Program-made: the position numbers and the translations under genes
Part shown: piece after piece, positions 1 through 64,000 of the stretch
How the letters are laid out: each line of letters begins with the position of its first letter
Position numbering within the stretch: position 1 is the stretch's first letter
Origin: an uncultured Flavobacteriales bacterium
Lineage (GTDB): Bacteria; Bacteroidota; Bacteroidia; CAIKAF01
Assembly: GCA_903825395.1 (NCBI GenBank)
Contig: CAIKAF010000003.1
Location: 1 to 64,000, forward strand
Direction of reading: 5' to 3'
Length of the DNA stretch: 64,000 nucleotides
The notes under the pieces: generated by a model
The model's database searches: none
What the model was told of the DNA's origin: nothing
Seen by the model: only the letters and a program-made list of their open reading frames with translations

Positions 1-2
1 AA

Positions 3-299
3 ACATCAGCCCCGGCGTCAGAAACCAATGCTGAAGCCACCGAAATTCGGTTTGAGGAGCCCGAGGAATTAACGGAAACATCAGCCCCGGCGTCAGAAAC
101 CAATGCTGAAGCCAACGAAATACGGTTTGAGGAGCCACAGGAATTAGGGGATGAATCAGCCCCTGCGGTAGAAATCAACAGTTCAGCCGCCGAAATTCGG
201 TTTGAGGAGACAGAGGAATTAACGGAAACATCAGCCCCGGCGTCAGAAACCAATGCTGAAACCAACGAAATTCGGTTTGAGGAGCCAAAGGAATTGAAC
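3..299 (+). repeat. 75-bp in-frame tandem repeat in the dnaX-like gene
   Basis: Four consecutive 75-bp units start at 3, 78, 153 and 228, and the array probably continues left of the window. Units 1, 2 and 4 are nearly identical in DNA; unit 3 has diverged. Each encodes 25 acidic residues in the same frame, so gain or loss of a unit changes protein length without a frameshift. Confidence 0.9.
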
Positions 300-824
300 A
301 TGGAAGCGGCCCAGGAAGGTCAGGAATCGGCTTCGGCCCTAAAACCCGATCGTGCACAGCGCCGCCGTAGTCAACTTAACACCGGAACTCTGTCTATAAA
401 GGATGAGATAGCGCGCCTGGATAAAACCGAAGACGTATTTGTTCCAAAGGCCGATGCGTCCTTCGATATGGAGCAATTGCGTAAGGCCGTGTTGGACTTT
501 TCGCAACAACTCAACACCCAAGGTAAAATGGTGGCATCGCAAATGCTTAGCCGAGTCGATTTCAATCAAACCGCCCCTACCTCAATCGTATTTTACGTTC
601 CTCATGCAGGGCTGCAAAGTACGTTTGTGGAAATAAGCAGCGATTTATTGGCTCATTTGCGCAGTACCCTGAACAATGACTTCATTGAGTTGTTCAACGA
701 AATAAAAGCCAGCGAAAGTTCTGCCAGGCCCTATACTCCTGAAGAAAAATTCAATGCCATGGCCGAAAGCAACCCAAGTTTAATCGATTTAAAAAACGCT
801 TTTAATTTTGAAATCAAGCCCTAA
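3..824 (+). CDS. dnaX: DNA polymerase III gamma/tau subunit, C-terminal part (partial)
   Basis: The reading frame is open from the left window edge, so only the last 273 residues are visible and the AAA+ core is outside. The first 97 or so residues are four tandem 25-residue acidic repeats of the type EIRFEEPxELxETSAPASE. The rest resembles the C-terminal domain of Bacteroidota DnaX: a helical segment (LRKAVLDFSQQL), a middle beta-rich part, LRSTLNN, then the typical ending YTPEEKFNAMAESNPSL..LKNAF. In the clamp loader this tail belongs to the tau-specific region. The call rests on the C-terminal motif only; an unrelated acidic-repeat protein with a similar tail is the alternative. The next gene starts inside its last codons. 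Confidence 0.7.
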   Translation, partial: TSAPASETNAEATEIRFEEPEELTETSAPASETNAEANEIRFEEPQELGDESAPAVEINSSAAEIRFEETEELTETSAPASETNAETNEIRFEEPKELNMEAAQEGQESASALKPDRAQRRRSQLNTGTLSIKDEIARLDKTEDVFVPKADASFDMEQLRKAVLDFSQQLNTQGKMVASQMLSRVDFNQTAPTSIVFYVPHAGLQSTFVEISSDLLAHLRSTLNNDFIELFNEIKASESSARPYTPEEKFNAMAESNPSLIDLKNAFNFEIKP

Positions 825-1740
825 CCTGCAAGCCGTCCAAAAGGAGACCGATTTATTCTGGGTGGCTATGGCCTATGTGGCGGCCATTGTTGGCGCAGGA
901 GTGGCCCTGCCCTACCTGCATGAAGTTCACCCGCTGCTGCAATTGCTCTTGGTTGACATTACAGCTACGGTTATCATCTATTTTTTCAGTCTGGGCTTCA
1001 ACAATTCCAGCATGTACGATGCCTATTGGAGCGTGGCTCCTCCCCTTTTGTTTATGTTCTGGTTTGGGCAGGGAGATTCCGGCGTTTTTGTTGAAACTGC
1101 TCCACACGCATTGGTCCGTTCCGGCATTGTTTTTATGTTGGTTAGCTTTTGGGCTTGGCGCCTAACCTACAATTGGGCGAGGTCTTGGCGCGGCTTTCAG
1201 CATGAAGACTTCAGGTATGTCGGCATGCGGCTTCGATTTAAAAAGGCATATTGGCCTATTTCGTTTTTGAGCCTTCATCTTATTCCAACCTTGTTTGTTT
1301 TTCTGGCCTGTACGCCCTTTCAAGCCATTTTTCATCCCAGTGCCCTTGGCTTAAAGCTAAATGCCATAGATTTTATCGCTTTGCTGTTCACCCTTGGTGG
1401 CATTTTTTTAGAAACGGTAGCCGATGATCAGCGCTTTTTTGCCTCCATTTCCGGCGAATTGAATTCAGAATCAACATTTAAAAAAGGGCTTTGGAGCATT
1501 TCCAGGCACCCCAATTACCTGGGAGAAATTTTATTCTGGTGGGGCTTATTTTTGTTTGGTATGGCCAGTACGCCGGATTATTGGTGGACCTTTAGTGGAG
1601 CCCTGGGCATCACCTTGCTCATTGTATTGGCCAGCATTCCCATGATGGAAAAAAGGCAGCTGCAACGCAAAAAAGATTATGCAGAATATCAGCGCAGCGT
1701 GCCCATGCTGTTTCCTTTCCGCAGTTCCAATGGAAAATAG
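808..1740 (+). CDS. DUF1295 family membrane protein (steroid 5-alpha-reductase/ICMT-like)
   Basis: A 310-residue polytopic protein with several hydrophobic segments. Near residues 230-250 it carries the family signature SISRHPNYLGEILFWWG, which in DUF1295, isoprenylcysteine methyltransferases and steroid reductases forms part of the cofactor-binding site. The annotated start is TTG at 808, overlapping the upstream gene by 17 nt; ATG at 868 is an alternative start. The overlap suggests cotranscription with dnaX. The substrate is unknown; family members reduce or methylate lipid-like substrates at the membrane. The family call is firm, the reaction is not. Confidence 0.8.
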   Translation: MKSSPNLQAVQKETDLFWVAMAYVAAIVGAGVALPYLHEVHPLLQLLLVDITATVIIYFFSLGFNNSSMYDAYWSVAPPLLFMFWFGQGDSGVFVETAPHALVRSGIVFMLVSFWAWRLTYNWARSWRGFQHEDFRYVGMRLRFKKAYWPISFLSLHLIPTLFVFLACTPFQAIFHPSALGLKLNAIDFIALLFTLGGIFLETVADDQRFFASISGELNSESTFKKGLWSISRHPNYLGEILFWWGLFLFGMASTPDYWWTFSGALGITLLIVLASIPMMEKRQLQRKKDYAEYQRSVPMLFPFRSSNGK

Positions 1741-1754
1741 ATTGATTTATTTTG

Positions 1755-1906
1755 TTGGGCGGTTGCGGGCTTTCACCGGTAGTCCGCGGTACTCAGTGGG
1801 GGCTCCAGCGGCTTTGCGGTGGCTCCTAAAGTCGCCTCCGCAGCACGCGGAGCCCGGCACTTCGTCCCTTGCGGGCTACCCGGCTCAATCCCTACCGCAG
1901 GGCGCC
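1755..1906 (+). repeat. GC-rich interspersed element, copy 1
   Basis: A roughly 150-bp GC-rich block, 15 nt downstream of the DUF1295 stop and in the same orientation. It begins TTGGGCGGTTGCGGGCTTTC and ends CAATCCCTACCGC. The middle holds a hairpin, CTCCGC-AGCAC-GCGGAG. It matches copies 4 and 7 most closely. ORFs running through it look spurious. Confidence 0.75.
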
Positions 1907-1956
1907 TTGTGCCTAAAATCAGTGAAATTTCTTCGGCCCTATACAGTTCTATTCCA

Positions 1957-2670
1957 ATGCTCAGCATTCAACGCCTAAACTGCGATTCCAGTTGGCTTAT
2001 TTCTACCCCCGAAGCCCATTTGGTGATAGACCCTTGGTTTGAGGGCGTTCAAAAAAACGGTCCGGGCTGGTTCAATACCCAATGGCTTCCCGACTATTCT
2101 CCGGGTTACAAGGCCCTACCCAATTCCTTTTCCGTGTTTGTGGCTTTTCCCTTTACCGATCATTTTCATGCGGAAACGGTACAGCAGCTCAACGCAAAGG
2201 GAGCTGATATTATTTTGGGCTTTAAGGGACCAAAAGCGTATTCCAAAACCATCCACAAGCAGGGGAACATAGGCCCGTTTTACGTGGAAAAAATAGGAGG
2301 CCATTTTCTTCATTCGGGTTGGATTATTCAGGTGGAAGGAAAACGTATTTTTTACACGCCGCATGGGTTCAGTATCGGCAACAATAGAATGCCCGAAGGC
2401 GTTGATATGTGGATTGGAGCTGTAGGTGGGTATGTTCTGCCCTTTTGGTTGGGGGGAGAAATTGCGCTTGGATTTAAGGTCCACCAAAAAACCTTACGGG
2501 CGATGAATCCCAGGTATTTTACCCGTACCCATGACCTTCAAAAGCCGGGTAAAGGGCTGGTGGCTAAATTTGGTAAGTCACAGCAACTTACTGAAGAACA
2601 AGATTCTATCCTTAGTAAGGATTCAAGATTTATCCCTCTTTTGGCAGGTCAAACCTTCATAATTCCTTAA
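1957..2670 (+). CDS. Metallo-beta-lactamase-fold protein with a degenerate metal site
   Basis: I start the gene at ATG 1957 (237 residues, MLSIQRLNCDSSW), because the upstream extension to 1819 is translated repeat element. The layout resembles UlaG-like MBL-fold hydrolases: an N-terminal sandwich strand (STPEAHLVIDPWF), then PFTDHFHAET at about residue 70, then a late YTPHGFS segment. In active relatives the loop reads HxHxDH; here the first two histidines are phenylalanines (FPFTDH), so two zinc ligands appear lost. The protein may be non-catalytic or use another site. The fold is a moderate-confidence call and the function is unknown. Confidence 0.6.
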   Translation: MLSIQRLNCDSSWLISTPEAHLVIDPWFEGVQKNGPGWFNTQWLPDYSPGYKALPNSFSVFVAFPFTDHFHAETVQQLNAKGADIILGFKGPKAYSKTIHKQGNIGPFYVEKIGGHFLHSGWIIQVEGKRIFYTPHGFSIGNNRMPEGVDMWIGAVGGYVLPFWLGGEIALGFKVHQKTLRAMNPRYFTRTHDLQKPGKGLVAKFGKSQQLTEEQDSILSKDSRFIPLLAGQTFIIP

Positions 2671-2741
2671 AAAACTCACATCTTTGGCTTCATTTAGCCT
2701 TAATATGGGGGTTAAAAATAACAACGATAGAGAATAACGCT

Positions 2742-5252
2742 ATGAAACAGAAGATTTGGGTTTTAATTGTTGGATTGTGTTGGCTGAGCCCTTTCGCTTT
2801 AATCCGGGCACAAACAGGAAGCATTGAAGGGAAAATTACCGGGGTAGAGAATGGAGAGGCCATACCCTTGGTTACCGTTTATTTAACCAATCCGAATGAA
2901 AAAGAATCCGGTGGTTCAAATGTAAAAGGAGCCATATCTGATTTTAATGGCAATTATACCCTGCAGTCTAAACCCGGAAAATGGATCATCCATTTTTCCG
3001 CTGTTGGCTTTAAATCAAAAGCAGAAACGGTTGAAGTAACTGCAGGTAAGGTGCTGAAATTGAATGCTAAACTTGAATCAAATGTATTGGAATTGAATGA
3101 GGTGATTTACTCAGAAAACCGGAGTCCACAGAAAATTGAAGAGGCCACGGTATCTGTATCGTTGGTAAAACCTGAATTAATACAAGCCAGAAATGCCATC
3201 AGCGCCGATTTGGTGATTGAACAAATTCCGGGGGTTTCCATTATTGATGCCGAACCCCAAGTGCGTGGAGGCAGCGGCTGGAGTTCGGGATTGGGAAGCC
3301 GGGTGTTGGTATTGATTGACGACATGCCAATTCTACGGGCCGATGCAGGCCGCCCCATGTGGAGCTTTTATCCCATGGAAAACACCTCTCAGATCGAGGT
3401 GGTGAAAGGAGCTTCTTCGGTATTGTATGGCTCTGGCGCATCCAATGGAGTAATCAACATCCGAACAGCCTTTCCCGGCCAAAAACCACAAACCAAGGTA
3501 AATGTATTTTCGGGCATGTACAGCAATCCTTTCGGCCCCGCCGCCTCTCCCTGGGCTGGTAAATCCATCAACAATACCAAATCAGGCATCAATGTACTGC
3601 ATTCCCGTATTGTCCGGCCAAAAAATGAAAAATGGGAAATGGATTTGGTACTTGGAGCTCAAGCCATTTACGACCAGGGATTTAAGGGGGGCGAGCCATT
3701 GAACTCGGTTTCTGGTGCTTTTGACACCACTAGGGTGAATGACGGAGAATACGAGCACAGTGTACGGGCCAATTTCAATACCCGCTTTCGAATTAAGTCC
3801 ATCCAAGGCCTATCGTTTGGATTAAACGGGAATGCCATGATGATGAACGAGTCCCAATCGTTTTTTTGGCGCGATGCCGATACCAACATCTTCAATATGG
3901 CTCCGGGGAGTTTAACCAATTTCAGCAATGTTTTCTTTTACCTTGACCCCTATGTAACCTACGGGGGCAGTAAAGGAGCACGGCATGTGCTGCGCGGCAG
4001 GTTGTTTGGAAGTATGTCGGACGGAGATGTTGGCCCTAAACCCGCTCAAAATGTGCAAGACAGCCGCTCAAGAACCAGTTTTGCTGAATATCAATTCAAT
4101 AAAGATTTCAGTCAATCTACAGCCTTACCCTTCTTAACAAAAAACTTAAGTATTACTGCCGGAGCTTCAGTTACGCATACCTGGAGTACCGGTGGCGTTT
4201 TTAGTGATAATGGCACGGGTGACTCAACCAGTACTGCCCTAAATGCAGCGGCATACCTTCAATTGGAAAAGAAGATTTTAAAAAGATTGACTCTAACGGG
4301 CGGAGCGCGTTGGGAATATTTTCAGGTCAATGACGTTCGTGACAACAAGCCTGTATTCCGTGTCGGAGCCAATTTCAGGGCTTCGGAAGGCACTTACATC
4401 CGTGGTTCATGGGGACAGGGCTTTCGCTTTCCAACCATTGGAGAACGGTATATATCTACCACCAGCGGAGGAAGCGGTTTTTTTGCGAATCCCAACCTAA
4501 GGCCTGAAACCAGTTGGAGCTCTGAACTGGGCATCAAACAGCTGTATAAAATGGGCAAAAAAATTCGGGGATTTGTAGATTTCTCCGGGTTTATGCAAGA
4601 ATATACCGATTATGTTGAATTTGCCTTTGTTGGATTTTTTGATGCCAATTCAACCTTCAAGCAAGGCTTTAAATTTTTCAACACAGGACCAGCGCGCATC
4701 ACCGGACTGGAAGCCATCGCTTTTATGCAATACCAACCTGCCAAACATTGGTCTGTAGACTTCAACATAGGTTACACCTATACCCTACCCATTTCCTTAG
4801 ATACCAACTATGTATTTGGCCAAAATGTCATTAAGAAAAACAATGTTTTTCCCATAGCGTATGATACCGTTGCCATTTCATACAGCAATACATCAGTAAA
4901 TGCCGGTGGAGATCCTGGGATTTTGAAATACCGCATTCAACACCTGATCAATTGGGACATTCAACTGTCCTATAAAAAGTGGTCGGCCGGAGTAACAGGG
5001 CGATATTACAGCACCATGCGTGTTGTGGACCAGTTTTTATTTAGCGCAGGCAGTAATTTTGGTGATTTACCGGGGTATTTCCAACGGGTGGGTGACGGAG
5101 CTTGGGTATTTGACTTGCGGTTGGGCTACGATTGGAAATGGGGGCGGTTTGGCTTTATTATGGAAAACATAGGGAACACAACCTATTCCGTTCGGCCCTT
5201 GGGCGTAGCGGCGCCTAGATTAACCACCATTCAGGTGGGATTTAAATTCTAA
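2742..5252 (+). CDS. TonB-dependent outer membrane receptor
   Basis: 836 residues with a signal peptide (about 1-24, ending IRAQ), a carboxypeptidase-regulatory-like beta-sandwich (about 27-110), a plug domain (about 130-245, with IEQIPGVSI, VRGGSGWSSGLGSRVLVLIDDMP in pieces and VVKGASSVLYGSGASNGVINI), then a long beta-barrel ending in phenylalanine. It is an energised outer membrane transporter that depends on TonB-ExbBD. No SusD partner lies next to it, unlike the locus at 54-57 kb, so the substrate cannot be inferred. The next gene, encoding a secreted protein, follows by 36 nt but has its own -7 box. Confidence 0.9.
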   Translation: MKQKIWVLIVGLCWLSPFALIRAQTGSIEGKITGVENGEAIPLVTVYLTNPNEKESGGSNVKGAISDFNGNYTLQSKPGKWIIHFSAVGFKSKAETVEVTAGKVLKLNAKLESNVLELNEVIYSENRSPQKIEEATVSVSLVKPELIQARNAISADLVIEQIPGVSIIDAEPQVRGGSGWSSGLGSRVLVLIDDMPILRADAGRPMWSFYPMENTSQIEVVKGASSVLYGSGASNGVINIRTAFPGQKPQTKVNVFSGMYSNPFGPAASPWAGKSINNTKSGINVLHSRIVRPKNEKWEMDLVLGAQAIYDQGFKGGEPLNSVSGAFDTTRVNDGEYEHSVRANFNTRFRIKSIQGLSFGLNGNAMMMNESQSFFWRDADTNIFNMAPGSLTNFSNVFFYLDPYVTYGGSKGARHVLRGRLFGSMSDGDVGPKPAQNVQDSRSRTSFAEYQFNKDFSQSTALPFLTKNLSITAGASVTHTWSTGGVFSDNGTGDSTSTALNAAAYLQLEKKILKRLTLTGGARWEYFQVNDVRDNKPVFRVGANFRASEGTYIRGSWGQGFRFPTIGERYISTTSGGSGFFANPNLRPETSWSSELGIKQLYKMGKKIRGFVDFSGFMQEYTDYVEFAFVGFFDANSTFKQGFKFFNTGPARITGLEAIAFMQYQPAKHWSVDFNIGYTYTLPISLDTNYVFGQNVIKKNNVFPIAYDTVAISYSNTSVNAGGDPGILKYRIQHLINWDIQLSYKKWSAGVTGRYYSTMRVVDQFLFSAGSNFGDLPGYFQRVGDGAWVFDLRLGYDWKWGRFGFIMENIGNTTYSVRPLGVAAPRLTTIQVGFKF

Positions 5253-5261
5253 AATCTACTT

Positions 5262-5269
5262 TATCTTTG
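5262..5269 (+). promoter_or_regulatory. -7 box TATCTTTG
   Basis: Matches the Bacteroidota -7 consensus TAnnTTTG and lies 19 nt before ATG 5289. I see no good TTG at -33. Confidence 0.4.
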
Positions 5270-5288
5270 CACAAACACCTATATCAAA

Positions 5289-6239
5289 ATGAAAAAAACT
5301 ATTATTCTTTGTTCCGCTTTAAGTTTGGGGTTGGCTCTGAACGCCCAAACCAACATTCCAAACGGAAATGTGGAATCTTGGCAAACCTTTAATGACGTCA
5401 TGGGCCTGCCCTACGACGATTTAGGTCCTGATGCCGATCGGTCCAAAAATTTCTTGCGCACCCTCAATGCCATATTAGAAGCCCCATTAACCCAACAATC
5501 GGCGTATAAGGTTTCCGGAACCGGAGCCTACAGCGGGAATTCTGTTGTGGTGGCTACCAGTTTAGTGGCTGGAGCTATTTTGGTTCCTGGATATTTGGGG
5601 ACAGGCGACGTAGATATTGCCGCTGCTACCATTTATTTGGGTCGCCCGTTCACCGGTCGCCCTTCAGCCATGAAAGGCGTGTACAAATACGAGCCTGTGA
5701 ATGGCGATTCTGCAGCCTTTTATTGCTCCTTCAGTAAGTATGATGCCCTAAATCAAACTTCAAACACCATCGGCGAGGGTAATTTAGTGGTTACAAATGC
5801 TGTAACCGATTGGACTCCCTTTCAGGTACCCATCAATTTTAGCGGTAGCGATGCCCCTGATTCTGTGAATGTAATTATTGCGTCCAGTGCTGCCTACGAC
5901 TTGGTAAACCTTCAGGGTAGTGTTGGACAGGTAGGATCGGCTTTGTATTTGGATGATATTTCCTTTGAATTTCCAGCCTCGCTTGACGCGTATTCTGAAG
6001 TTAAGGCTCAGGTATTCCCAAATCCAAGCAGCGATTTTGTTCAGGTACGCTTAGAACAAGTTCAAGAAAAAATCCGCTTGAGATTGTATTCCACCGCCGG
6101 AAACCAAGTGCTTGAGGTTCTAGGAAACGGCAATGAAATTTCAGCTTCAGTGGCTGACCTGCCCGCCGGCAACTATGTATTGATGGTTCAAACTGATTTT
6201 CGTTTGTTGCATCGGTCCGTTGTTTCCATACAACATTGA
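5289..6239 (+). CDS. PCMD-like secreted protein with T9SS sorting domain
   Basis: 316 residues. A signal peptide (about 1-20, ending NAQ) is followed by a beta-rich domain with GRPFTGRPSAMKGVYKY and a late LYLDDISFEF strand, features of the putative carbohydrate metabolism (PCMD) family. From about residue 238 there is a type A T9SS C-terminal sorting domain (VFPNPSSDFVQV ... LPAGNYVLMV). The protein is therefore expected to cross the outer membrane through the type IX system and stay on the surface or be released. A strong terminator follows. The ligand is unknown. Confidence 0.85.
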   Translation: MKKTIILCSALSLGLALNAQTNIPNGNVESWQTFNDVMGLPYDDLGPDADRSKNFLRTLNAILEAPLTQQSAYKVSGTGAYSGNSVVVATSLVAGAILVPGYLGTGDVDIAAATIYLGRPFTGRPSAMKGVYKYEPVNGDSAAFYCSFSKYDALNQTSNTIGEGNLVVTNAVTDWTPFQVPINFSGSDAPDSVNVIIASSAAYDLVNLQGSVGQVGSALYLDDISFEFPASLDAYSEVKAQVFPNPSSDFVQVRLEQVQEKIRLRLYSTAGNQVLEVLGNGNEISASVADLPAGNYVLMVQTDFRLLHRSVVSIQH

Positions 6240-6263
6240 TTTTGAAGCTTTAAGATTTTGATA

Positions 6264-6290
6264 AGGCCGTAGAAATACGGCCTTTTTTTG
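6264..6290 (+). terminator. Rho-independent terminator
   Basis: Perfect 8-bp stem AGGCCGTA/TACGGCCT around a GAAA tetraloop, followed by seven T. It ends the PCMD/T9SS gene. Confidence 0.9.
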
Positions 6291-6351
6291 TTTAATGGGT
6301 TGGTCGGCTTAGAAAGAACGCAAATACCCCACTTGTTTCAAGCCACTGCTG

Positions 6352-6359
6352 TATATTTG
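6352..6359 (+). promoter_or_regulatory. -7 box TATATTTG
   Basis: A perfect TAnnTTTG 14 nt before ATG 6374. The nearest TTG upstream (6333-6335) is only 16 nt away, so the -33 element is weak. Confidence 0.4.
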
Positions 6360-6373
6360 TAAAAATTGAAGGC

Positions 6374-7450
6374 ATGCCGCGATTCCACTCCTTAATCGTT
6401 CAATCTGTTCTCCACGAAACGAATGACAGTGTTAGTATTTCCTTGAATATTCCAGAATCAGAGGCATCAACATTTCAATTCAAACCCGGACAATACTTGA
6501 CCTTTCGTGTTCGTCTTAATGAAGAGGATGTGCGTAGAACCTATTCCATTTGTTCCGGTCCGAATGAAACCGGCTTGCGGGTAGGAATTAAACAATTGAA
6601 CGGTGGGCGGTTTTCAACATGGGCAAACACTGAATTGAAAGCCGGGCAATCCATCGACGTCATGCCTCCAATGGGCCGCTTTTTACTCCCTGAATCTCAT
6701 CCGGAAGGGTCAAATTATGTTGCCTTTGCTTCCGGCTCTGGAATCACTCCCATTTTGGCCATGTTAAAACAGGTGTTAATCACCCGGCCAAAAGATCGGT
6801 TTACCTTGTTCTTTGGCAATCGATTTACAAGTTCCATTATGTTTAGGGAAGAAATTGAGGGTTTGAAAAATCAATTTCCGGGTAGGTTTGCCTTATATCA
6901 TATTCTGAGTGGCGAGCGGCCTGATGTGGATTTATTCAAAGGCCGCATTGATTCCGCCAAAGTGAAAAACCTGGCCAATACCTTGTTTGATTTAGCCGGC
7001 ACAGACTACTTTTTGACTTGTGGACCCGGCGACATGATACAGCAAGTTAAATCAGCCTTGCAGGAGTTGGGAATAGAAACAGAACGAATCCTTTCTGAAA
7101 TGTTTACCGCTCCGGGAGCTGTGGCTCAAACCCAAGGTTCAGATGTCAAAACAGCAAGCGGACCTGAAGGCGAATCGAATGTGGGTGTTATTATTGATGG
7201 CCTGACCATGCACTTCCCCCTATCCTATCAAGGTTTGAATGTGTTGGATGCAGCACTGCAGGCCGGAGCCGATGTCCCCTATGCCTGCAAAGGCGCAGTT
7301 TGTGCTACCTGCAAGGCAAAAATTGTACAAGGATCAGCCCGAATGGATTTGAATTATGCATTAAGCCCAGAAGAAGTCGCCGATGGCTATATTTTGTGCT
7401 GCCAGGCGCATCCCGAAAGTCCTGAATTAATCGTCAATTTTGACCATTAA
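6374..7450 (+). CDS. PaaE-like ferredoxin-NADP(H) oxidoreductase
   Basis: 358 residues in three domains: an FAD-binding barrel with RRTYSICSGP (about residues 54-63), an NAD(P)-binding domain with FASGSGITPILAML (about 118-131) and TCGPGDMI, and a C-terminal plant-type 2Fe-2S domain with Cys305, Cys310, Cys313 and Cys342 or 343 (spacing Cx4Cx2C). This is the build of PaaE, the reductase of phenylacetyl-CoA epoxidase. No paaABCD genes are nearby, so it may serve another oxygenase, such as a desaturase or hydroxylase. Its stop overlaps the next ATG, which suggests an operon with three small envelope genes. Confidence 0.85.
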   Translation: MPRFHSLIVQSVLHETNDSVSISLNIPESEASTFQFKPGQYLTFRVRLNEEDVRRTYSICSGPNETGLRVGIKQLNGGRFSTWANTELKAGQSIDVMPPMGRFLLPESHPEGSNYVAFASGSGITPILAMLKQVLITRPKDRFTLFFGNRFTSSIMFREEIEGLKNQFPGRFALYHILSGERPDVDLFKGRIDSAKVKNLANTLFDLAGTDYFLTCGPGDMIQQVKSALQELGIETERILSEMFTAPGAVAQTQGSDVKTASGPEGESNVGVIIDGLTMHFPLSYQGLNVLDAALQAGADVPYACKGAVCATCKAKIVQGSARMDLNYALSPEEVADGYILCCQAHPESPELIVNFDH

Positions 7451-8007
7451 TGAAGCTGCACCTACGGTTTGTACTTGTCTTTTTGGGAGCTTTTTCTCTA
7501 TTGGATTCTGTACGATGTCAAACCGACAGTATTCCCGAACCAAACACTTTGGAAAAGCTAGCTCAAAGAACCCTATTTGGTGGAGGGTTTGGATTGCAGT
7601 TTGGAAATGTAACCCTAGTGCATGTAGCTCCCGGAATTGCGTATAAATTAAATGAGCGAATTTATTTGGGAGGAAGTTTCACATATCAATACCTCAACTG
7701 GGCGGGTACCGTATATGAATCGCACATGTATGGCACCCGAATTTTCCCCATTGTTGATGTTTGGAAAGGGGTGTTTGCCACGGCTGAATATGAATGGTTA
7801 AATTATCCGGTTTCTCCCAATATCGGATTGCCCTTTCGAAAAAACAACCACGCCTTCTTTTTAGGAGGCGGTTATTTGCAACGCATCAATAAGCGCGGAG
7901 GATTTATTCAATTTTCGCTGTTGTACAATCTACTTTTTTCCCGTTTAAATCAGGGGCAAAGCCCCTATGATTCCCCCATCACCTATCGAATGTCTGTTTT
8001 TTTCTAA
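7450..8007 (+). CDS. Small outer-membrane-barrel-like protein
   Basis: 185 residues with a signal peptide (about 1-25, ending RCQ). The rest is made of alternating glycine- and aromatic-rich strands (FGGGFGLQFGNV, IYLGGSFTYQYLNW, NHAFFLGGGYLQRI) that end in FF. This looks like a small 8-strand beta-barrel. The start codon shares a base with the upstream stop and the stop abuts the next start, so it sits in a tight operon. I do not recognise a named family; the barrel assignment is inference. Confidence 0.65.
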   Translation: MKLHLRFVLVFLGAFSLLDSVRCQTDSIPEPNTLEKLAQRTLFGGGFGLQFGNVTLVHVAPGIAYKLNERIYLGGSFTYQYLNWAGTVYESHMYGTRIFPIVDVWKGVFATAEYEWLNYPVSPNIGLPFRKNNHAFFLGGGYLQRINKRGGFIQFSLLYNLLFSRLNQGQSPYDSPITYRMSVFF

Positions 8008-8564
8008 TGAACCCACCAATTTTTTTACTCTTCCTTTTGGTTTTGCTCTTGGGTTGCCGTGAAAATAACGGAGACAATGTAAACCCCAATTCCGATCTTC
8101 GTTCGGAACATTCCCTCAGTACAGATAGCCTGTATGCCTTAGCTATGCTCTCTTATGAAGCAGAAGATTTTTCCAAAGCCATTCAATACTTTGACGCATT
8201 ATTGCTTCAAGATAGCTTAGTTTCAGATGCTTGGCATGACAGGGGCTTATGTTATTACATGATAGAAAACTATCCGCAGGCAGAACAAGATGTTCGCACC
8301 TCCATGCGCCTAGATTCAACTTACGCTCCAGGTTGGCTTCAATTGGGTATGATTTATACCAAGACGCGCAAAACAGAAATGGCCTTAGCTGCCCTAAAAC
8401 AGAGCTTACAACTCGATTCAACATTGGCCCCAGCTTGGTTTGAAGAAGGAGCCATCTATATGGATTTAAAAAAAGTAAATGAGGCTTGTTTTCGGTTTCA
8501 AAAGGCAGCAAATTTGGGATATGAACCCGCAAAAAAGGCCTTAGCCCAGTTTTGTTATGAATAG
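8007..8564 (+). CDS. TPR-repeat lipoprotein
   Basis: 185 residues. A hydrophobic signal ends in lipobox LLLGC with Cys17, so it should be a lipoprotein. About residues 40-175 hold roughly four tetratricopeptide units (ALAMLSYEAEDFSKAIQYF, DAWHDRGLCYYMIENYPQAE, APGWLQLGMIYTKTRKTEMA, APAWFEEGAIYMDLKKVNEA). TPR lipoproteins of this size usually act as protein-protein scaffolds at the envelope. It overlaps the next gene by 8 nt. Confidence 0.8.
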   Translation: MNPPIFLLFLLVLLLGCRENNGDNVNPNSDLRSEHSLSTDSLYALAMLSYEAEDFSKAIQYFDALLLQDSLVSDAWHDRGLCYYMIENYPQAEQDVRTSMRLDSTYAPGWLQLGMIYTKTRKTEMALAALKQSLQLDSTLAPAWFEEGAIYMDLKKVNEACFRFQKAANLGYEPAKKALAQFCYE

Positions 8565-9432
8565 TTTGTATGTCATCCTTTTGTTGATTTGCATTAGCAG
8601 CTCAGGATTTTCTCAAATTCGGTTCAATAGCTCTGATCCAAGTATTTTCCAAAAATATGGAACTCCGCAGGCAGCAATTGGGAAAAACAGCTCGGATTTA
8701 ACCTTAAAAAACCTAGGAAAGTTAAGTCTTTCAGGGCCACTGCGACGAAAAGACCTAAAGGCCTTATCAAAACAGACTCAACTTGAAATCCTGCTGTTGA
8801 ATTCAAATGGCCTAACTCAATTGCCTGAAGCCCCTTTTACCTCCGCTCAGCTCTTGATTTTTTCCAGTAAAAACAATTCTATTCAGAGTTTGCCTTTGGC
8901 CTTAATTCAAAGTTCATCACTTGAAATTTTAGAACTTGACAATGTAGCATTGGATTCTATTCCTGGCTCGGCCCTTCTTCCCAAGCTTGAATTGCTAAGG
9001 ATTGTAAAAAATGCATCCGACAGTCTGGTATTTCCTGATAGCCTTCCTGGAATGCCATCACTAAGGGCAATCGAATTCTTTCAGGTTCCTTTATCTCGAT
9101 TTCCAGACTTTATAGTTCGCTGCCCAAATTTAGAACGCATTGTATTAAATGGCTGTCGATTGGATAGCATTCCTGAAAGTATTTCTAGCTTAACAAAACT
9201 GCACACCTTAGATGTGGAAAACAATGCGTTGAAAAAACTGCCTCATGCGTTAGGTTTCATGCCAAATCTTCGGTCATTAAATGTCTCGGCCAATCAATTG
9301 AGCTCCTTTCCAGAGCGATTAATGTACGCTCCGAACCTGGAGGAATTGAGAGTAAAAAACAATCCTCTGGCCTCTGAAGATTTTGAAATCTTGCGCATCA
9401 TTGGCCGAGCCACTAAAACGTTCGTGGATTAA
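8557..9432 (+). CDS. Leucine-rich-repeat secreted protein
   Basis: 291 residues with a signal peptide (about 1-20, ending GFSQ). From about residue 50 onward it carries bacterial leucine-rich repeats such as LEILLLNSNGLTQLP, LEILELDNVALDSIP, LHTLDVENNALKKLP and LRSLNVSANQLSSFP. Such solenoids bind proteins or glycans; here the location is periplasmic or surface. No sorting domain is visible. It overlaps the TPR lipoprotein and ends the paaE-like operon. Partner unknown. Confidence 0.85.
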   Translation: MNSLYVILLLICISSSGFSQIRFNSSDPSIFQKYGTPQAAIGKNSSDLTLKNLGKLSLSGPLRRKDLKALSKQTQLEILLLNSNGLTQLPEAPFTSAQLLIFSSKNNSIQSLPLALIQSSSLEILELDNVALDSIPGSALLPKLELLRIVKNASDSLVFPDSLPGMPSLRAIEFFQVPLSRFPDFIVRCPNLERIVLNGCRLDSIPESISSLTKLHTLDVENNALKKLPHALGFMPNLRSLNVSANQLSSFPERLMYAPNLEELRVKNNPLASEDFEILRIIGRATKTFVD

Positions 9433-9488
9433 TGTTTTAAACTTTTTAAAAAAAAATCAGAAATCTCCTGTAGATTTCGGATATATAA

Positions 9489-9496
9489 TACATTTG
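9489..9496 (+). promoter_or_regulatory. -7 box TACATTTG of nhaD
   Basis: Matches TAnnTTTG, 20 nt before ATG 9517. No TTG at the expected -33 position. Confidence 0.4.
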
Positions 9497-9516
9497 AGCC
9501 ATAAAACGATAATCCA

Positions 9517-10896
9517 ATGATTCTAGCAGCCATTCTAATTTTTGTTCTGGGTTATGCAGCGATTGCATTTGAGCACCCCTTAAAGATTAACAAGACGGCA
9601 CCGGCCCTAATGACCGGAGCCTTAATTTGGACCATTATTGCCAGTTTTGGTCATTCTAATTCGGGGATTCTAGCCTTTATGGATCATGAACTTGCTTCCA
9701 AATTGCCTACTGGGGTAGAATTAAGTTACCTAGAAAAAGTGAAATATTTCCTTAAGGAACATTTGGGTGAAATTGCAGAAATTTTATTTTTCTTGATGGG
9801 AGCCATGACCATCGTTGAAACCGTAGATGCTCACCAAGGTTTTAAGGTAATTACAAACCGCATTAAAACTAAAGATCAAAGGAAACTTTTGTGGATTATT
9901 GGTCTTGTGACCTTTTTCTTATCATCTGTTCTAGATAACTTAACCACTGCCATTGTAATGGTTTCTTTGTTACGCAGATTGGTTCACGATGACAAGCAAC
10001 GTATGTACTTTGTGGGAATGGTAGTAATTGCTGCCAATGCTGGCGGAGCTTGGTCTCCTATCGGTGACGTTACCACAACCATGTTATGGATTAAGGGGCA
10101 AATTACCGATATCAACATAATGAAAACCCTTATTCTACCAAGTTTGGTGTGTTTGATTGTTCCTATCGTAATAGCCAACTTTTTCTTGAAAGGAGATGTT
10201 GTTCGTCATGATTATGACAATGATCAAGCCCGAAAGGATGAAAATGTACGTGGATCGGGGCTGATGTTTACGCTGGGCGTGTTGGGTTTAATTTTCGTAC
10301 CTGCGTTTAAAATTCTAACCCATTTACCTCCCTACATTGGAATGCTGATTTCATTGTCTGTGGTTTGGATAGTTTCAGAGTTGCTGCATTTGGATAAAGC
10401 CGAGGAAGAAAGAAAGGAGTATACGGCATTGCATGCATTAACTAAAATTGATGTACCCTCGGTGCTGTTCTTCTTAGGCATTTTGTTGGCCATTGGTGGA
10501 CTGCAGGCCATGGGAGTCTTGCACAGCCTTGCAGAGTGGATGAATCATACCATTGGAGATCGGCATGTCATTGCTTTAGCCATTGGTGCTGCTTCTGCGA
10601 TTGTCGATAACGTTCCGTTGGTTGCGGCATCTCAAGGTATGTATAACGAAGCCTTTTTGGCTGCTAAAGAAGGTTTTGGAGTAGATGGAAGTTTCTGGGA
10701 ATTTCTAGCCTACACTGCAGGTACTGGAGGTTCAATGCTCATTATCGGCTCGGCTGCCGGCGTTGCCGTTATGGGAATGGAAAAAATAGATTTCTTCTGG
10801 TACCTTAAAAAAATTGGTTGGTTGGCTATGCTTGGATATTTAGCCGGTGCAGGGGTGTATATGTTGATTTACCCCTATTTGTTGGTTGCACATTAA
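9517..10896 (+). CDS. nhaD: Na+/H+ antiporter NhaD
   Basis: 459 residues with about 12 hydrophobic segments. Signature regions of the NhaD/ion-transporter superfamily are present: SSVLDNLTTAIVM with Asp140 in a membrane segment, and NAGGAWSPIGDVTTTML at about 172-188. A second pseudo-repeat, SAIVDNVPLVAASQGM, sits near residue 360. It exchanges sodium (or lithium) for protons at the inner membrane, which suits a saline or fluctuating habitat. It has its own promoter and terminator and stands as a single gene. Confidence 0.92.
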   Translation: MILAAILIFVLGYAAIAFEHPLKINKTAPALMTGALIWTIIASFGHSNSGILAFMDHELASKLPTGVELSYLEKVKYFLKEHLGEIAEILFFLMGAMTIVETVDAHQGFKVITNRIKTKDQRKLLWIIGLVTFFLSSVLDNLTTAIVMVSLLRRLVHDDKQRMYFVGMVVIAANAGGAWSPIGDVTTTMLWIKGQITDINIMKTLILPSLVCLIVPIVIANFFLKGDVVRHDYDNDQARKDENVRGSGLMFTLGVLGLIFVPAFKILTHLPPYIGMLISLSVVWIVSELLHLDKAEEERKEYTALHALTKIDVPSVLFFLGILLAIGGLQAMGVLHSLAEWMNHTIGDRHVIALAIGAASAIVDNVPLVAASQGMYNEAFLAAKEGFGVDGSFWEFLAYTAGTGGSMLIIGSAAGVAVMGMEKIDFFWYLKKIGWLAMLGYLAGAGVYMLIYPYLLVAH

Positions 10897-10915
10897 TTAG
10901 AATTAAAAGAAAAGA

Positions 10916-10941
10916 GCCGGTCTTTGACCGGCATTTTTTTT
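10916..10941 (+). terminator. Terminator between nhaD and bshB1
   Basis: 7-bp stem GCCGGTC/GACCGGC with a TTT loop, followed by eight T. It lies between convergent genes. The minus-strand tail is CTCTTTTCTTTT, so it may work both ways. Confidence 0.85.
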
Positions 10942-10952
10942 ACCTTTCGCAA

Positions 10953-11666
10953 TCAAATAAGCTGAAAAGGAGATTGAACTCCAGGGGGGCGACTCATATT
11001 AAACCCCTCAGCGTGAGAGGTTCCAATAATTTTTCCCCAATCCTGAGCTCTGCCCTCCAACGATTGCAAAAAAGTCTGGCTAGAAATTGGAGTTTCAGGG
11101 GCTGAATTGGCTGGGTTGTAAAACTGAGAAGAATACGCCAAAATGCTCGCCATTTTCTCCTTGAATTGACCGGAAATATCTATTAGAATATCGGGTTGAA
11201 GGTTGTTGAATTGAATGTAGTGCAAGAGCAACTTAGGGCGAAAAGCTGGCAATGCTTCCGGATCTTTCCATTCAGATAAACCAGAATAAAAGCAGGCGTC
11301 AATCACCATTTTTGCGGCTCGACCGTGATCTGGATGTCGGTCTTGCAATGCATTGGCAAGGACGATTTCGGGTTTGGCCTTTCGCAGAAGGGTGATTAGG
11401 GTTTGAAGATGAGATTCGTCGTGTACAAATCGGCCATCTTTAAAACCACAATTGTACCTGAATTCGGCACCTAAAATTTGGGCTGCATTCAAAGCTTCTT
11501 GGTCCCGCAATTCAGCGCTACCACGGGTTCCCAGTTCTCCTCGAGTAAAATCAACCAAGCCAAACCGCTTGCCTTCTGCCCTACATTTCAACAAAGTCCC
11601 GGCGGCGCCCAATTCCACATCATCCGGATGGGCTCCAAAGGCTAAAACATCAACAGGGCAAATCAT
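10953..11666 (-). CDS. bshB1: Bacillithiol biosynthesis deacetylase BshB1
   Basis: 237 residues of the LmbE/PIG-L zinc deacetylase family. The N-terminal GAHPDDVELG (His13, Asp15, Asp16) and later RHPDHGRA (about residue 112) supply the zinc site. It should remove acetyl from GlcNAc-malate in bacillithiol synthesis, in the cytoplasm. bshA and bshC are not in the window. The start ATG overlaps the glutathione peroxidase stop (ATGA), so the two are cotranscribed, which makes sense as both serve thiol redox balance. Confidence 0.9.
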   Translation of the reverse strand: MICPVDVLAFGAHPDDVELGAAGTLLKCRAEGKRFGLVDFTRGELGTRGSAELRDQEALNAAQILGAEFRYNCGFKDGRFVHDESHLQTLITLLRKAKPEIVLANALQDRHPDHGRAAKMVIDACFYSGLSEWKDPEALPAFRPKLLLHYIQFNNLQPDILIDISGQFKEKMASILAYSSQFYNPANSAPETPISSQTFLQSLEGRAQDWGKIIGTSHAEGFNMSRPPGVQSPFQLI

Positions 11667-12244
11667 TTTTTACCTTCTATCCACGCTTTTATTTCAGCAT
11701 CCAAAGGCTGAGCACCGCTTTCCAAATGCACCACATAATTTCCTTGTTCATCAATCAGGTACTTGTTGAAATTCCATGATACCTTCGAGTCTTCGACTCC
11801 ATTTAACGCTTTTGAGGTTAACCAGCGATACACAGGGTGCTGCTCATTTCCCTTCACGTCAATTTTCGAAAACAAAGGAAAACTAACACCGTAATTTTTT
11901 TGACAAAACGATTGAATGTCTGATTCTGATCCGGGTTCTTGCCCCATAAACTGATTGCAAGGGAAACCCAGAATCACAAAATTCTTATCCTTGTAGGCCT
12001 CATATAAGGCTTGCAGATCTTTATACTGACCAGTATATCCGCATTTTGAGGCTACATTAACAACCATAATCTTTTTGCCTTTAAAACTCGACATGGAGGT
12101 AGGCTTGCCATCGATAGAAATGGCTTCAATTTCATAAAAAGATTGCATAGCTGAGGCGTTTTTAGTGGGTATTGGTTTAAGGCTTTGGCCCTGACATGAA
12201 GCAGTAAAAATCAGACTAAAGATGGGAAGAAATAAGTTGCGCAT
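11663..12244 (-). CDS. Glutathione peroxidase family lipoprotein
   Basis: 193 residues. The core has NVASKCGYTGQY with the peroxidatic Cys68, then FPCNQFMGQEPGS and WNFNKYLI, the conserved Gln and Trp/Asn surroundings. Bacterial members reduce peroxides with thioredoxin or low-molecular-weight thiols. The N-terminus is a signal sequence ending TASC (Cys17), so it is probably an exported lipoprotein, although the lipobox is not ideal. It is translationally coupled to bshB1 downstream. Confidence 0.9.
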   Translation of the reverse strand: MRNLFLPIFSLIFTASCQGQSLKPIPTKNASAMQSFYEIEAISIDGKPTSMSSFKGKKIMVVNVASKCGYTGQYKDLQALYEAYKDKNFVILGFPCNQFMGQEPGSESDIQSFCQKNYGVSFPLFSKIDVKGNEQHPVYRWLTSKALNGVEDSKVSWNFNKYLIDEQGNYVVHLESGAQPLDAEIKAWIEGKK

Positions 12245-12290
12245 GGATGTTGTATTTCAAGTATAACCAAACAAAGCTGAAATTGTTGAT

Positions 12291-13238
12291 TTAATATTTA
12301 GTCATTTGAGCTCGTTTTCGAAGGTAGGTAGACAAAACGGCATACAAGCCCTTCTCGACCGGGGCATCTACCCAATCCATTTTATATTTCCGGGCCGAGA
12401 GTTCTATGCGTTGATAAAACTCATTCATCACTCGTTTGTACTCTTTTTTTATTAATTCAGGTTGAGTTTTAATTTTTAATCCGGTTTCTAAATCCACAAA
12501 TTGAATGGGATTTTGCCCCAGTTCAAGTTCAATCTCATCGGTTTCTCGGAGTACCCGAAAGAAAATTACTTCATGCCCTTTAAATTTAAGATGCCCAAGG
12601 GCTTCATCGAAATCTTGGGCTTGTTGCTGTAAATCATGGTCAGGCTCTACGAAATCACTAAACACCATTAGAAGAGAGCGGTTCGGCAACCTTTCTGCCA
12701 TATCGTGCAACACCGCTGTGATTTTGGTGCCCGATTTGGCTGGGGGGTGATTAACGCGTTCCTGGAGTTGTTGAATCAATCTGTGTTGATGAGATTGGCT
12801 GACTTTGGCCGGCATGAAGGAATGTACGGTATTATCAAAAAAAGATAAACCTGATGCATCGCGCTGCCTACGCATAATTTCAGTGATGGAGGCGGCAGCT
12901 GCGGCAGCGAATTCAAATTTAGACCAGGCCTCTTTGGTGTTCCCCCTGTACTGCATACTCAGGCTGCTATCTATGGCCAAATGGCAGCGCAGGTTGGTTT
13001 CTTCCTCGTACCGTTTAACAAAATACTTTTCAGTTCTAGCCAGCAACTTCCAATCAATAAATCGAGTTGATTCGCCCGTGCGGTAATGCCTATGTTCAGC
13101 AAATTCAACCGAAAACCCATGAAAAGGAGAACGATGCCTTCCGGTCAGAAAACCTTCAACCACTTGCTTGGCCAAAAATTCCAGATTGGCAATAGGCTGC
13201 CAAACAGAGGGGTGTAAAGAATTGGGACTGGAACTCAT
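12291..13238 (-). CDS. DUF58 domain protein
   Basis: 315 residues from ATG 13238, which overlaps the purC stop as ATGA. Contains the family core YRTGESTRFIDWKLLARTE (in part) followed by a von Willebrand-like MIDAS motif, DSSLSMQY, at about residue 93. DUF58 proteins usually work with MoxR AAA+ ATPases; a moxR is in this window at 29.6 kb but not next to it. The role is likely a chaperone or metal-dependent assembly adaptor. Extending to a TTG at 13244 is possible but less likely. Confidence 0.85.
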   Translation of the reverse strand: MSSSPNSLHPSVWQPIANLEFLAKQVVEGFLTGRHRSPFHGFSVEFAEHRHYRTGESTRFIDWKLLARTEKYFVKRYEEETNLRCHLAIDSSLSMQYRGNTKEAWSKFEFAAAAAASITEIMRRQRDASGLSFFDNTVHSFMPAKVSQSHQHRLIQQLQERVNHPPAKSGTKITAVLHDMAERLPNRSLLMVFSDFVEPDHDLQQQAQDFDEALGHLKFKGHEVIFFRVLRETDEIELELGQNPIQFVDLETGLKIKTQPELIKKEYKRVMNEFYQRIELSARKYKMDWVDAPVEKGLYAVLSTYLRKRAQMTKY

Positions 13239-14155
13239 TGGCAAAGCGTTTCAATCGTTTTTTTTAATTCCTGATCTGAAATCGAACTGCATTTGGGAGG
13301 CATTTGTCCCGTTAATGCGGAGTAAAGTTCGGCATACCGATTGAAAATTTCCTGCACCACAGTATCCGTCATCTCAGGAATGGTTTGACCTTCCTTACCT
13401 TGAAAACCCTCTTGAATCAACCATTCTCGAACAAATTCTTTGGACAATTGACGGGGTGGTTTCCCAGGAACCAGATCATCGGCATAGGCATAGCGAGAGC
13501 TGTCGGGGGTATGTATTTCGTCCATCAACATTAAGGTATCTCCATCCCAGCCAAATTCATACTTCGTATCCATTAGAACAAGCCCTTGTTTCAAGGCCAT
13601 TTCCTGTCCGCGTTGAAACAGTTGCAAGGATATGTTTGAAATATGAGTCCATTGGTGCGGGGGCAATATTCCCTGCCTTAAAATGTCATCGGCAGAAATA
13701 TCTTGGTCGTGTCCTTCTTTGGCCTTTGTGGTTGGAGTAATAATGGGGCTTGGAAACGCTTGATATGGCATTAATCCTTCCGGCAGAGCAATCCCACACA
13801 AATTCCGTTCACCAGATTGGTATGTGCGCAATGCATGCCCAGCCAAATGGCCCCGAACTACCATTTCAATTGGAATAGGAACACAGGCCTTTCCAACCGA
13901 TACATCCGATTCAGGGAGAGATTCCAACCAAATCGGACAAATATCTTTGCAGTGGTTTAAAAAATAGGCCGCTAAGGAGTTCAATAAAGCGCCCTTACCG
14001 GGAATTGTCTTGGGTAAAATTACATCAAAGGCTGAAATTCGATCGCTGGCATGAATCAGCAACTTGCCATTGGTTAAAAAGTACACATCCCGCACTTTCC
14101 CCCTATAAAATTGGCGAATAAAAGGGCTTTCTATGTGGCTTTCATTCAGATTCAT
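13235..14155 (-). CDS. purC: SAICAR synthetase
   Basis: Phosphoribosylaminoimidazole-succinocarboxamide synthase, the ATP-dependent joining of aspartate to CAIR in purine synthesis. Visible motifs: YRGKVRDVY near the N-terminus (ATP loop), IHASDRISAFD, MVVRGHLAGHA and DTKYEFGWDG. I chose ATG 14155 (MNLNESHIES); ATG 14170 adds five residues. At about 305 residues it is the longer variant found in Bacteroidota and fungi. It overlaps both neighbours, phoH upstream and the DUF58 gene downstream. Confidence 0.93.
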   Translation of the reverse strand: MNLNESHIESPFIRQFYRGKVRDVYFLTNGKLLIHASDRISAFDVILPKTIPGKGALLNSLAAYFLNHCKDICPIWLESLPESDVSVGKACVPIPIEMVVRGHLAGHALRTYQSGERNLCGIALPEGLMPYQAFPSPIITPTTKAKEGHDQDISADDILRQGILPPHQWTHISNISLQLFQRGQEMALKQGLVLMDTKYEFGWDGDTLMLMDEIHTPDSSRYAYADDLVPGKPPRQLSKEFVREWLIQEGFQGKEGQTIPEMTDTVVQEIFNRYAELYSALTGQMPPKCSSISDQELKKTIETLCQ

Positions 14156-15092
14156 GGACGGAATAGGCATGTAGAATTTTCTTTACCAAGGGATGCCGAA
14201 CCACATCTTTTTCTGCGAATTCAATGACTCCTATGTTTTTAATTCCCCTTAAAAAGCGAATAGCCTGGGGAAGTCCCGATTTTTGGCGTGTTGGCAAATC
14301 AATTTGGGTAACGTCTCCATTGACTACAAAGGTGGCCGATTTACCCATTCGGGTTAAAAACATTTTCATTTGATTGGTGGTGGCATTTTGAGCCTCATCC
14401 AAAATAACAAAGGCATGATCTAAGGTTCGGCCACGCATGTAGGCCAAAGGGGCAATTTGAACAATTCCGGTTTCGGTATAATGCTTTAGCTTTTCTGCCG
14501 GAATCATGTCGCGCAGGGCATCAAACAGCGGCTTAAGGTAAGGCGACAATTTTTCGTTCAAATCTCCAGGTAAAAAGCCTAGATTCTCGCCCGCTTCAAC
14601 CGCAGGCCGAGTTAAAATAATTTTTTTTACCTGTTTTTCTTTTAATGCCTTAACAGCAAGGGCAACAGCCAAATAGGTTTTACCCGTTCCTGCAGGCCCT
14701 ATAGCGAAAGTCAAATCGTGGTTGCGAATGCTTTGAACCAATTTTAATTGATTCTGGCTTCGAGGTTTTATGGCCGCTCCATCGTTGGAATATACAATGA
14801 CTTCTTGCTCTAAGGGTTGCTCATCCAATGGGGCTACATCTCCATCTTTCATCAGTGCCGAAACCGCATCTGCATTTAATTTCCCAAAGCGCTCAAAATA
14901 GGTCATGAGCTGCTGAAAGCGTTCAGAGAATAAATTCAATTCGGCATCGGTACCCTGAACAATGACCTCATGACCTCGATTGGTGATTTTCATTTTTGGG
15001 AAAAAACCTTGAATTTGATTCAAAAATTCAAGATCTACACCAAAAAGGCGCACAGGGTGAAGATGTTCTAGATGAATGATTAGCTGTTCCAA
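14142..15092 (-). CDS. PhoH family ATPase
   Basis: 316 residues starting with TTG at 15092. An N-terminal RNA-binding-like region (about 1-100) is followed by the P-loop ATPase with Walker A GPAGTGKTYLAVALAVKAL (about residue 135) and Walker B AFVILDEAQNA. PhoH proteins are RNA-linked ATPases or helicases often tied to YbeY and rRNA processing. A -7 box on the minus strand (CAAAAGTA on plus, 15109-15116) lies 16 nt upstream. It leads the run phoH-purC-DUF58. Confidence 0.9.
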   Translation of the reverse strand: MEQLIIHLEHLHPVRLFGVDLEFLNQIQGFFPKMKITNRGHEVIVQGTDAELNLFSERFQQLMTYFERFGKLNADAVSALMKDGDVAPLDEQPLEQEVIVYSNDGAAIKPRSQNQLKLVQSIRNHDLTFAIGPAGTGKTYLAVALAVKALKEKQVKKIILTRPAVEAGENLGFLPGDLNEKLSPYLKPLFDALRDMIPAEKLKHYTETGIVQIAPLAYMRGRTLDHAFVILDEAQNATTNQMKMFLTRMGKSATFVVNGDVTQIDLPTRQKSGLPQAIRFLRGIKNIGVIEFAEKDVVRHPLVKKILHAYSVHESE

Positions 15093-15173
15093 GCGAAATA
15101 GTCCTGTACAAAAGTAAGGAACTTACAACGGACTATCTTATTCGTAGGCGATGTTTTTTGTTGTTCTGCTGAC

Positions 15174-15181
15174 TACCTTTG
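15174..15181 (+). promoter_or_regulatory. -7 box TACCTTTG, 4 nt from ATG
   Basis: TACCTTTG is followed by four bases and then ATG 15186. With the usual Bacteroidota spacing the transcript would begin at or near the A of the start codon, giving a leaderless message. The -33 region has ATG rather than TTG. Confidence 0.5.
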
Positions 15182-15185
15182 CTTC

Positions 15186-15965
15186 ATGGCTTTGATAACC
15201 TTAAGCAGTGACTTTGGCACCGACGATTTTTACCTCGCCGTGCTAAAAGCCGCCATAATTAAAAAGATACCTGAAGCCCAATGCATTGATATCAGCCATT
15301 CATTAAGTCCGGGCGATTTGCGCAAGCCTGCCATGATTGTGCAACAATGCTACCGGCACTTTCCCGATGGAACCATTCACCTGATGGCCTTAACTCCTCA
15401 GGAAGGAGCCTATGCCATTGTTTGTTTTGAGTTTGGAAACCAATATTTCTTAGGATTGGATACCGGGCAGTACTACATGGGGCTTAAAGGCCAAATCATT
15501 GAAGCTTGGGATGTATCTCACTTGCCTGGGGGCGAAGGAACTTTTCCAGCTTTAAAGTTATTCCCTGGATTGGCCAAAGCGTTGCTTTCCGGCAAAAATC
15601 CAGAAACCTGGGGAGTTCAAAAAGTTCGTCTGGTAGAGCGGCATGATTTTCAACCCTCGGTCGGTAAGGACAGAATTACAGGAAACATCATTTATATTGA
15701 CCGAACGGGCAATGCCATAACCAATATTCATCGGGATTTATTTGAGCAACTATTTCCTACTGGGCGCGGCTTTCGAATCCAATTCAGAATGTCATCCTAC
15801 ACGGTACGGCACATCAGTGAACGGTATTCTCAAGCGGCCTCAGGAAACCTGGTAGCTGTATTTAATGAATCTGGTTATTTGGAATTGGCCATTCATCTGG
15901 GGCATTTTCAAAATATGTTGGGAATGAATGAAGGCGACACGGTTCATATTGAAGCTGAAGAATAA
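15186..15965 (+). CDS. S-adenosyl-L-methionine hydroxide adenosyltransferase (DUF62)
   Basis: 259 residues. The N-terminus has TLSSDFGTDDFYLAVLKAAI and the C-terminal domain has IDRTGNAITNIHRDLF, both typical of the family related to fluorinase and chlorinase. Family members hydrolyse SAM to adenosine and methionine with water as nucleophile. The physiological purpose is unclear. A small ABM-domain gene follows after 5 nt, probably in the same transcript. Confidence 0.9.
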   Translation: MALITLSSDFGTDDFYLAVLKAAIIKKIPEAQCIDISHSLSPGDLRKPAMIVQQCYRHFPDGTIHLMALTPQEGAYAIVCFEFGNQYFLGLDTGQYYMGLKGQIIEAWDVSHLPGGEGTFPALKLFPGLAKALLSGKNPETWGVQKVRLVERHDFQPSVGKDRITGNIIYIDRTGNAITNIHRDLFEQLFPTGRGFRIQFRMSSYTVRHISERYSQAASGNLVAVFNESGYLELAIHLGHFQNMLGMNEGDTVHIEAEE

Positions 15966-15970
15966 AAAAA

Positions 15971-16276
15971 ATGAATTCAACCCCCTCTTCCCTACTGCGT
16001 ATTGTGCGAATGAGTTTCAAACCCGAATTGGTTTCTGATTTTTTACTCATGTTTCAAGAGGTGAAACCTCAGATTGAGGCTATGCCGGGTTGCTTTGGTG
16101 TGGAATTGAAACAAGACCTTCACTTGCAGCATGTTTTTTATACCCTTAGCCATTGGGAATCAGAGGCTCATTTGAATTCCTATCGAAACAGCGCCTTGTT
16201 TGCTAAAACATGGGCTGAAACCAAAGCCCGATTCAACGATGCACCTCAAGCCTTTAGTTTGGTCGAAACCCCTTGA
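15971..16276 (+). CDS. Antibiotic biosynthesis monooxygenase (ABM) fold protein
   Basis: 101 residues in the ferredoxin-like ABM fold: LLRIVRMSFKPELVSDF, EAMPGCFGVELKQDL, TLSHWESEAHLNSYRNSALF. These dimeric proteins act as cofactor-free monooxygenases, heme-degrading enzymes or simple ligand binders, and the sequence does not decide among them. It lies 5 nt after the SAM adenosyltransferase. Confidence 0.8.
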   Translation: MNSTPSSLLRIVRMSFKPELVSDFLLMFQEVKPQIEAMPGCFGVELKQDLHLQHVFYTLSHWESEAHLNSYRNSALFAKTWAETKARFNDAPQAFSLVETP

Positions 16277-16350
16277 TTTCTATTTTCCCGCTTGCGCATG
16301 CTAGTTGGGAATTTATTTGCCTGAAATCCATTTCTCGAGCGCTTAGATTT

Positions 16351-16502
16351 GAGGGGGCCCGCGGCCGGGATGGCAGCGGTATGAAACCGACTTGGGCTTG
16401 CTGTTGGGGCAGACCGGCGGAGGCCCGCAGGGACCCCGCACGGGCCAGCCCCAACCAAGCCAAAGGCGGTTGAATACAAGCGGACAGCCCGATAAGCCGC
16501 CC
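16351..16502 (-). repeat. GC-rich interspersed element, copy 2
   Basis: On the minus strand it begins GGGCGGCTTATCGGGCTGTC, one base from the rodA stop, and ends in a CCATCCCGGCCGCGGGCCCC-like motif. It is the same orientation as rodA. It shares its 3' variant with copy 3, so copies 2 and 3 form a subtype. Intergenic, with no credible ORF. Confidence 0.7.
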
Positions 16503-17881
16503 TACCTTAACACCTCTAAATTATGGGCATCCAGCTTAATGAAGGTGAACAACAGCAGGGTAAAGCCCAACAAACTAGAGCCCCCATAACTAACAAATGG
16601 CAAAGGAACTCCAACAGCGGGAGCCAACCCAATTGTAGTGCCCACATTCATAAAAAAGTGGAAAAACAGAACGCAGGCCACGATGTAACCAAAGGCCTTG
16701 GCAAACGGAGAACGCTGCATTTCGGCCCTTAAAATTAAGCGCATCATCAGCGTTAAAAACAACAAAATAACCACCGTAGTTCCCGCCAAGCCCCATTGCT
16801 CACCGATTGCAGAAAAAATAAAATCGGTATGCTGCTTGGGAACAAACTTCAACTGTGTCAATGTCCCATTTAAGAAGCCCTTACCCAACCAAGAGCCTGA
16901 TCCAATGGCCATTTTCGAATTATTGACATTCCATCCGCTGCCTTTGGGATCAAGGTCAGGATCAAAAAGAACCATAATCCGAGTGCGTTGGTGAGGCAGA
17001 AGAACCGTATCGAAAACCCAGCGTCCGCCCAGGGTAAAAATGGAAAGTAAAACCAAGAAAAATCCAAGCGGAAGAATGGCTTTACGGCTTCGACCCAGCA
17101 GAAACAACCAAACAGCAATCGAGACCAAAACCAGACCTAGAATTAAAATCCAAGGCTGTACTACCAATGAGGTTAAAAACAAAAATGCGAGTCCCAGCCC
17201 CAGATACAGCATAATTAGATACAATCCAAACCGAAACAAAGCCAGAATAAAAGCGGCATACACCAGGGTAGATCCGGTATCTTTTTCAGCTAAAACCAAA
17301 ACGGCAGGAATACCAATAAGCGCAAAGGCTTTTAACCAATACACCACCCGTTTCATTTGCAATCCTTGGCCAAGCAGTACATCTGCAAACACCATAACCA
17401 GCGTAATTGGGGCCATGAAAATCCAGAAAAATCCGGGCCATCGACCGGCAGGAGGAGCCAAGTGCAGGGGCGTTGCCAAGTACCCTGCCAAGGCCAAAGC
17501 CGTAAAATACTTGGCAAACTCAGAGGGTTGAATCTTTATGAAAGAGTTGATAACAATCCAACTTTTATTTCCCCCAACCTCTTGTCCTATAACCAGAACG
17601 ACCAGGAGCAGACCCAAGCCAATGACATAAAAAGGCCAACGAAAGGCATAAAACAACTTTGTATCGGTTAGAAGAACAGCGGCACCGATCAACAAACAAA
17701 TAATCAACCATGCGAATTGCTTTCCCGCTTCACTTGAAAGTTCAAAGGGAGACAACCTTTCCTGCCCAGGAACGGCAGACCATACATGCATCCAGCCAAT
17801 CAAGGCTAGGAATAAATAAAGTCCGACCAGAATCCAGTCCACCTGACCAATGAAACCGCCACGCCGATCATTAAAGCTCAT
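16502..17881 (-). CDS. rodA: Rod-shape SEDS glycosyltransferase RodA
   Basis: 459 residues, about 10 membrane segments, with the SEDS signature AVGVPLPFVSYGGSSL near residue 420. RodA polymerises lipid II glycan strands for cell elongation together with PBP2. Its ATG overlaps the mrdA stop (ATGA). It is longer than the usual ~370-400 residues because of a hydrophobic middle section around residues 170-270, a feature I associate with Bacteroidota RodA. It ends the mre operon. Confidence 0.93.
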   Translation of the reverse strand: MSFNDRRGGFIGQVDWILVGLYLFLALIGWMHVWSAVPGQERLSPFELSSEAGKQFAWLIICLLIGAAVLLTDTKLFYAFRWPFYVIGLGLLLVVLVIGQEVGGNKSWIVINSFIKIQPSEFAKYFTALALAGYLATPLHLAPPAGRWPGFFWIFMAPITLVMVFADVLLGQGLQMKRVVYWLKAFALIGIPAVLVLAEKDTGSTLVYAAFILALFRFGLYLIMLYLGLGLAFLFLTSLVVQPWILILGLVLVSIAVWLFLLGRSRKAILPLGFFLVLLSIFTLGGRWVFDTVLLPHQRTRIMVLFDPDLDPKGSGWNVNNSKMAIGSGSWLGKGFLNGTLTQLKFVPKQHTDFIFSAIGEQWGLAGTTVVILLFLTLMMRLILRAEMQRSPFAKAFGYIVACVLFFHFFMNVGTTIGLAPAVGVPLPFVSYGGSSLLGFTLLLFTFIKLDAHNLEVLR

Positions 17882-19689
17882 TCCAACCGGGTTTGAAGCA
17901 TGCGTTCCTCAAGCGCAGGCCGGGTTATCGTATCCGTAAGGTATTTCTCCATAATCAATGAAGCTATTGGAGCCGCATAGGTGGCCCCAAAACCTCCATT
18001 TTCAACAAGTACACCAATGGCAATTCGGGGTTTGTTTGAAGGCGCAAAAGCCATAAAGACAGAGTGGTCTTTTCCATGTGGATTCTGTGCTGTTCCTGTT
18101 TTTCCATACACCGGAATGGAATCTAGGCGTGCTACTTTTGCTGTTCCGCCTGGCTTATGGACTGCTCCATACATGCCATCCCAAGCAATTTGAAAATGGG
18201 AAGTATCTATTCGGGTGTAGTTCTTTTTGAACGTAGTGTCGGGAAGTGATTTGCCGTTCAGTGCCTTTCCCAAGTGAGGTGAAATAAAATAACCACGGTT
18301 CGCAATAACCGCAGCTAAATTAGCAATTTGCAAGGCATTGGCTTTTAATTCGCCTTGTCCGATACCCAATGAAATAATGGTCAATCCTCTCCATTTGCCC
18401 TTTCCATGCACGCGGTCGTAGTACTCCGGAGCTGGCAATAGGCCCGTTTTTGCCTCGGGGATATCGGTTCCCAATTTGGTTCCAAAACCAAAGCGTTTAG
18501 CTCCCTGATACCAAGCGCTATAGGCTTGTCTGGGATTGAGTCCGGTTTTGGTCAGTTCATTAAAAACATGGCAATAATACGCATTGCAACTGGTGGTAAT
18601 GGAGAACCGTAAATCGGCATTGGGGTGCCCGTGGCAACCCACGGTATGCGCTGCCGACAATCGAAAACCGCCACCGCAGGGAACCACTGTGGAAGGATTA
18701 ATTACCCCTGCCTGCAATCCCAACATGGCATTCATAACCTTAAAGGTTGAACCTGGCGGGTATCCGTCCATCACGGCTCGGTTCAACATGGGTTTAGCGG
18801 GGTCTAAAATCAGGCTGCCATAATGCTGCCTAAGGTTTCTGCCCACCATCCAATTGGGGTCGTACGATGGCGATGAAACCAAGACCAAAATTTCTCCTGT
18901 TGCAGGTTCAATGGCTACGATGGCTCCGCGTTTCCCTTGCATTAATTGTTCGCCGTATTTCTGCAATTCAATGTCAAGGGTGGTGGTTAAATCGCTTCCG
19001 GGCACAGGAAGCGTATCGTACACCCCATCCATGTAACTCCCCTTTTCATTGTTTCGAACGTCCACATACACCTTTCTAACCCCTTTAATTCCTCGTAAAT
19101 AAAATTCATACGCCCGCTCAATTCCGGCCACTCCCACGTAATCGCCGGGTTGATAATAGGGGTCAGATTCCAGCACCGAGGCATCAGCTTCACGTGCATA
19201 CCCTAGGGCATGCGCTGCGAACGGTTCAGGATACCGGCGTACCGAGCGCTTTTCCACATATAAGCCGGGAAATCGGAACATTTTCTCTTGAAAAGCGGCA
19301 ATTGATTTTTGAGATAAATCTCGAATTAGCGGCTGTGGCTGCCGTTTATATCTTCGTTTTTTCTCGATGTTTTTATTCACCTTGGCCCATGCTTTTCGCA
19401 TTTCTTCCAACGGAACTTCAGTTAACGTAGCTAGCGCTACAGTGTCCATGGCCTGAGTTTCAGAGGGTATCACCATTAAATCAAAGGCAAAATCATTGGT
19501 TGCCAAGACCTTGCCGTTCCGATCAAAAATATTACCTCGAAGGGGTTGATTCACAAGGCGACGAATGCTGTAGGTATCAGCCGCCAGCTTAAATCGGTCA
19601 TCAAGTCCTTGAAGAAAAAACAAGCGAACCCAAAAAATCAGTCCCACCAATACCATCAACACCAAGTAGATCCGCTGCCGATTTTCCAT
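17878..19689 (-). CDS. mrdA: Penicillin-binding protein 2
   Basis: 603 residues. One N-terminal membrane anchor, a PBP dimerisation domain (LRGNIFDRNGKVLATN), then a transpeptidase domain with PPGSTFKVM (SxxK), TTSCNAYY (SxN) and YGKTGTAQNP (KTG), so all three catalytic motifs are intact. It crosslinks peptidoglycan during elongation as RodA's partner. It starts 3 nt after mreD and overlaps rodA. Confidence 0.94.
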   Translation of the reverse strand: MENRQRIYLVLMVLVGLIFWVRLFFLQGLDDRFKLAADTYSIRRLVNQPLRGNIFDRNGKVLATNDFAFDLMVIPSETQAMDTVALATLTEVPLEEMRKAWAKVNKNIEKKRRYKRQPQPLIRDLSQKSIAAFQEKMFRFPGLYVEKRSVRRYPEPFAAHALGYAREADASVLESDPYYQPGDYVGVAGIERAYEFYLRGIKGVRKVYVDVRNNEKGSYMDGVYDTLPVPGSDLTTTLDIELQKYGEQLMQGKRGAIVAIEPATGEILVLVSSPSYDPNWMVGRNLRQHYGSLILDPAKPMLNRAVMDGYPPGSTFKVMNAMLGLQAGVINPSTVVPCGGGFRLSAAHTVGCHGHPNADLRFSITTSCNAYYCHVFNELTKTGLNPRQAYSAWYQGAKRFGFGTKLGTDIPEAKTGLLPAPEYYDRVHGKGKWRGLTIISLGIGQGELKANALQIANLAAVIANRGYFISPHLGKALNGKSLPDTTFKKNYTRIDTSHFQIAWDGMYGAVHKPGGTAKVARLDSIPVYGKTGTAQNPHGKDHSVFMAFAPSNKPRIAIGVLVENGGFGATYAAPIASLIMEKYLTDTITRPALEERMLQTRLE

Positions 19690-19692
19690 GTG

Positions 19693-20202
19693 CTAGGCCT
19701 TTTTTTTGTAAAAAAGTCCTTGAACCAAACCGATAAGCAGCAAGGATAGGAACGTGTTGCCAAGCCAGCGGAACAGCAAAAGACCTGGTGCGCCCAAGGT
19801 AAATAGGCTGTACAACTGAAAGAAAAACTGATGCACGAGCAACAACCAAAATGCCATCCATAAGTAACGAAGCCAACCCAAACTTTTAGGCGAGGGTTTC
19901 AGGTTGTTTTCACGTTCATCTACCGATAAAAAATACCGAAGTATAAAAGGCTGCACAAAGGCCATTGCTGTTGTTGCCGCGGCGTGCAAGCCCCCCGTTC
20001 CCAAACCTAAATCTAAAATCAAACCGAATGAAAATCCCAACAGCATACGGGGAGCAGCGCTAAACTGGACCGGGAGCGAAAAGAAAAACATAGGATATAA
20101 AATAGGAGCCCAACCGGGTCCGGGTTCCAGCCGCGCAATCAATAACCATTCTATGAGTAAAAATAGAATGCTTCGGCCCAAATAACTTAAAAAAGAAATC
20201 AT
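19693..20202 (-). CDS. mreD: Rod-shape-determining protein MreD
   Basis: 169 residues with about five membrane segments (e.g. LLIEWLLIARLEP, GFSFGLILDLGLGTGGLHAAATT in pieces). MreD is poorly conserved, so the call rests largely on order: mreB-mreC-mreD-mrdA-rodA. Its ATG overlaps the mreC stop. It belongs to the elongasome at the inner membrane. Confidence 0.88.
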   Translation of the reverse strand: MISFLSYLGRSILFLLIEWLLIARLEPGPGWAPILYPMFFFSLPVQFSAAPRMLLGFSFGLILDLGLGTGGLHAAATTAMAFVQPFILRYFLSVDERENNLKPSPKSLGWLRYLWMAFWLLLVHQFFFQLYSLFTLGAPGLLLFRWLGNTFLSLLLIGLVQGLFYKKKA

Positions 20203-21029
20203 GGGGCCGTTGGTTTTTCAAGTGAATCTTGCTCGGCTTGATAGGTGTAATCCAAAACCAATACATGGTCAAGGGCCGAAAACCGACTGGCAAAACGAAT
20301 GTATGCATGCCCGGCCTCTACATCTTGGTCGGTCCGCTTTTTTGTAACATACCCCACCGGTAGCCCGCGAGGAAAAATAGAAGATAAACCACTGGTTTCA
20401 ACTGTATCTCCGGGCTGAACCTTAACGTGTGTGGCCAGACCTTCAATCCGCGCACAACAGGACGATTTTCCATCCCAAACCAAATTCCCAAATTCACCGG
20501 AAGATTTAAGCCGAACCGAAAGAAGCAAACCCTGTCCCTCGTTCATCAAGGTTAAGCCTGTAGACAAGTGCGGACTCACCTGGGTAATGACCCCCACTAC
20601 TCCACCAGGCCCAATCACACCCATATCCGCTCGCAATCCCTGCAAGCTTCCGCGGTCGATGGTGAATCTGTTTTGACTTTGATTTAAGGTTAGATGTATT
20701 AACCGAGCGGGCAACCATTTGTACGGAACGCTGAGCGAAGTATCGCTCGACCAACAAAGGCTTTCTGACTGAATTTGTTGCTGCAGTACCTGCCGACGAA
20801 GTCGAGTAAGTTCCCTGTTGAGCAGTTCATTTTCTTCGGTCAAAAAGAAAAAATGTTCCATTTCCTTAATCCAAGTCCACCATTGTTTGGTAAGTGGGCT
20901 TGTAGTTTCAAACAGTACCGATTGGTGATAGCGAAAATGCCGAACGACAAAAACCAGAGAAATTCCATGCAGCAACAAAAAAACCCACAACAGGCGCAAC
21001 TTGCGCAGTATAAGAAACAGGTTTTTCAT
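20199..21029 (-). CDS. mreC: Rod-shape-determining protein MreC
   Basis: 276 residues. One N-terminal membrane segment (about 12-32), a short coiled coil (EENELLNRELTRLRRQVLQQQ), then the periplasmic MreC beta domain with GVIGPGGVVGVITQVSPHLSTGLTL in pieces and DTVETSGLSSIFPRGLPVGYV. It links MreB filaments to periplasmic wall enzymes. It starts 13 nt after the mreB stop. Confidence 0.92.
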   Translation of the reverse strand: MKNLFLILRKLRLLWVFLLLHGISLVFVVRHFRYHQSVLFETTSPLTKQWWTWIKEMEHFFFLTEENELLNRELTRLRRQVLQQQIQSESLCWSSDTSLSVPYKWLPARLIHLTLNQSQNRFTIDRGSLQGLRADMGVIGPGGVVGVITQVSPHLSTGLTLMNEGQGLLLSVRLKSSGEFGNLVWDGKSSCCARIEGLATHVKVQPGDTVETSGLSSIFPRGLPVGYVTKKRTDQDVEAGHAYIRFASRFSALDHVLVLDYTYQAEQDSLEKPTAP

Positions 21030-21042
21030 GAAGGCTTGGCCA

Positions 21043-22065
21043 TCAACGAATTAGGAAAGGATACCGATCCATATTCTTCAATGCCAAACCGGTTCCCCGG
21101 GCCACGGCACGCAGCGGATCTTCGGCAATATGCACCGGAAGTTTGGTTTTCATGCTGATGCGCTTATCCAAACCACGCAAAAGAGCTCCACCTCCGGCCA
21201 AATAAATACCAGTTTTAAAAATATCCGCACTCAATTCTGGGGGAGTCATTTCAAGCGCGCTGTGGATGGCGGCTTCAATTTTACTAATGGTTTTGTCAAT
21301 CGCGTAGGCAATTTCCTGATATGAAACGGTAATTTCTTTAGGAATTCCAGTCATCATATCGCGCCCATGTACGGCAAAATCTGCCGGAGGATTTTCCAGT
21401 TCTTGCAATGCAGCGCCCACCTCAATTTTAATGCGTTCAGCGGTGCGCTCACCGATGTTAATGTTGTGCTGCCGGCGCATGTAATCTTCAATGTCATGGG
21501 TCAAATCATCTCCGGCCACACGAATGGACTTATCGCATACAATTCCACCCAACGAAATAACCGCAATTTCAGAAGTTCCTCCGCCAATGTCAATAATCAT
21601 ATTGCCTTGAGGCTCTTCAACATCAATTCCAATTCCCAACGCAGCGGCCATGGGCTCATGAATCAAACAAACTTCCTTTCCTCCTGCATGTTCGGCCGAA
21701 TCTTTTACTGCCCGCTTTTCAACTTCAGTAATTCCAGAAGGGATGCAAATTACCATCCGTAAAGAAGGCTTAAACCAGCGTTTGGTGTCGTTGATTTTTT
21801 TAATCATCCCGCGAATCATTTCTTCGGCGGCATAAAAATCAGCAATTACCCCATCTTTTAGGGGGCGTATGGTTTCAATGTTGGCATTGGTTTTTCCATG
21901 CATCATCAGAGCCTGCTTTCCAATGGCAATTACTTTACCGCTTTTTCGGTCAACAGCCACGATAGAAGGTTCATCCACCACCACTTTATCGTTATGTATT
22001 ATCAGCGTATTCGCTGTTCCAAGGTCAATCGCAATATCTTGCGTCAAAAAATCTAACCAGCCCAA
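21043..22065 (-). CDS. mreB: Rod-shape-determining actin homologue MreB
   Basis: 340 residues. Actin-fold nucleotide motifs are present: DLGTANTLI at the N-terminus, DIGGGTSEIAVISLGGI (about residue 165) and the late LAGGGALLRGLDK. MreB forms membrane-bound filaments that guide side-wall synthesis, so the organism is presumably rod-shaped. It is the first gene of the five-gene operon; the 306-nt gap upstream contains GC-rich element copy 3. Confidence 0.96.
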   Translation of the reverse strand: MGWLDFLTQDIAIDLGTANTLIIHNDKVVVDEPSIVAVDRKSGKVIAIGKQALMMHGKTNANIETIRPLKDGVIADFYAAEEMIRGMIKKINDTKRWFKPSLRMVICIPSGITEVEKRAVKDSAEHAGGKEVCLIHEPMAAALGIGIDVEEPQGNMIIDIGGGTSEIAVISLGGIVCDKSIRVAGDDLTHDIEDYMRRQHNINIGERTAERIKIEVGAALQELENPPADFAVHGRDMMTGIPKEITVSYQEIAYAIDKTISKIEAAIHSALEMTPPELSADIFKTGIYLAGGGALLRGLDKRISMKTKLPVHIAEDPLRAVARGTGLALKNMDRYPFLIR

Positions 22066-22171
22066 GTGTACGAGTATTTCAAAGTTTAAAAGGTTGGAAC
22101 GTGTTTAAACGTTATCGAACAAAATTAAGTGAAATTTAAGTCGTTTCATTCCGAATCTTTGATTTTTTTTC

Positions 22172-22193
22172 AACCTTTTTGAAAGGTTTTTTT
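22172..22193 (+). terminator. Orphan plus-strand hairpin with T-run
   Basis: 7-bp stem AACCTTT/AAAGGTT with a TTG loop, running into seven T and directly into GC-rich element copy 3. Neither flanking gene is on the plus strand, so no obvious transcript uses it; it may belong to the element or protect mreB from antisense transcription. Confidence 0.5.
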
Positions 22194-22344
22194 GGGCGGC
22201 TATCCGGCTGTTGCTGCAAGTCCTCTGCAGGGGGCAAAACTGCAGCGGCTTTGCGGGGTCCCTCGTTCCTCGGGCCTCCGCAGCACGCGCAGTATAGCCC
22301 CCTGCATTGCGGGCTTTCCGCTCCATCCGGGCCGCGGGCCCCTC
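22192..22344 (+). repeat. GC-rich interspersed element, copy 3
   Basis: Begins TTGGGCGGCTATCCGGCTG right after a T-run and ends ATCCGGGCCGCGGGCCCC. It lies between the purH stop and mreB start, and is antisense to both. The 3' end matches copy 2. Confidence 0.7.
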
Positions 22345-22371
22345 AATCTACCTTGATGTTGTACTAAAAAA

Positions 22372-23883
22372 TCAGTGCCTAAAATGCCGACTTCCTCCCA
22401 GCACCATTTGAATGCCCAATTCGGCTGCCCTGCTCAACACTTCTGCATCGCGCACGCTTCCCCCCGGCTGCCATACCCATGATATTCCCGCATCTGCCGC
22501 CAGCTCAATTCCATCTGCAAACGGAAAAAAGGCATCTGAGGCCAGTACTGCGCCTTGAAGATCATGGGAAAACTGCCTTGCTTTCTGAATGGCTTGCCGA
22601 ACTGCATCAACCCGCGAAACCTGCCCTGTTCCCAATCCCAGCAAATACCCGTTTTTCACCAAAACAATGGCATTGCTTTTGGCATGTTTCACCAATGTCC
22701 TAGCCAATTTCATATCGCTGATAACAGAGGATGGAATTTCAGTACAATGACTCAAATCCCACTCTTCAGGCCCTGTTTCTAGTACATCAGCCTCCTGAAT
22801 CAACGTTCCTCCCAATATACTTCGCTCAGTAAATCCCGGCGAAACGGAATCCCTGTTCCACTCCAATACAATTCGGTTTTTCTTTTTTGTAAGAATTTCA
22901 AGGGCTTCTGTGCTGAATTCAGGGGCAATTAAAATCTCAAAAAAGAGGGCATCCAACTCGGTTGCCCAGGTTAAATCAACGGTATGCTTGGTTAAAATTA
23001 TTCCTCCAAAAGCGCTGATCGGGTCTCCAGAAAGGGCTTGTTCCCAGGCCAATTTGGCCTGAGTATGCAAACTGGCTCCACAAGGCGTGTTGTGTTTCAA
23101 TACGGCGGTAGTTGGCCCCTCTTTCTCTTGCAACAATTGCCAAGCTGCATCCAAATCCAGCAGGTTGTTGTACGACAATTCCTTACCCGAAATTTGCTTG
23201 AAAATCCGTTGAAGGTCACCGGCAAAAAATCCACGTTGGTGCGGATTCTCACCATACCTTAGTGCTTGAATGGGGCCTTCAGAAAGGGTGCTTTGAGGAA
23301 TTTCGCCCATCGATAACCACCGGTAAATATGGGTATCGTAGCTCGAAGTATGCTGAAACCCTTGAATGGCCATTGACAATCTAAATTCCGGAGTACTACC
23401 CCGATTTTCTTTCAAATGCGTCACCACGGGATCAACCTGCCCGGCATGACTAACCACCAAAACATGGGCGTGATTTTTCGAGGCCGCCCGAATTAAGGAT
23501 ACGCCCCCAATATCTATTTTTTCAATGCATGCGGAATAATCCTGCCCGGCAGATACAGTTTCATTGAAGGGATACAATTCAACCACCGCCAATTCAATGG
23601 GAGCTATTCCCACTTGCAAGGCTTCTTCAGCATCCTGATTCCGTTGAAGCAATCCACCAAAAATAGCTGGATGTAAGGTTTTAACTCTTCCCCCGAATAC
23701 CGCCGGATAGCCGCTTAGTTCTTCAACAGGAGTCCAAGGTAATCCCCATTCAGTCAGCGCATTACCAGTCCCTCCTGTACTAATTAATTCAACCCCTTCG
23801 GCATGAAGGTATTCAACCAATTTTCTGAAAGGTTCTTTGGTAAATACCGAAATTAAGGCGCGTTTAACCGGAGTAGAATTCAT
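22372..23883 (-). CDS. purH: Bifunctional AICAR transformylase/IMP cyclohydrolase
   Basis: 503 residues from ATG 23883 (MNSTPVKRALISVFTK); ATG 23898 adds five. The N-terminal MGS-like IMP cyclohydrolase domain (LISTGGTGNALTEWG, GRVKTLHPAIFGGLL) precedes the AICARFT domain (LRYGENPHQRGFF, LKHNTPCGAS, SDAFFPFADGIELAADAGI in pieces). It catalyses the last two steps to IMP. It sits upstream of the mre operon in the same direction. Confidence 0.96.
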   Translation of the reverse strand: MNSTPVKRALISVFTKEPFRKLVEYLHAEGVELISTGGTGNALTEWGLPWTPVEELSGYPAVFGGRVKTLHPAIFGGLLQRNQDAEEALQVGIAPIELAVVELYPFNETVSAGQDYSACIEKIDIGGVSLIRAASKNHAHVLVVSHAGQVDPVVTHLKENRGSTPEFRLSMAIQGFQHTSSYDTHIYRWLSMGEIPQSTLSEGPIQALRYGENPHQRGFFAGDLQRIFKQISGKELSYNNLLDLDAAWQLLQEKEGPTTAVLKHNTPCGASLHTQAKLAWEQALSGDPISAFGGIILTKHTVDLTWATELDALFFEILIAPEFSTEALEILTKKKNRIVLEWNRDSVSPGFTERSILGGTLIQEADVLETGPEEWDLSHCTEIPSSVISDMKLARTLVKHAKSNAIVLVKNGYLLGLGTGQVSRVDAVRQAIQKARQFSHDLQGAVLASDAFFPFADGIELAADAGISWVWQPGGSVRDAEVLSRAAELGIQMVLGGSRHFRH

Positions 23884-23922
23884 AATAAAACCAAACAATT
23901 CATTTTCCCGAAATCGAGGATG

Positions 23923-23930
23923 TATCTTTG
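23923..23930 (+). promoter_or_regulatory. -7 box TATCTTTG
   Basis: Perfect TAnnTTTG 65 nt before the ABC permease ATG, with no clear -33 TTG. Confidence 0.35.
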
Positions 23931-23995
23931 GACTGCAAAGGTGGATAATTTAGCTCAAAGTATGTAAGATTTATTGCCATTTTTTCTAGAAAACA

Positions 23996-25243
23996 ATGAA
24001 AAAACTCTTCTTGTGGTTGGCCAGTGCCTCGTTCGCCTTTCGAAGCCTCAGAGCGAATAAGCTCAGAACGGGATTGTCGTTGCTCGGCATGGTGATTGGT
24101 ATTTTTCTCATCATTTTTATCGGCTCTGCAGTTGATGCCTTAAAACGAAACATCAATGATTCCATTTCCAGACTTGGTGAGGAAGTCATCTTTGTGCATA
24201 AATGGTCTTGGGAAGGTGGATTTAGTTATCCGTTCTGGAAATTCATGATGCGTCCACAGCCGAATTTAAGAGAGGCGCATTTGCTGCAAGACCGATTGGG
24301 CCCAATTGCACGGGTTTCATTTCAAGCCCAAGGCAATTCGATGGTTCGCAGTTCAAAATTTGCGCTCGAATCCATTGGAATTTATGGTCAAGCTGAAGGA
24401 ATGGATTTGGTTAGCCCCTTAGAAATCAATTTGGGCCGGTATTTTTCTGAAATGGAAATCATGACGGGACGCGATGTATGCATTATCGGTCCTGAAATTG
24501 CACAGAATTTATTTCCCGGTGCCCGTCCTGTAGGCCAATCCATTCGAATTGGTCCTCGAAAATTTAGCGTTATCGGCGTTACAGAAACCAAAGGAGAATC
24601 GCTAATTGACATCGGTGAAGACGAACGGATTTACATTCCATTCGGAGCATTTAAGTCTCTTTTTGGAGTAAATGGCGGAGGTATTCATCGGGAAATCGTA
24701 GTAAAACCTATGCCTGGAGTTCCAAAATCTAGGGTAAGGAATGAGCTGCTGGGAGCCATGCGGGGGATTCGAAAAATTCATCCCTTGGAAGATGAAGATT
24801 TTAGCCTAAATGAGGCCAGCATGATTGCCAAAGAAACCGCTGGTATTACCGATATTTTGAATTTGGTGGCTATGCTGATTGGAGGTATGGCCATTTTGGT
24901 TGGCGGATTTGGGGTGGCCAACATTTTATTCGTTTCGGTTAAGGAACGGGTTCCCATCATTGGGCTTCAAAAAGCCTTGGGCGCAAAACGCTCTTTTATT
25001 TTATGGCAATTTTTATTTGAAGCAATTGCTTTGTCTTTACTGGGCGGTTTTCTAGGGTTGGCATTGGTGTTTTTAGCGGCTTGGGGTGTGCGTTCCTTCT
25101 CTGGTTTTGAAATGATTCTTAGTCTAGACAATGTAATCCGTGGGCTTTGGGTTTCAAGTGTGGTGGGATTGGTTGCCGGAATTGCTCCCGCTTGGTCAGC
25201 CAGTAAATTACTTCCGGTTGAAGCAATCCGTCAAGCTGGATAG
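23996..25243 (+). CDS. MacB/FtsX-type ABC transporter permease
   Basis: 415 residues. A cytoplasmic N-terminus with SLRANKLRTGLSLLGMVIGI (first membrane segment about 28-48), a large periplasmic MacB-PCD domain (about 50-285), then the FtsX domain with three membrane segments and KERVPIIGLQKALGAKRS. Such permeases are mechanotransmission or lipoprotein/peptide exporters needing a separate ATPase, which is not adjacent. The substrate is unknown. Confidence 0.88.
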   Translation: MKKLFLWLASASFAFRSLRANKLRTGLSLLGMVIGIFLIIFIGSAVDALKRNINDSISRLGEEVIFVHKWSWEGGFSYPFWKFMMRPQPNLREAHLLQDRLGPIARVSFQAQGNSMVRSSKFALESIGIYGQAEGMDLVSPLEINLGRYFSEMEIMTGRDVCIIGPEIAQNLFPGARPVGQSIRIGPRKFSVIGVTETKGESLIDIGEDERIYIPFGAFKSLFGVNGGGIHREIVVKPMPGVPKSRVRNELLGAMRGIRKIHPLEDEDFSLNEASMIAKETAGITDILNLVAMLIGGMAILVGGFGVANILFVSVKERVPIIGLQKALGAKRSFILWQFLFEAIALSLLGGFLGLALVFLAAWGVRSFSGFEMILSLDNVIRGLWVSSVVGLVAGIAPAWSASKLLPVEAIRQAG

Positions 25244-25288
25244 GTTGGTTTTACATTGATCAACATTCAAACAATTGACGGCATTTTT

Positions 25289-25296
25289 TAGTTTTG
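25289..25296 (+). promoter_or_regulatory. -7 box TAGTTTTG, 4 nt from ATG
   Basis: TAGTTTTG, four bases, then ATG 25301, the same spacing as at 15174 and 44850. It predicts a leaderless transcript. No exact -33 TTG. Confidence 0.45.
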
Positions 25297-25300
25297 AGGC

Positions 25301-26281
25301 ATGGTAGAGGGATACAAACGACGGATTTTTTCTATTTCATCAGAGCAGGAGTTCAAAGAACTTGCCATCCAAGCCTTTCGGTACCAGGCTCAACATGTGG
25401 AGGTCTATGCCCGATTTATTCAAGCTTTGGGCGTAGATATCCAAGCGGTAAAGGAAATCCATGAAATTCCCTTTTTACCCATTGAATTTTTTAGAACGCA
25501 TCGAATTATAGACGCAGGACATTCCTCTGCCTTGGAATTTCATTCCAGTGGAAGCACCTCTGATTCGCGTTCCATTCATCATGTGGTTGATTCACAGCTG
25601 TATGAAACTTCGTTTAAAAGCTGTTTCCAGCAGTTTTTTGGCAATCCGGAAGAGTACATTATTCTGGCCCTTCTACCCTCTTACATCGAACGCCCAAATT
25701 CTAGTTTGGTGTATATGGTTTCAGAATTAATTCGGTTGAGCGCCCAGCCATTGGCTGGATTTTTTTCCGAACCCAATGCAGATTTCCTTGGCAATTTACA
25801 TGCTGCAACCAAAACAGAAAATCAAATTTTGGTCATTGGTGTAACCTTTGCCTTACTGGAATGGGCCTCCTCCAATCCGATTTCAATTCCTCAGGTAAAA
25901 ATCATGGAAACCGGGGGGATGAAAGGCCGTGGAAAGGAAATTATTCGAGAAGAACTCCACAGTACTTTGAAGCGTGCATTTTCGGTTAAATCAATTCTTT
26001 CGGAATATGGCATGACAGAACTGTTGTCTCAGGCGTATGCCTTTGGCAATGGCGAACTGACCTGCCCCCCATGGATGCGTGTTTTTTTCAGAGACCCCCT
26101 AAACCCCACGCAAATTCAGAATAATTCGGGGGGAATTAATGTGGTTGATTTAGCCAATATTCATAGCTGCTGTTTTATTGCTACCCAAGATTTGGGCGAA
26201 TTTTCTGGAGCCGGGTTCAGCGTTTCAGGCCGGTTTGACCATTCCGATGCCAGAGGGTGTAATTTGCTGTTTTCCCGATAA
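25301..26281 (+). CDS. LuxE-family acyl-protein synthetase-like protein
   Basis: 326 residues resembling LuxE/acyl-protein synthetases: IPFLPIEFFRTHRI, then the adenylate-forming-like loop EFHSSGSTSDSRS (about residue 83) and SILSEYGMTELLSQAY (about 230). LuxE activates fatty acids with ATP. No lux genes are present, so here it probably activates an acyl group for another pathway. It faces the E1 dehydrogenase gene convergently with a 33-nt gap and no clear terminator. Confidence 0.75.
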   Translation: MVEGYKRRIFSISSEQEFKELAIQAFRYQAQHVEVYARFIQALGVDIQAVKEIHEIPFLPIEFFRTHRIIDAGHSSALEFHSSGSTSDSRSIHHVVDSQLYETSFKSCFQQFFGNPEEYIILALLPSYIERPNSSLVYMVSELIRLSAQPLAGFFSEPNADFLGNLHAATKTENQILVIGVTFALLEWASSNPISIPQVKIMETGGMKGRGKEIIREELHSTLKRAFSVKSILSEYGMTELLSQAYAFGNGELTCPPWMRVFFRDPLNPTQIQNNSGGINVVDLANIHSCCFIATQDLGEFSGAGFSVSGRFDHSDARGCNLLFSR

Positions 26282-26314
26282 TCTAAGTACTCAAAGGCAA
26301 GTAAATTCGGATGC

Positions 26315-28393
26315 CTAATACCTTAATAGCGTTTCAAGGGCCGTTCTAACCTTTTCGGCGTTTGGAATGGCGGCGGCTTCTAAGGTACTGTTCAATGGAA
26401 TTGCAGGCGTATTCGCACTTCCCACAGTGGCAATTGGGGCATCTAAATCTTGAAAACAATTCGATTGAATTTCACCCGCCAAGGCCATGGCAAAGCTATG
26501 CGGCAAAGGCTCTTCGGTTAATACTAGAGCTCGGCCATGATCAGATACAGCATTGAAAACGGCCTCTTTATCCCATGGATTTAGGCTTCTTAAATCCAGC
26601 ACTTCTATTCTTCCTTTAAACGATTCAGCCGCTTCTAAGGCCCAATACACTCCACGCCCATACGTAATAATAACGGCTGTGGGTCCAGTACGATCAGAGG
26701 CCTCTAAAACAACCCTAGCCTTTCCAAATGGCACCACATAATCGGAATCCGGTTCAATGGTTTTGGCTCCTTCAGTACCTTTAATTTTACTCCAATATAG
26801 GCCTTTATGCTCAAACATGACCACTGGATTGGGGTCGTAATAGGCGGCTTTTAATAGGCCTTTTAAGTCGGCACCGGTACTGGGATACCCCACTTTTACG
26901 CCACGAATTTGAAGAACTACAGATTCAACGCTGCTGGAATGATATGGTCCGCCACTGCCATAGGCTCCGATTGGCACCCGCAATATGCAGGAAACTGGCC
27001 ATTTTCCATTGGATAAATAATTAGAACGGCTCAACTCAGTAAACAATTGATTTAAGCCCGGCCAAATGTAATCTGCAAATTGCACCTCAACAATGGGCTT
27101 TAATCCAACAGCAGACATGCCTACGGTGCTGCCTACAATAAAAGCTTCTTGAATTGGGGTATTAAAGACCCGGTGTGAGCCAAATGTTTTAGCCAAGGTA
27201 GCAGCTTCTCTAAAAACTCCTCCAAGTCTCGCCCCTACATCTTGACCATATAAAAGGCATTCGGGATGTTTTTCCATCAACTCGCGTACGGCAAACAAGG
27301 CGCAATCGACCATAACGGTGGCCATTTTACCTTGGGGCGCGCGTTCTCCGGTTTCTTCTTGAATCTCCGTTTCGGCAAACATGTGGAGTTCCAGGTCTTC
27401 TGCCACAGGATCGGGCATAGCAACAGCCGCCTGAAAATCAGAATCAACCTGTTGAATGGCATTTTCTTCCAGTCGGTTAAGTTCAATATCGGTGTATCCA
27501 TTGCTGCTCAAAAACTGCCGGAACTTTGGAATGGGGTCTCTTCGACCCGCCAATTCTAAATCATCTCTATACCATTCCTTGCGTACTCCAGAGGTGTGGT
27601 GGTTCAACAAGGGGACTTTGGCATGCACCAAAAATGGACGCCGTTCTGTGCGGATGAGCTCAATAACCTCCTGCAGTGTCTGATAGCAATGAACGAAGTC
27701 TGTTCCATCTATAGTCCGTACTTCTAGGCCCTTAAATCCGCGCGCATATTCCGAAGCATCCATGGCTCTAAACTCTGAAGCATGTGCCGAAATATCCCAA
27801 TCATTGTCTTGAACCAAATATAAAATGGGTAAGGATTTTAAAACTGCCATTTGAAAGGCTTCAGCCACCTCTCCTTCGGTTATGGAGGCATCTCCCAACG
27901 AACAGACTGAAATGGGAGCCTGATCCTTATCCGATTTGGATAAACCCATTTGTTCCTGATACCAGAAGCCCAAAGCAGCACCTGTGGCTGGAATGGCCTG
28001 CATTCCGGTAGCTGAACTTTGGTGGGGTATTTTAGGTTTATCGGCATCCCTTAAACTAGGATGTGAATAATACGTTCGGCCTCCACTGAATGGATCGTCT
28101 CGTTTTGCCAGCAATTGCAGCATTAGGTCATAGGGCTTCATCCCAATGCCCAAAAGCATAGCATCGTCTCGGTAATACGGGAAAACGAAATCCTGTGGCT
28201 TAAGTTGAATCCCTAAAGCCAGTTGAATGGCCTCGTGTCCACGGCTGGTGGCATGAACGTATTTTGAAGTTATGCTGTGGTTTTGCTCATACAAATCGGT
28301 CATCGCTTTTGCCGTACACATTAGCTCCCAAACCCTTGAAAAATCAAGATGCGATGAAATCAATGAGGAATGAAGTTGGTCCGAACCTGACAT
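26315..28393 (-). CDS. 2-oxoacid dehydrogenase E1, fused alpha and beta subunits
   Basis: 692 residues. The alpha half (about 1-340) has HATSRGHEAIQLALG, YYRDDAMLLGIG and the thiamine diphosphate motif GDASITEGEVAEAFQ...DND. The beta half (about 355-692) has YGQDVGARLGGVFREA and the C-terminal transketolase domain. This single-chain form is common in Bacteroidota and is the E1 of branched-chain 2-oxoacid dehydrogenase or an acetoin-like complex. E2 and E3 are not nearby, so the substrate is not fixed. Confidence 0.88.
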   Translation of the reverse strand: MSGSDQLHSSLISSHLDFSRVWELMCTAKAMTDLYEQNHSITSKYVHATSRGHEAIQLALGIQLKPQDFVFPYYRDDAMLLGIGMKPYDLMLQLLAKRDDPFSGGRTYYSHPSLRDADKPKIPHQSSATGMQAIPATGAALGFWYQEQMGLSKSDKDQAPISVCSLGDASITEGEVAEAFQMAVLKSLPILYLVQDNDWDISAHASEFRAMDASEYARGFKGLEVRTIDGTDFVHCYQTLQEVIELIRTERRPFLVHAKVPLLNHHTSGVRKEWYRDDLELAGRRDPIPKFRQFLSSNGYTDIELNRLEENAIQQVDSDFQAAVAMPDPVAEDLELHMFAETEIQEETGERAPQGKMATVMVDCALFAVRELMEKHPECLLYGQDVGARLGGVFREAATLAKTFGSHRVFNTPIQEAFIVGSTVGMSAVGLKPIVEVQFADYIWPGLNQLFTELSRSNYLSNGKWPVSCILRVPIGAYGSGGPYHSSSVESVVLQIRGVKVGYPSTGADLKGLLKAAYYDPNPVVMFEHKGLYWSKIKGTEGAKTIEPDSDYVVPFGKARVVLEASDRTGPTAVIITYGRGVYWALEAAESFKGRIEVLDLRSLNPWDKEAVFNAVSDHGRALVLTEEPLPHSFAMALAGEIQSNCFQDLDAPIATVGSANTPAIPLNSTLEAAAIPNAEKVRTALETLLRY

Positions 28394-28434
28394 ACTAAAA
28401 GGGGGAGCTAATGGTAGGGAAATTGATTCGGCAG

Positions 28435-29004
28435 TTAAATGCTAAGCGCAATTCGAATGCGCGCATAAATTTCATCGATGTGCCCTACGCCAGGTACCCG
28501 ACTCAATTTTTCCTGTTTAGAGTAATAATCGGTAAGCGGCAATGTTTCTTGTTGGTATACCCGAATCCGTTTTTCAATGATTTCAGGATTAGCATCGTCG
28601 CTTCTGCCGCTGGTTTTGGCCCTTTCCGTGAGCCTTTCACGCAAAATGGCATCAGGAACCTCAAGCAACAAAACTTGATTAAGCGGCATTCCTTTGGATT
28701 CCAATAAAGCATCTAAGGCTTCTGCCTGAACTTGAGTACGTGGAAATCCGTCAAAAATATATCCGGCATTATGCGCATTGGCATCCAGTTTTTGTTCTAT
28801 CATGCGAACCACTACTTCATCGGGTACCAATTGCCCAGAATCCAAATATCCTTTGGCCTCAAGACCCAAAGGTGAACCTGATTTTAATTCAGCTCTAAAT
28901 ATATCGCCGGTGGACAAATGAATGAACCCAAAATCCTCAATTAGTTTAGCTGATTGTGTTCCCTTCCCAGAGCCGGGAGGGCCAAGAAAAACAAAATTTA
29001 GCAT
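28435..29004 (-). CDS. adk: Adenylate kinase
   Basis: 189 residues. P-loop GPPGSGKGTQS at residues 8-18, then IHLSTGDIFRAEL, GYIFDGFPRTQVQAEAL and RSDDANPEIIEKRI. It lacks the long zinc-binding lid, so it is the short type. It balances AMP, ADP and ATP. It follows hpt by 2 nt, forming a nucleotide salvage pair. Confidence 0.96.
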   Translation of the reverse strand: MLNFVFLGPPGSGKGTQSAKLIEDFGFIHLSTGDIFRAELKSGSPLGLEAKGYLDSGQLVPDEVVVRMIEQKLDANAHNAGYIFDGFPRTQVQAEALDALLESKGMPLNQVLLLEVPDAILRERLTERAKTSGRSDDANPEIIEKRIRVYQQETLPLTDYYSKQEKLSRVPGVGHIDEIYARIRIALSI

Positions 29005-29006
29005 GA

Positions 29007-29540
29007 CTATCCTTTAAGTTTATAAATTCCCTCTAAGTTTCTTCCCAATTCATCAAAATCAAGGCCATAACCCACAACAAACTCATTGGTAATTTCAATT
29101 CCAACATAGTCGGGTTCATCTCCACCCAAAAATGTTTCTTTTTTATACAACAGCGTTGCCACCTTCAAAGCCTTTGGCTGGTCAAGAGATAATACATCTC
29201 GAATTGCCTGAATGGTTTGTCCTGTATCAACAATGTCTTCAACCAAAATACACACCTTTCCCTTCAGTGAAATCTCTGATCTAGAATGAATTTGAACAAT
29301 TCCGGTAGACGCAGTTCCTCGGTAAGAGGAGGCGGAAATGAATCCCATTTCGACTTCGCCAGGAATTTGCCTTAGTAAATCGGCAAAAAAGACGACACTG
29401 CCTTTCATGACGCACATTAATACGATGCGTTCTTTGGGAAAATCCTTCCGTATTTGTTCTGCAATAATACTTACAGCTTCGGCTATTTCAGAAGGAAGCA
29501 ACCAAGATTCAAAGGTGGAATTGTGAATTGTGACTTGCAT
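29007..29540 (-). CDS. hpt: Hypoxanthine phosphoribosyltransferase
   Basis: 177 residues with the PRPP-binding motif ILVEDIVDTGQTIQ (about residue 96), VLMCVMKGSVVFFADL and a YVGIEITNEFVVGYGLD ending. It salvages hypoxanthine and guanine to IMP and GMP. A minus-strand TACCTTTA lies exactly 4 nt before ATG, suggesting a separate, possibly leaderless transcript of hpt-adk. Confidence 0.95.
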   Translation of the reverse strand: MQVTIHNSTFESWLLPSEIAEAVSIIAEQIRKDFPKERIVLMCVMKGSVVFFADLLRQIPGEVEMGFISASSYRGTASTGIVQIHSRSEISLKGKVCILVEDIVDTGQTIQAIRDVLSLDQPKALKVATLLYKKETFLGGDEPDYVGIEITNEFVVGYGLDFDELGRNLEGIYKLKG

Positions 29541-29544
29541 GGCT

Positions 29545-29552
29545 TAAAGGTA
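29545..29552 (-). promoter_or_regulatory. -7-like box TACCTTTA, 4 nt from hpt ATG
   Basis: One base off TAnnTTTG, with the same 4-nt spacing to the start as at 15174, 25289 and 44850. No -33 match. Confidence 0.35.
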
Positions 29553-29577
29553 CAAAATCCTATGTAGTTGCTTTAGA

Positions 29578-30546
29578 TTAAAGCAGTTTCCTGATGATAT
29601 CCGTTTCAGAAATTCCTTCTGCCTCTGCCTTGTAATTCCGTACAATCCTATGCCTCAATACTGCTGGAGCAATGGCCTGCACATCTTGGATATCGGGGGT
29701 AAATCGGCCATGCATAGCAGCATGAGCCTTAGCCCCTAAAATTAAATTTTGACTGGCTCTGGGGCCGGCACCCCAACTCAAATATTCCTTGGCTAAGGAA
29801 TCTGATCTGGGTTCCAATGGACGCGTTTTAGCCACCAGTCCTACAGCATACTCCAACACATGGTCGGTAACCGGAATGCGGCGAACCAGCGATTGAAATG
29901 CGAGAATAAGTGTGGCATCCATGATGGTGTTTAATTCGGGCGAAAAATCCATGGTGGTTTGCCGAACAATTTGGATTTCTTCTTCAAAACTAGGATACCC
30001 AAGTTCAAGTTGGAACATAAATCGATCCAATTGAGCCTCTGGCAACGGATAGGTACCTTCTTGTTCAATTGGGTTTTGAGTAGCCAACACAAAAAAGGGA
30101 GCCGATAAGGGATAGCGTTTTCCAGATACGGTAACGGCCTTTTCTTGCATGGCCTCCAATAAGGCGGCTTGAGTTTTCGGTGGAGTCCTGTTGATTTCAT
30201 CGGCCAAAACAATATTGGCGAACAATGGACCAGGCTGAAATTCAAATTTCCTGTTATCGTTTAAGATTTCAGAACCTGTTATGTCAGTTGGCATTAAATC
30301 GGGGGTAAATTGAATGCGCTGGAACTGAAGCCCTAAAGCCCTCGATACTGTTTGAATCAATAATGTTTTAGCAAGTCCGGGCACCCCAACCAACAGGCAA
30401 TGTCCACCTCCAAATAAAGCTAAGCTCAATTGGGAAACAATTTCATCCTGCCCAACAATGACTCGGGCAATTTCCTTTTTGAAGGCGCCATAGTGTTCTG
30501 CCAATGCCTTTACCCCTTCGGCGTCGTTCGTAAATTGCGTGTTCAT
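29578..30546 (-). CDS. MoxR family AAA+ ATPase
   Basis: 322 residues from ATG 30546, which overlaps the surA stop as ATGA. Walker A GVPGLAKTLLIQTVS (about residue 52), Walker B NIVLADEINRTPP and sensor motif LATQNPIEQEGTYPLPEAQLDRF in pieces identify MoxR. These ATPases mature protein complexes, usually with DUF58/VWA partners. Here it is coupled to parvulin chaperones, which suggests a role in envelope protein quality. Confidence 0.93.
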   Translation of the reverse strand: MNTQFTNDAEGVKALAEHYGAFKKEIARVIVGQDEIVSQLSLALFGGGHCLLVGVPGLAKTLLIQTVSRALGLQFQRIQFTPDLMPTDITGSEILNDNRKFEFQPGPLFANIVLADEINRTPPKTQAALLEAMQEKAVTVSGKRYPLSAPFFVLATQNPIEQEGTYPLPEAQLDRFMFQLELGYPSFEEEIQIVRQTTMDFSPELNTIMDATLILAFQSLVRRIPVTDHVLEYAVGLVAKTRPLEPRSDSLAKEYLSWGAGPRASQNLILGAKAHAAMHGRFTPDIQDVQAIAPAVLRHRIVRNYKAEAEGISETDIIRKLL

Positions 30547-31892
30547 GGATTCCATTGATTTAATTCTGGGCAACTCTCTTTATAACCTTGAACCTGAATG
30601 TGTAAGTTCTTTTTTCGTTTGTCGATCCAAGACTTTAAAACATTCATTTTTTTCTCATTTAATGCCGCCTGTTGAATACGGGCATAATCTTGTTCCAGCG
30701 ATGCCGTATGGGCATCTATTCGTTTGTTCACATACAACACCCGAACCATTTTTTGGCCGTCCGAGCTAACCGATACCTGAGGCTTGGAATGCTGTCCTTC
30801 CTTTAATGTGGAAAGCAGTTGATAGGTTGCGGGGTCTAGTTCCTCCAACATAAATCGGCCAGATCCTGTTGAGGGGTTCATTAATCTTCCGCCATTGTTG
30901 GCCGTTTCCTTGTCTTCGCTGTAGCGAATGGCTAAGGTGGCAAAATCTATGGAATCAAGTTGCTGGATTAATGCGGTCAACTTTTCTTCTGCTGAGACCA
31001 AATCACTGAGTGCCACTTTAGGGCGCATTAAGACATGCCGAAAGTTGGCATATTGTCCACGTTTGTCAAGCAGTTCAATAATGTGATATCCGAATTGGGT
31101 TTTCACTGGAGCTGATATTTGCCCAGGCTCTAATCCAAAAGCTACAGCTGAAAATTCAGGCACCAAATCTTCGCGCTTCATAAATCCCAGTTCTCCGCAA
31201 TTTTCGGCCGAACCAGGATCCTCAGAATAAAATTTTGATTTTATGCAGAAACTACTTCCCTTTTCCAACTCTGCCCTCATCTTTTCAAGTGCCTGAAGCA
31301 CACGTTGATTTTCCTCTTCACGCACCTGAGGAATCATCGCTAAATGCGCCAATTCTACCTCTCCGGGAATCAGGGGTAAGGAATCTTTGGGAATCCGATC
31401 AAAATAGCGTCTAACTTCTGATGGGGTCACCTGAACCTCACCTGTAATCTTGAATTGCATCCGTTGAATCACCAAATCCTCGTACACATTATCTCGAATA
31501 TCCAGCCTTAGATCATCCAAGGTTCTTCCCATTAGTTTCTCTAAGCGTTCACGTCCGCCTGCCTGAGAAACCTGCATGTTAATCCTGCGGTCAATTTCTG
31601 CATCCACTTCATCGTCTTCAATGATAACCGAGTCAAGAACAGCTTGAGCTACCAACACTTTTTGTATGAGTACATCCTCTAGCACTTCACAACGGCTAAC
31701 AGAGCGAACCCGATTTCCCCGCTCGTCAGCTTCCAACTGAAAAGCACGTATTTCAATGTCAGATTGCAATACAACCGAGGCGCCAACAACAGCCACAACC
31801 TCATCAACAACAGTCTGGGCCTGAATTCCGATGGGCCAAACCGCCACAATTGCCAGTAAAAATATATGTTTAGGGCTCTGGAATTTGAACAT
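30543..31892 (-). CDS. SurA-like periplasmic peptidyl-prolyl isomerase
   Basis: 449 residues. Signal peptide (about 1-25, ending IQAQ), SurA N-terminal chaperone domain (VVDEVVAVVGASVVLQSDIE), then two parvulin domains (about 175-275 and 280-375; ENCGELGFMKREDLVPEF and NNGGRLMNPSTGSGRFM). It should chaperone outer membrane beta-barrels towards the BAM machinery. It overlaps the lipoprotein gene upstream by 23 nt and moxR downstream. Confidence 0.92.
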   Translation of the reverse strand: MFKFQSPKHIFLLAIVAVWPIGIQAQTVVDEVVAVVGASVVLQSDIEIRAFQLEADERGNRVRSVSRCEVLEDVLIQKVLVAQAVLDSVIIEDDEVDAEIDRRINMQVSQAGGRERLEKLMGRTLDDLRLDIRDNVYEDLVIQRMQFKITGEVQVTPSEVRRYFDRIPKDSLPLIPGEVELAHLAMIPQVREEENQRVLQALEKMRAELEKGSSFCIKSKFYSEDPGSAENCGELGFMKREDLVPEFSAVAFGLEPGQISAPVKTQFGYHIIELLDKRGQYANFRHVLMRPKVALSDLVSAEEKLTALIQQLDSIDFATLAIRYSEDKETANNGGRLMNPSTGSGRFMLEELDPATYQLLSTLKEGQHSKPQVSVSSDGQKMVRVLYVNKRIDAHTASLEQDYARIQQAALNEKKMNVLKSWIDKRKKNLHIQVQGYKESCPELNQWNP

Positions 31893-32739
31893 ATATTTCA
31901 GCGGTTTTTGAGGTTAAGGCTTCCTGCACCCATTTTTTGGTCTGCTCATTTAAAAATGCCTGTTTCTTCTGATGCAGCAAAATAGCTCGTATTCTCGGAA
32001 TCTCAAATTCCAACGGAGAAATTGTCTTTTTTATTTTCAAATCTCGAATCCAAAACCAATACATGCCTGTAGAATCCTGGAATTCATAAAATCCATTTCG
32101 TTTAAGCCTTTCTCCGTAAATATCGTAACCCTCTGGCAATAATTTATCCACATCTGAAATAGCCATCCATGTGGTATCGTTTAAAATAAAAGATTTCGCT
32201 TTGACTCCTAAAAACGATTCCAAAGAGGGCAATTTTCTTGAAGTTCCATCCACAAAAAGAGCCTTAATTTTGGCTGGAACTTTTGTTTTTAAAGGAAATA
32301 CGGCCAAGCGGAATTTTAATATATCTGACTTCAACAGAAAATGCTTTTCATTTTGACGGTAGTATTCTTGCACCTGCTCAATTGAAATGCTGGTGTCCAT
32401 ACTTTCTCCTACCACCTGTTGTTCATAGGAATACACAAACAGCGATTTTCTATAGGCCTCTAATTGCTTGTCAAAAACACTCGAACTCCCCGCCAATTCC
32501 TGTTGGGCCTTTTGATATAAAACCTGCTCTTGCATCCATTTTGAAGCATAAGCCTGAAGTAAAGACAAACTATCTTGCGGATTGCCCCCAAAGTTTATTC
32601 CCTCTAAGTCTTCCAGGGTTAACTTCGCATCGCCTACCCTAGCCACCACATAATCCCCTTCTATGGGCCCTGAAGAACCAGAACAGCCCATTAATCCTAC
32701 GCATAGAAGGATGGGGAACGTCCATGCATAGCGAATCAT
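31870..32739 (-). CDS. SurA_N-like lipoprotein lacking a parvulin domain
   Basis: 289 residues with lipobox LMGC (Cys19). The N-terminal half resembles the SurA/PpiC chaperone core (VVARVGDAKLTLEDLEG, LLQAYASKWMQEQVLYQKA, EQVQEYYRQNEKHFLLKSDI), but I see no parvulin signature such as GGxLG. It may be a membrane-tethered chaperone without isomerase activity. It is flanked by two true parvulins, overlapping ppiC by 4 nt and surA by 23 nt. Confidence 0.7.
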   Translation of the reverse strand: MIRYAWTFPILLCVGLMGCSGSSGPIEGDYVVARVGDAKLTLEDLEGINFGGNPQDSLSLLQAYASKWMQEQVLYQKAQQELAGSSSVFDKQLEAYRKSLFVYSYEQQVVGESMDTSISIEQVQEYYRQNEKHFLLKSDILKFRLAVFPLKTKVPAKIKALFVDGTSRKLPSLESFLGVKAKSFILNDTTWMAISDVDKLLPEGYDIYGERLKRNGFYEFQDSTGMYWFWIRDLKIKKTISPLEFEIPRIRAILLHQKKQAFLNEQTKKWVQEALTSKTAEIYVQIPEP

Positions 32740-34676
32740 TTGTCAATTAACTGGTACAGGGTATTCTTATCGATACTCACCGGATATTTGCTTTTTAGTT
32801 CTTCAACCCATTGGGTTTCCAAAAATCCTGAGTAATCCGAAATGATTTGCCCTCTGGCTTCCTCTAACTTTTTAGGTGCCGGTGCCAATACATTTGTTAC
32901 CACAGCAAAGCGAATTTTTTGTTGACTCCGATCGGTTGGTCCTACCGATACGGTCTGATTCGCCAAATCAACAACTGCATGCATTCCTTTGGCAAACAAA
33001 CCTTGTTGAACCAACACATTATCGGCAGCCTTTTTATTCAATTTTCGGGTAAAGTCTTGTACCGTTATTTTCCCTGCAACCAACTTTGCAGCTAATTTTC
33101 GTGCCTCTTGCTCAACAGCTTCTGTTTTACAGTCCACTACAATCGCCTCACTTCGAACATCCCACATGTATTTCTCTTTGTTCTTTTCATGGTAGGAAAT
33201 CAAACCGGCTGTGTCGCGTACAGAGCGTTTCCATACCTTTTCATCCATCAAGCTAAACAGCAATATTCCCTCCCTATACTCATTCATCAAATACTTGAAT
33301 TTAATGTTCTCAGCAGGAAGCCTGGTTTCTTTGTACGAAAGCAAAACAGATTCGATGAAGGGCTTTATGATTTGCTGTTCAAACGTACACACGTCTTTTT
33401 GTTGAATTTGCTTGCGCTCTGCAGTTGCATAATCCAACACGGATTTTACTGTAAGCTGAGTAGATCCGAAACTTGCCAACACGACATCGGCATGGTTACC
33501 CATCGACTCTACCGTAAAGTCCCCCTGTGCGTTGGCCAAGAATGAAAAATCGGTTTTCAACCAACGAAATCCATACTCCTTTTTAAGTTGTTCAACAAAA
33601 ACTTCAGAGGGTTGTTTCCAGCGAGAAGATTTCGATAGAATTTTTTTCAAATCCGATTCAAACTCAGAGAAAGGAGGAATGCTGGGCAACTTCTCAAGTC
33701 TTAGAATATGATAGCCTTGGGGCGTTTCTACCAGACCCGAGATTTCTCCGGGACTTTTTAAAGCAAAGGCTGCATCTTCAAAAACGGGCAGGTATTCATT
33801 TATTCCGAAAGGTTCCAAAATTCCGCCCCGGCTTGAATTCTGATAATTTTCAGAAAAATTACGCACCAACGATTCCCACGCTTCTCCAGATTTTGCTCTG
33901 CGCAAGGCATCTTCGGCTTTTGCCTTTGCTTTGGCATTTAATTCGGCATCTTCACTGCCTGAAATATAAATATGAGAAACCTGAATGCGGCCTCGTGCAG
34001 GGCGCTCTTGTTCAACCAAAATTAAATGGTAACCCATAGAAGTCCGAACAGGCTTAGAAACCTTACCCACCGGGGTAGTAAAAACTGCACTTTCAAAATT
34101 CCACGAAATCGAGGGAGACCCGGTAATCCAACCAATTTGGCCACTGTTCAGCCGGCCAACACTATCCTGACTGAATTGCTTTACGGCATCCTGAAAAGAC
34201 AAACCACCTTTATTGATTTTGGCTGCAATTTTATTCAGCTGATTTACAGCGTTAAGGGTGTCTTTACCCGATGCACATTTGGGAAGACGAATTAAAATTT
34301 GGCTGATTTTCCTATCCTTTAACATCCGTTGATATGAGGTCCGAACTAAGGCATTCTCAACGGAAGTATCTCTTAAAAAGGGCTGAGCCAGCTGCTTTAC
34401 ATAGGCGTTCAATTCACGATTAAATGCCGCTGAAGTATCTAGACCAAGCTGTTTTGCTTCATACACTTTCAGCTTAAAAACCTGAAACAATTCCATGTAC
34501 TCATCCAGTTCAGCCTTACTGACTTTCTTATCTTGATTGTTTTTCCTAAAGATGGCATTGAACTCCTCTAAGGTAACACGTTCTGAATCAACAGTCATTA
34601 CGACAGGACTTTGTGATTGTGCTGTTTGTAAGCCACACAGCATTAATCCTGAAAGAATTAACCATGAAGTTTTCAT
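32736..34676 (-). CDS. Large multi-parvulin peptidyl-prolyl isomerase
   Basis: 646 residues. Signal peptide (about 1-22), an N-terminal SurA-like segment (VMTVDSERVTLEEFNAIFRKN), two parvulin domains (about 115-222 and 230-335; NSGQIGWITGS and SRGGILEPFGINEYLPVFE), then a long helical C-terminal region of unknown role. It is the first gene of ppiase-lipoprotein-surA-moxR. It is periplasmic, probably for outer membrane or T9SS client folding. Confidence 0.9.
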   Translation of the reverse strand: MKTSWLILSGLMLCGLQTAQSQSPVVMTVDSERVTLEEFNAIFRKNNQDKKVSKAELDEYMELFQVFKLKVYEAKQLGLDTSAAFNRELNAYVKQLAQPFLRDTSVENALVRTSYQRMLKDRKISQILIRLPKCASGKDTLNAVNQLNKIAAKINKGGLSFQDAVKQFSQDSVGRLNSGQIGWITGSPSISWNFESAVFTTPVGKVSKPVRTSMGYHLILVEQERPARGRIQVSHIYISGSEDAELNAKAKAKAEDALRRAKSGEAWESLVRNFSENYQNSSRGGILEPFGINEYLPVFEDAAFALKSPGEISGLVETPQGYHILRLEKLPSIPPFSEFESDLKKILSKSSRWKQPSEVFVEQLKKEYGFRWLKTDFSFLANAQGDFTVESMGNHADVVLASFGSTQLTVKSVLDYATAERKQIQQKDVCTFEQQIIKPFIESVLLSYKETRLPAENIKFKYLMNEYREGILLFSLMDEKVWKRSVRDTAGLISYHEKNKEKYMWDVRSEAIVVDCKTEAVEQEARKLAAKLVAGKITVQDFTRKLNKKAADNVLVQQGLFAKGMHAVVDLANQTVSVGPTDRSQQKIRFAVVTNVLAPAPKKLEEARGQIISDYSGFLETQWVEELKSKYPVSIDKNTLYQLIDK

Positions 34677-34806
34677 TGTATGTAAATTTTAAAGGCTCAC
34701 GAAGGTACAAAAAGCAAAGGCATGAACCAACCCACATTCTGTTCTGTGGTAAATTCAACATTTTTTAAATGTTAGGCCTTAAAGGCCTTGGCATTTGCGC
34801 TTCATA

Positions 34807-36342
<1,536 letters not shown>

Positions 36343-36377
36343 TCAGATACTCCAATTAAGAACGTGATAATTGCCAT

Positions 36378-36385
36378 CAAATATA
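36378..36385 (-). promoter_or_regulatory. -7 box TATATTTG of guaB
   Basis: CAAATATA on plus reads TATATTTG on minus, 89 nt before the guaB ATG. No -33 TTG at 20 nt. Confidence 0.35.
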
Positions 36386-36439
36386 CAACCAGAATTAGGT
36401 TATACCAGCCTGTTGAGATTAATTTTAGATGAATTTCGT

Positions 36440-37909
36440 TCAAAGCCCGGAGGGCAGGTACAGCAACCGACCGTTTTCAAACCCGATAATTCGCACCTGG
36501 CGGTTGATCCCGGCTTTTCCACTTTGGGCATTGCGACTAAAATCAAACCGCTGTGGCACACCATCCAACGATTTTTCCTGAAGAGATAGCATCCAATCTG
36601 AATCGCCTGCACCAGCATATTTTTGGAAAAGGAAGGAAGCCAGATGATATCCCATTTCCGAGTAAGAATCAGGCCAGGCATGAAAAATAGCTTTGTACTT
36701 TTCAGGCCACGCTGTTTGATCCAATGGATATTCTATAAAATGCGAAGGAGCTACAATTTGAACATTGAATTTTTGATAGTATCCCACCTCCATAACCTGA
36801 AAGGCAAGCCAATCGTCAGAAACCAACAAATGAAGGTTTCGTCCTGAGACAGAGGAACGGGTTAATCCGGTCAGTAAATTTCGAATCTTCAATTCATTTG
36901 AAACCATAAGTACCACCAACGCTTCGCGTCCGCCAGAAGTTTGGGCGGCAATGGAGGCACCTGTGGCCTCACAAACAGAAAAAGGTACTCCCCCAGCCTT
37001 TAATCCCAAAATAACTTTACTCCTCAACACACTGTCTTTCCCACCACCCGATTTGGCCATCACTATAGAATGGGTAGGATTGGATTTATGGTAGTTGATA
37101 ATGTGCCATGTCCAGGCCTCAATATCGGTTTGGTTTACCTTGAATTCAAATTCAGACTTTGGTTCCCATTGTTTTGAAAAAGGAGAAAATACTGGAATAT
37201 TTTTTCGGGTAAATTGCTCGCTGATTCTGGAATAATTTTGAGAAAGGAAGGGCCCAATAACAGCTGTTGGAGCAAAGCCCAAAGAAGATGCCCCCGATTC
37301 AAATTCGTTAAATACATGCATTGAAATCCCTTGGGGCAAACTGTCTTCCCATTCGGCCATAGCCAGTTGAACACCCTCCATAAACGAAACCGCCGCTTCA
37401 AAATATTCAGGTTTTTCTTTATCAAATGGAGCAAATAAGCCAAGGTTGAATTTTCCGGTAGATCCTTTGCTCGTCTTTTTAATCGAAGGTTTTGGAGCTT
37501 CCATTGAAGCCTCATGTATGGGCTCAGGAAGCCGCAATCGAAGGCCTTCTTTCAATCCACCTTGTACCCCAGGGTTTAACCCCATTAGGGCATCGACGGT
37601 ACATTTATACCGTTGCGCAATCCCATACCAGGTTTCGCCCGCCACAACATAATGCTGCCTGCTTTCTTCTATCTTCACTTCTGCACCTTGATTCACCGCC
37701 GATTTTGGAATACAAACCGAAACGCCCTCACGCAGTGGAAGATCTATGTTGGGATTGGCCGAGAGGAGTTGATCTACTGTGCAACCGTTTGTTTTTGAGA
37801 TTCCATACAGGGTTTCTCCTTTCACTACCTGATGCCAACGCACACATTCCTGAGCATTCAACATGCTCAAAAAGAACAAAGCAAAAACTACAAGAATAAG
37901 ACGTTGCAT
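36440..37909 (-). CDS. LysM protein fused to a periplasmic-binding-protein-like domain
   Basis: 489 residues. Signal peptide (about 1-20), two LysM domains (about 24-68, HQVVKGETLYGISK; and about 86-129, HYVVAGETWYGIAQ), a basic linker, then a type I periplasmic binding fold (about 155-480, with VIGPFLSQNYSRI, IVMAKSGGGKDSVL and APSHFIEYPL). LysM binds peptidoglycan; the second domain resembles branched-chain amino acid or LpoA-like binding proteins. LpoA-like control of wall synthases is one attractive guess. It lies 26 nt below guaA. Confidence 0.8.
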   Translation of the reverse strand: MQRLILVVFALFFLSMLNAQECVRWHQVVKGETLYGISKTNGCTVDQLLSANPNIDLPLREGVSVCIPKSAVNQGAEVKIEESRQHYVVAGETWYGIAQRYKCTVDALMGLNPGVQGGLKEGLRLRLPEPIHEASMEAPKPSIKKTSKGSTGKFNLGLFAPFDKEKPEYFEAAVSFMEGVQLAMAEWEDSLPQGISMHVFNEFESGASSLGFAPTAVIGPFLSQNYSRISEQFTRKNIPVFSPFSKQWEPKSEFEFKVNQTDIEAWTWHIINYHKSNPTHSIVMAKSGGGKDSVLRSKVILGLKAGGVPFSVCEATGASIAAQTSGGREALVVLMVSNELKIRNLLTGLTRSSVSGRNLHLLVSDDWLAFQVMEVGYYQKFNVQIVAPSHFIEYPLDQTAWPEKYKAIFHAWPDSYSEMGYHLASFLFQKYAGAGDSDWMLSLQEKSLDGVPQRFDFSRNAQSGKAGINRQVRIIGFENGRLLYLPSGL

Positions 37910-37913
37910 GGGT

Positions 37914-37921
37914 TAAAGGTA
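37914..37921 (-). promoter_or_regulatory. -7-like box TACCTTTA, 4 nt from the LysM gene ATG
   Basis: Same one-mismatch box and same 4-nt spacing as before hpt. It lies in the short gap after guaA. Confidence 0.35.
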
Positions 37922-37935
37922 GAAATAATCAAAAA

Positions 37936-39471
37936 TCATTCCCATTCTATGGTAGCCGGTGGTTTGGAACTTATATCGTACACTACCCGATTTACTCCGC
38001 GCACTTGATTGATTATTTTATTGGCTACCCGTTTTAAAAATCCCTCTGGAAATTCAAAAACATCTGCGGTCATTCCATCGGTACTGGTTACGGCTCGTAA
38101 AGCAATGGCCTTTTCATAGGTTCGCTCATCACCCATTACTCCCACCGACTGAACGGGCAACAAAATGGCACCGGCTTGCCAAATCAAATCATAGAGCTGA
38201 TTATCACGCAGCATTTGAATATAAATCGCATCTGCCTCTTGCAGGATTCGGATGTTCTCGGCATTAACTTCCCCTAAACACCGAATCGCCAATCCGGGCC
38301 CTGGAAAGGGCTGGCGTTGAATAAAAGAGGAAGGAATGCCCAAGGCCAATCCTACCCTACGGACTTCATCCTTGAACAGCGACCGCAAGGGTTCTACCAA
38401 GCTCATGTTCATGGCCGCCGGCAATCCTCCAACATTGTGGTGGCTTTTTATGGTTACAGATGGACCTGTTACAGAAACAGATTCAATTACATCCGGGTAA
38501 ATGGTACCTTGAGCCAGCCAGTGGATATCAACGGGCAGCGATTTGGCTTCAGATTCAAACACCCGAATAAATTGTTCTCCAATTATTTTTCTCTTTTTTT
38601 CAGGATCGGTAACTCCTGCAAGCGCCCCTAGAAAAACATCTGCAGCATCGGCTTTTCGGACGGAAAGCCCTAAGGTAGCGTACATCTGCATGACCTGTTC
38701 TGATTCATCTTTCCGAAGCAATCCATTGTCTACAAAAATGCAATGCAATCGATCTCCGATGGCACGGCTCAGTAATATAGCTGCCACGGTGGAGTCTACC
38801 CCGCCGCTTAAGGCCAAAATAACGTGATCGTTCCCAACCTGTACCTGAATTTTTTGAATGGTTTCATCAATAAAGTGGCCCTCCGTCCAATCTCCAGCAC
38901 AACCGCAAACCAAATAAACAAAATTTTGAAGAATACGTGCTCCGTCTTGACTATGAACTACTTCCGGATGAAACTGAAGGCCAAACCACTGTTCTTCCTG
39001 ATGCTGAAATGCGGCTACAGGTATCTCTGGTGTTTTGGCTATGCATTGAAATCCTTCAGGTAAATGCTGAATGCTATCCCCATGCGACATCCAAACGGTT
39101 CTACCCGTTTCAAGGTCGGCCAACAACCTACTGTTTAAGCTAATTTCTAAGGTTGCAGGACCGTATTCCCTTTGCTTGGATGCTGAAACTGTGCCACCAT
39201 GCGCATGTACCATCCATTGAGCTCCATAGCAAATCCCTAAAACGGGAACACCAATATGCATCCATTCCGAAGAAGGGATTAGGGGGGAGTCCTGCCGAAC
39301 AGATGCGGGACTTCCTGACAATACAATTCCCTTAAGTCCTGAAGTATCAAATTGGCTAGGATCTAAATAAAAGGGTACAATTTCACAGTACACTTGAAGT
39401 TCACGAAGCCTTCGAGCAATCAATTGAGTGTATTGCGATCCGAAATCTAAAATCAGAATTTTCTCGGCCAT
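37936..39471 (-). CDS. guaA: GMP synthase (glutamine-hydrolysing)
   Basis: 511 residues. Class I glutaminase domain with GICYGAQ (nucleophile Cys81) and FHPEVVHS, then the ATP pyrophosphatase with LSGGVDST (about residue 228) and the C-terminal dimer domain with IDFxx-like ending [10 protein letters not shown]. It converts XMP to GMP. It follows the OmpA gene by 13 nt. Confidence 0.96.
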
Positions 39472-39484
39472 AGAAAAATAGGAA

Positions 39485-41437
39485 TTAAGGCTTTCGTATT
39501 ACAAATTCTGTGCGCCGATTTCGAGCACGTCCTTCGGCTGTTGAATTGCTATCCAAGGGTTTTGAAGCACCAAATCCCTGGGCTTCAATTCGGTTGGAGG
39601 CAATGCCCAGGTTCAAAAGGAAGCTTTTTACGGCATTGGCCCGTTCAGCAGATAGAGCTAAATTTTTAGCTGCATCGCCCACATTGTCGGTATGGCCATG
39701 AATGGCAATTTGAATGCCTGAATTTTTTGTCAACCAGCGCGAGAAGGCTTTCAAATAGGTTTTGGCTTTCGAGCTCAGCTCTATGCTGTTGGTTTCAAAG
39801 TACAATTCCGACAAATTAAAGGCAGCTCCTGCTCCCACTTTCCCTGTAACCAGAGCAATGGTATCTGCAGTTGCCTCCGGATTCACCAATTTGGCTGAAA
39901 ATGCCAGACCAGGACTCTCTACAGAAACAGAATACTCCTCGTTCTTTTTCAGGATAGCCACAAATTCCCCATCCCGTTGATCGGCCTCAATGCTTGTTTT
40001 GCTTTGAGTGGTTTCATTAAAAATTTCAATGCTTCCTCCCATCCGTTGCCCATCGGTGTCTTTCAGTACACCACGAACCACCACCACTTCAGCGGGTCTG
40101 GCCTCCTCATACAAATCAAATGAAAACACATCCAATCCCCCCAAGCCTACAGGCTTCCCCGTTTTGTCGCTTAAATTGTTGGAAGAAAAATACCCTGTTT
40201 TCCCATCAAGTGAAACAAAGAAACTGACTTCATCGGCTTCGGTATTGATTGGATTTCCTAGGTTGACGGGCTTTTCCCAACTACCATCTGCCTTTCGCCG
40301 GGTAAAAAAGACATCATAGCCTCCAATATTCTCATGTCCTTTTGAAGAAAAATAAAGGGTTTGAGAATCGGAGTGCAAAAAGGGAGTCAGTTCATTTTTA
40401 TCTGTGTTCAACACCGGACCTAGGTTCTTTGGAGCTCCCCATGCTTTGGTTTCAGGATTACGTTCTGAAATGTATAAATCGGTTCCCCCGATGCCTCCAG
40501 GCCGGTTGGATGTAAAAATCAAGGTGTTCCCATCGTAGGAAATGGTGGGTTGCGAATCCCAATGCGCTGAATTAACAGCTTGGCTTATGCGCTGCAAATC
40601 AGACCAGCGGTAGCCTTCCCAAGTGCTAAACCATAAATCACAGGCCTGATATTCATTGTTGGGACATACCACAAAATACATGATTTTGTTATCGGCGGTC
40701 AATGCGGCTGCTCCATTGGTATGGCCTTGATTAAAGGGGCTTACCATTTCCTCTCCCTTTGACCAGCGGTTGTTGCCCAAAGCGGTAGATCGGTAAAACA
40801 CCTCTACACCCAACGGAGCCTTGGCCACTGTTCCTGAAAAACCACTTGGACTTCGGTTTTCTTTCCGGGTAAAAAATAAAAACTGATTGTCGGGAGACAA
40901 TGAGGCTGAATATTCGTCCCCTGAAGTACATACGCCCTCAACAAATGTTGGATTAAAGGCCACAGATTGCTTGAAAAGGTTGATTTTTTTCTTCAAATCC
41001 GGCAACATTGCCTTAGCCTCTTCGTAATGCGCATCTGAAATATCATCTCGCTTTAAAAACTGTTCAAAGGCTTGAACCGCCAATGAAAATTCCTTGGCTT
41101 CGGCATACCCTTTGCCCAAAAAGTAGAACACATCAGGATGGTAGCCCGGACAGGCCTCGGCAACTTCTTTAAATCGCTCCAGTGCTTCGGCTTGCATATT
41201 ATTGACCCAGGCCCTTCTGCCCAACTCCCACGCTGCTGCATAGTGTGTGGGTTCAACTTCCAAGGCCTTTCTGAGCAGCATGCGCGCTTCGCCGGCCACA
41301 TCTGATTTCAATGCCTTTTTGTAGAGCTTATCGGCTTCCTTATTGGTCAACTCGGCACAGCCCTCGGCATTTGTTTTTTGCGCGTGTAAGGGCATGGAAA
41401 CGGAAATGATCAACAGGAATGCAAGATGAAATCGCAT
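39485..41437 (-). CDS. OmpA-family protein with TPR and PD40 beta-propeller
   Basis: 650 residues. Signal peptide (about 1-19), TPR units (about 25-155), WD40-like PD40 repeats (about 165-420, with [30 protein letters not shown] and [21 protein letters not shown] in pieces), a carboxypeptidase-regulatory-like segment (about 450-530) and a C-terminal OmpA domain ([13 protein letters not shown] ... HTDNVGD ... [11 protein letters not shown]). This build is common in Bacteroidota, where OmpA anchors the outer membrane to peptidoglycan. Some relatives accompany T9SS functions. Confidence 0.9.
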
Positions 41438-41463
41438 GAAAATACCAGTTTTTTAAAGGCCTT

Positions 41464-41471
41464 CAAAAGTA
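41464..41471 (-). promoter_or_regulatory. -7 box TACTTTTG of the OmpA gene
   Basis: CAAAAGTA on plus, 26 nt upstream of ATG 41437 on minus. Consensus -7, no -33. Confidence 0.4.
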
Positions 41472-41540
41472 CAATTCTAACAGGTATCAAACGGAGGGTA
41501 CTTCACAAAATTGCTTAAACAGGCATTTGTGAATAATTTG

Positions 41541-41648
41541 GTGTTGAATCCAAAATAAAGTCAGATTCCAACACAAGCATTTGGCACTTTCTGAATTTAA
41601 AATCCTTATCAATAGAAGGACTGAAATTCAGCAACTTAATGATTTTTT
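41541..41648 (+). ncRNA. Possible structured RNA upstream of tRNA-Lys
   Basis: Two neighbouring hairpins in a gene-free gap: GTGTTGAATC (41541-41550) with its near-complement at 41564-41574 (one bulge), then CTGAATTT/AAATTCAG (41591-41598/41624-41631) enclosing TCCTT/AAGGA. A T6 tract follows at 41643. A promoter-like TTG (41511), 20 nt, TAATTTG (41534) precedes, but its box is one base short and its start would clip the first stem. Weak candidate. Confidence 0.3.
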
Positions 41649-41658
41649 GAGCATTTTT

Positions 41659-41689
41659 TTGCTCACTTAGGTATTTTACCCTACATTTG
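41659..41689 (+). promoter_or_regulatory. tRNA-Lys promoter
   Basis: TTG at 41659-41661, exactly 20 nt, then TACATTTG at 41682-41689; a full Bacteroidota promoter 19 nt before the tRNA. Confidence 0.75.
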
Positions 41690-41708
41690 CACTCCGATTT
41701 TAAAGCCT

Positions 41709-41781
41709 GAATCCTTAGCTCAGTTGGCAGAGCACAACACTTTTAATGTTGGGGTCCTGGGTTCGAGCCCCAGAGGATTCA
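41709..41781 (+). tRNA. tRNA-Lys (anticodon TTT)
   Basis: 73 nt cloverleaf. Acceptor stem GAATCCT/AGGATTC, D arm with TTAGCTCAGTTGGCAGAGC, anticodon arm CAACA-CTTTTAA-TGTTG with anticodon TTT, T arm GGTTCGAGCCCC, discriminator A. CCA is not encoded. A terminator follows directly. Confidence 0.97.
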
Positions 41782-41783
41782 CT

Positions 41784-41809
41784 AAACCGCCGAAAGGCGG
41801 TTTTTTTTT
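41784..41809 (+). terminator. Terminator of tRNA-Lys
   Basis: AAACCGCC/GGCGGTTT stem around a GAAA loop with nine or more T. Confidence 0.9.
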
Positions 41810-41871
41810 GCCTCCGTTTTTCCTACCTTCGCGGCACATCATTCTTTGCACGACAAACACGGATTTTCATT

Positions 41872-44574
41872 ATGAATCAAGATTTATTTACCACCAAGCG
41901 CCAGTTGAGCACCAAGGCCGGAACCGTTTCGTTTTATAGCTTGAAAGCCCTGGAAGAACAAGGCCATTCCATTCAAAATTTACCCTACTCCATACGGGTT
42001 TTGATTGAAAATGCCCTGCGCAATTACGATGGATTGCGTGTGACCAAAGAAAATGTTGAAACCTACCTGAATTGGAAGCCTGAAAAATCAGATAAAGATG
42101 TACCATTCATGCCGGCCCGCGTTTTGCTTCAGGATTTTACCGGAGTTCCTTGTGTGGTAGATTTGGCATCACTGCGCGCTGAAGCCGGCCGCAAAGGAAA
42201 AGATGTATCTAAAATCAATCCCCTGATTCCGGTTGATTTGGTCATAGACCACTCGGTTCAAGTAGAATATTTCGGTACATCCGATGCGCTTAAAAAGAAT
42301 GTTGATTTGGAATTTGAACGCAACGGAGAACGGTATGAATTATTAAAATGGGCCCAAAAGGCATTTGATAATTTTACCGCTGTGCCTCCGGGAATGGGCA
42401 TTTGCCATCAGGTGAACCTTGAATTTTTAAGCAAAGGTGTCTTGGTCCGCGACGGTGTTGCTTTTCCAGATTCTTGCTTTGGAACCGATTCGCACACTCC
42501 TATGGTGAACGGAATTGGTGTAGTCGCTTGGGGTGTGGGTGGAATCGAAGCCGAGGCTGCGATGCTTGGCCAACCCTCCTACTTTATTTTGCCAGAGGTG
42601 GTTGGTCTGAAACTGACAGGCAAAATGCCCGCCGGTGTTACCGCCACCGATATGGTCTTGGCCATTACCGAAGCGCTGCGTAAGCACGGCGTGGTTGGAA
42701 AATTTGTGGAGGTTTTCGGCGAAGGTCTAGATACTTTAACCGTTCCCGACCGGGCTACCATTTCAAATATGTCTCCCGAATTCGGTTGCACCATCACTTA
42801 TTTCCCAGTCGATGGCCAAACCATTGAATACATGAAAAGAACCGCCCGCACCGACGAACAGGTGGAGTTGGTGGAAAACTATTGCAAGGAAAATTTATTG
42901 TGGAGAACAGGAAATGAAGCCATAACCTACTCCAGCTTGGTGGAAGTGAATTTATCTTCACTGGAACCCGCCGTTTCTGGCCCCAAACGCCCTCAAGACC
43001 GCATTTTGGTACGTGAACTCAATTCCAAAATTCAATCCATTTTAAATGAAAGCTTTCAGCGCAGTTATGTTCCGGTAGAAGCCAGGGCTGTTGAGTCAAC
43101 CCCTGGGCAGCTGCGGTCTGTACAGGTGAACGACGGAAATCATTCCTACCACTTGTCCGACGCATCGGTGGTCATTGCCGCCATTACCTCTTGCACCAAT
43201 ACCAGCAACCCTAGTGTTATGCTGGGCGCCGGACTTGTGGCTAAAAAAGCCATTGAAAAAGGCTTAGACGTAAAACCATGGGTTAAAACTTCCCTAGCTC
43301 CAGGTTCAAAGGTGGTAACCAGCTACCTCAGCAATGCCGGACTTCTACCCTATCTTGAGCAGCTTAAATTCCATGTGGTTGGTTACGGTTGCACTACCTG
43401 CATCGGGAATTCCGGAGCCCTGCCTCCGCACATTGCCAAAGCCGTTGAAGAAAACGATTTAGTGGTGTCTAGTGTGCTTTCCGGAAATAGAAATTTTGAA
43501 GCCCGGGTGCATCCGCAAGTGAAAATGAATTTCCTTGCTTCGCCCATGTTGGTGGTTGTGTATGCCATTGCCGGTCGCACTGACATCGACTTGACTACAG
43601 AGCCAATTGGAGTAGATAAAAACGGACAACCCGTAATGATGGCCGACATTTGGCCCAGCAATCAAGAAATTGCAGATTTACGAAATCAAGTGATTGTGCC
43701 TGAAGATTACAGAGCTACTTATGCCACCGTTTTCGATGGAGATGCCGATTGGCAAAACCTTAAAGCTCCGGAAGGCCAATTGTTCCAATGGAGTCCGAAT
43801 TCCACCTATGTGAAAGAGGCTCCCTTCTTCCAGGGCATTTCTGAAGAGGTAGCAGAACCCACTGACATTCTGAATGGCAAGGTGTTGTTGATGCTGGGCG
43901 ATAGCGTGACCACTGACCATATTTCACCTGCCGGTTCGTTTAAACCCGAAAGTCCTGCCGGATCTTACCTGATTAATTTGGGCGTAAACAAGGCTGATTT
44001 CAATTCCTACGGTGCACGCCGCGGCAACCACGAAGTAATGGTGCGCGGCACCTTTGCCAACGTCCGCATTAAAAACCAAATCGTTGAAAAAGAAGGTGGA
44101 TGGTCTTTGCATCAGCCCAGCGGCGAAGTGAGCAGCGTTTTTGAGGTGTCTGACCGCTACCAAAAAGAGGGCGTTCCTTTGGTGGTATTGGGCGGAAAAG
44201 AGTATGGCTCAGGCTCCAGCCGTGACTGGGCAGCAAAAGGCCCTAACTTATTGGGAATCAAAGTGGTTATTGCTGAAAGCTACGAACGCATTCACCGGTC
44301 AAATTTGGTGGGCATGGGCGTTCTTCCGCTTCAATTTTTAGAAGGTCAAAACGCCATGTCATTGGGCTTATCCGGACTGGAAACCTTCCATGTAATCGGC
44401 ATCAGCCAGGGCTTACAGCCTCAGCAGCAGCTCACCGTTCAGGCCCAAAAAAGCGATGGTACGCTGATCACGTTCCAGGCGCTTTCTCGCCTTGATTCCG
44501 AGATTGAGATTGCCTACTACAAAAACGGCGGCATTCTGCACTACGTCTTGCGCGACCTGCTCAAGCAAGCCTAA
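41872..44574 (+). CDS. acnA: Aconitate hydratase
   Basis: 900 residues from ATG 41872 (MNQDLFTTKRQL); the frame runs back into the tRNA, so the longer version is excluded. AcnA/IRP1 type. The 4Fe-4S ligands are in AITSCTNTSNP and YGCTTCIGNSG, and the C-terminal swivel domain has GSGSSRDWAAKGPNLLG. It interconverts citrate and isocitrate. A terminator follows, then GC-rich element copy 4. Confidence 0.96.
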   Translation: MNQDLFTTKRQLSTKAGTVSFYSLKALEEQGHSIQNLPYSIRVLIENALRNYDGLRVTKENVETYLNWKPEKSDKDVPFMPARVLLQDFTGVPCVVDLASLRAEAGRKGKDVSKINPLIPVDLVIDHSVQVEYFGTSDALKKNVDLEFERNGERYELLKWAQKAFDNFTAVPPGMGICHQVNLEFLSKGVLVRDGVAFPDSCFGTDSHTPMVNGIGVVAWGVGGIEAEAAMLGQPSYFILPEVVGLKLTGKMPAGVTATDMVLAITEALRKHGVVGKFVEVFGEGLDTLTVPDRATISNMSPEFGCTITYFPVDGQTIEYMKRTARTDEQVELVENYCKENLLWRTGNEAITYSSLVEVNLSSLEPAVSGPKRPQDRILVRELNSKIQSILNESFQRSYVPVEARAVESTPGQLRSVQVNDGNHSYHLSDASVVIAAITSCTNTSNPSVMLGAGLVAKKAIEKGLDVKPWVKTSLAPGSKVVTSYLSNAGLLPYLEQLKFHVVGYGCTTCIGNSGALPPHIAKAVEENDLVVSSVLSGNRNFEARVHPQVKMNFLASPMLVVVYAIAGRTDIDLTTEPIGVDKNGQPVMMADIWPSNQEIADLRNQVIVPEDYRATYATVFDGDADWQNLKAPEGQLFQWSPNSTYVKEAPFFQGISEEVAEPTDILNGKVLLMLGDSVTTDHISPAGSFKPESPAGSYLINLGVNKADFNSYGARRGNHEVMVRGTFANVRIKNQIVEKEGGWSLHQPSGEVSSVFEVSDRYQKEGVPLVVLGGKEYGSGSSRDWAAKGPNLLGIKVVIAESYERIHRSNLVGMGVLPLQFLEGQNAMSLGLSGLETFHVIGISQGLQPQQQLTVQAQKSDGTLITFQALSRLDSEIEIAYYKNGGILHYVLRDLLKQA

Positions 44575-44600
44575 TTTCGCCGTCCTTTTTTGTTTGTTCA

Positions 44601-44628
44601 ACGCCCGGTTCTGCCGGGTGTTTTTTTT
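44601..44628 (+). terminator. acnA terminator
   Basis: Stem CGCCCGG/CCGGGTG with a TTCTG loop and eight T; the GC-rich element begins a few bases later. Confidence 0.85.
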
Positions 44629-44630
44629 AT

Positions 44631-44782
44631 TTGGGCGGCAGACGGGCTTTCGCAGGTAGTCCGCGGTGGCCAAACGGGCTGGCTGCGGGCTGCGGTGGCT
44701 CCTAACGTCGCCTCCTCGCCGCGCGCCAGCTGCCGTTGGCCCCCTTGCGGGCAACCTTGCTCAATCCCTGCCGCAGGCGGCC
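44631..44782 (+). repeat. GC-rich interspersed element, copy 4
   Basis: Begins TTGGGCGGCAGACGGGCTTTC immediately after the acnA terminator T-run and ends CAATCCCTGCCGCAGG. Sense to both acnA and xerD. Very similar to copy 7 through most of its length. Confidence 0.75.
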
Positions 44783-44826
44783 TCCATCCAATTCCATCCC
44801 GCCATTCCTTTTCGGCACTGAATTCG

Positions 44827-44857
44827 TTGCAAGCTATGAATGGCCTGCGTACCTTTG
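44827..44857 (+). promoter_or_regulatory. xerD promoter
   Basis: TTG at 44827-44829, exactly 20 nt, TACCTTTG at 44850-44857, then 4 nt to ATG 44862. It is the clearest case in the window of a promoter placing transcription start at the start codon. Confidence 0.75.
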
Positions 44858-44861
44858 AGTT

Positions 44862-45761
44862 ATGCGAGGATCCCAAGAACTTGCCGATTCCTTTTATCGA
44901 TACTTACACCTGGAACAAGGTTTAAGCGACAATACATTGGAAGCCTACCAACGCGATGTACGAGCATGGCTTAGGTATTTGGAGCATACCCGGCAAGCCT
45001 TGGCCGAGGCCGAACTCCCTGCACTGCAACAGTACTTGGCCGAGCTCCTGGATTTGGGAATTTCGGCCCGAAGTCAAGCCCGCTTCATTTCCAGCCTTCG
45101 TGCATTTTATAGGTACCTGAGGCAAGAAAAATACAATTTCCCCGACCCAAGCCTCGACATTGAGATGCCCGAATTGGCCAAAACCCTCCCCCATTTCCTA
45201 GAAATTGAAGAGGTAGAATCCTTGCTCTCGGCCATCAACCGCAGCAGCCCGGACGGATTGCGCGACCATGCTATGTTTCTGCTGCTGTATGCCTGTGGGC
45301 TCCGCGTTTCTGAACTGGTGGCCTTAAAGTGCTCTATGCTGTATTTTTCTGACGGATTTATTCGGGTGATCGGCAAAGGCGATAAAGAACGGCTGGTGCC
45401 CATTGCCCCGGAAGCCATTGCCGCCATCAACTCCTACATGACCACGGCACGCAATCAAATTCGAATCCAACCCGGTTTTCAAGATGTTCTGTTCTTGAAT
45501 CGGCGTGGAAAACAAATTACCCGTCAATGGGTCTTTTTAAGCTTAAAGAAATACCTAAACCTGGCCGGCATTCAAAAGCCAATCAGTCCACACTCCCTTC
45601 GGCATTCCTTTGCAACGCATTTAATTGAAGGCGGTGCCGATTTGAGAGTGGTTCAGGAGCTGCTGGGGCATTCCTCCATAACCACCACCGAAATATACAC
45701 CCACATGGATCGAAGTTTCTTAAAAGAGCAACTCATTGAATTTCACCCATGGAACAAGTAA
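44862..45761 (+). CDS. xerD: Tyrosine recombinase XerD
   Basis: 299 residues: an N-terminal SAM-like DNA-binding domain (about 1-90) and a catalytic domain with Arg148 (ACGLRVSEL), Lys172, His244 and Arg247 (HSLRHSF), His270 and nucleophile Tyr279 (TTTEIYTH). It is the housekeeping recombinase that resolves chromosome dimers at dif with XerC. It overlaps the next gene by 13 nt. I see no mobile element around it. Confidence 0.92.
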   Translation: MRGSQELADSFYRYLHLEQGLSDNTLEAYQRDVRAWLRYLEHTRQALAEAELPALQQYLAELLDLGISARSQARFISSLRAFYRYLRQEKYNFPDPSLDIEMPELAKTLPHFLEIEEVESLLSAINRSSPDGLRDHAMFLLLYACGLRVSELVALKCSMLYFSDGFIRVIGKGDKERLVPIAPEAIAAINSYMTTARNQIRIQPGFQDVLFLNRRGKQITRQWVFLSLKKYLNLAGIQKPISPHSLRHSFATHLIEGGADLRVVQELLGHSSITTTEIYTHMDRSFLKEQLIEFHPWNK

Positions 45762-47470
45762 ATACTCCCGATGCTGTTTATTTGGCCAAAGTGAAGGCCT
45801 ATGTGCTGAAGCAAATGGAATTGCACCCGCAACCGGCCCTGGTATTCCATACAGTTCAGCATACCCGCGATGTAGCTGCCACGGTGTACCGACTTGGTAA
45901 GTTGGAAAAGCTGGAGCCCCAAGATTTGCTTTGCGTTCAACTTGCCGCCTGGTTTCATGATTTGGGCTATTTGAGCACCTATATTGGCCATGAAGAAAGC
46001 AGCCAGGCCTTGGCCTCAGAATTTTTAAGCTCCATTGAATTTCCTGAAGACCGAATTCCGCTGATTTTGGACTTAATATCGGCCACCAAATTCAACCATC
46101 AACCGGAAAATCCGTTGGAACGCATACTGATCGATGCCGACCGATCCAATATGGGCAGCCGAGAATTCCTGCAAAAAGGAGAATTGCTAAGGCATGAATG
46201 GAAGCAATACCTGAACAAAAGCTACGACGACATTGCCTGGTTGGAACACCAATTGAATTACATACAAACCACCCATTTCCACACCGCCTCTGCCATTCAA
46301 TTGTTTGAAGACAATCGGCAATTCAATATCCGGGCATTAGAAGATGCCCTGGGCGAAAAAAAACTAAAACGGCAGCAAGAATTTCATTTCCGATGGCCCA
46401 GGCAATGGAAGCAAGAAGGCAGAGGATTGATACGAGCCATTTTCCTTGGAATTCTTATCGCCATTACCATGAACGTGGCGGTGTTGGGTTCAGAATGGAG
46501 AGCCTTTGTACAAGGCTTATTTAGCGGGATCTTAATTGGACTAATCTTACGCTGGGGCGATAAACCCTTCGACCGCTTCATTACCCGAAAGTTCAACTTT
46601 CCTGTAACCCTTGGTTTGGGAACAGCCATGCTGCTCAGTTTATTTATTGGAGCAGAAATCTTCACCCTTACCTTTTCTCAATATATAGAAAGCGGACAAT
46701 GGGTCATTTCCAACGACTTTTTACAACCAAGTTTATACTTAGGTCTGGCTTGGAATGCTTTTCTATTGAGCCTAATCTTGAACATCATTAAACTTACATC
46801 CCGCATTATTGGGCCTCAAATATTTTGGAGTTACCTGCGTGGAAAATACCATAAACCGGTGGGTGAAGAGCGTATTTTTATGTTCATCGACTTGAATTCC
46901 AGCACCGGCATGGCAGAAACCATGAGCTTGGAAAAATACCATTCCTTGTTGCGGAACTTCTTCAATTCCCTGTCGGGTCCTGTAGCCCGGTTCAATGGAG
47001 AAATTTATCAGTATGTGGGAGATGAAGCCGTCATTACCTGGACCATGAAAGATGGATTAAAAGGAGCAAATTGCTTGCGGTGCTACCACCGAATTGTCCA
47101 AACCGTAGAGCGGCAGCAGCGGTTTTACATTCGTAAGTATGGATTTATGCCGGATTTTAAGGTTGCCATACATGGAGGCTGGGTAATTGCCGGGGAAATT
47201 GGAAAAACAAAAGCCGACATTGTATTTCATGGAGATGTTATGAATACCACTGAACGAATCTTGCAGCAGTGCCGAAGCCTTGGGCAACGCCTTCTGATGT
47301 CGGAGTACATTGCCAAGCGGCTTGACTTTCCGGCTCCGATGCAAGCGGTGTTTGTTGACACCTTAGTATTAAAAGGAAAAAAGAAAAGCATTGGTGTGTA
47401 CACGGCAACCACCCAAACCAATCGGAGTTTAGACTTGAAAGGCCCGCGGCAGGGATTGCAACGGCAGTGA
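45749..47470 (+). CDS. HD-domain/membrane/nucleotide cyclase fusion
   Basis: 573 residues. N-terminal HD phosphohydrolase domain (about 20-190): His38, His70-Asp71, His81-Glu82, and Asp139 in ILIDADRSN. Four membrane segments (about 225-350). A C-terminal class III adenylate/guanylate cyclase domain (about 370-550) has metal aspartates Asp381 (FIDLNSS) and Asp425 (VGDEAV) and the catalytic Asn499/Arg503 pair (DVMNTTER). It could make a cyclic nucleotide and also hydrolyse a nucleotide. The last eight or so codons lie inside GC-rich element copy 5, so the C-terminus is probably altered by the insertion. Confidence 0.85.
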   Translation: MEQVNTPDAVYLAKVKAYVLKQMELHPQPALVFHTVQHTRDVAATVYRLGKLEKLEPQDLLCVQLAAWFHDLGYLSTYIGHEESSQALASEFLSSIEFPEDRIPLILDLISATKFNHQPENPLERILIDADRSNMGSREFLQKGELLRHEWKQYLNKSYDDIAWLEHQLNYIQTTHFHTASAIQLFEDNRQFNIRALEDALGEKKLKRQQEFHFRWPRQWKQEGRGLIRAIFLGILIAITMNVAVLGSEWRAFVQGLFSGILIGLILRWGDKPFDRFITRKFNFPVTLGLGTAMLLSLFIGAEIFTLTFSQYIESGQWVISNDFLQPSLYLGLAWNAFLLSLILNIIKLTSRIIGPQIFWSYLRGKYHKPVGEERIFMFIDLNSSTGMAETMSLEKYHSLLRNFFNSLSGPVARFNGEIYQYVGDEAVITWTMKDGLKGANCLRCYHRIVQTVERQQRFYIRKYGFMPDFKVAIHGGWVIAGEIGKTKADIVFHGDVMNTTERILQQCRSLGQRLLMSEYIAKRLDFPAPMQAVFVDTLVLKGKKKSIGVYTATTQTNRSLDLKGPRQGLQRQ

Positions 47471-47594
47471 GTGCAGCCGGCCGCCGCAGGGACCGGGCTG
47501 GCAGGGCGACCAGCGGAAGCCATGCCGGCACGTAGTCCCTGCTGCGGCGGGCAAGCGAGCTACAGTGGAAAGCCCGCAGCCGCCCAAAAAAACA
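47446..47594 (-). repeat. GC-rich interspersed element, copy 5
   Basis: 149 bp, differing from copy 6 at only two positions (47533 and 47543). On minus it begins TTTTTTTGGGCGGCTGCGGGC and ends CAATCCCTGCCGC. It overlaps the 3' end of the cyclase gene and lies 38 nt beyond the stop of the symporter gene, in that gene's sense orientation. Confidence 0.85.
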
Positions 47595-47631
47595 AAGACA
47601 TCAACTTTAAAATTTAAAAGAATTGAGCCAA

Positions 47632-49272
47632 TCAGTCCTTCAAGAACCAATACAACAGCCCTACAATACCGATGATTAGGACGCTAATGGCATTGAAAAA
47701 CCAACCTGTCTTGAAGTCGCTGAAATACAATTTGAAGCCCTTACTGTCGAATTGGCCCTTATGTTGCACAGCACTTACCCCTAGAACCACTCCACAGGTC
47801 AACAAAAATGTAAGGCCCATTTGATGCATAAAAGGCAAGGCCGGGAAAAGGACAGAATCGACCCAACCATTGGCTCCGACTTTAAAATAAAGTGCAAAAA
47901 CAATGGAAACCAATACCCCAATGATGGCGCCCTTATTACTGGCAATTCGGGTAAACAATCCCAAAATAAAAATGGCCAAAATACCGGGGCTTACCAAGCC
48001 TGTATATTCTTGAATAAATTGAAAGGCCTGTTCTATATTTCCGAGCAAAGGAGCCATAATAGAGCCTACGAGCAGGGCCAAAATACCGGAAATCCGGCCA
48101 AAACGAATAAGACTTTTTTCGCTGGGACGCTCTTTACTAAAGGGAGCAAAAATATCCAGAGTTAGAATGGTAGAAGTGGAATTAACCATTGAAGCCAAGG
48201 AGGAAACAATGGCTGCACATAAGGCGGCAAAGGCCAAGCCCTTGATCCCAGTAGGAAGTAATTTTAAAAGCCAAGGGTAAGCCCTGTCGGGGTGCTGACC
48301 TGTTGGAATATAATTCAGAGCTCCTTCGCCCATGCGGCCTAGCATCTCGGAATCTTGAACAATAACAAAAGCGGCAATGCCTGGGATAACCACCAACAAG
48401 GGTAAAATTAATTTGATTGATGCGGCCATTAAAATTCCTTTCTGAGCTTCTTTAATGGACTTGGCAGCCAGGGTGCGTTGAATGATGTACTGATTGAATC
48501 CCCAATAGTAGAGATTCGCAATCCACATGCCGCCCACCAGAACAGCGATTCCGGGAAGATTTACGTATTGAGGATTCGAGGGCTCTAAAATCATTTCAAA
48601 TTTTTCTGGAGCTACCTTATACAAATGAATTAAGCCTTCCCAGGCTCCATTGCCAGCTGAAACAACATCCAAAGCAATAAACGTAGTGAAGCAGCCTCCA
48701 ACCACAAGAAAAACAACCTGAACAACATCGGTCCAGGCAACGGAGGCCAAGCCCCCATAAATGGAGTAGGCTCCAGAGAACAAGGCCAACAGCAAAATAC
48801 CGTACAGCAAGGGTAAATCAAACAAACCTTGAATGGACAAGGCCCCTAAATAGAGAACAGAAGCTATGTTAACAAAGACATACAAAAAGACCCAGAAGAT
48901 GGCTAAAATCGATTTAAGGCGGGTAGAATAGCGTTTTTCTATGAACTCCGGAATGGTTGTAATTTCAAGTTTAAGGTACAAGGGCAGGAAGAACTTGCCC
49001 ACCAGAATCAGCGTAATAGCAGCCATCCACTCGTAAGAGGCAATGGCCAAACCTACAGAAAAACCCGACCCCGACATTCCAATAAACTGTTCTGCGGAGA
49101 TATTGGCTGCAATTAAAGAGGCGCCTATGGCCCACCAGGGTAGAGACTTATTGGCTAGAAAATAATCGGAGGCCGTTGCATTCTTATTCTTGGAGCGCAA
49201 GGCCACAAACCAGCCCAATCCCATAATAATGAGCGCATAAACGACAATGACAAAAAAATCGATGCTTGACAT
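47632..49272 (-). CDS. Sodium:solute symporter (SGLT-like)
   Basis: 546 residues from ATG 49272 (MSSIDFFVIVVYALIIMG); the longer frame crosses the upstream terminator. About 14 membrane segments in the SSS fold with ALRSKNKNATASDYFLANKSLPWWAIGAS in pieces, ISAEQFIGMSGSGF and a YWGFNQYIIQRTLAAKS signature typical of sodium/glucose and sodium/galactose symporters. Its place beside the beta-glucan locus suggests glucose uptake, by inference. Confidence 0.88.
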   Translation of the reverse strand: MSSIDFFVIVVYALIIMGLGWFVALRSKNKNATASDYFLANKSLPWWAIGASLIAANISAEQFIGMSGSGFSVGLAIASYEWMAAITLILVGKFFLPLYLKLEITTIPEFIEKRYSTRLKSILAIFWVFLYVFVNIASVLYLGALSIQGLFDLPLLYGILLLALFSGAYSIYGGLASVAWTDVVQVVFLVVGGCFTTFIALDVVSAGNGAWEGLIHLYKVAPEKFEMILEPSNPQYVNLPGIAVLVGGMWIANLYYWGFNQYIIQRTLAAKSIKEAQKGILMAASIKLILPLLVVIPGIAAFVIVQDSEMLGRMGEGALNYIPTGQHPDRAYPWLLKLLPTGIKGLAFAALCAAIVSSLASMVNSTSTILTLDIFAPFSKERPSEKSLIRFGRISGILALLVGSIMAPLLGNIEQAFQFIQEYTGLVSPGILAIFILGLFTRIASNKGAIIGVLVSIVFALYFKVGANGWVDSVLFPALPFMHQMGLTFLLTCGVVLGVSAVQHKGQFDSKGFKLYFSDFKTGWFFNAISVLIIGIVGLLYWFLKD

Positions 49273-49285
49273 AGGCGGAGCGGGG

Positions 49286-49320
49286 TTAAAAAAACAGAGG
49301 TGGGGTTGCCCCCACCTCTG
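49286..49320 (-). terminator. Terminator of the T9SS glycan-binding gene
   Basis: On minus, an 11-bp stem CAGAGGTGGGG/CCCCACCTCTG followed by seven T. It separates the T9SS gene from the symporter gene. Confidence 0.9.
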
Positions 49321-49343
49321 CATGACTATTCAAAGTAATCCAA

Positions 49344-50456
49344 TTACCGTTTAATCAGGGTTGTTGAATAGCTTCCTTTCATGTGCTCAACGATAACTTG
49401 GTAAACACCAGGTGTCAAATGAGCAATTTGAATTGTTTCTGTGGAAGCAGTAGCTACAATACGACCGGTTACATCAACTACGGTAAGAGCCACAACCTCA
49501 TTGTCGGAACGCACGCTTAGCCAATCTTGTGCAGGGTTTGGATACACTTGCACAGAAGACTCTGAAGACTCAATGCCTGTGGTAGTGCAAGCAGAACAGC
49601 TGTTAAAGCAAACCAAATCCAACACCGCATCGCCGGTTACCTCGTACACACGATTGAAAAATCCATCGTTTACAGTATCGACACAAGACTCACCGCCAAC
49701 GAAATTTTCTTGATCTGACCAACCATTCACTGTGAATTTGTATTGAACAGGGCCTGTAGGTACATCTACCTGCAGTTCCCAAACAGCACCTGAGGTATTT
49801 ACCATAGGAGCGCAAGAACCACACCAGCCGTTCATTTCACCATTTAAGAAAACGCCATTGGCTGTGCTTCCGGTGTATTCGCTCATGTCAACACGGAAGG
49901 TAACTTTGGGCTGAGGTACTGGAATGGTTGATGTTTTTTCATACACAAAACGCCAATAACCACCGCCGAAGTTAATGTCTAAGGTCATTGTTTGATTGTT
50001 GTTGGAAAGAGCTGCTTCATAGATTATAGAAGAGGCGGCCAAACTTGGATTGTTGATTTCAGAACCGTTGATGACCTTAGCCAAGCCCATGTGAGCTCCT
50101 ACTCCATTTACGGTCAAGGTACCTTGGGTGGCGTCGTAGCTCCAAGTGTATTGGCCTGAACCATCGTGGGGAGCTACAGGAGCACCACAGCCATCGGCAC
50201 CGACACCTTGCCATACTTCAACCCAAGTGCTGCCGTCCATGTAATGCAGCATTTCACCGTTCGTGTTAAACGTAACCGAGTCATCAAACAAGCACGCACG
50301 GGTGGTTAAGTCCGTAGGCGAATTGCTCCACCAAGAAATATCACCCTTGTTGGGGCCTACACCCAAAGCACCGGCTTGTTGAGCCAGTTTCCATGTTCCT
50401 TCAACCTGAGCAATCAGGGCAGATGGAACCATCATTGCAAGAAAAAGTTTTTTCAT
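49344..50456 (-). CDS. T9SS-secreted glycan-binding-like protein of the beta-glucan locus
   Basis: 370 residues. Signal peptide (about 1-16). Domain 1 (about 18-175) has GVGPNKGDISWW, CLFDDSVTFNTNGEM and QYTWSYD and matches the C-terminal domain of the neighbouring PKD lipoprotein. Domain 2 (about 183-290) starts KVTFRVDMSEY and looks like a starch-binding/CBM-type sandwich (GVFLNGEMNGWCG, VQYKFTVNGW). A type A T9SS sorting domain follows from about 300 (VYPNPAQDWLSV). It is probably on the surface, binding glucan. Operator site 1 lies 45 nt upstream. Confidence 0.8.
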   Translation of the reverse strand: MKKLFLAMMVPSALIAQVEGTWKLAQQAGALGVGPNKGDISWWSNSPTDLTTRACLFDDSVTFNTNGEMLHYMDGSTWVEVWQGVGADGCGAPVAPHDGSGQYTWSYDATQGTLTVNGVGAHMGLAKVINGSEINNPSLAASSIIYEAALSNNNQTMTLDINFGGGYWRFVYEKTSTIPVPQPKVTFRVDMSEYTGSTANGVFLNGEMNGWCGSCAPMVNTSGAVWELQVDVPTGPVQYKFTVNGWSDQENFVGGESCVDTVNDGFFNRVYEVTGDAVLDLVCFNSCSACTTTGIESSESSVQVYPNPAQDWLSVRSDNEVVALTVVDVTGRIVATASTETIQIAHLTPGVYQVIVEHMKGSYSTTLIKR

Positions 50457-50500
50457 AAGATGAACGTATTTGATTAATTCTAGGTTAAAAGTAAATAATT

Positions 50501-50520
50501 ATTGTATTAAATACAATAAG
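50501..50520 (-). promoter_or_regulatory. Operator site 1 of the beta-glucan regulon
   Basis: On minus: CTTATTGTATTTAATACAAT. Its core is a perfect 8+1+8 inverted repeat (ATTGTATT-A-AATACAAT on plus). It is 45 nt upstream of the T9SS gene and beside a -7-like TACTTTTA (50486-50493). Confidence 0.7.
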
Positions 50521-50525
50521 GAAGT

Positions 50526-51626
50526 TTATTGAAAAACGCGAACGTAATCTACATACATGGATTGAGGGAAAGAAGTTGAGGCATTGGGAGAGCCCGGCCA
50601 GTTTCCGCCTACAGCCACATTGAATATGAAGAAAAACGGCTCATGAAAAGCTGAAAATTGAGCATTGGTAATGGAGAGGGTGTTGTACACTTGGTCATCC
50701 AGCAACCAGGTGATGGATTGAGGATTCCAAATAATGCTGTACACGTGGAACTTATCGGCCAGGGTACCCGAAGAAATCGTTTTACTTCCGGTATGGCTGG
50801 CATGTCCGTTGTTGAACCAATGCGCCGTGCCGTGGGTGGTGCGGTCGTTGTTGCCTTGGCCACCGATCATTTCCATGATATCAATTTCACCGCAATGGGG
50901 CCAGCCAACAGATGAAAACGCATCGCCCAGCATCCACAAAGCGGGCCAGATGCCTTGTCCCTGAGGCATGGCTGCCCGAATATCAATGCGGCCGTATTTC
51001 CATGATTTTTGACCTTGGGTTTTTATTCGGGTAGAGGTATATTGAGAGGTATTGAATGGTTCCTTTTTTGCAGTAATCTCAAGAACTCCTTGCTGAACCC
51101 GCACATTTTGATTGGTATAATATTGAAGTTCATTGTTTCCCCAACCGGAATTTCCTGTTCCTATGTCATATACCCAATCGGCTGAAAGGGCATTCCCCGA
51201 AAACTCATCGCTCCACACCAAGGTATAACCGGGGTACGAGGTTGGGGTGGAATATCCGGTGGAAGGAAAGCTGCCTGAATTGCTGGTATCGACAAACCAA
51301 ATCAGGGAATCTGATTTTTCAATGAAATCGGTGGCCGTAGTGTGGGCCCGAACTCGGTAGGCATAGGTTCCCGGAGCCGGCAATTGCCAGGAAAAATTCC
51401 CTGAGGCCTCTTGAAACTGAATGGAATCGGTCCCGGTCCAAACCGTAGCGGTATAAAAATTCGTTAAATCGGCCTGAGCCGTTATTTCAGCCAGACCGGT
51501 TTCAGAAACTAGGGCTGAAATCTGAAGGTTTTCGGGCAATGTCACCTGATTAACAGGGTCAGAATCGCAGCTTGAAAGGGAGATGAGGGCAGCTAGGGCT
51601 GAAAAAGAAAAAAGAGAATGCATCAT
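50526..51626 (-). CDS. GH16 family endo-beta-glucanase (laminarinase-like) lipoprotein
   Basis: 366 residues. Lipobox LSSC (Cys20), an N-terminal beta-sandwich (about 28-110), then GH16 (about 130-366) with LVWSDEFSGNALSADWVYD, the catalytic EIDIMEMIG (nucleophile Glu, helper Asp, acid/base Glu) and a YVDYVRVFQ ending. The family cuts beta-1,3 or mixed-linkage glucans, and the EIDIME form with the intact beta-bulge fits laminarinase. It should sit on the outer membrane. Its ATG overlaps the PKD gene stop. Confidence 0.92.
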   Translation of the reverse strand: MMHSLFSFSALAALISLSSCDSDPVNQVTLPENLQISALVSETGLAEITAQADLTNFYTATVWTGTDSIQFQEASGNFSWQLPAPGTYAYRVRAHTTATDFIEKSDSLIWFVDTSNSGSFPSTGYSTPTSYPGYTLVWSDEFSGNALSADWVYDIGTGNSGWGNNELQYYTNQNVRVQQGVLEITAKKEPFNTSQYTSTRIKTQGQKSWKYGRIDIRAAMPQGQGIWPALWMLGDAFSSVGWPHCGEIDIMEMIGGQGNNDRTTHGTAHWFNNGHASHTGSKTISSGTLADKFHVYSIIWNPQSITWLLDDQVYNTLSITNAQFSAFHEPFFFIFNVAVGGNWPGSPNASTSFPQSMYVDYVRVFQ

Positions 51627-52480
51627 TGGGCAGGAACGAGTTTAATGTACCAATGCAGACCGCCGGCATGGTGTTTATATTGAAGGCTGATGTGGGTATC
51701 GGAAAATTCCAAAATTCGGTAGGTGCGAACCCCCGAGTAAAAGCCCAGAAAGGCATTCCCGGAAATTTCTAAAAATGCATTGTCTCCTTCTTCAATTAAG
51801 TTCCAGGTGGATGCAATGTTGTCATCGTATGGAGCGGTGTAGTCTCCTTTGTTCATAAACGACCCCGGGAATTCAGCGGCAATCGTGTTGTGTACATACA
51901 CATCTCCGTTGGTCTGCATGGTAAATCCAAAACCACTAAGGGAAAAGGTGTATCGGTCATCGTACAGTCCACAACCGGTTTTATCGGCTGGATTTGCGGC
52001 CCACCATTCGGGAATGGCGCCTGCAGCACTTTCGGGATCGGGTCCTACGCCCATGTGGCCGGTAGCCATAGAATCAATTCTCCAAGTGCGGACTCCGCCG
52101 TTGTCCAATCCCCCGGTAAGGGCATTAAAAACGGGGTGATCCAAGAGCGAAAGGTCATCCTGGTCGATGGTAACCGTAACGGAATTGGTGCGGCTTCCAC
52201 CTTTGTTAAACACCCGAACTTGAACCGTGTAGGTTCCGGCATAGGGAAAACGACCTTCCACAGAAGTACCTTTGGCACCGGTTTGGTTTCCGAAATCCCA
52301 AGTGGCCAAAAGCTGTTCATTTCCACAGCGGAACAATAGGATGTTGTTGGAGTTGGGTGAAACTTCCACAAAAATTTGAGCATCCTGTTCGGTGGGAGGA
52401 GGCCCCAACTCAGGATCTGCCTGTTGACAAGCGCTACCTAGTAAAATAAAACCAAGAAGGTAAAAAGCTAACTGTTTCAT
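51623..52480 (-). CDS. PKD-domain surface glycan-binding lipoprotein
   Basis: 285 residues. Lipobox GSAC (Cys18), a PKD-like domain (about 30-105, ATWDFGNQTGAKG and FPYAGTYTVQVRVFN), then a domain of about 160 residues with HMGVGP, WWAANPADKTGCGLYDDRYTF and a HWYIKLV end, shared with the T9SS gene product downstream. Its position between susD and GH16 is where surface glycan-binding proteins usually sit. No catalytic motif is seen. Confidence 0.8.
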   Translation of the reverse strand: MKQLAFYLLGFILLGSACQQADPELGPPPTEQDAQIFVEVSPNSNNILLFRCGNEQLLATWDFGNQTGAKGTSVEGRFPYAGTYTVQVRVFNKGGSRTNSVTVTIDQDDLSLLDHPVFNALTGGLDNGGVRTWRIDSMATGHMGVGPDPESAAGAIPEWWAANPADKTGCGLYDDRYTFSLSGFGFTMQTNGDVYVHNTIAAEFPGSFMNKGDYTAPYDDNIASTWNLIEEGDNAFLEISGNAFLGFYSGVRTYRILEFSDTHISLQYKHHAGGLHWYIKLVPAQ

Positions 52481-52491
52481 AATTCAGGTAT

Positions 52492-53952
52492 TTAATAACC
52501 GGGGTTTTGCATCCATGAGCCACCGGCCAAATCGATTTCAACTTGAGGGATGGGGAACAATTCGTGTTTTGAAGGAACAAATCCGGGAATAAAATCGGCG
52601 GCCTTTCCTGTGCGGACCAAATCGAAAAAGCGGTGACCTTCGCAAGAGAGTTCCAATCTTCGTTCCTTTAAAATATCATCGATTGAATTTACGGAAATTC
52701 CCGGAATTTGTACGCGGCTACGCACCTGATTCACATACTGCTGAGCCTGGGGTTTATTGCCGGTCATTAAATGGGCTTCGGCGGCCATCAATAGCACATC
52801 GGCATAGCGAATCACTTTGTAATTTAAGGGACTGGTCAAATCGTTATCGGGCAAGCCAATTTCGCCCTGACGCTTGATGTATTTGTTGTTGTAATAGCCC
52901 GTATGTCCGCCTCCGCCAATGGCATAGGTAATGGCAGCAGGATTGGGTTGGGCGGCAATGAAGGCCTCAATATCCAATACTGTGGCATTGCGCCTTGGGT
53001 CAATCGGGGCAAAAGCCGAGTACAATTCCGCTGTAGGTAGGTTGTAGCTGTTTCCATCGCCATAAACAGGCCCGGTGTACTGACGAATCCCATGAAAGCC
53101 AGGACCGGCATTACCTTCCAGGCAAACCAAGCAGCCATAGCTTCCGCCTTCTAAACCAGAGTATTCAACGCTAAAAATGGTTTCGGAATTTTGCTCATTT
53201 ACCAAAGTCCACAATTCCGAATAATTTGGATGCAGGGCAAATTGACCCGACTGAATAATTTCTTCAAACACCGGCAGGGCATCGGAATACTTATTTTGAT
53301 ATAAATAAGCCTTGCCCAGTAAAGCCTGTGCTGCGGCCTTGGTTACCCTACCCTTTTGGCTGGCAATGGTGGACAAATCAGGAATGCTGGCCTGTAAGTC
53401 GGCCACAATCTGAGCATACACATCAGATTGAGCTGCCCTTGGCCGTTGAGCGGCTTCTTCGATTCCCAAGCGTTCATCCACAATAAGTGGAACATCTCCA
53501 AAAAACTTCGTCAACTCGAAATAGTAGAACGCTCTTAAAAAACGGGCTTCCGCCAGCAGCTGGGCCTTTCCAGGAAAATCAATATTGTCTTTGTTTTCCA
53601 TGATAAAATTCACCCTGCCAATCCCGGCATAATTCCAGCGAAACACATTTCTCAATTCGGTATTTACTGCTCCGTGCTGCATGCCATCAATTTGGTGCAG
53701 TCCTTGCGTGTCGTTGAAACTTTCTCCGCCGGCAATGGTATTGTCTGAGGCAATTTCGCCAATCCAAACCGACAAAAAAGAGGACTGCAGCAAATCGTAA
53801 GCTCCCACCAGGGCGCGTTGGTAGTCTTCAGGCGTCCTGAAGTAATTTTCAGCATCCTGGGCATAGGGCGGATTGACCTCCAAGAAATCATCGCAGGAAG
53901 AAAAAGAAAGCGTTAGGCAGAGTAAGGCAGCAATTCGGAATACCGTTTTCAT
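52492..53952 (-). CDS. SusD/RagB family glycan-binding lipoprotein
   Basis: 486 residues from ATG 53952 (MKTVFRIAALL); the longer frame overlaps susC. Lipobox FSSC, then DDFLEVNPPYAQDAENYFRTPEDYQRALVGAYDLL in pieces, the helical TPR-like core (EARFLRAFYYFELTKFFGDVPLI) and the SusD C-terminal part (LKERRLELSCEGHRFFDLVRTG). It caps the SusC channel and delivers oligosaccharides. It lies 4 nt after susC. Confidence 0.95.
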   Translation of the reverse strand: MKTVFRIAALLCLTLSFSSCDDFLEVNPPYAQDAENYFRTPEDYQRALVGAYDLLQSSFLSVWIGEIASDNTIAGGESFNDTQGLHQIDGMQHGAVNTELRNVFRWNYAGIGRVNFIMENKDNIDFPGKAQLLAEARFLRAFYYFELTKFFGDVPLIVDERLGIEEAAQRPRAAQSDVYAQIVADLQASIPDLSTIASQKGRVTKAAAQALLGKAYLYQNKYSDALPVFEEIIQSGQFALHPNYSELWTLVNEQNSETIFSVEYSGLEGGSYGCLVCLEGNAGPGFHGIRQYTGPVYGDGNSYNLPTAELYSAFAPIDPRRNATVLDIEAFIAAQPNPAAITYAIGGGGHTGYYNNKYIKRQGEIGLPDNDLTSPLNYKVIRYADVLLMAAEAHLMTGNKPQAQQYVNQVRSRVQIPGISVNSIDDILKERRLELSCEGHRFFDLVRTGKAADFIPGFVPSKHELFPIPQVEIDLAGGSWMQNPGY

Positions 53953-53956
53953 CGGA

Positions 53957-56900
53957 TTAAAATTTAAGTTGAACTCCACCCATAAAGGAACGGGCTTGAG
54001 GATAAAAACCATTGTCCACACCGGCGCTCAAAATCGAGGCCGAGGAAAATTCGGGATCAAACCCTTTATAGGCCGTAAACGTAAACGCATTGTTCACCGA
54101 ACCATAAATGCGAATGCCTTGAATTTTAAGTTTTGAAAGCCATTTTGCCGGAAAGCTGTATCCCAATTGAATGTTACGAACCCGTAAAAAAGAGGCATCT
54201 TCTACGAAATAGGAGGAAAAAATCGCATTTCGGGTAGGTTCGGTGGTTAGTCGGGGGTGTTCGTTGGTAGAACCGGGCCCTACCCAGCGGTCAATCACAT
54301 AATCCAATTGATTGGCAAAGGGCTGTTGGCGCTCGTAATTTCGAATGGCCTCCTGCCCTACTGCTGCATATAGGTTTAGGGACAAATCAAAACCTTTGAA
54401 TCCGGCATTCAGCATCAATCCCATCGTAAAATCAGGAATAGGTGAACCTAAAAAGGCTTTGTCTGAATCGTCATTAAAATTGATAACACCGTCTCCATTT
54501 TGATCGACAAAGATCAAATCACCGGGCTGAGCCCCATCCTGCTGAGGAGCATTATCAATTTGATCTTGGGTTTGGAACACCCCGTTGGTTTCAAATCCAA
54601 AGAAATAGCCGATGGGCTGACCCACCTGAAAACGGGTTGCCACATCGCCCCCCACTCCAAAGGCGGCTCCCGGAAGGTAATCGATGCCGACAGGAACCGA
54701 AAGCACTTCGTTGTGCACCATTCCGAAGGTGTATTTACCTGAAAATTGGAAGGGAGAGCGTACTGGAGTTTGGTAGGCCAGTTCCAGCTCAAACCCCCGG
54801 TTCAACACATCGCCGGCGTTGATTACCGGAGGGAATCCACCCGGACCGTAGGACCCAATTAAAGCCGACACATCGGGCTGGAACAACAAATTGGAGGTGC
54901 GTTTTTCGTACACATCCAAGGCCAATTGAAGCGTATTAAACAGAGACAAATCAACTCCCACATTCATTTGCAGGGTAGATTCCCATTTCAAATCCGGGTT
55001 GGCTGCAGTGCCAATAGCTACTCCAGAGGTAATTACATCGTCGAATACATAAACCCCTTCTCCATTCAACAACGCCCGGTAGGCGAAATTGGGAATTTGG
55101 TCGTTCCCCGACAACCCTACGCTGCTGCGTAATTTCAAGTAATCGATGAACGAACTGGAATAAAAAGCTTCGTCTGAAATTACCCAGGCTCCGGCGATGG
55201 TGGGGAACCAACCATAGCGGTTGTTCGGACCAAACTTGCTACTGCCATCGCGGCGCAGCAAGGCTGAAACCATATATTTTTCCTTGTAGGCGTATTCTAC
55301 GCGACCAAAGTAGGACAACAGGCGCTCGGTAAATTCCCAACTGAAGGTATTGTTTAAAAACCCGCCGGCAGCCGTATTGGCTGAAATATCAGCAAATTCC
55401 AAGGAATTGTTAGGAATTCCATAGGCAATACCCGACAGCGATTCGCCCTTGCGTTCAAACAAAGAAAATCCCAACAGCCCTTTCAATTTATGGTGTTCCG
55501 CAATGGTGGTTTCATAGTTCAAGAATCCTTCGTACGAAAGGTCGAGAAAGGAGGTGTTTTCTTCATACACTGCTGCTCCACGCTCCACCATAAAGCTGTC
55601 TGCAATGGCCACCATAGGCGATTCCAACTGTTCGTTGATGGCGGTATTGGCGAATTTGCCGGGACCGTACCATACCAGCGGGGAAAACACCTTATTCTGA
55701 AGGCTTGCATAATTGAAATTAAAGCGGTTGGTGAAGGTTAATCCCTTTAGAATATCAATTTCTACCTCTTCTTTGCCCACCCATTTCATGGTTTGTACGC
55801 CATTGTATTGGTTTTGAATTTGGGCGATGGGATTGATGATGTCGTTGACCTCTTCCAGGTACGAAAACCGACCGTCAGGAAGGCGCACCGGAGCTGTGGG
55901 AAAGGCATTAATGGTATTGTACAACACCGAACCAATACCATTCTCAGGAAGCGTTCTACGGAATTCACTTGAAAACAACAGCACAGAATTGAAGCGAACG
56001 CGCTTGGAAAGCACATGCGAGAAATTCAACCTGCCATTGTACCTTGAAAAATGCGATTTATTTCCCCCCACAATACCGTCTTGACTAAAATAGCCCAAGC
56101 CCATAGAATAGGTTGATTTTTCCGATCCGCCTTGGATGCCGAGTTGGTGCGATTGAATGGGTGCAGTAGAAAAAACACTGTCTTGCCAAGGCGTACCCAC
56201 TCCCACATTGGTATTGTTGAACGGAAGCGGCTGTCCGCCCATGGCAAACATTTCGTTTTTAATGACCGCGTATTCTTGAGCGTTCAGCAAGTTGAGTTGA
56301 CGAGCGGTTTGTTGAATTCCGGCATACCCGTCGTAACTAATGCGCATGGGAGCGCCCTTCTTGCCTTGCTTGGTGGTCACCAAAATTACTCCGTTTGCCG
56401 CTCGAACTCCATAAATACCGGCGGAAGCATCCTTCAACACCTGCACCGATTCAATGTCGGAAGGGTTCAGGGCATTTAATCCTTCTGAATCGTACACCAC
56501 CCCATCCACTAAAATCAAGGGGTCGTTGTCGCCAAAGGTAGATAAGCCTCGAATGCGAATGCTGGAAGAGCCTCCGGGGCTTCCTGAATTGGTGGTTACG
56601 GTAACTCCCGCCATTTGACCTTGCAAGGCCTGATCCATCCGCGATACGTTCAGCTTGGTTAAATCTTCTCCTTCTACTTGACTGGATGCGGCGGTCATCT
56701 CCTTGCGGGAAGAAGTTCCATACCCCACCATTTGATATTCCGACAGGCGCTGTACATCTTCTTGAAGCGTCACCTTTAAAAATTCAGAACCGCTGATGGG
56801 CAACGACTGCCGCTTAAAACCAATGGCGCTGAATTCCAGCGTAGCTGCCGAAGAATCGGAAAGGTTCAACTGGAAAATACCGTTTAAATCGGTTTGCGTT

Positions 56901-57046
56901 CCTGAGCCACTGCCTTTGGACACCACATTGACAAATGGAATGGGCTGACCTTTGGAATCGCTCACCAAACCCTTAATAACTTGGGCTGATAGGTTGGTCA
57001 TTAAAGGCAATGCAAGCAATGAAAATCCCAGTAGAAAACGAAACAT
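53957..57046 (-). CDS. SusC/RagA TonB-linked outer membrane transporter
   Basis: 1029 residues. Signal peptide (about 1-21), carboxypeptidase-regulatory-like domain (about 24-95), plug (about 105-230, with YGTSSRKEMTAASSQVEGEDL in pieces, GVTVTTNSGSPGGSSSIRIRG in pieces, and DASAGIYGVRAANGVILVTTKQG in pieces), then the beta-barrel ending GGVQLKF. It imports oligosaccharides with SusD. It is the first gene of susC-susD-PKD-GH16. Operator site 2 overlaps its promoter. Confidence 0.95.
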   Translation of the reverse strand: MFRFLLGFSLLALPLMTNLSAQVIKGLVSDSKGQPIPFVNVVSKGSGSGTQTDLNGIFQLNLSDSSAATLEFSAIGFKRQSLPISGSEFLKVTLQEDVQRLSEYQMVGYGTSSRKEMTAASSQVEGEDLTKLNVSRMDQALQGQMAGVTVTTNSGSPGGSSSIRIRGLSTFGDNDPLILVDGVVYDSEGLNALNPSDIESVQVLKDASAGIYGVRAANGVILVTTKQGKKGAPMRISYDGYAGIQQTARQLNLLNAQEYAVIKNEMFAMGGQPLPFNNTNVGVGTPWQDSVFSTAPIQSHQLGIQGGSEKSTYSMGLGYFSQDGIVGGNKSHFSRYNGRLNFSHVLSKRVRFNSVLLFSSEFRRTLPENGIGSVLYNTINAFPTAPVRLPDGRFSYLEEVNDIINPIAQIQNQYNGVQTMKWVGKEEVEIDILKGLTFTNRFNFNYASLQNKVFSPLVWYGPGKFANTAINEQLESPMVAIADSFMVERGAAVYEENTSFLDLSYEGFLNYETTIAEHHKLKGLLGFSLFERKGESLSGIAYGIPNNSLEFADISANTAAGGFLNNTFSWEFTERLLSYFGRVEYAYKEKYMVSALLRRDGSSKFGPNNRYGWFPTIAGAWVISDEAFYSSSFIDYLKLRSSVGLSGNDQIPNFAYRALLNGEGVYVFDDVITSGVAIGTAANPDLKWESTLQMNVGVDLSLFNTLQLALDVYEKRTSNLLFQPDVSALIGSYGPGGFPPVINAGDVLNRGFELELAYQTPVRSPFQFSGKYTFGMVHNEVLSVPVGIDYLPGAAFGVGGDVATRFQVGQPIGYFFGFETNGVFQTQDQIDNAPQQDGAQPGDLIFVDQNGDGVINFNDDSDKAFLGSPIPDFTMGLMLNAGFKGFDLSLNLYAAVGQEAIRNYERQQPFANQLDYVIDRWVGPGSTNEHPRLTTEPTRNAIFSSYFVEDASFLRVRNIQLGYSFPAKWLSKLKIQGIRIYGSVNNAFTFTAYKGFDPEFSSASILSAGVDNGFYPQARSFMGGVQLKF

Positions 57047-57063
57047 ACCTGAAGTTTAGAAGT

Positions 57064-57071
57064 CAAATATA
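57064..57071 (-). promoter_or_regulatory. -7 box TATATTTG of susC
   Basis: Perfect consensus on minus, 17 nt from the susC ATG. The operator overlaps its upstream edge; no -33 TTG. Confidence 0.5.
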
Positions 57072-57088
57072 GTATTTTTTACAATAAG
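57069..57088 (-). promoter_or_regulatory. Operator site 2 (susC)
   Basis: On minus: CTTATTGTAAAAAATACTAT, 23 nt before the susC ATG and overlapping the -7 box by 3 nt. It matches site 3 at 16 of 20 positions. Confidence 0.65.
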
Positions 57089-57123
57089 TTAATCCTGGGC
57101 TCATTTTCCATTAAAAAATAAGC

Positions 57124-57828
57124 TCAGAGCCACATATTGAATTCAAAACGACCTTCTTTTACCAAGGTCTTATACTTTTCCCAATCGAAGGAATACAGCG
57201 TTGCCGGGCGGTGTTTTACATTTTCCTGCCGTTCTTTCAGCTCGGTCAGCGGTAAATTTTTTATGCGCTTTCTGAAATTGGGTTTATCGATGCAAATGCC
57301 AAAGGCATATTCGTAGAGTTGCTGCAGCTCGTTCAAGGTAAACTTCAAGGGCAGCATTTCAAAGCAAATGGGCTCGTGAATAAAGCGTTCTTTTAGCCGC
57401 TGGTAGGTTGCCGTTAAAATTTCATTGTGGTCAAAGGCGAGCGATTCCACTTCATCGACAGGAACCCAGCGCAGTTCTTCCACCCAAGATGAAGGTTGGG
57501 GATTGGTTTCGTTCATGCGCACCATGGCCAGATAGGCATTGGTAATAACCCGGCCCTGAGGGTGTCGGTTCGGTTTTCCAAAAACCCCACCCTGCCGAAG
57601 CACCACATTTTTAAGTTCCGTCAGCTCTTCCAGAATGCGTTCAGCGGCATGGGGCAAATCTTCATCCGGATACACCAAATCGCCGGGAATAGCCCAATAT
57701 CCACCGTAGGGTTCCATGGCGCGTTTTACCAACAGAATGTGGATTTTTCCATTTGAAAAGCCAAAGATTAGGCAATCCATGGAAAAGGAGTAGGAAAAAA
57801 ACTGGTCAAATTTAATTTTATAGACCAT
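57124..57828 (-). CDS. NrtR-like Nudix-related transcriptional regulator
   Basis: 234 residues. An N-terminal Nudix fold (about 15-140) with GGYWAIPGDLVYPDED and AAERILEELTEL, where the first catalytic Glu of the Nudix box appears replaced by Asp, so catalysis is doubtful. The C-terminal part (about 145-234; FTLNELQQLYEYAFG, NFRKRIKNLPLTEL) is a winged helix. NrtR-type proteins use the Nudix fold to sense sugar- or nucleotide-derived ligands. It follows bglX by 9 nt, in the same operon, and probably binds the three operators in this locus. Confidence 0.85.
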   Translation of the reverse strand: MVYKIKFDQFFSYSFSMDCLIFGFSNGKIHILLVKRAMEPYGGYWAIPGDLVYPDEDLPHAAERILEELTELKNVVLRQGGVFGKPNRHPQGRVITNAYLAMVRMNETNPQPSSWVEELRWVPVDEVESLAFDHNEILTATYQRLKERFIHEPICFEMLPLKFTLNELQQLYEYAFGICIDKPNFRKRIKNLPLTELKERQENVKHRPATLYSFDWEKYKTLVKEGRFEFNMWL

Positions 57829-57837
57829 AGTAGGAAA

Positions 57838-60171
57838 TTAAGGTTCTAGGAACAGATTTAGGGTGGAATCAAACACCTGAAGGCGTATGGGGCCGCGCGA
57901 TTGTGTCCAGTTTCCGGAGTAATCTGCAAACTCAAATTGAGTTGCTGTTAAAGGAAAACGGAAGGATACTGCACTGCCCTGAGGCACCCACTTTTTTTGA
58001 AAATCAATCAAGTACTTGCCCCGTTGAGCAATGGGTAGGTTTCTTCGGCTCGCAAATACAGGCACACTGACCTGGCAAGGCCGGTCGGCATTGTGCCTAA
58101 GGCGCAGTTCAAGCCAAACCGTATCTGCGGCTCTTAAGGTATCGGCCGAGATGGAACTGGCATCGACCGTCCAGGAAGCGTAAGACATGCCTTGCCCAAA
58201 ATCCCAGGCCAGATTGTAGCCCTGCAAGGAATTGTCTTTCCCTATATTTTCGCTGTGGGCATGGTCGTAATGCTCCCAGCGGCCCGGATGCCTTGGATAG
58301 GTAAAGGGGAGGCGGCCGGAAAAATCAGCCGCGCCGTACATTTTATCCAAAAACGGCTGAGTAAAATGTTCGCCGGGCAAATAGGCATGTACAATGGCAT
58401 CGGCATCGTCTACGATGCTGCCCAGCAACTTGGGCCGTCCCAGCATAAGCACCACCACCACGCGTTTTCCGGCGGCCTTTAGCTCATGCACCAAATCCAT
58501 TTGGTTTTGAGTAACATAGGGATTCTCTTCGTCTCCCGGTTTTTCTGTTCCCGGCCATTCTGAAACAAACACCACGCACACGTCGGCCGATTCCAAGGCC
58601 TTTTTATGTTGAGCCGTCAATCCGGAACCGGTGCTGGGCAATCCGCTGGCTTCAGCCCAGGAACTGCCTGTAAGGTATTGAACCTGTCCTTGCTGCACTT
58701 CGGCCCGCCGTTGCCATTCCTTCAACAGCGAAATATCGGTTGAAAAATAACTGGAATCGCGGCCCTGCCACGTGTGCGTCCAGGCTCCATTCCAAAAGCG
58801 GCGGTCGGTAGCCGCTTGTCCCAACACCAGCACAGAAGAGTTGGATTGAAGAGGCAGGACTGAATTCTCATTTTTCAACAAGGTTAGCGACTCTGAAACC
58901 GCTTGTTTTGCTGCCGCTACAGATGATTCAGCCTGCAGCATAATCAAGGCTTGTTTGCTTTTTTTGCTGGGCATATCGAACAAACCTGCCGCCAACTTTA
59001 CCCGTAGAATGCGCTTCACCGCATCGTCAAGGCGGGCCATAGGCACACGGCCCTCCAACACCAATTCTTCCAGCAAGCGGCAGTATTCCTTGTATTGTGG
59101 ATTTAGGGGAACCATACTCATATCAATACCGGCATTGATGGCCATAGCGATGGCCTCTTTGTGCGAGGGGGCCACCTGATGCACCCGTTCCAAAAACAGA
59201 ATATCTTCCCAATCGGTGACGGCAAATCCTTTAAATCCCCACTGATTTTTCAAAACATCGGTAATTAAATGTGCATTGATGTGTCCCGGCATACCGTTCA
59301 GCGAAGCACTGTTGATCATCACTGTAAGGGCGCCGGCATCCACGGCCGACTTAAAAGGTGGCAGGTACAATTCGGTCAAATCTCGGGGAGAAATGATGGC
59401 CGGAGTTCGGTCTCGGCCGGAAGCCGGAGCACTGTAGCCCGCAAAATGCTTCATGCAGGCCAGCACTCGATTGGAAGCCAGCTTAGAGGCATTCAAATCG
59501 CCTTGGTACCCGGAAACAATGGCCGTTCCCAGAACAGAAGCCAGCTTGGGGTCTTCCCCCAGGGTTTCAAAAAAACGAGACCAAAGGGGTTGCCGCCCCA
59601 AATCCAATACCGGTGAAAAATTCCAAGGCACTCCGGACGAGCGGGTTTCCATGGCCGTAATTTCTCCGAATTGCCGGGCTACATCGGCATTAAACGTAGC
59701 CGCCAACCCAATTTCCTGAGGAAACAAAGTAGCTCCCAACACATAATTGGCTCCATGTATGGCATCAACTCCATATATAACAGGAACCGCAATTTCCTTT
59801 TTAAGGTAGGGTGCATGAATGGCTTGAATCAAATTCAGCCAGTCCAAGCGTGGAATGGCTCGGCCCGGTGCATTGAGGATGCTGCCCACATAATAAGTGC
59901 GCAGGGCCTCGTTCAGTTCTGCCGCATTCACTTGAAGCGGCAGGGGCAAGCTACCGTCGGAATTAAAGCGCAAAATCCCTTCCACCGTAATTTGGCAGGT
60001 CTGCCCTACCTTTTGTTTCAGCGACAGGGTTTTTAAAATCGCATCCGCCTGGGCATCAATCTCGGTCCAGTTTGTTTGAGTCTGAGCAGAAATAGGCCAC
60101 AGACCGCAGCAAACCAAAACCAGTAGGAAATTGAAGTTAAAATAAGACCGTTTGAATTGGAGTGTGGACAT
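57838..60171 (-). CDS. bglX: Beta-glucosidase, glycoside hydrolase family 3
   Basis: 777 residues from ATG 60171 (MSTLQFKRSYFNFNFLLVLV), which gives a clean signal peptide ending ISAQ; the frame extends 38 codons further across the operator. GH3 N-terminal barrel with VPVIYGVDAIHGANYV and the nucleophile Asp in GFAVTDWED, GH3 C-terminal sandwich (AVSESLTLLKNENSVLPL, VVVLMLGRPKLL) and a fibronectin-like end (about 680-777). It is periplasmic and releases glucose from beta-gluco-oligosaccharides. The downstream regulator gene follows after 9 nt. Confidence 0.93.
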   Translation of the reverse strand: MSTLQFKRSYFNFNFLLVLVCCGLWPISAQTQTNWTEIDAQADAILKTLSLKQKVGQTCQITVEGILRFNSDGSLPLPLQVNAAELNEALRTYYVGSILNAPGRAIPRLDWLNLIQAIHAPYLKKEIAVPVIYGVDAIHGANYVLGATLFPQEIGLAATFNADVARQFGEITAMETRSSGVPWNFSPVLDLGRQPLWSRFFETLGEDPKLASVLGTAIVSGYQGDLNASKLASNRVLACMKHFAGYSAPASGRDRTPAIISPRDLTELYLPPFKSAVDAGALTVMINSASLNGMPGHINAHLITDVLKNQWGFKGFAVTDWEDILFLERVHQVAPSHKEAIAMAINAGIDMSMVPLNPQYKEYCRLLEELVLEGRVPMARLDDAVKRILRVKLAAGLFDMPSKKSKQALIMLQAESSVAAAKQAVSESLTLLKNENSVLPLQSNSSVLVLGQAATDRRFWNGAWTHTWQGRDSSYFSTDISLLKEWQRRAEVQQGQVQYLTGSSWAEASGLPSTGSGLTAQHKKALESADVCVVFVSEWPGTEKPGDEENPYVTQNQMDLVHELKAAGKRVVVVLMLGRPKLLGSIVDDADAIVHAYLPGEHFTQPFLDKMYGAADFSGRLPFTYPRHPGRWEHYDHAHSENIGKDNSLQGYNLAWDFGQGMSYASWTVDASSISADTLRAADTVWLELRLRHNADRPCQVSVPVFASRRNLPIAQRGKYLIDFQKKWVPQGSAVSFRFPLTATQFEFADYSGNWTQSRGPIRLQVFDSTLNLFLEP

Positions 60172-60211
60172 TTTTGTAAATTTGGTCAAAACGAACCGAA
60201 AGGTACAAAGA

Positions 60212-60231
60212 CTTATTGTATTTAATACTAC
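60212..60231 (-). promoter_or_regulatory. Operator site 3 (bglX)
   Basis: On plus: CTTATTGTATTTAATACTAC, 41 nt upstream of bglX. The palindromic core TTGTATTTAATAC is shared with site 1. Sites 1 and 3 agree at 17 of 20 bases, in opposite orientation relative to their genes. Confidence 0.7.
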
Positions 60232-60304
60232 AACTAACCTGAAAAATTGAGGATTCGGTAGTTGGCAGATGAAGGTAAGGCACACGAATTAGGTATTGAG
60301 GATT

Positions 60305-60453
60305 GCGGCAGGGATTGCAACGGCAGTGAGTGCAGCCGGCCGCCGCAGGGACCGGGCTGGCAGGGCGACCAGCGGAAGCCATGCCGGCACGAAGTCCCTG
60401 CGGCGGCGGGCAAGCGAGCTACAGTGGAAAGCCCGCAGCCGCCCAAAAAAACA
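60305..60453 (-). repeat. GC-rich interspersed element, copy 6
   Basis: 149 bp, two mismatches against copy 5. Contains a perfect 14-bp stem, GCCGCCGCAGGGAC (60339-60352) with its complement at 60394-60407, enclosing an inner GCTGG/CCAGC stem, plus a flanking GCGGGC/GCCCGC hairpin. It lies between the divergent bglX and rpsF promoters, 6 nt before the rpsF -33 box. Confidence 0.85.
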
Positions 60454-60459
60454 CAGACC

Positions 60460-60490
60460 TTGCATTATTCAATAAAAAGCTCTATTTTTG
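60460..60490 (+). promoter_or_regulatory. rpsF operon promoter
   Basis: TTG at 60460-60462, exactly 20 nt, TATTTTTG at 60483-60490; 32 nt to ATG 60523. Confidence 0.75.
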
Positions 60491-60522
60491 CCGTCCAATT
60501 TTAAACGGAAAAACACATTTTC

Positions 60523-60861
60523 ATGAATCAGTACGAATCGATGTTCATCCTAACTCCAGTGTTAAGCGATGAGCAGCTTCGGGAGGCCGTTGAACGCTAC
60601 AGAACTTTGCTGAAGGACAACGGTTGTGAAGTCATCAATGACGAATCCTGGGGCCTACGCAAATTAGCTTACCCGATCCAAAAGAAATCGACCGGGTTTT
60701 ACCATCTGTTTGAATTTAAGGCCGATCCGGCTTTTATCGATCAGTTGGAACTTACCTATCGCCGCGACGAGCGCATCATTCGCTTTGGCACCTTCCGTCA
60801 GGATAAGCATGCCATGGCATACAGCGAAAAGCGTCGGGCCAAAAAATCAGCTAAATCTTAA
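60523..60861 (+). CDS. rpsF: 30S ribosomal protein S6
   Basis: 112 residues: [42 protein letters not shown] in pieces, and [20 protein letters not shown]6 binds 16S rRNA next to S18. It is the first gene of rpsF-rpsR-rplI, the standard order, and starts 32 nt from a good promoter. Confidence 0.97.
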
Positions 60862-60872
60862 TTTGCAAGTTC

Positions 60873-61169
60873 ATGAGCACTAACATTGACGTAAATCAAA
60901 AAGAGGGCAACCAAAGCGAAATTCGCTATTTGACTCCCCCACCCATCGAGGTCAGCAACAACAAGTATTGCCGGTTTAAAAAACTGGGAATCAAGTACAT
61001 TGATTACAAAGACCCCGATTATTTGCTGCGTTTGGTCAACGAACAGGGCAAAATTCTTCCCCGCCGCATTACCGGCACCTCTGTAAAATATCAGCGCAAA
61101 GTGGCTCAAGCGGTAAAACGCGCCCGCCACATGGCTCTGATGCCCTATGTTGCTGACCTATTAAAATAA
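60873..61169 (+). CDS. rpsR: 30S ribosomal protein S18
   Basis: 98 residues with [40 protein letters not shown] in pieces and [13 protein letters not shown], the conserved S18 core. It has an N-terminal extension of about 20 residues compared with E. coli. It follows rpsF by 11 nt. Confidence 0.97.
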
Positions 61170-61175
61170 GAAGTC

Positions 61176-61625
61176 ATGGAAATCATTTTAAAGAAAGACG
61201 TAGAACACGTTGGCTATGCCAATGAAATCGTGAAAGTTCGTCCGGGTTACGCCAGAAACTTCCTCATTCCATCGGGTTTGGCCGTATTGGCTACCGATTC
61301 TGCCCGCAAGGTGCATGCTGAAAACCTGCGTCAGCAGGCTCATAAAGCAGGTAAATTGTTGGCCGAGGCTCAGGAACTTGCGGCTCGCCTGTCGGAAAGC
61401 ATGGTGAAAGTGGGTGCCAAAGTGGGTAGTGATTCCGAAAAAATCTTTGGATCCATCAACACCATTATGTTGGCCGATTCCTTGACCAAAGCCGGTTATC
61501 CTGTAGAGCGTCGGCAGTTGAAAATCAAGGAAGATAACATTCGTACCATTGGAACCTATCAGGCTAGCGCCATGTTGCACAAAGAAGTCAGCGTGGAATT
61601 CAGCTTTGAGGTTGTGGCCGAATAA
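61176..61625 (+). CDS. rplI: 50S ribosomal protein L9
   Basis: 149 residues: MEIILKKDVEHVGYANEIV, VRPGYARNFLIPSGLA, a long connecting helix and a C-terminal domain with GSDSEKIFGSINTIMLAD. Last gene of the ribosomal operon; a strong terminator follows. Confidence 0.97.
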   Translation: MEIILKKDVEHVGYANEIVKVRPGYARNFLIPSGLAVLATDSARKVHAENLRQQAHKAGKLLAEAQELAARLSESMVKVGAKVGSDSEKIFGSINTIMLADSLTKAGYPVERRQLKIKEDNIRTIGTYQASAMLHKEVSVEFSFEVVAE

Positions 61626-61647
61626 GTCCATAAAAACAGCATTCACA

Positions 61648-61673
61648 AGGCACCTTCGGGTGCCTTTTTTTTT
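61648..61673 (+). terminator. Terminator of rpsF-rpsR-rplI
   Basis: 7-bp stem AGGCACC/GGTGCCT with a TTCG tetraloop and nine T. Confidence 0.92.
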
Positions 61674-61680
61674 ATCTTGA
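61673..61680 (+). promoter_or_regulatory. -7-like box TATCTTGA, 4 nt from xth ATG
   Basis: Two bases off TAnnTTTG but with the same 4-nt spacing to ATG 61685 as the leaderless candidates. It emerges directly from the terminator T-run. Confidence 0.3.
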
Positions 61681-61684
61681 GCCC

Positions 61685-62449
61685 ATGAAAATTATTTCCT
61701 ACAACGTTAACGGAATTCGTTCTGCCCTCAACAAAGGATTGTTGGATTGGCTGGCTGCGGAATCGCCCGATGTGCTCTGCCTGCAAGAGTTAAAAGCCAT
61801 GGAAGACCAAGTGGATTGGGCTCCGTTTCAGCGCATGGGCTACCACATTTACCTGAATCCGGCTCAGAAAAAGGGCTACAGCGGAGTGGGAATCCTTTCC
61901 AAGCAGCCGGCCGATCGGGTGGTTTGTGGTATGGGCATAGCCCATCACGATGCCGAGGGGCGGGTAATCCGGGCCGATTTTGGGGCATTGACCTTGGTGA
62001 GCGCCTACTTTCCCAGTGGGACTTCGGGCGAGGAGCGGCAAGACGTCAAGTATCAATTTTTATCGGACATGTCGGACTGGTCGGACCGGTTGAAATCGGA
62101 GCGGCCTCATACCGTATTGGTGGGCGATGTAAACATTTGCCATCGGGAGATGGACATCCACAATCCCATTTCGAACAAAAACAGCACCGGATTTTTGCCT
62201 GAGGAGCGGGCTTGGGTTGACTCCTTTTTGCGTGGGGGTTGGGTGGACAGTTTTCGGGCGCTGAATCCGGAGCTGCAGCAGTATTCCTGGTGGAGTTTTC
62301 GGGCCAATGCCCGGGCCAACAACAAGGGCTGGCGCATTGACTATCAGTTTGTTACTGAGGCCTTGTGGCCGCAGGTCAAGTCGGCCGCCTTGCTGCATGG
62401 GGCGCAGCATTCCGACCACTGCCCTACCCTGCTGGAGCTATCGGCTTAG
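61685..62449 (+). CDS. xth: Exodeoxyribonuclease III
   Basis: 254 residues of the exonuclease-endonuclease-phosphatase fold: MKIISYNVNGIRSALNKG, DVLCLQELKAMEDQ (metal Glu), YSGVGILSK, VLVGDVNICHREMDIHNP and a HSDHCPTLLEL ending with catalytic Asp-His. It is an AP endonuclease and 3' exonuclease in base excision repair. It has no terminator; the GC-rich element follows by 36 nt. Confidence 0.94.
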   Translation: MKIISYNVNGIRSALNKGLLDWLAAESPDVLCLQELKAMEDQVDWAPFQRMGYHIYLNPAQKKGYSGVGILSKQPADRVVCGMGIAHHDAEGRVIRADFGALTLVSAYFPSGTSGEERQDVKYQFLSDMSDWSDRLKSERPHTVLVGDVNICHREMDIHNPISNKNSTGFLPEERAWVDSFLRGGWVDSFRALNPELQQYSWWSFRANARANNKGWRIDYQFVTEALWPQVKSAALLHGAQHSDHCPTLLELSA

Positions 62450-62485
62450 GGGCAATACAAATAAAGACAATAGAATGGGGATACG

Positions 62486-62636
62486 TTGGGCGGCGGACGG
62501 GCTTTCACCGGTTGTCCGCGGTGGCCGGGCGGGCTGTTGGCGGGCTGCGGTGGCTCCCAAGGTCGCCTCCTCGCCGCGCCACAGCGGCCGCCGGCCCCCT
62601 TGCGGGCAACCCGGTTCAATCCCTGCCGCGGGCGGG
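62486..62636 (+). repeat. GC-rich interspersed element, copy 7
   Basis: Begins TTGGGCGGCGGACGGGCTTTC, ends CAATCCCTGCCGCGGGC, in xth's sense orientation. Close to copies 1 and 4. Confidence 0.75.
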
Positions 62637-63199
62637 TTTGAACCTTAAACCTGATTATTAAATACAGGCATCATTCAAGGTCCAACTTGAACATAATCAA
62701 GGATTTAATGGCGCTTCACTGCAATTGGAATTCAGTGAATCGGCTCTGCATCAGTGACTTGCAATCCATTTTTTTCATTTGAATTGAAAAATCATTTATA
62801 TTTGACCTATCCGACAGGTTGGGATGACCTTAGGTTAATTTTTTGGAAACGGAGGGCAGGGGTTCTGCCTTTATATTAGGAATAGTATGGATACTACAAT
62901 GCGTTGGCCTGCAATAACCGGGCGAAAAATACAGCGAACACAGCTTGCAAGGGCTTTTAACGCGAGCCTTGGAAAAGGTACGCCTTCTAATAAAATCCCA
63001 CGTTCTGCATTGGTTGAGGCACAGCTGGGCCAACCGTCGATTGAAATCGGGAACAGACTTCAGGTACATTCAAGAATAGTTGGGGCTCAGCATCAGCAAA
63101 ACCGCAGATTTACAGCCATGAAAACACCCAAAACCGATAGCAAATCAGGTTCCCGTTTGACGATTTGGCTGAATCCAGTTCACTCGATATCAGGAAACA
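62637..63199 (+). other. Gene-free stretch between xth and the SIR2 gene
   Basis: About 560 bp where I find no credible protein gene. It holds a -7-like TATATTTG at 62797-62804 with no -33 TTG, followed by no good ORF. Short ORFs on both strands (62887-63228 plus, 62830-63069 minus) have unstructured, low-complexity-like translations and no start context. It may be island-boundary DNA or an unrecognised RNA. Confidence 0.5.
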
Positions 63200-63241
63200 A
63201 ACCTTCGCCTATACAACCTATTTGGTAGATTGGCGAAGGTT
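63200..63241 (+). repeat. Perfect inverted repeat before the SIR2 gene
   Basis: AACCTTCGCC (63200-63209) and GGCGAAGGTT (63232-63241) form a 10-bp stem around a 22-nt loop that can itself pair ACC/GGT. No T-run follows, so it is not a standard terminator. It could be a recombination site or an RNA structure. Confidence 0.6.
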
Positions 63242-63320
63242 AATAGCGCCTATAAATGAGTTGTGCGTCATGCTAAAAAGACACTCGACAATGAGACAAA
63301 ACAAATAATTAAGACTTAAA

Positions 63321-64000
63321 ATGAAATTTGACAGGGAGATTGAATCATTTATTAATAATTATGTAAAAGCACTGAAAGAGAAAAATGCGGTTGCATTTAT
63401 TGGTGCAGGTATGTCGGTATCTCAAGGATTTTTTGACTGGAAAAAACTTCTAAAGCCGATTGCTGATAAACTCGGTCTTGACATAGATGAAGAACAACAT
63501 GATTTAACTTCATTAGCTCAATTTTTTGTTGATGACCACGGTGGTGTTCGTGGACAGCTCGACCAAATTCTTGTAGAAGAGTATGGTAAGACAACAATGA
63601 CAGTTTCTGAAAATCATAGAATTCTCGTAAGACTTCCTATTCAAATTTATTGGACTACGAACTATGACAGACTTATAGAAAAAGCCCTTTTGGAACAAGG
63701 AAAGACACCTGATATAAAAAAAGCACAATCTGATTTAACTGTTAATCTCCCAAAAAGAGATGCTATAATTTATAAGATGCACGGGGACATTGAAACTGTT
63801 TCAGAAACAGTTCTTACTAAGCACGAGTACGAAGACTATAATAAAAAAAGAGAGCTATTTAGTAATGCATTTAAAAGTGACTACGTTTCAAGAACTTTTT
63901 TATTCATTGGCTTTAGCTTCACAGACCCCAATCTAGACTATTTAATTAGTCGAATTAGAACTGTAACCACCCCATTTTTAGGACAGGGTTTAAATATACA
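63321..64000 (+). CDS. SIR2-family NADase-like defence protein (partial, 3' end outside)
   Basis: 226 residues visible from ATG 63321, with no stop before the window end. The NAD-binding FIGAGMS (residues 26-32), WTTNYDRLIEKAL with Asn114, KMHGDIE with the expected catalytic His154 and FIGFSFTDPNLDYLISRIR (195-213) define the SIR2_2-like fold. Such N-terminal domains in prokaryotic defence proteins (Thoeris ThsA, DSR, SIR2-HerA, SIR2-Argonaute) degrade NAD+ on phage infection. The C-terminal partner domain, which would name the system, is off the window. The gene is visibly richer in A and T than its neighbours, consistent with transfer. Confidence 0.85.
   Translation, partial: MKFDREIESFINNYVKALKEKNAVAFIGAGMSVSQGFFDWKKLLKPIADKLGLDIDEEQHDLTSLAQFFVDDHGGVRGQLDQILVEEYGKTTMTVSENHRILVRLPIQIYWTTNYDRLIEKALLEQGKTPDIKKAQSDLTVNLPKRDAIIYKMHGDIETVSETVLTKHEYEDYNKKRELFSNAFKSDYVSRTFLFIGFSFTDPNLDYLISRIRTVTTPFLGQGLNI

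Follow-up and report, generated by a model that had tools for sequence, protein, structure and literature searches.

The stretch of DNA analysed here (64,000 nucleotides, referred to as the window) carries seven copies of a GC-rich palindromic element, together with the remnant of a tyrosine recombinase gene (Table 1). Seven blocks of about 150 bp had been described in an earlier note on this DNA. A covariance model built from 31 aligned copies of the window's genome (R1; 142 positions, 55 pairs) assigns all seven to one structured family with 30-137 bits, trims them to 140-142 nt at the model boundaries and places copies 2, 5 and 6 on the minus strand, where the note had given no strands. The copies have a G+C content of 0.68-0.78 compared with 0.457 window-wide, in line with the GC-richness that had been reported. 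Three further R1 matches in the window (16-20 bits) represent the opposite strand of hairpins 4, 1 and 7. The two 3′ subtypes distinguished in the note are present as described, except that copy 1 ends in CTACCGC; the scores divide the copies into at least three classes, made up of copies 1, 4 and 7 (116-137 bits, with copy 3 at 86.6), copy 2 (33) and copies 5 and 6 (31).

Table 1. Elements and associated features in the window; R1 is the model of the window's genome, R2 a model of short relatives of the element
Feature	Position	Strand	Remarks
Element copy 1	1757-1898	+	main class; R1 116.6 bits, E 1.4e-22
Element copy 2	16361-16502	-	divergent class; R1 33.3 bits, E 7e-5; R2 20.2 bits, E 0.046
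Element copy 3	22194-22335	+	R1 86.6 bits; R2 22.3 bits, E 0.014
Element copy 4	44633-44774	+	main class; R1 136.6 bits
Element copy 5	47446-47585	-	class with copy 6; R1 30.5 bits; R2 19.1 bits (47497-47585)
Element copy 6	60305-60444	-	class with copy 5; R1 30.6 bits; R2 16.8 bits (60356-60444)
Element copy 7	62488-62629	+	main class; R1 116.3 bits
12.7-kb segment flanked by direct copies 5 (left end) and 6 (right end)	47586-60304		
Tyrosine recombinase C-terminal remnant, 3′ of copy 7	62918-63079	+	frame with HWLRHSWANRRLKSGTDFRYIQE

Copy 1 starts 16 bp 3′ of the gene at 808-1740 (DUF1295, Pfam), and the first base of copy 2 is the last base of an FtsW/RodA-like reading frame on the same strand (16502-17881, minus; ORF list and Pfam). 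By eye, copy 4 lies directly 3′ of a terminator-like hairpin with a T run. The only known RNA that Rfam (at gathering thresholds) and ARAGORN find in the window is a tRNA-Lys at 41709, which disposes of a known RNA or tRNA as the identity of the elements.

The element is one long imperfect GC-rich hairpin of about 142 nt. It begins with GGGCGGC NNN CGGGCTTTC, continues through a variable stem, the apical part GCGGTGGCTCCYAARGTCGCCTCC and the second arm, and ends with TTGCGGGCTACC and TCAATCCCTGCCGC. The foot is closed by GCGGC pairing with GCCGC, the stem proposed in the note, or by GCGTT pairing with AACGC. Three conserved motifs are unpaired or mismatched, CGGGCTTTC, TCAATCCC and the apical GGCTCCYAARGTCGCC. 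Loops and ends are nearly fixed; the arms differ freely among copies yet remain complementary, as had been noticed for the middles of the seven blocks. In the 31 copies both sides have changed in 36 of the 55 pairs, and paired cells amount to 88.8%, compared with 75.8% after shuffling and 42-52% when partners are slid. The covariation score is 0.295 versus 0.092 for shuffled alignments, and none of 500 shuffles scored as high. The invariance of the head motif is there by construction because this motif was used to choose the 31 copies; the tail ATCCCTGCCGC, which was not a selection criterion, is identical in all 31. Across 56 copies of the window's genome the left end is fixed beside unrelated flanks, as it also is in copies on Vibrio plasmids; the upstream flanks are T-rich, and their last 8 bases are almost free of C. 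The right end is less clean: copies of the window's genome share a few RGGC-like bases past it, followed by C- and A-rich sequence, and in the Vibrio copies the shared sequence reaches further into the right flank.

The family is abundant in the window's genome (G000; 2,625,067 bases in 33 contigs). All 150 of the 694 candidates that were scored match R1 with E 1.3e-15 or better, and 150 is a lower bound because only these were scored; window copies 2, 3, 5 and 6 score below them and are therefore outside the count. This corresponds to at least one element per 17.5 kb. The pattern GGGCGGCNNNCGGGCT, allowing up to two mismatches, occurs at 124 + 108 places in the same genome compared with 35 + 42 for the reversed pattern, and GGGCGN{2,22}CGGGCTWTC gives 188 matches versus one in the control. 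Nine of 40 genomes, G000 among them, have R1 matches: all six genomes of the genus, with 46 to at least 80 matches each, and three of ten other genomes of the family (13, 1 and 1 matches), with no match in 24 genomes from other families of the class. In two genomes, G002 and G004, a sister class with a different sequence follows the same plan and carries the apical loop GCTTCCTNTGGTCGC. The finding is thus real and larger than the note had it.

Beyond the genus, the same end motifs (GGGCG..CGGGCTWTC ... ATCCC..NCGC) mark elements of 77-99 nt in other Bacteroidota, which bears out the suggestion of relatives across the phylum. In the 29 genomes of one other family (f28) the pattern GGGCGN{2,22}CGGGCTWTC occurs 66 times versus three in the control, and not all 66 are element-like; most loci of this type that were read, and those in G162 and in a Vicingaceae MAG, hold elements of 84-99 nt. 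A wider tally of 169 of 296 genomes cannot be equated with the spread of the family because many GC-rich genomes show no excess over the control. One such short element reads GGGCGTKACC..GGGTCGGGCTWTCCGCT..AAGTCCTCG-hairpin-CTGTGGGCTTT..ATCCCTMACGC. Related elements are also found on plasmids of Bacteroides, Moraxella, Vibrio and Shewanella and on viral contigs. With blastn, elements of 76-84 nt that are 60-95% identical to the query were located on 85 plasmid records (Bacteroides 59, Phocaeicola 12, Parabacteroides 11, Moraxella 2, Butyricimonas 1); a motif-like query had no match in E. coli. The Moraxella plasmid elements have a longer middle, and the Vibrio copies measure 147-148 nt. Eight Vibrio copies were read, L346 and L350 among them being one locus present on two plasmids; left flanks are unrelated and right flanks partly shared, and for several copies the match covers the element and just 2-5 bases more. 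In pBF9343 and CP103245 a resolvase-family gene overlaps the element by one base, its last base being the element's first (Pfam match on a homologue in NZ_CP018939). On three viral contigs the elements were read within open frames, of which only that at L333 has a Pfam match, to a DnaA-like domain behind the element.

The note had mentioned the Rfam family Flavo-1 (RF01705) as a possible relative, and this link holds by way of the short elements, not by a direct match of the window copies. Flavo-1 matches 14 of 15 short-element loci (L162 and 14 of the 15 loci read, L302 being left out) on the opposite strand with E up to 0.05, five of them above the gathering threshold of 42 bits, and several plasmid and viral members match it below gathering. 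No window copy matches Flavo-1 at gathering, and neither Flavo-1 nor any other Rfam family matches a window element at E up to 10. A second covariance model, R2, was made from 22 short, Flavo-1-like members, with the window copies excluded. Searched against the window with E up to 1, it gives four matches, each on an element and on the correct strand, with copy 3 scoring highest, followed by copies 2, 5 and 6; on copies 3 and 2 the ends also coincide with those set by R1. The four are weak (16.8-22.3 bits, E 0.014-0.31) and miss copies 1, 4 and 7. Elsewhere R2 picks up the elements of Moraxella (E 3.5e-13), Vibrio (about 1e-7) and Shewanella (2e-6), as well as viral-contig copies. By these weak scores the window copies appear to be homologous to the short Flavo-1-like members, with which they share end motifs and hairpin plan. 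The window copies differ from Flavo-1 in being about 60 nt longer and GC-rich, in lacking the small hairpin near the 5′ end and in numbering at least 150 in one genome; the family also has relatives on plasmids of Gammaproteobacteria. The window copies would then be a long, GC-rich branch that has been strongly amplified in the genus, and the short members would be what Rfam lists as Flavo-1. Overall, a palindromic family reaches from Bacteroidota to Gammaproteobacteria plasmids. Flavo-1 is itself unexplained, so the match to a known and understood family that would have undone the note's claim did not appear; a literature search that covered subscription journals in part yielded, among the matches listed, only Flavo-1 as a description of the family.

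A comparison of orthologous loci provides a view of the elements in place. Aligned blocks of G000 and G003 are 95-98.5% identical, and those with G001 and G005 69-83%. Besides window copies 4-7, copies on two other stretches of G000 were followed, L254 (designated e) and L255 (designated f). All ten copies assessable in G003 (4, 5, e1, e2, e3, e4, f1, f2, f5 and f6) are present there, e3 being cut by a contig end; therefore no recent movement is seen. An element is kept at the matching place in G001 and/or G005 for copies 5, 6, 7, e1, e4 and e5; at copy 7 the elements of both are 65-66% identical to that of the window, 20-nt flanks included. Copy 4, present in G003, has no R1 match at the corresponding place in G005 or G001, f4 has no counterpart in either genome, and e3 has none in G005. 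At the loci lacking f4 and copy 4 the flanks are too diverged, and no exact empty site or target duplication was seen; all 31 plasmid records that contain both flanks of one Bacteroides element are occupied, with no empty site among them.

Three rearrangements have an end at element copies. In G001 the 12.7 kb that direct copies 5 and 6 enclose were not found, and a single element sits at the junction; the segments between the inverted pairs e1/e2 and f5/f6 of G000 are inverted in G005, with one junction read for each. It should be kept in mind that rearrangements at repeats can arise by ordinary recombination. Copies 5 and 6 are identical at 138 of 140 bases within G000 and likewise within G005, compared with 117 and 120 of 140 between the species, a pattern that means conversion, exchange or separate duplication. 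At e4 a single base of the outer stem separates G000 from G001, while the two arms of the inner hairpin are both different.

Functional RNAs are usually proven by covariation, and in an RNA family G-U pairs would be expected to be kept far more often than A-C pairs. In 95 distinct copies, the 52 pairs with a Watson-Crick majority comprise 4928 cells, of which 4615 are Watson-Crick, 41 are G-U and 39 are A-C, with about 160 of each of the latter two in shuffles. An alignment not fitted to the model gave 32 G-U and 24 A-C (shuffles 58 and 61). Among the 18 most variable pairs there are 38 G-U against 21 A-C (shuffles 117 and 107), and therefore a lean to one folded strand remains. As a control, 18 tRNAs showed 29 G-U and no A-C pairs, a count that is not independent since ARAGORN marks only the pairs it accepts; one ARAGORN call on an element (L075) was excluded from it. 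In nine orthologous copies of G000 and G003 there are 13 changes at paired sites, small numbers of which 12 are one-sided and one is compensated; five of the one-sided changes lead to non-standard pairs, four to A-C and three to G-U. Without e4, which sits at a contig end of G003, 10 of 11 are uncompensated. The nine copies differ at 1.5% of bases (19 of 1275) versus 1.5-4.8% in the aligned surrounding blocks; being within the surrounding range, the elements are not decaying faster, and some constraint is possible. In these few comparisons individual copies lose pairing where they stand, while the copies as a set remain well paired, as expected if it is intact hairpins that multiply or if arms are copied from one another as DNA. 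Apart from the lean seen at the most variable pairs, these tests argue against RNA pairing being under selection.

The elements are probably palindromic repeats that spread as DNA, MITE- or REP-like and either mobile or duplicating, and that act as a folded DNA hairpin. This reading is favoured because species differ in which sites are occupied, copies mark the ends of rearrangements, G-U and A-C are about equally rare, nearly all of the few changes in place are uncompensated and members occur on plasmids and viral contigs; the precise left end in unrelated flanks is that of a MITE. An enzyme acting in trans would recognize the folded foot, the internal loops and the apical loop rather than the sequence of the stem. 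If shape is what is recognized, well-folded copies would be those that multiply, and a copy once placed could change without repair of its pairing. Copies may in addition exchange sequence, which could account for swapped inner hairpins and for the near-identical pair 5/6, and rearrangements would come to end in element copies. Counted against this reading are a mover that is not proven, motifs that are nearly invariant, a preference for the 3′ side of genes and the less clean right end. The note had placed a structured RNA, a miniature mobile element and a transcription boundary side by side, and its interpretation is partly supported: mobile or duplicating DNA fits best, and RNA and terminator are disfavoured.

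Were the elements a structured RNA, each copy would be transcribed, in many cases within the 3′ portion of an mRNA or else as an sRNA, and would bind a protein or protect or end the transcript. The strong covariation and the conserved loops are what such an RNA would show, and the small 5′ hairpin of Moraxella, Vibrio and viral members bears TTCG loops; Rfam types Flavo-1 as an sRNA, and G-U does prevail over A-C at the most variable pairs. The gene setting, scored with a simple ORF rule for 54 of 56 G000 copies that had an ORF on both sides, adds to this: elements prefer the 3′ side of genes, often just past the stop codon. In 36 of 54 loci the gene upstream has the orientation of the element (p 0.02 against a crude expectation of one half), and its stop lies a median of 32 bp from the element, compared with 100 bp for convergent genes downstream (p 0.009). 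Among co-directional settings the split is 17 versus 9 (p 0.17). In the other 18 loci, however, the upstream gene lies on the opposite strand. A study of F. psychrophilum describes Flavo-1 matches as ‘indistinctly’ sense or antisense of transcribed regions, with many outside them (PMC9723704). An RNA is unlikely because of the balance of G-U and A-C pairs and the uncompensated changes in place.

The mover was not found, and the tyrosine recombinase beside the elements is the best lead. A 347-bp stretch at the window remnant is 75.8% identical to the locus of an intact gene in G005, which starts about 85 bp past an element. Of 16 recombinase fragments in the genomes of the genus that were searched, 11 are preceded by an R1-detected element in the same orientation at a distance of up to 0.7 kb, and the number rises to 14 of 16 when hits to the loop pattern are added. 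The fragments of G002 and G004 are not independent because they share the sequence from element to fragment. At 82 recombinase loci outside the genus R2 gave five hits, three of them upstream of the recombinase at a distance of up to about 0.4 kb (L198 and L214 on the same strand, L157 on the opposite one). By a rough estimate these three neighbours in other genera exceed chance placement; at the other loci outside the genus, neither R1 nor R2 gives a hit this close on the upstream side. The elements could accordingly be attachment sites at which a tyrosine recombinase acts on folded single-stranded DNA, in the manner of integron integrases on attC, with the adjoining genes and remnants as the partner; the inversions and the deletion that end in elements would suit such sites. 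Several features make this reading quite unlikely. G000 has two intact recombinase members, one of which is a clear XerD, and several G004 elements, among the matches listed, have no remnant in the stretch read. The ends of attC sites have the form RYYYAAC..GTTRRRY, and the element ends do not.

Y1 transposases were also considered. Matches to Y1_Tnp (PF01797, E up to 0.001) occur in five of ten genomes (G000, G002, G003, G004 and G015), including three in G000, one of which lies 155 bp past an element; at this threshold there are none in G001, G005, G009, G013 and G014, and their absence from the element-rich G001 and G005 led us to reject a Y1 transposase as the mover.

A transcription boundary, in which the hairpin halts RNA polymerase or shields 3′ ends between convergent genes, is very improbable: convergent settings do outnumber divergent ones by 19 to 9 among the 54 loci, and close element pairs are inverted with their 3′ ends facing (e.g. 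C5:70569/70752 and C23:150708/150937), but nine of the 54 elements stand between divergent genes, some copies already stand 3′ of a terminator by eye (copy 4 and L007), and the flank is T-rich before the hairpin and A/C-rich after it, so that neither strand shows a hairpin followed by a T run. With the T run coming first, an intrinsic terminator was rejected.

Returning to the elements as folded DNA, a bolder proposal can be made, if only tentatively. Flavo-1 may not be an RNA family and could instead be the short Bacteroidota branch of cross-phylum mobile folded-DNA elements that are recognized by shape, in which an exchangeable hairpin, whatever its sequence, is framed by two conserved ends and an apical loop. 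Hundreds of diverged copies would then be usable by one enzyme, perhaps the tyrosine recombinase that adjoins some of them. Covariation between copies is strong, yet changes in place are uncompensated and G-U is hardly favoured. Should larger samples bear this out, what is catalogued as an RNA family is in fact mobile DNA, the two tests have to be applied to other repeat-like candidate RNAs as well, and an unrecognized element on chromosomes and plasmids is common to Bacteroidota and several Gammaproteobacteria.

Among known systems, the ERIC, Correia and Rickettsia palindromic elements are likewise palindromic repeats of 100-150 nt, and some Rickettsia copies lie in frame within open reading frames, as was read on the viral contigs; these repeats are generally related in sequence throughout, whereas the stems described here differ almost freely. 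With integron attC sites the elements have in common that structure rather than sequence is conserved, that unpaired bases are conserved and that a tyrosine recombinase is often near. Unlike attC sites they occur in both orientations, mostly kilobases apart and without the attC ends, and the neighbouring recombinase stays under the integron-integrase cut-off: the intact G005 protein scores 196.6 on TIGR02249, for which the cut-off is 265, and also falls below that for XerA (NCBIfam). Many intergenic palindromes, close inverted pairs and a presumed movement in trans recall REP/BIME sequences and their RAYT partners. REP elements are given as 20-40 bp, with a short stem tagged GTAG or CGTC, in PMC3733652. 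The present elements are far longer, their foot begins with GGGCG instead of either tag, and it is their ends and loops, not their stems, that are conserved.

Relatives of the GC-rich element occur both on plasmids and in viral contigs. The two tandem copies on a Moraxella bovoculi plasmid have an identical 45-base left flank in common and apparently arose by tandem duplication. Genes encoding ArdC-like, antirestriction or ParB proteins lie no more than about 0.75 kb from eight other plasmid copies (loci L322, L324, L327, L328, L329, L331, L341 and L342); these neighbours therefore suggest that the copies are placed in the leading region of conjugative plasmids. In three viral contigs the element is read in frame as GRSPSGRA...IPNA, and in two of them (L337 and L332) the opposite end of the same open frame is a second, inverted copy.

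Coordinates of elements and genes
Feature	Position
Tandem elements, M. bovoculi plasmid	L343:1159-1316 and 1501-1658
Regions with in-frame elements, viral contigs	L337:5274-5786; L332:7930-8601; L333:1838-2359
Intact XerD recombinase gene	window 44862-45761
SIR2-like gene, window end	window 63309-64000 (L083:1309-2013)

In G003, a close relative of the same genus, the ends of four contigs (C26, C215, C240 and C89) fall within or at elements, and the repeats therefore seem to break assemblies. In G004, a genome carrying a sister class of elements, a further palindrome, CCCACGGTTNNAACCGTGGG, is often found downstream of these elements (L225, L227, L234, L242 and others) and is present several times at L242.

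Within the window, the intact recombinase gene adjoins copy 4, and its product scores 343.9 bits against NCBIfam XerD (cut-off 329.6); the SIR2-like gene follows the recombinase remnant. Among 80 recombinase loci from Bacteroidota (L144-L223), 34 were read, and many of these, e.g. L155 and L167, have an inverted repeat 60-120 bp past the recombinase stop codon, with an end resembling ATAARNAAGTTAG and unrelated genes beyond it. The succession of recombinase gene, inverted repeat and unrelated genes at these loci is reminiscent of an integron, albeit one with a single site.

What the first reader, a model, noticed from the sequence alone, without database searches (positions are those of the whole stretch)
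63321..64000. Start of a probable anti-phage island: SIR2 NADase-like gene at the window edge
All SIR2 core motifs are present (GAGMS, TTNYD, MHGD, GFSFTDPN) in an AT-rich gene next to a gene-poor junction. The decisive C-terminal or neighbouring gene lies beyond 64000, so the system could be a known one (Thoeris, DSR, SIR2-HerA, SIR2-APAZ/Argonaute) or new.
Basis: partly seen in the sequence, partly recalled or inferred. Interest (0 to 1): 0.6.

Follow-up and report, generated by a model that had tools for sequence, protein, structure and literature searches.

The report
IS-broken Thoeris gene in integron-like cassette
The gene at the window edge is the front part of a known anti-phage gene (thsA of Thoeris) that a jumping element has cut in two, so it is a dead remnant; it sits as the first cassette of an integron-like gene-capture site that elsewhere in this bacterial family carries other phage-defence genes.

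Summary
The SIR2 gene is real: it is the first 213 codons of thsA, the NADase effector of the Thoeris anti-phage system (PADLOC ThsA E=3e-90; catalytic Asn/His present; 92% identical to intact 475-aa relatives followed by thsB). It is broken. From 63962 the sequence is the terminal repeat of an IS3-like element; the contig ends at 64101, the frame stops after 16 foreign codons, and no other ThsA sequence was found in the genome. A thsB tail, cut by the other end of the same kind of element, opens contig C1. A same-genus genome shows the two contigs were adjacent. So this is a Thoeris remnant, not an active or new system.

The "gene-poor junction" holds a decayed tyrosine-recombinase 3' end (62921-63167) and an attI-like site. 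Homology to relatives' thsA begins exactly at the predicted cassette edge (63260), and the complementary edge follows thsB. thsAB was therefore the first cassette of an integron-like array. Intact versions of the recombinase in related genera lack the insertion that defines IntI and have other defence genes as first cassettes (Zorya II, McrB-like). The broken gene is ordinary; the platform deserves follow-up.

The parts
61685..62449 (+). xth-like exonuclease III gene: conserved host gene at the left edge of the insertion
   Evidence: synteny in G001 and G005
62486..62634 (.). GC-rich repeated intergenic element in native spacer (spacer aligns to G005 up to 62645)
62921..63167 (+). Decayed 3' end of an integron-like (Xer-type) tyrosine recombinase gene; in-frame stop and frameshift
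   Evidence: 59% identity to G005:C29 recombinase, E=3e-19
63168..63259 (+). attI-like site: block shared by about 18 loci in the genus and family, ending at GA|GTT
63260..63268 (+). Cassette edge GTTGTGCGT; homology to L020/L021 starts here; exact complement follows thsB on contig C1 (C1:473-481)
63321..63961 (+). thsA 5' fragment (213 codons plus 2 bases) of a Thoeris SIR2-STALD NADase; Asn114 and His154 present
63962..64000 (+). Right terminal repeat of an IS3-like element; continues to the contig end at 64101

Best explanation
The feature is the 5' 641 bp of a thsA gene (Thoeris SIR2-STALD NADase), truncated by an IS3-like element. The original unit was a thsA-thsB cassette. In a working system, ThsB (TIR) senses phage and makes a cyclic ADP-ribose signal that binds the ThsA STALD domain and turns on SIR2 NAD+ cleavage (established for Thoeris; not tested here). 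In this genome thsA has lost the end of its SIR2 domain and the whole STALD sensor, and thsB has lost its first 54 codons, so no inducible NADase should be made. The broken cassette sits first after an attI-like site and a dead recombinase gene, so it arrived by integron-like cassette capture and was later cut, probably by two same-orientation IS insertions followed by loss of the roughly 950 bp between them. Shown: truncation, IS end, thsB tail, contig adjacency, cassette edges. Inferred: the order of events, loss of function, and that capture was catalysed by the recombinase family whose remnant lies next to it.
For: ThsA identity. Intact 92% relatives (475 aa, SIR2+STALD, then thsB). Homology ends at 63961 and the IS repeat starts at 63962. 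Frame stop after 230 codons. No ThsA C-terminus found in own genome. thsB tail (residues 55-159; ThsB_TIR E=2.3e-15) next to the other IS end at C1:142-466. C3 end and C1 start adjacent in G005 (281-bp spacer between xth and the C1:7058-8008 homologue). No target duplication between the C3 and C1 flanks (GAAC against GATT), while two other copies show 4-bp duplications. dN about 0.05 with dS saturated against relatives, so the gene was under strong selection until recently. Cassette edges. Recombinase remnant.
Against: The piece between the two IS ends could survive on a short contig left out of the assembly, as the IS interior itself appears to be; then nothing was deleted, though both genes would still be split. 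The thsB tail is only 62% identical to the L020 ThsB against 92% for ThsA, so it may be a second or diverged thsB. The 230-codon product could in principle retain some activity. Strain mixture in the assembled genome cannot be excluded.
Confidence: 0.88

Rival explanations
1. Intact Thoeris in the living organism: the thsA break is an assembly artefact or a minority variant, and the middle of the system lies on unassembled sequence.
For: The genome is in 33 contigs that break at this repeat; the IS interior is also missing, so short contigs were probably left out.
Against: The break falls exactly at the IS terminal repeat; the thsB tail is cut by the opposite end of the same kind of element in the matching orientation; other copies show normal 4-bp target duplications, so the element really inserts in this genome.
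Confidence: 0.06
2. The C1 thsB tail belongs to a different, unrelated Thoeris copy, and C3 ends in an insertion whose partner contig is another one.
For: ThsB is 62% and ThsA 92% identical to L020; the flanks share no target duplication.
Against: G005 synteny joins C3 to C1; the cassette edges on C3 and C1 are exact 9-base complements; thsA was found only once in the genome.
Confidence: 0.04
3. The truncated 230-aa SIR2 protein is a functional stand-alone NADase or a dominant regulator.
For: Both catalytic residues and all the motifs named are kept.
Against: BcThsA's SIR2-like domain spans residues 1-283 (PMC7272460), so about 70 residues of the catalytic domain are gone; the 16-codon tail is IS sequence.
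Confidence: 0.03
4. The region is not an integron-like array; the attI-like and attC-like features are chance or belong to another kind of repeat.
For: The recombinase lacks the IntI-specific insertion and scores below the IntI cut-off; no recombination was tested; 6 of 16 loci show no complementary edge.
Against: 10 of 16 loci with exact 9-mer complements against 39 of 1584 control 9-mers; homology to relatives starts exactly at the edge; attC-like hairpins; the blaVEB edge coincides with where VEB homology starts in other plasmids.
Confidence: 0.12

Closest known systems
Thoeris type I (ThsA SIR2-STALD + ThsB TIR), e.g. Bacillus cereus ThsA, PDB 6LHX
   Same: SIR2 N-terminal sequence with the Asn112/His152 equivalents; close relatives have STALD and adjacent thsB
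   Different: Here cut at codon 213; the STALD domain and the 5' part of thsB are missing
Chromosomal integron / CALIN with defence cassettes
   Same: G|TT edge after an attI-like site, complementary AAC edge and hairpin after the last gene, multi-gene cassettes
   Different: The recombinase family beside these sites lacks the IntI-specific insertion (22 residues where V. cholerae IntI, 2A3V, has 64) and scores below the IntI cut-off; the local copy is dead
IS3-family insertion sequences
   Same: TGT...ACA terminal repeats, 4-bp target duplications, HTH_Tnp_1 OrfA start
   Different: The interior (OrfB) was not seen in the assembly, so family assignment rests on the ends and OrfA only

Membership tests
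Thoeris (type I) | ThsA with SIR2 NADase domain, catalytic Asn and His | tested here: met
   residues from PMC7272460. The domain is incomplete at its C-terminal end
Thoeris (type I) | STALD (SLOG) sensor domain in ThsA | tested here: not met
   Absent in the window gene; present in the 92% relatives (PF18185 E=4e-73); own-genome searches found none. Hence filed as a remnant, not a system
Thoeris (type I) | Adjacent thsB (TIR) gene | tested here: inconclusive
   Only a 3' thsB tail across the IS; adjacency inferred from synteny and cassette edges
Thoeris (type I) | Signal-dependent NAD+ depletion and phage protection | not testable with these tools
   Needs bench work
Integron | Cassettes bounded by complementary edges (GTT... 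/ ...AAC) with a hairpin | tested here: met
   Own cassette: exact 9-mer complement; 10 of 16 attI-like loci against 39 of 1584 control 9-mers; hairpins
Integron | attI site next to the integrase gene | tested here: met
   Conserved block after the recombinase 3' end, divergence at GA|GTT
Integron | IntI integrase with the specific additional domain (I2) | tested here: not met
   The intact family member tested lacks about 42 residues there and three members score below the TIGR02249 cut-off, split in two stretches; the local copy is a 3' remnant
Integron | Recombination activity on attC | not testable with these tools
   Needs an assay
IS3 family | Terminal inverted repeats, 3-5 bp target duplication, OrfA/OrfB transposase | tested here: inconclusive
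   Ends and 4-bp duplications met, OrfA start met; OrfB not seen in the assembly
DSR / SIR2-APAZ-Argonaute / other SIR2 defence | Better profile match or partner gene of that system | tested here: not met
   The ThsA model leads by more than 200 bits; the partner remnant is ThsB

The most novel reading that the evidence does not exclude
This Bacteroidota family carries an integron-like platform run by a Xer-type recombinase without the IntI-specific domain. It captures attC-type cassettes at an attI just after the recombinase gene and holds whole multi-gene anti-phage systems (Thoeris, Zorya II, McrB-like, PRTase-CE/NADAR). Integron finders that require the IntI domain would miss it.
Probability: 0.5. 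Interest if true: 0.75.

Novelty: new variant of a known kind. Interest (0 to 1): 0.45.

Why it matters
The broken gene itself is ordinary: a known defence effector inactivated by a mobile element. The context matters more. A whole Thoeris system appears to have moved as one cassette in Bacteroidota, where the IntegronFinder 2.0 survey reported almost no complete integrons (PMC9024848). If the domain-less recombinase really moves attC cassettes, it bears on the view that the I2 helix is what allows recombination of folded attC sites (PMC7790495), and it would point to an overlooked reservoir of mobile defence genes.

Tried and rejected
Extending the gene to the right: impossible, the contig ends at 64101 inside the IS. 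Pairing C3 with C1 by target-site duplication failed (no match) and was replaced by synteny with G005. The 62887-63228 ORF was considered as a gene: no Pfam hit, and it overlaps the recombinase remnant. tRNA-associated insertion: no tRNA found in 55000-64000. A phage origin for thsA: only one distant phage hit, 29% identity. The first count of cassette edges misplaced three cores and was redone with controls. Two further attI-like blocks in the own genome (C18, C30) gave no clear cassette edge, and the Chryseobacterium plasmid edges were ambiguous. Literature searches found no paper describing Thoeris as an integron cassette or this recombinase/cassette pairing; [quoted passage not shown]

Full report
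Observation. Its best profile match is ThsA of Thoeris, E=3.1e-90 and 301 bits, against 78 bits for the next system; Pfam gives SIR2_2 at 1.2e-27. Its best solved relatives are ThsA structures (6LHX E=1.6e-69). The residues equivalent to B. cereus ThsA Asn112 and His152, both needed for NAD+ cleavage (PMC7272460; the authors note that the His mutant also disturbs oligomerisation), are Asn114 and His154.

The gene is cut. Own-genome search showed that the last ~40 bases of the queried segment recur, mostly at contig ends. Contig C3 ends at 64101, and its last 140 bases (63962-64101) occur at seven other places in the genome at 98-100% identity. The repeat begins TGTAACCACCCC; the opposite end of the element precedes a transposase OrfA start, MKKSKFTETQIAHALKEY... 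(HTH_Tnp_1). Two element copies show 4-bp target duplications, C8/C19 CAAC and C9/C5 AAAG. Alignment of thsA to intact relatives stops at 63961. The hybrid frame ends after 230 codons.

What it looked like before. Three public Bacteroidota contigs hold 92%-identical ThsA. There it is a 475-aa SIR2-STALD protein followed by ThsB (162 aa in L020 and L021, where a second, 125-aa TIR gene follows). Against these, dN is about 0.05 with saturated dS, so the gene was under strong purifying selection until recently. ThsA was not found in the other 15 genomes of the order.

The other half. Searches of the own genome found no ThsA C-terminus but did find ThsB residues 55-159 at C1:143-457, directly after the left end of the same kind of IS. 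In same-genus genome G005 the xth gene at the end of C3 is followed, 281 bp on, by the homologue of C1:7058-8008, and the order continues along C1. C3 and C1 were therefore neighbours, and the region between window 62646 and C1:7053 is an insertion. The flanks GAAC (C3) and GATT (C1) do not match. This fits two insertions with loss of about 950 bp between them (by the L020 layout), or an unassembled short segment; the data do not separate these.

The junction. The integron-integrase model TIGR02249 hit C3:62936-63106 with one stop codon. Comparison with an intact recombinase of G005 shows that window 62921-63167 is its decayed 3' end, E=3e-19, with a stop and a frameshift. Aligning about 18 such 3' ends from the genus and family shows a shared non-coding block after the stop, ending at GA|GTT, beyond which the sequences differ. 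The window's GTT lies at 63260, exactly where homology to L020/L021 begins (63260 = L020:5956).

Cassette test. In an integron cassette the first bases after the G|TT point are complementary to the bases just before the hairpin of the same cassette's attC (established knowledge). For the window cassette, GTTGTGCGT at 63260 has its exact complement ACGCACAAC just after the thsB stop on C1; this also ties the two contigs together independently of synteny. In L020 the pair is GTTATGCC at 5956 and GGCATAAC at 8328, after the third gene. Over 16 attI-like loci, 10 have the exact 9-mer complement downstream, against 39 of 1584 control 9-mers. Hairpins of attC type follow several of the edges. An outside check came from plasmids: in Klebsiella a fragment of a related recombinase precedes blaVEB-3, the predicted edge is query base 260, and in most of the other listed plasmids VEB homology begins at 257-268.

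The recombinase. The intact proteins in G005, G013 and G010 score below the IntI cut-off. The G005 protein aligns to archaeal XerA-type recombinases without a large break, but to V. cholerae IntI (2A3V) only in two pieces, with 22 residues in place of 64. That gap covers the region of the IntI-specific domain (its location is from established knowledge; its role from PMC7790495). First cassettes at these sites include Zorya II genes (L114), a McrB-like AAA protein (L117) and PRTase-CE plus NADAR (L116). Whether the recombinase moves the cassettes is inferred, not shown.

Conclusion. The finding is a Thoeris effector fragment, inactivated by an IS, in a decayed integron-like array. Thoeris is known and the broken copy is ordinary. 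Integrons carrying defence systems are also known from Proteobacteria (own knowledge; citing papers were listed but not read). The Bacteroidota platform with a domain-less recombinase is the reason for a middle interest score.

Noticed in passing
L100:1709-2830 (-), L116:2631-3695 (-), L117:3279-4316 (+), L120, L121: Xer-type recombinase family lacking the IntI insertion, with attI-like sites and attC-type cassettes directly downstream in three genera (L100, L116, L117); related recombinases also on Chryseobacterium plasmids, where cassette edges were not clear.
   Followed up: partly
L106-L115 (genomes G002 and G004): Many dispersed copies of only the last ~59 codons of the recombinase plus the attI-like block, each followed by different genes; most share the same left boundary near codon 317. 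Looks like multiple scattered landing sites.
   Followed up: partly
L114:239-2541, L117:4614-7742, L116:509-2498: First cassettes at attI-like sites carry Zorya II genes (ZorA-like, ZorB, ZorE), a McrB-like AAA gene set, and PRTase-CE with NADAR.
   Followed up: partly
L032:607-2300, L032:3268-4960, L016:3124-3190: A DUF772/DDE transposase element (IS1182-like) lies at a cassette boundary in all three cases seen, its right end just before GTT; possibly it targets attC sites.
   Followed up: partly
L122:4133-5754: Klebsiella plasmids carry a fragment of a related recombinase and an attI-like edge right before blaVEB-3; the edge coincides with where VEB homology begins in most other listed plasmids.
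   Followed up: partly
L032:4990-6012: RhuM-Fic protein (PADLOC candidate PDC-S23, E=3e-116) as another cassette in the same array.
   Followed up: partly
L022:7006-7531: thsB appears split by a short tandem duplication in this low-coverage contig; probably an assembly artefact.
   Followed up: no
window 62486-62634: GC-rich ~150-bp intergenic repeat with many copies in this genome and genus, several near IS or cassette sites.
   Followed up: no
L020:7915-8292: Second small TIR/ThsB-like gene inside the relatives' Thoeris cassette.
   Followed up: no
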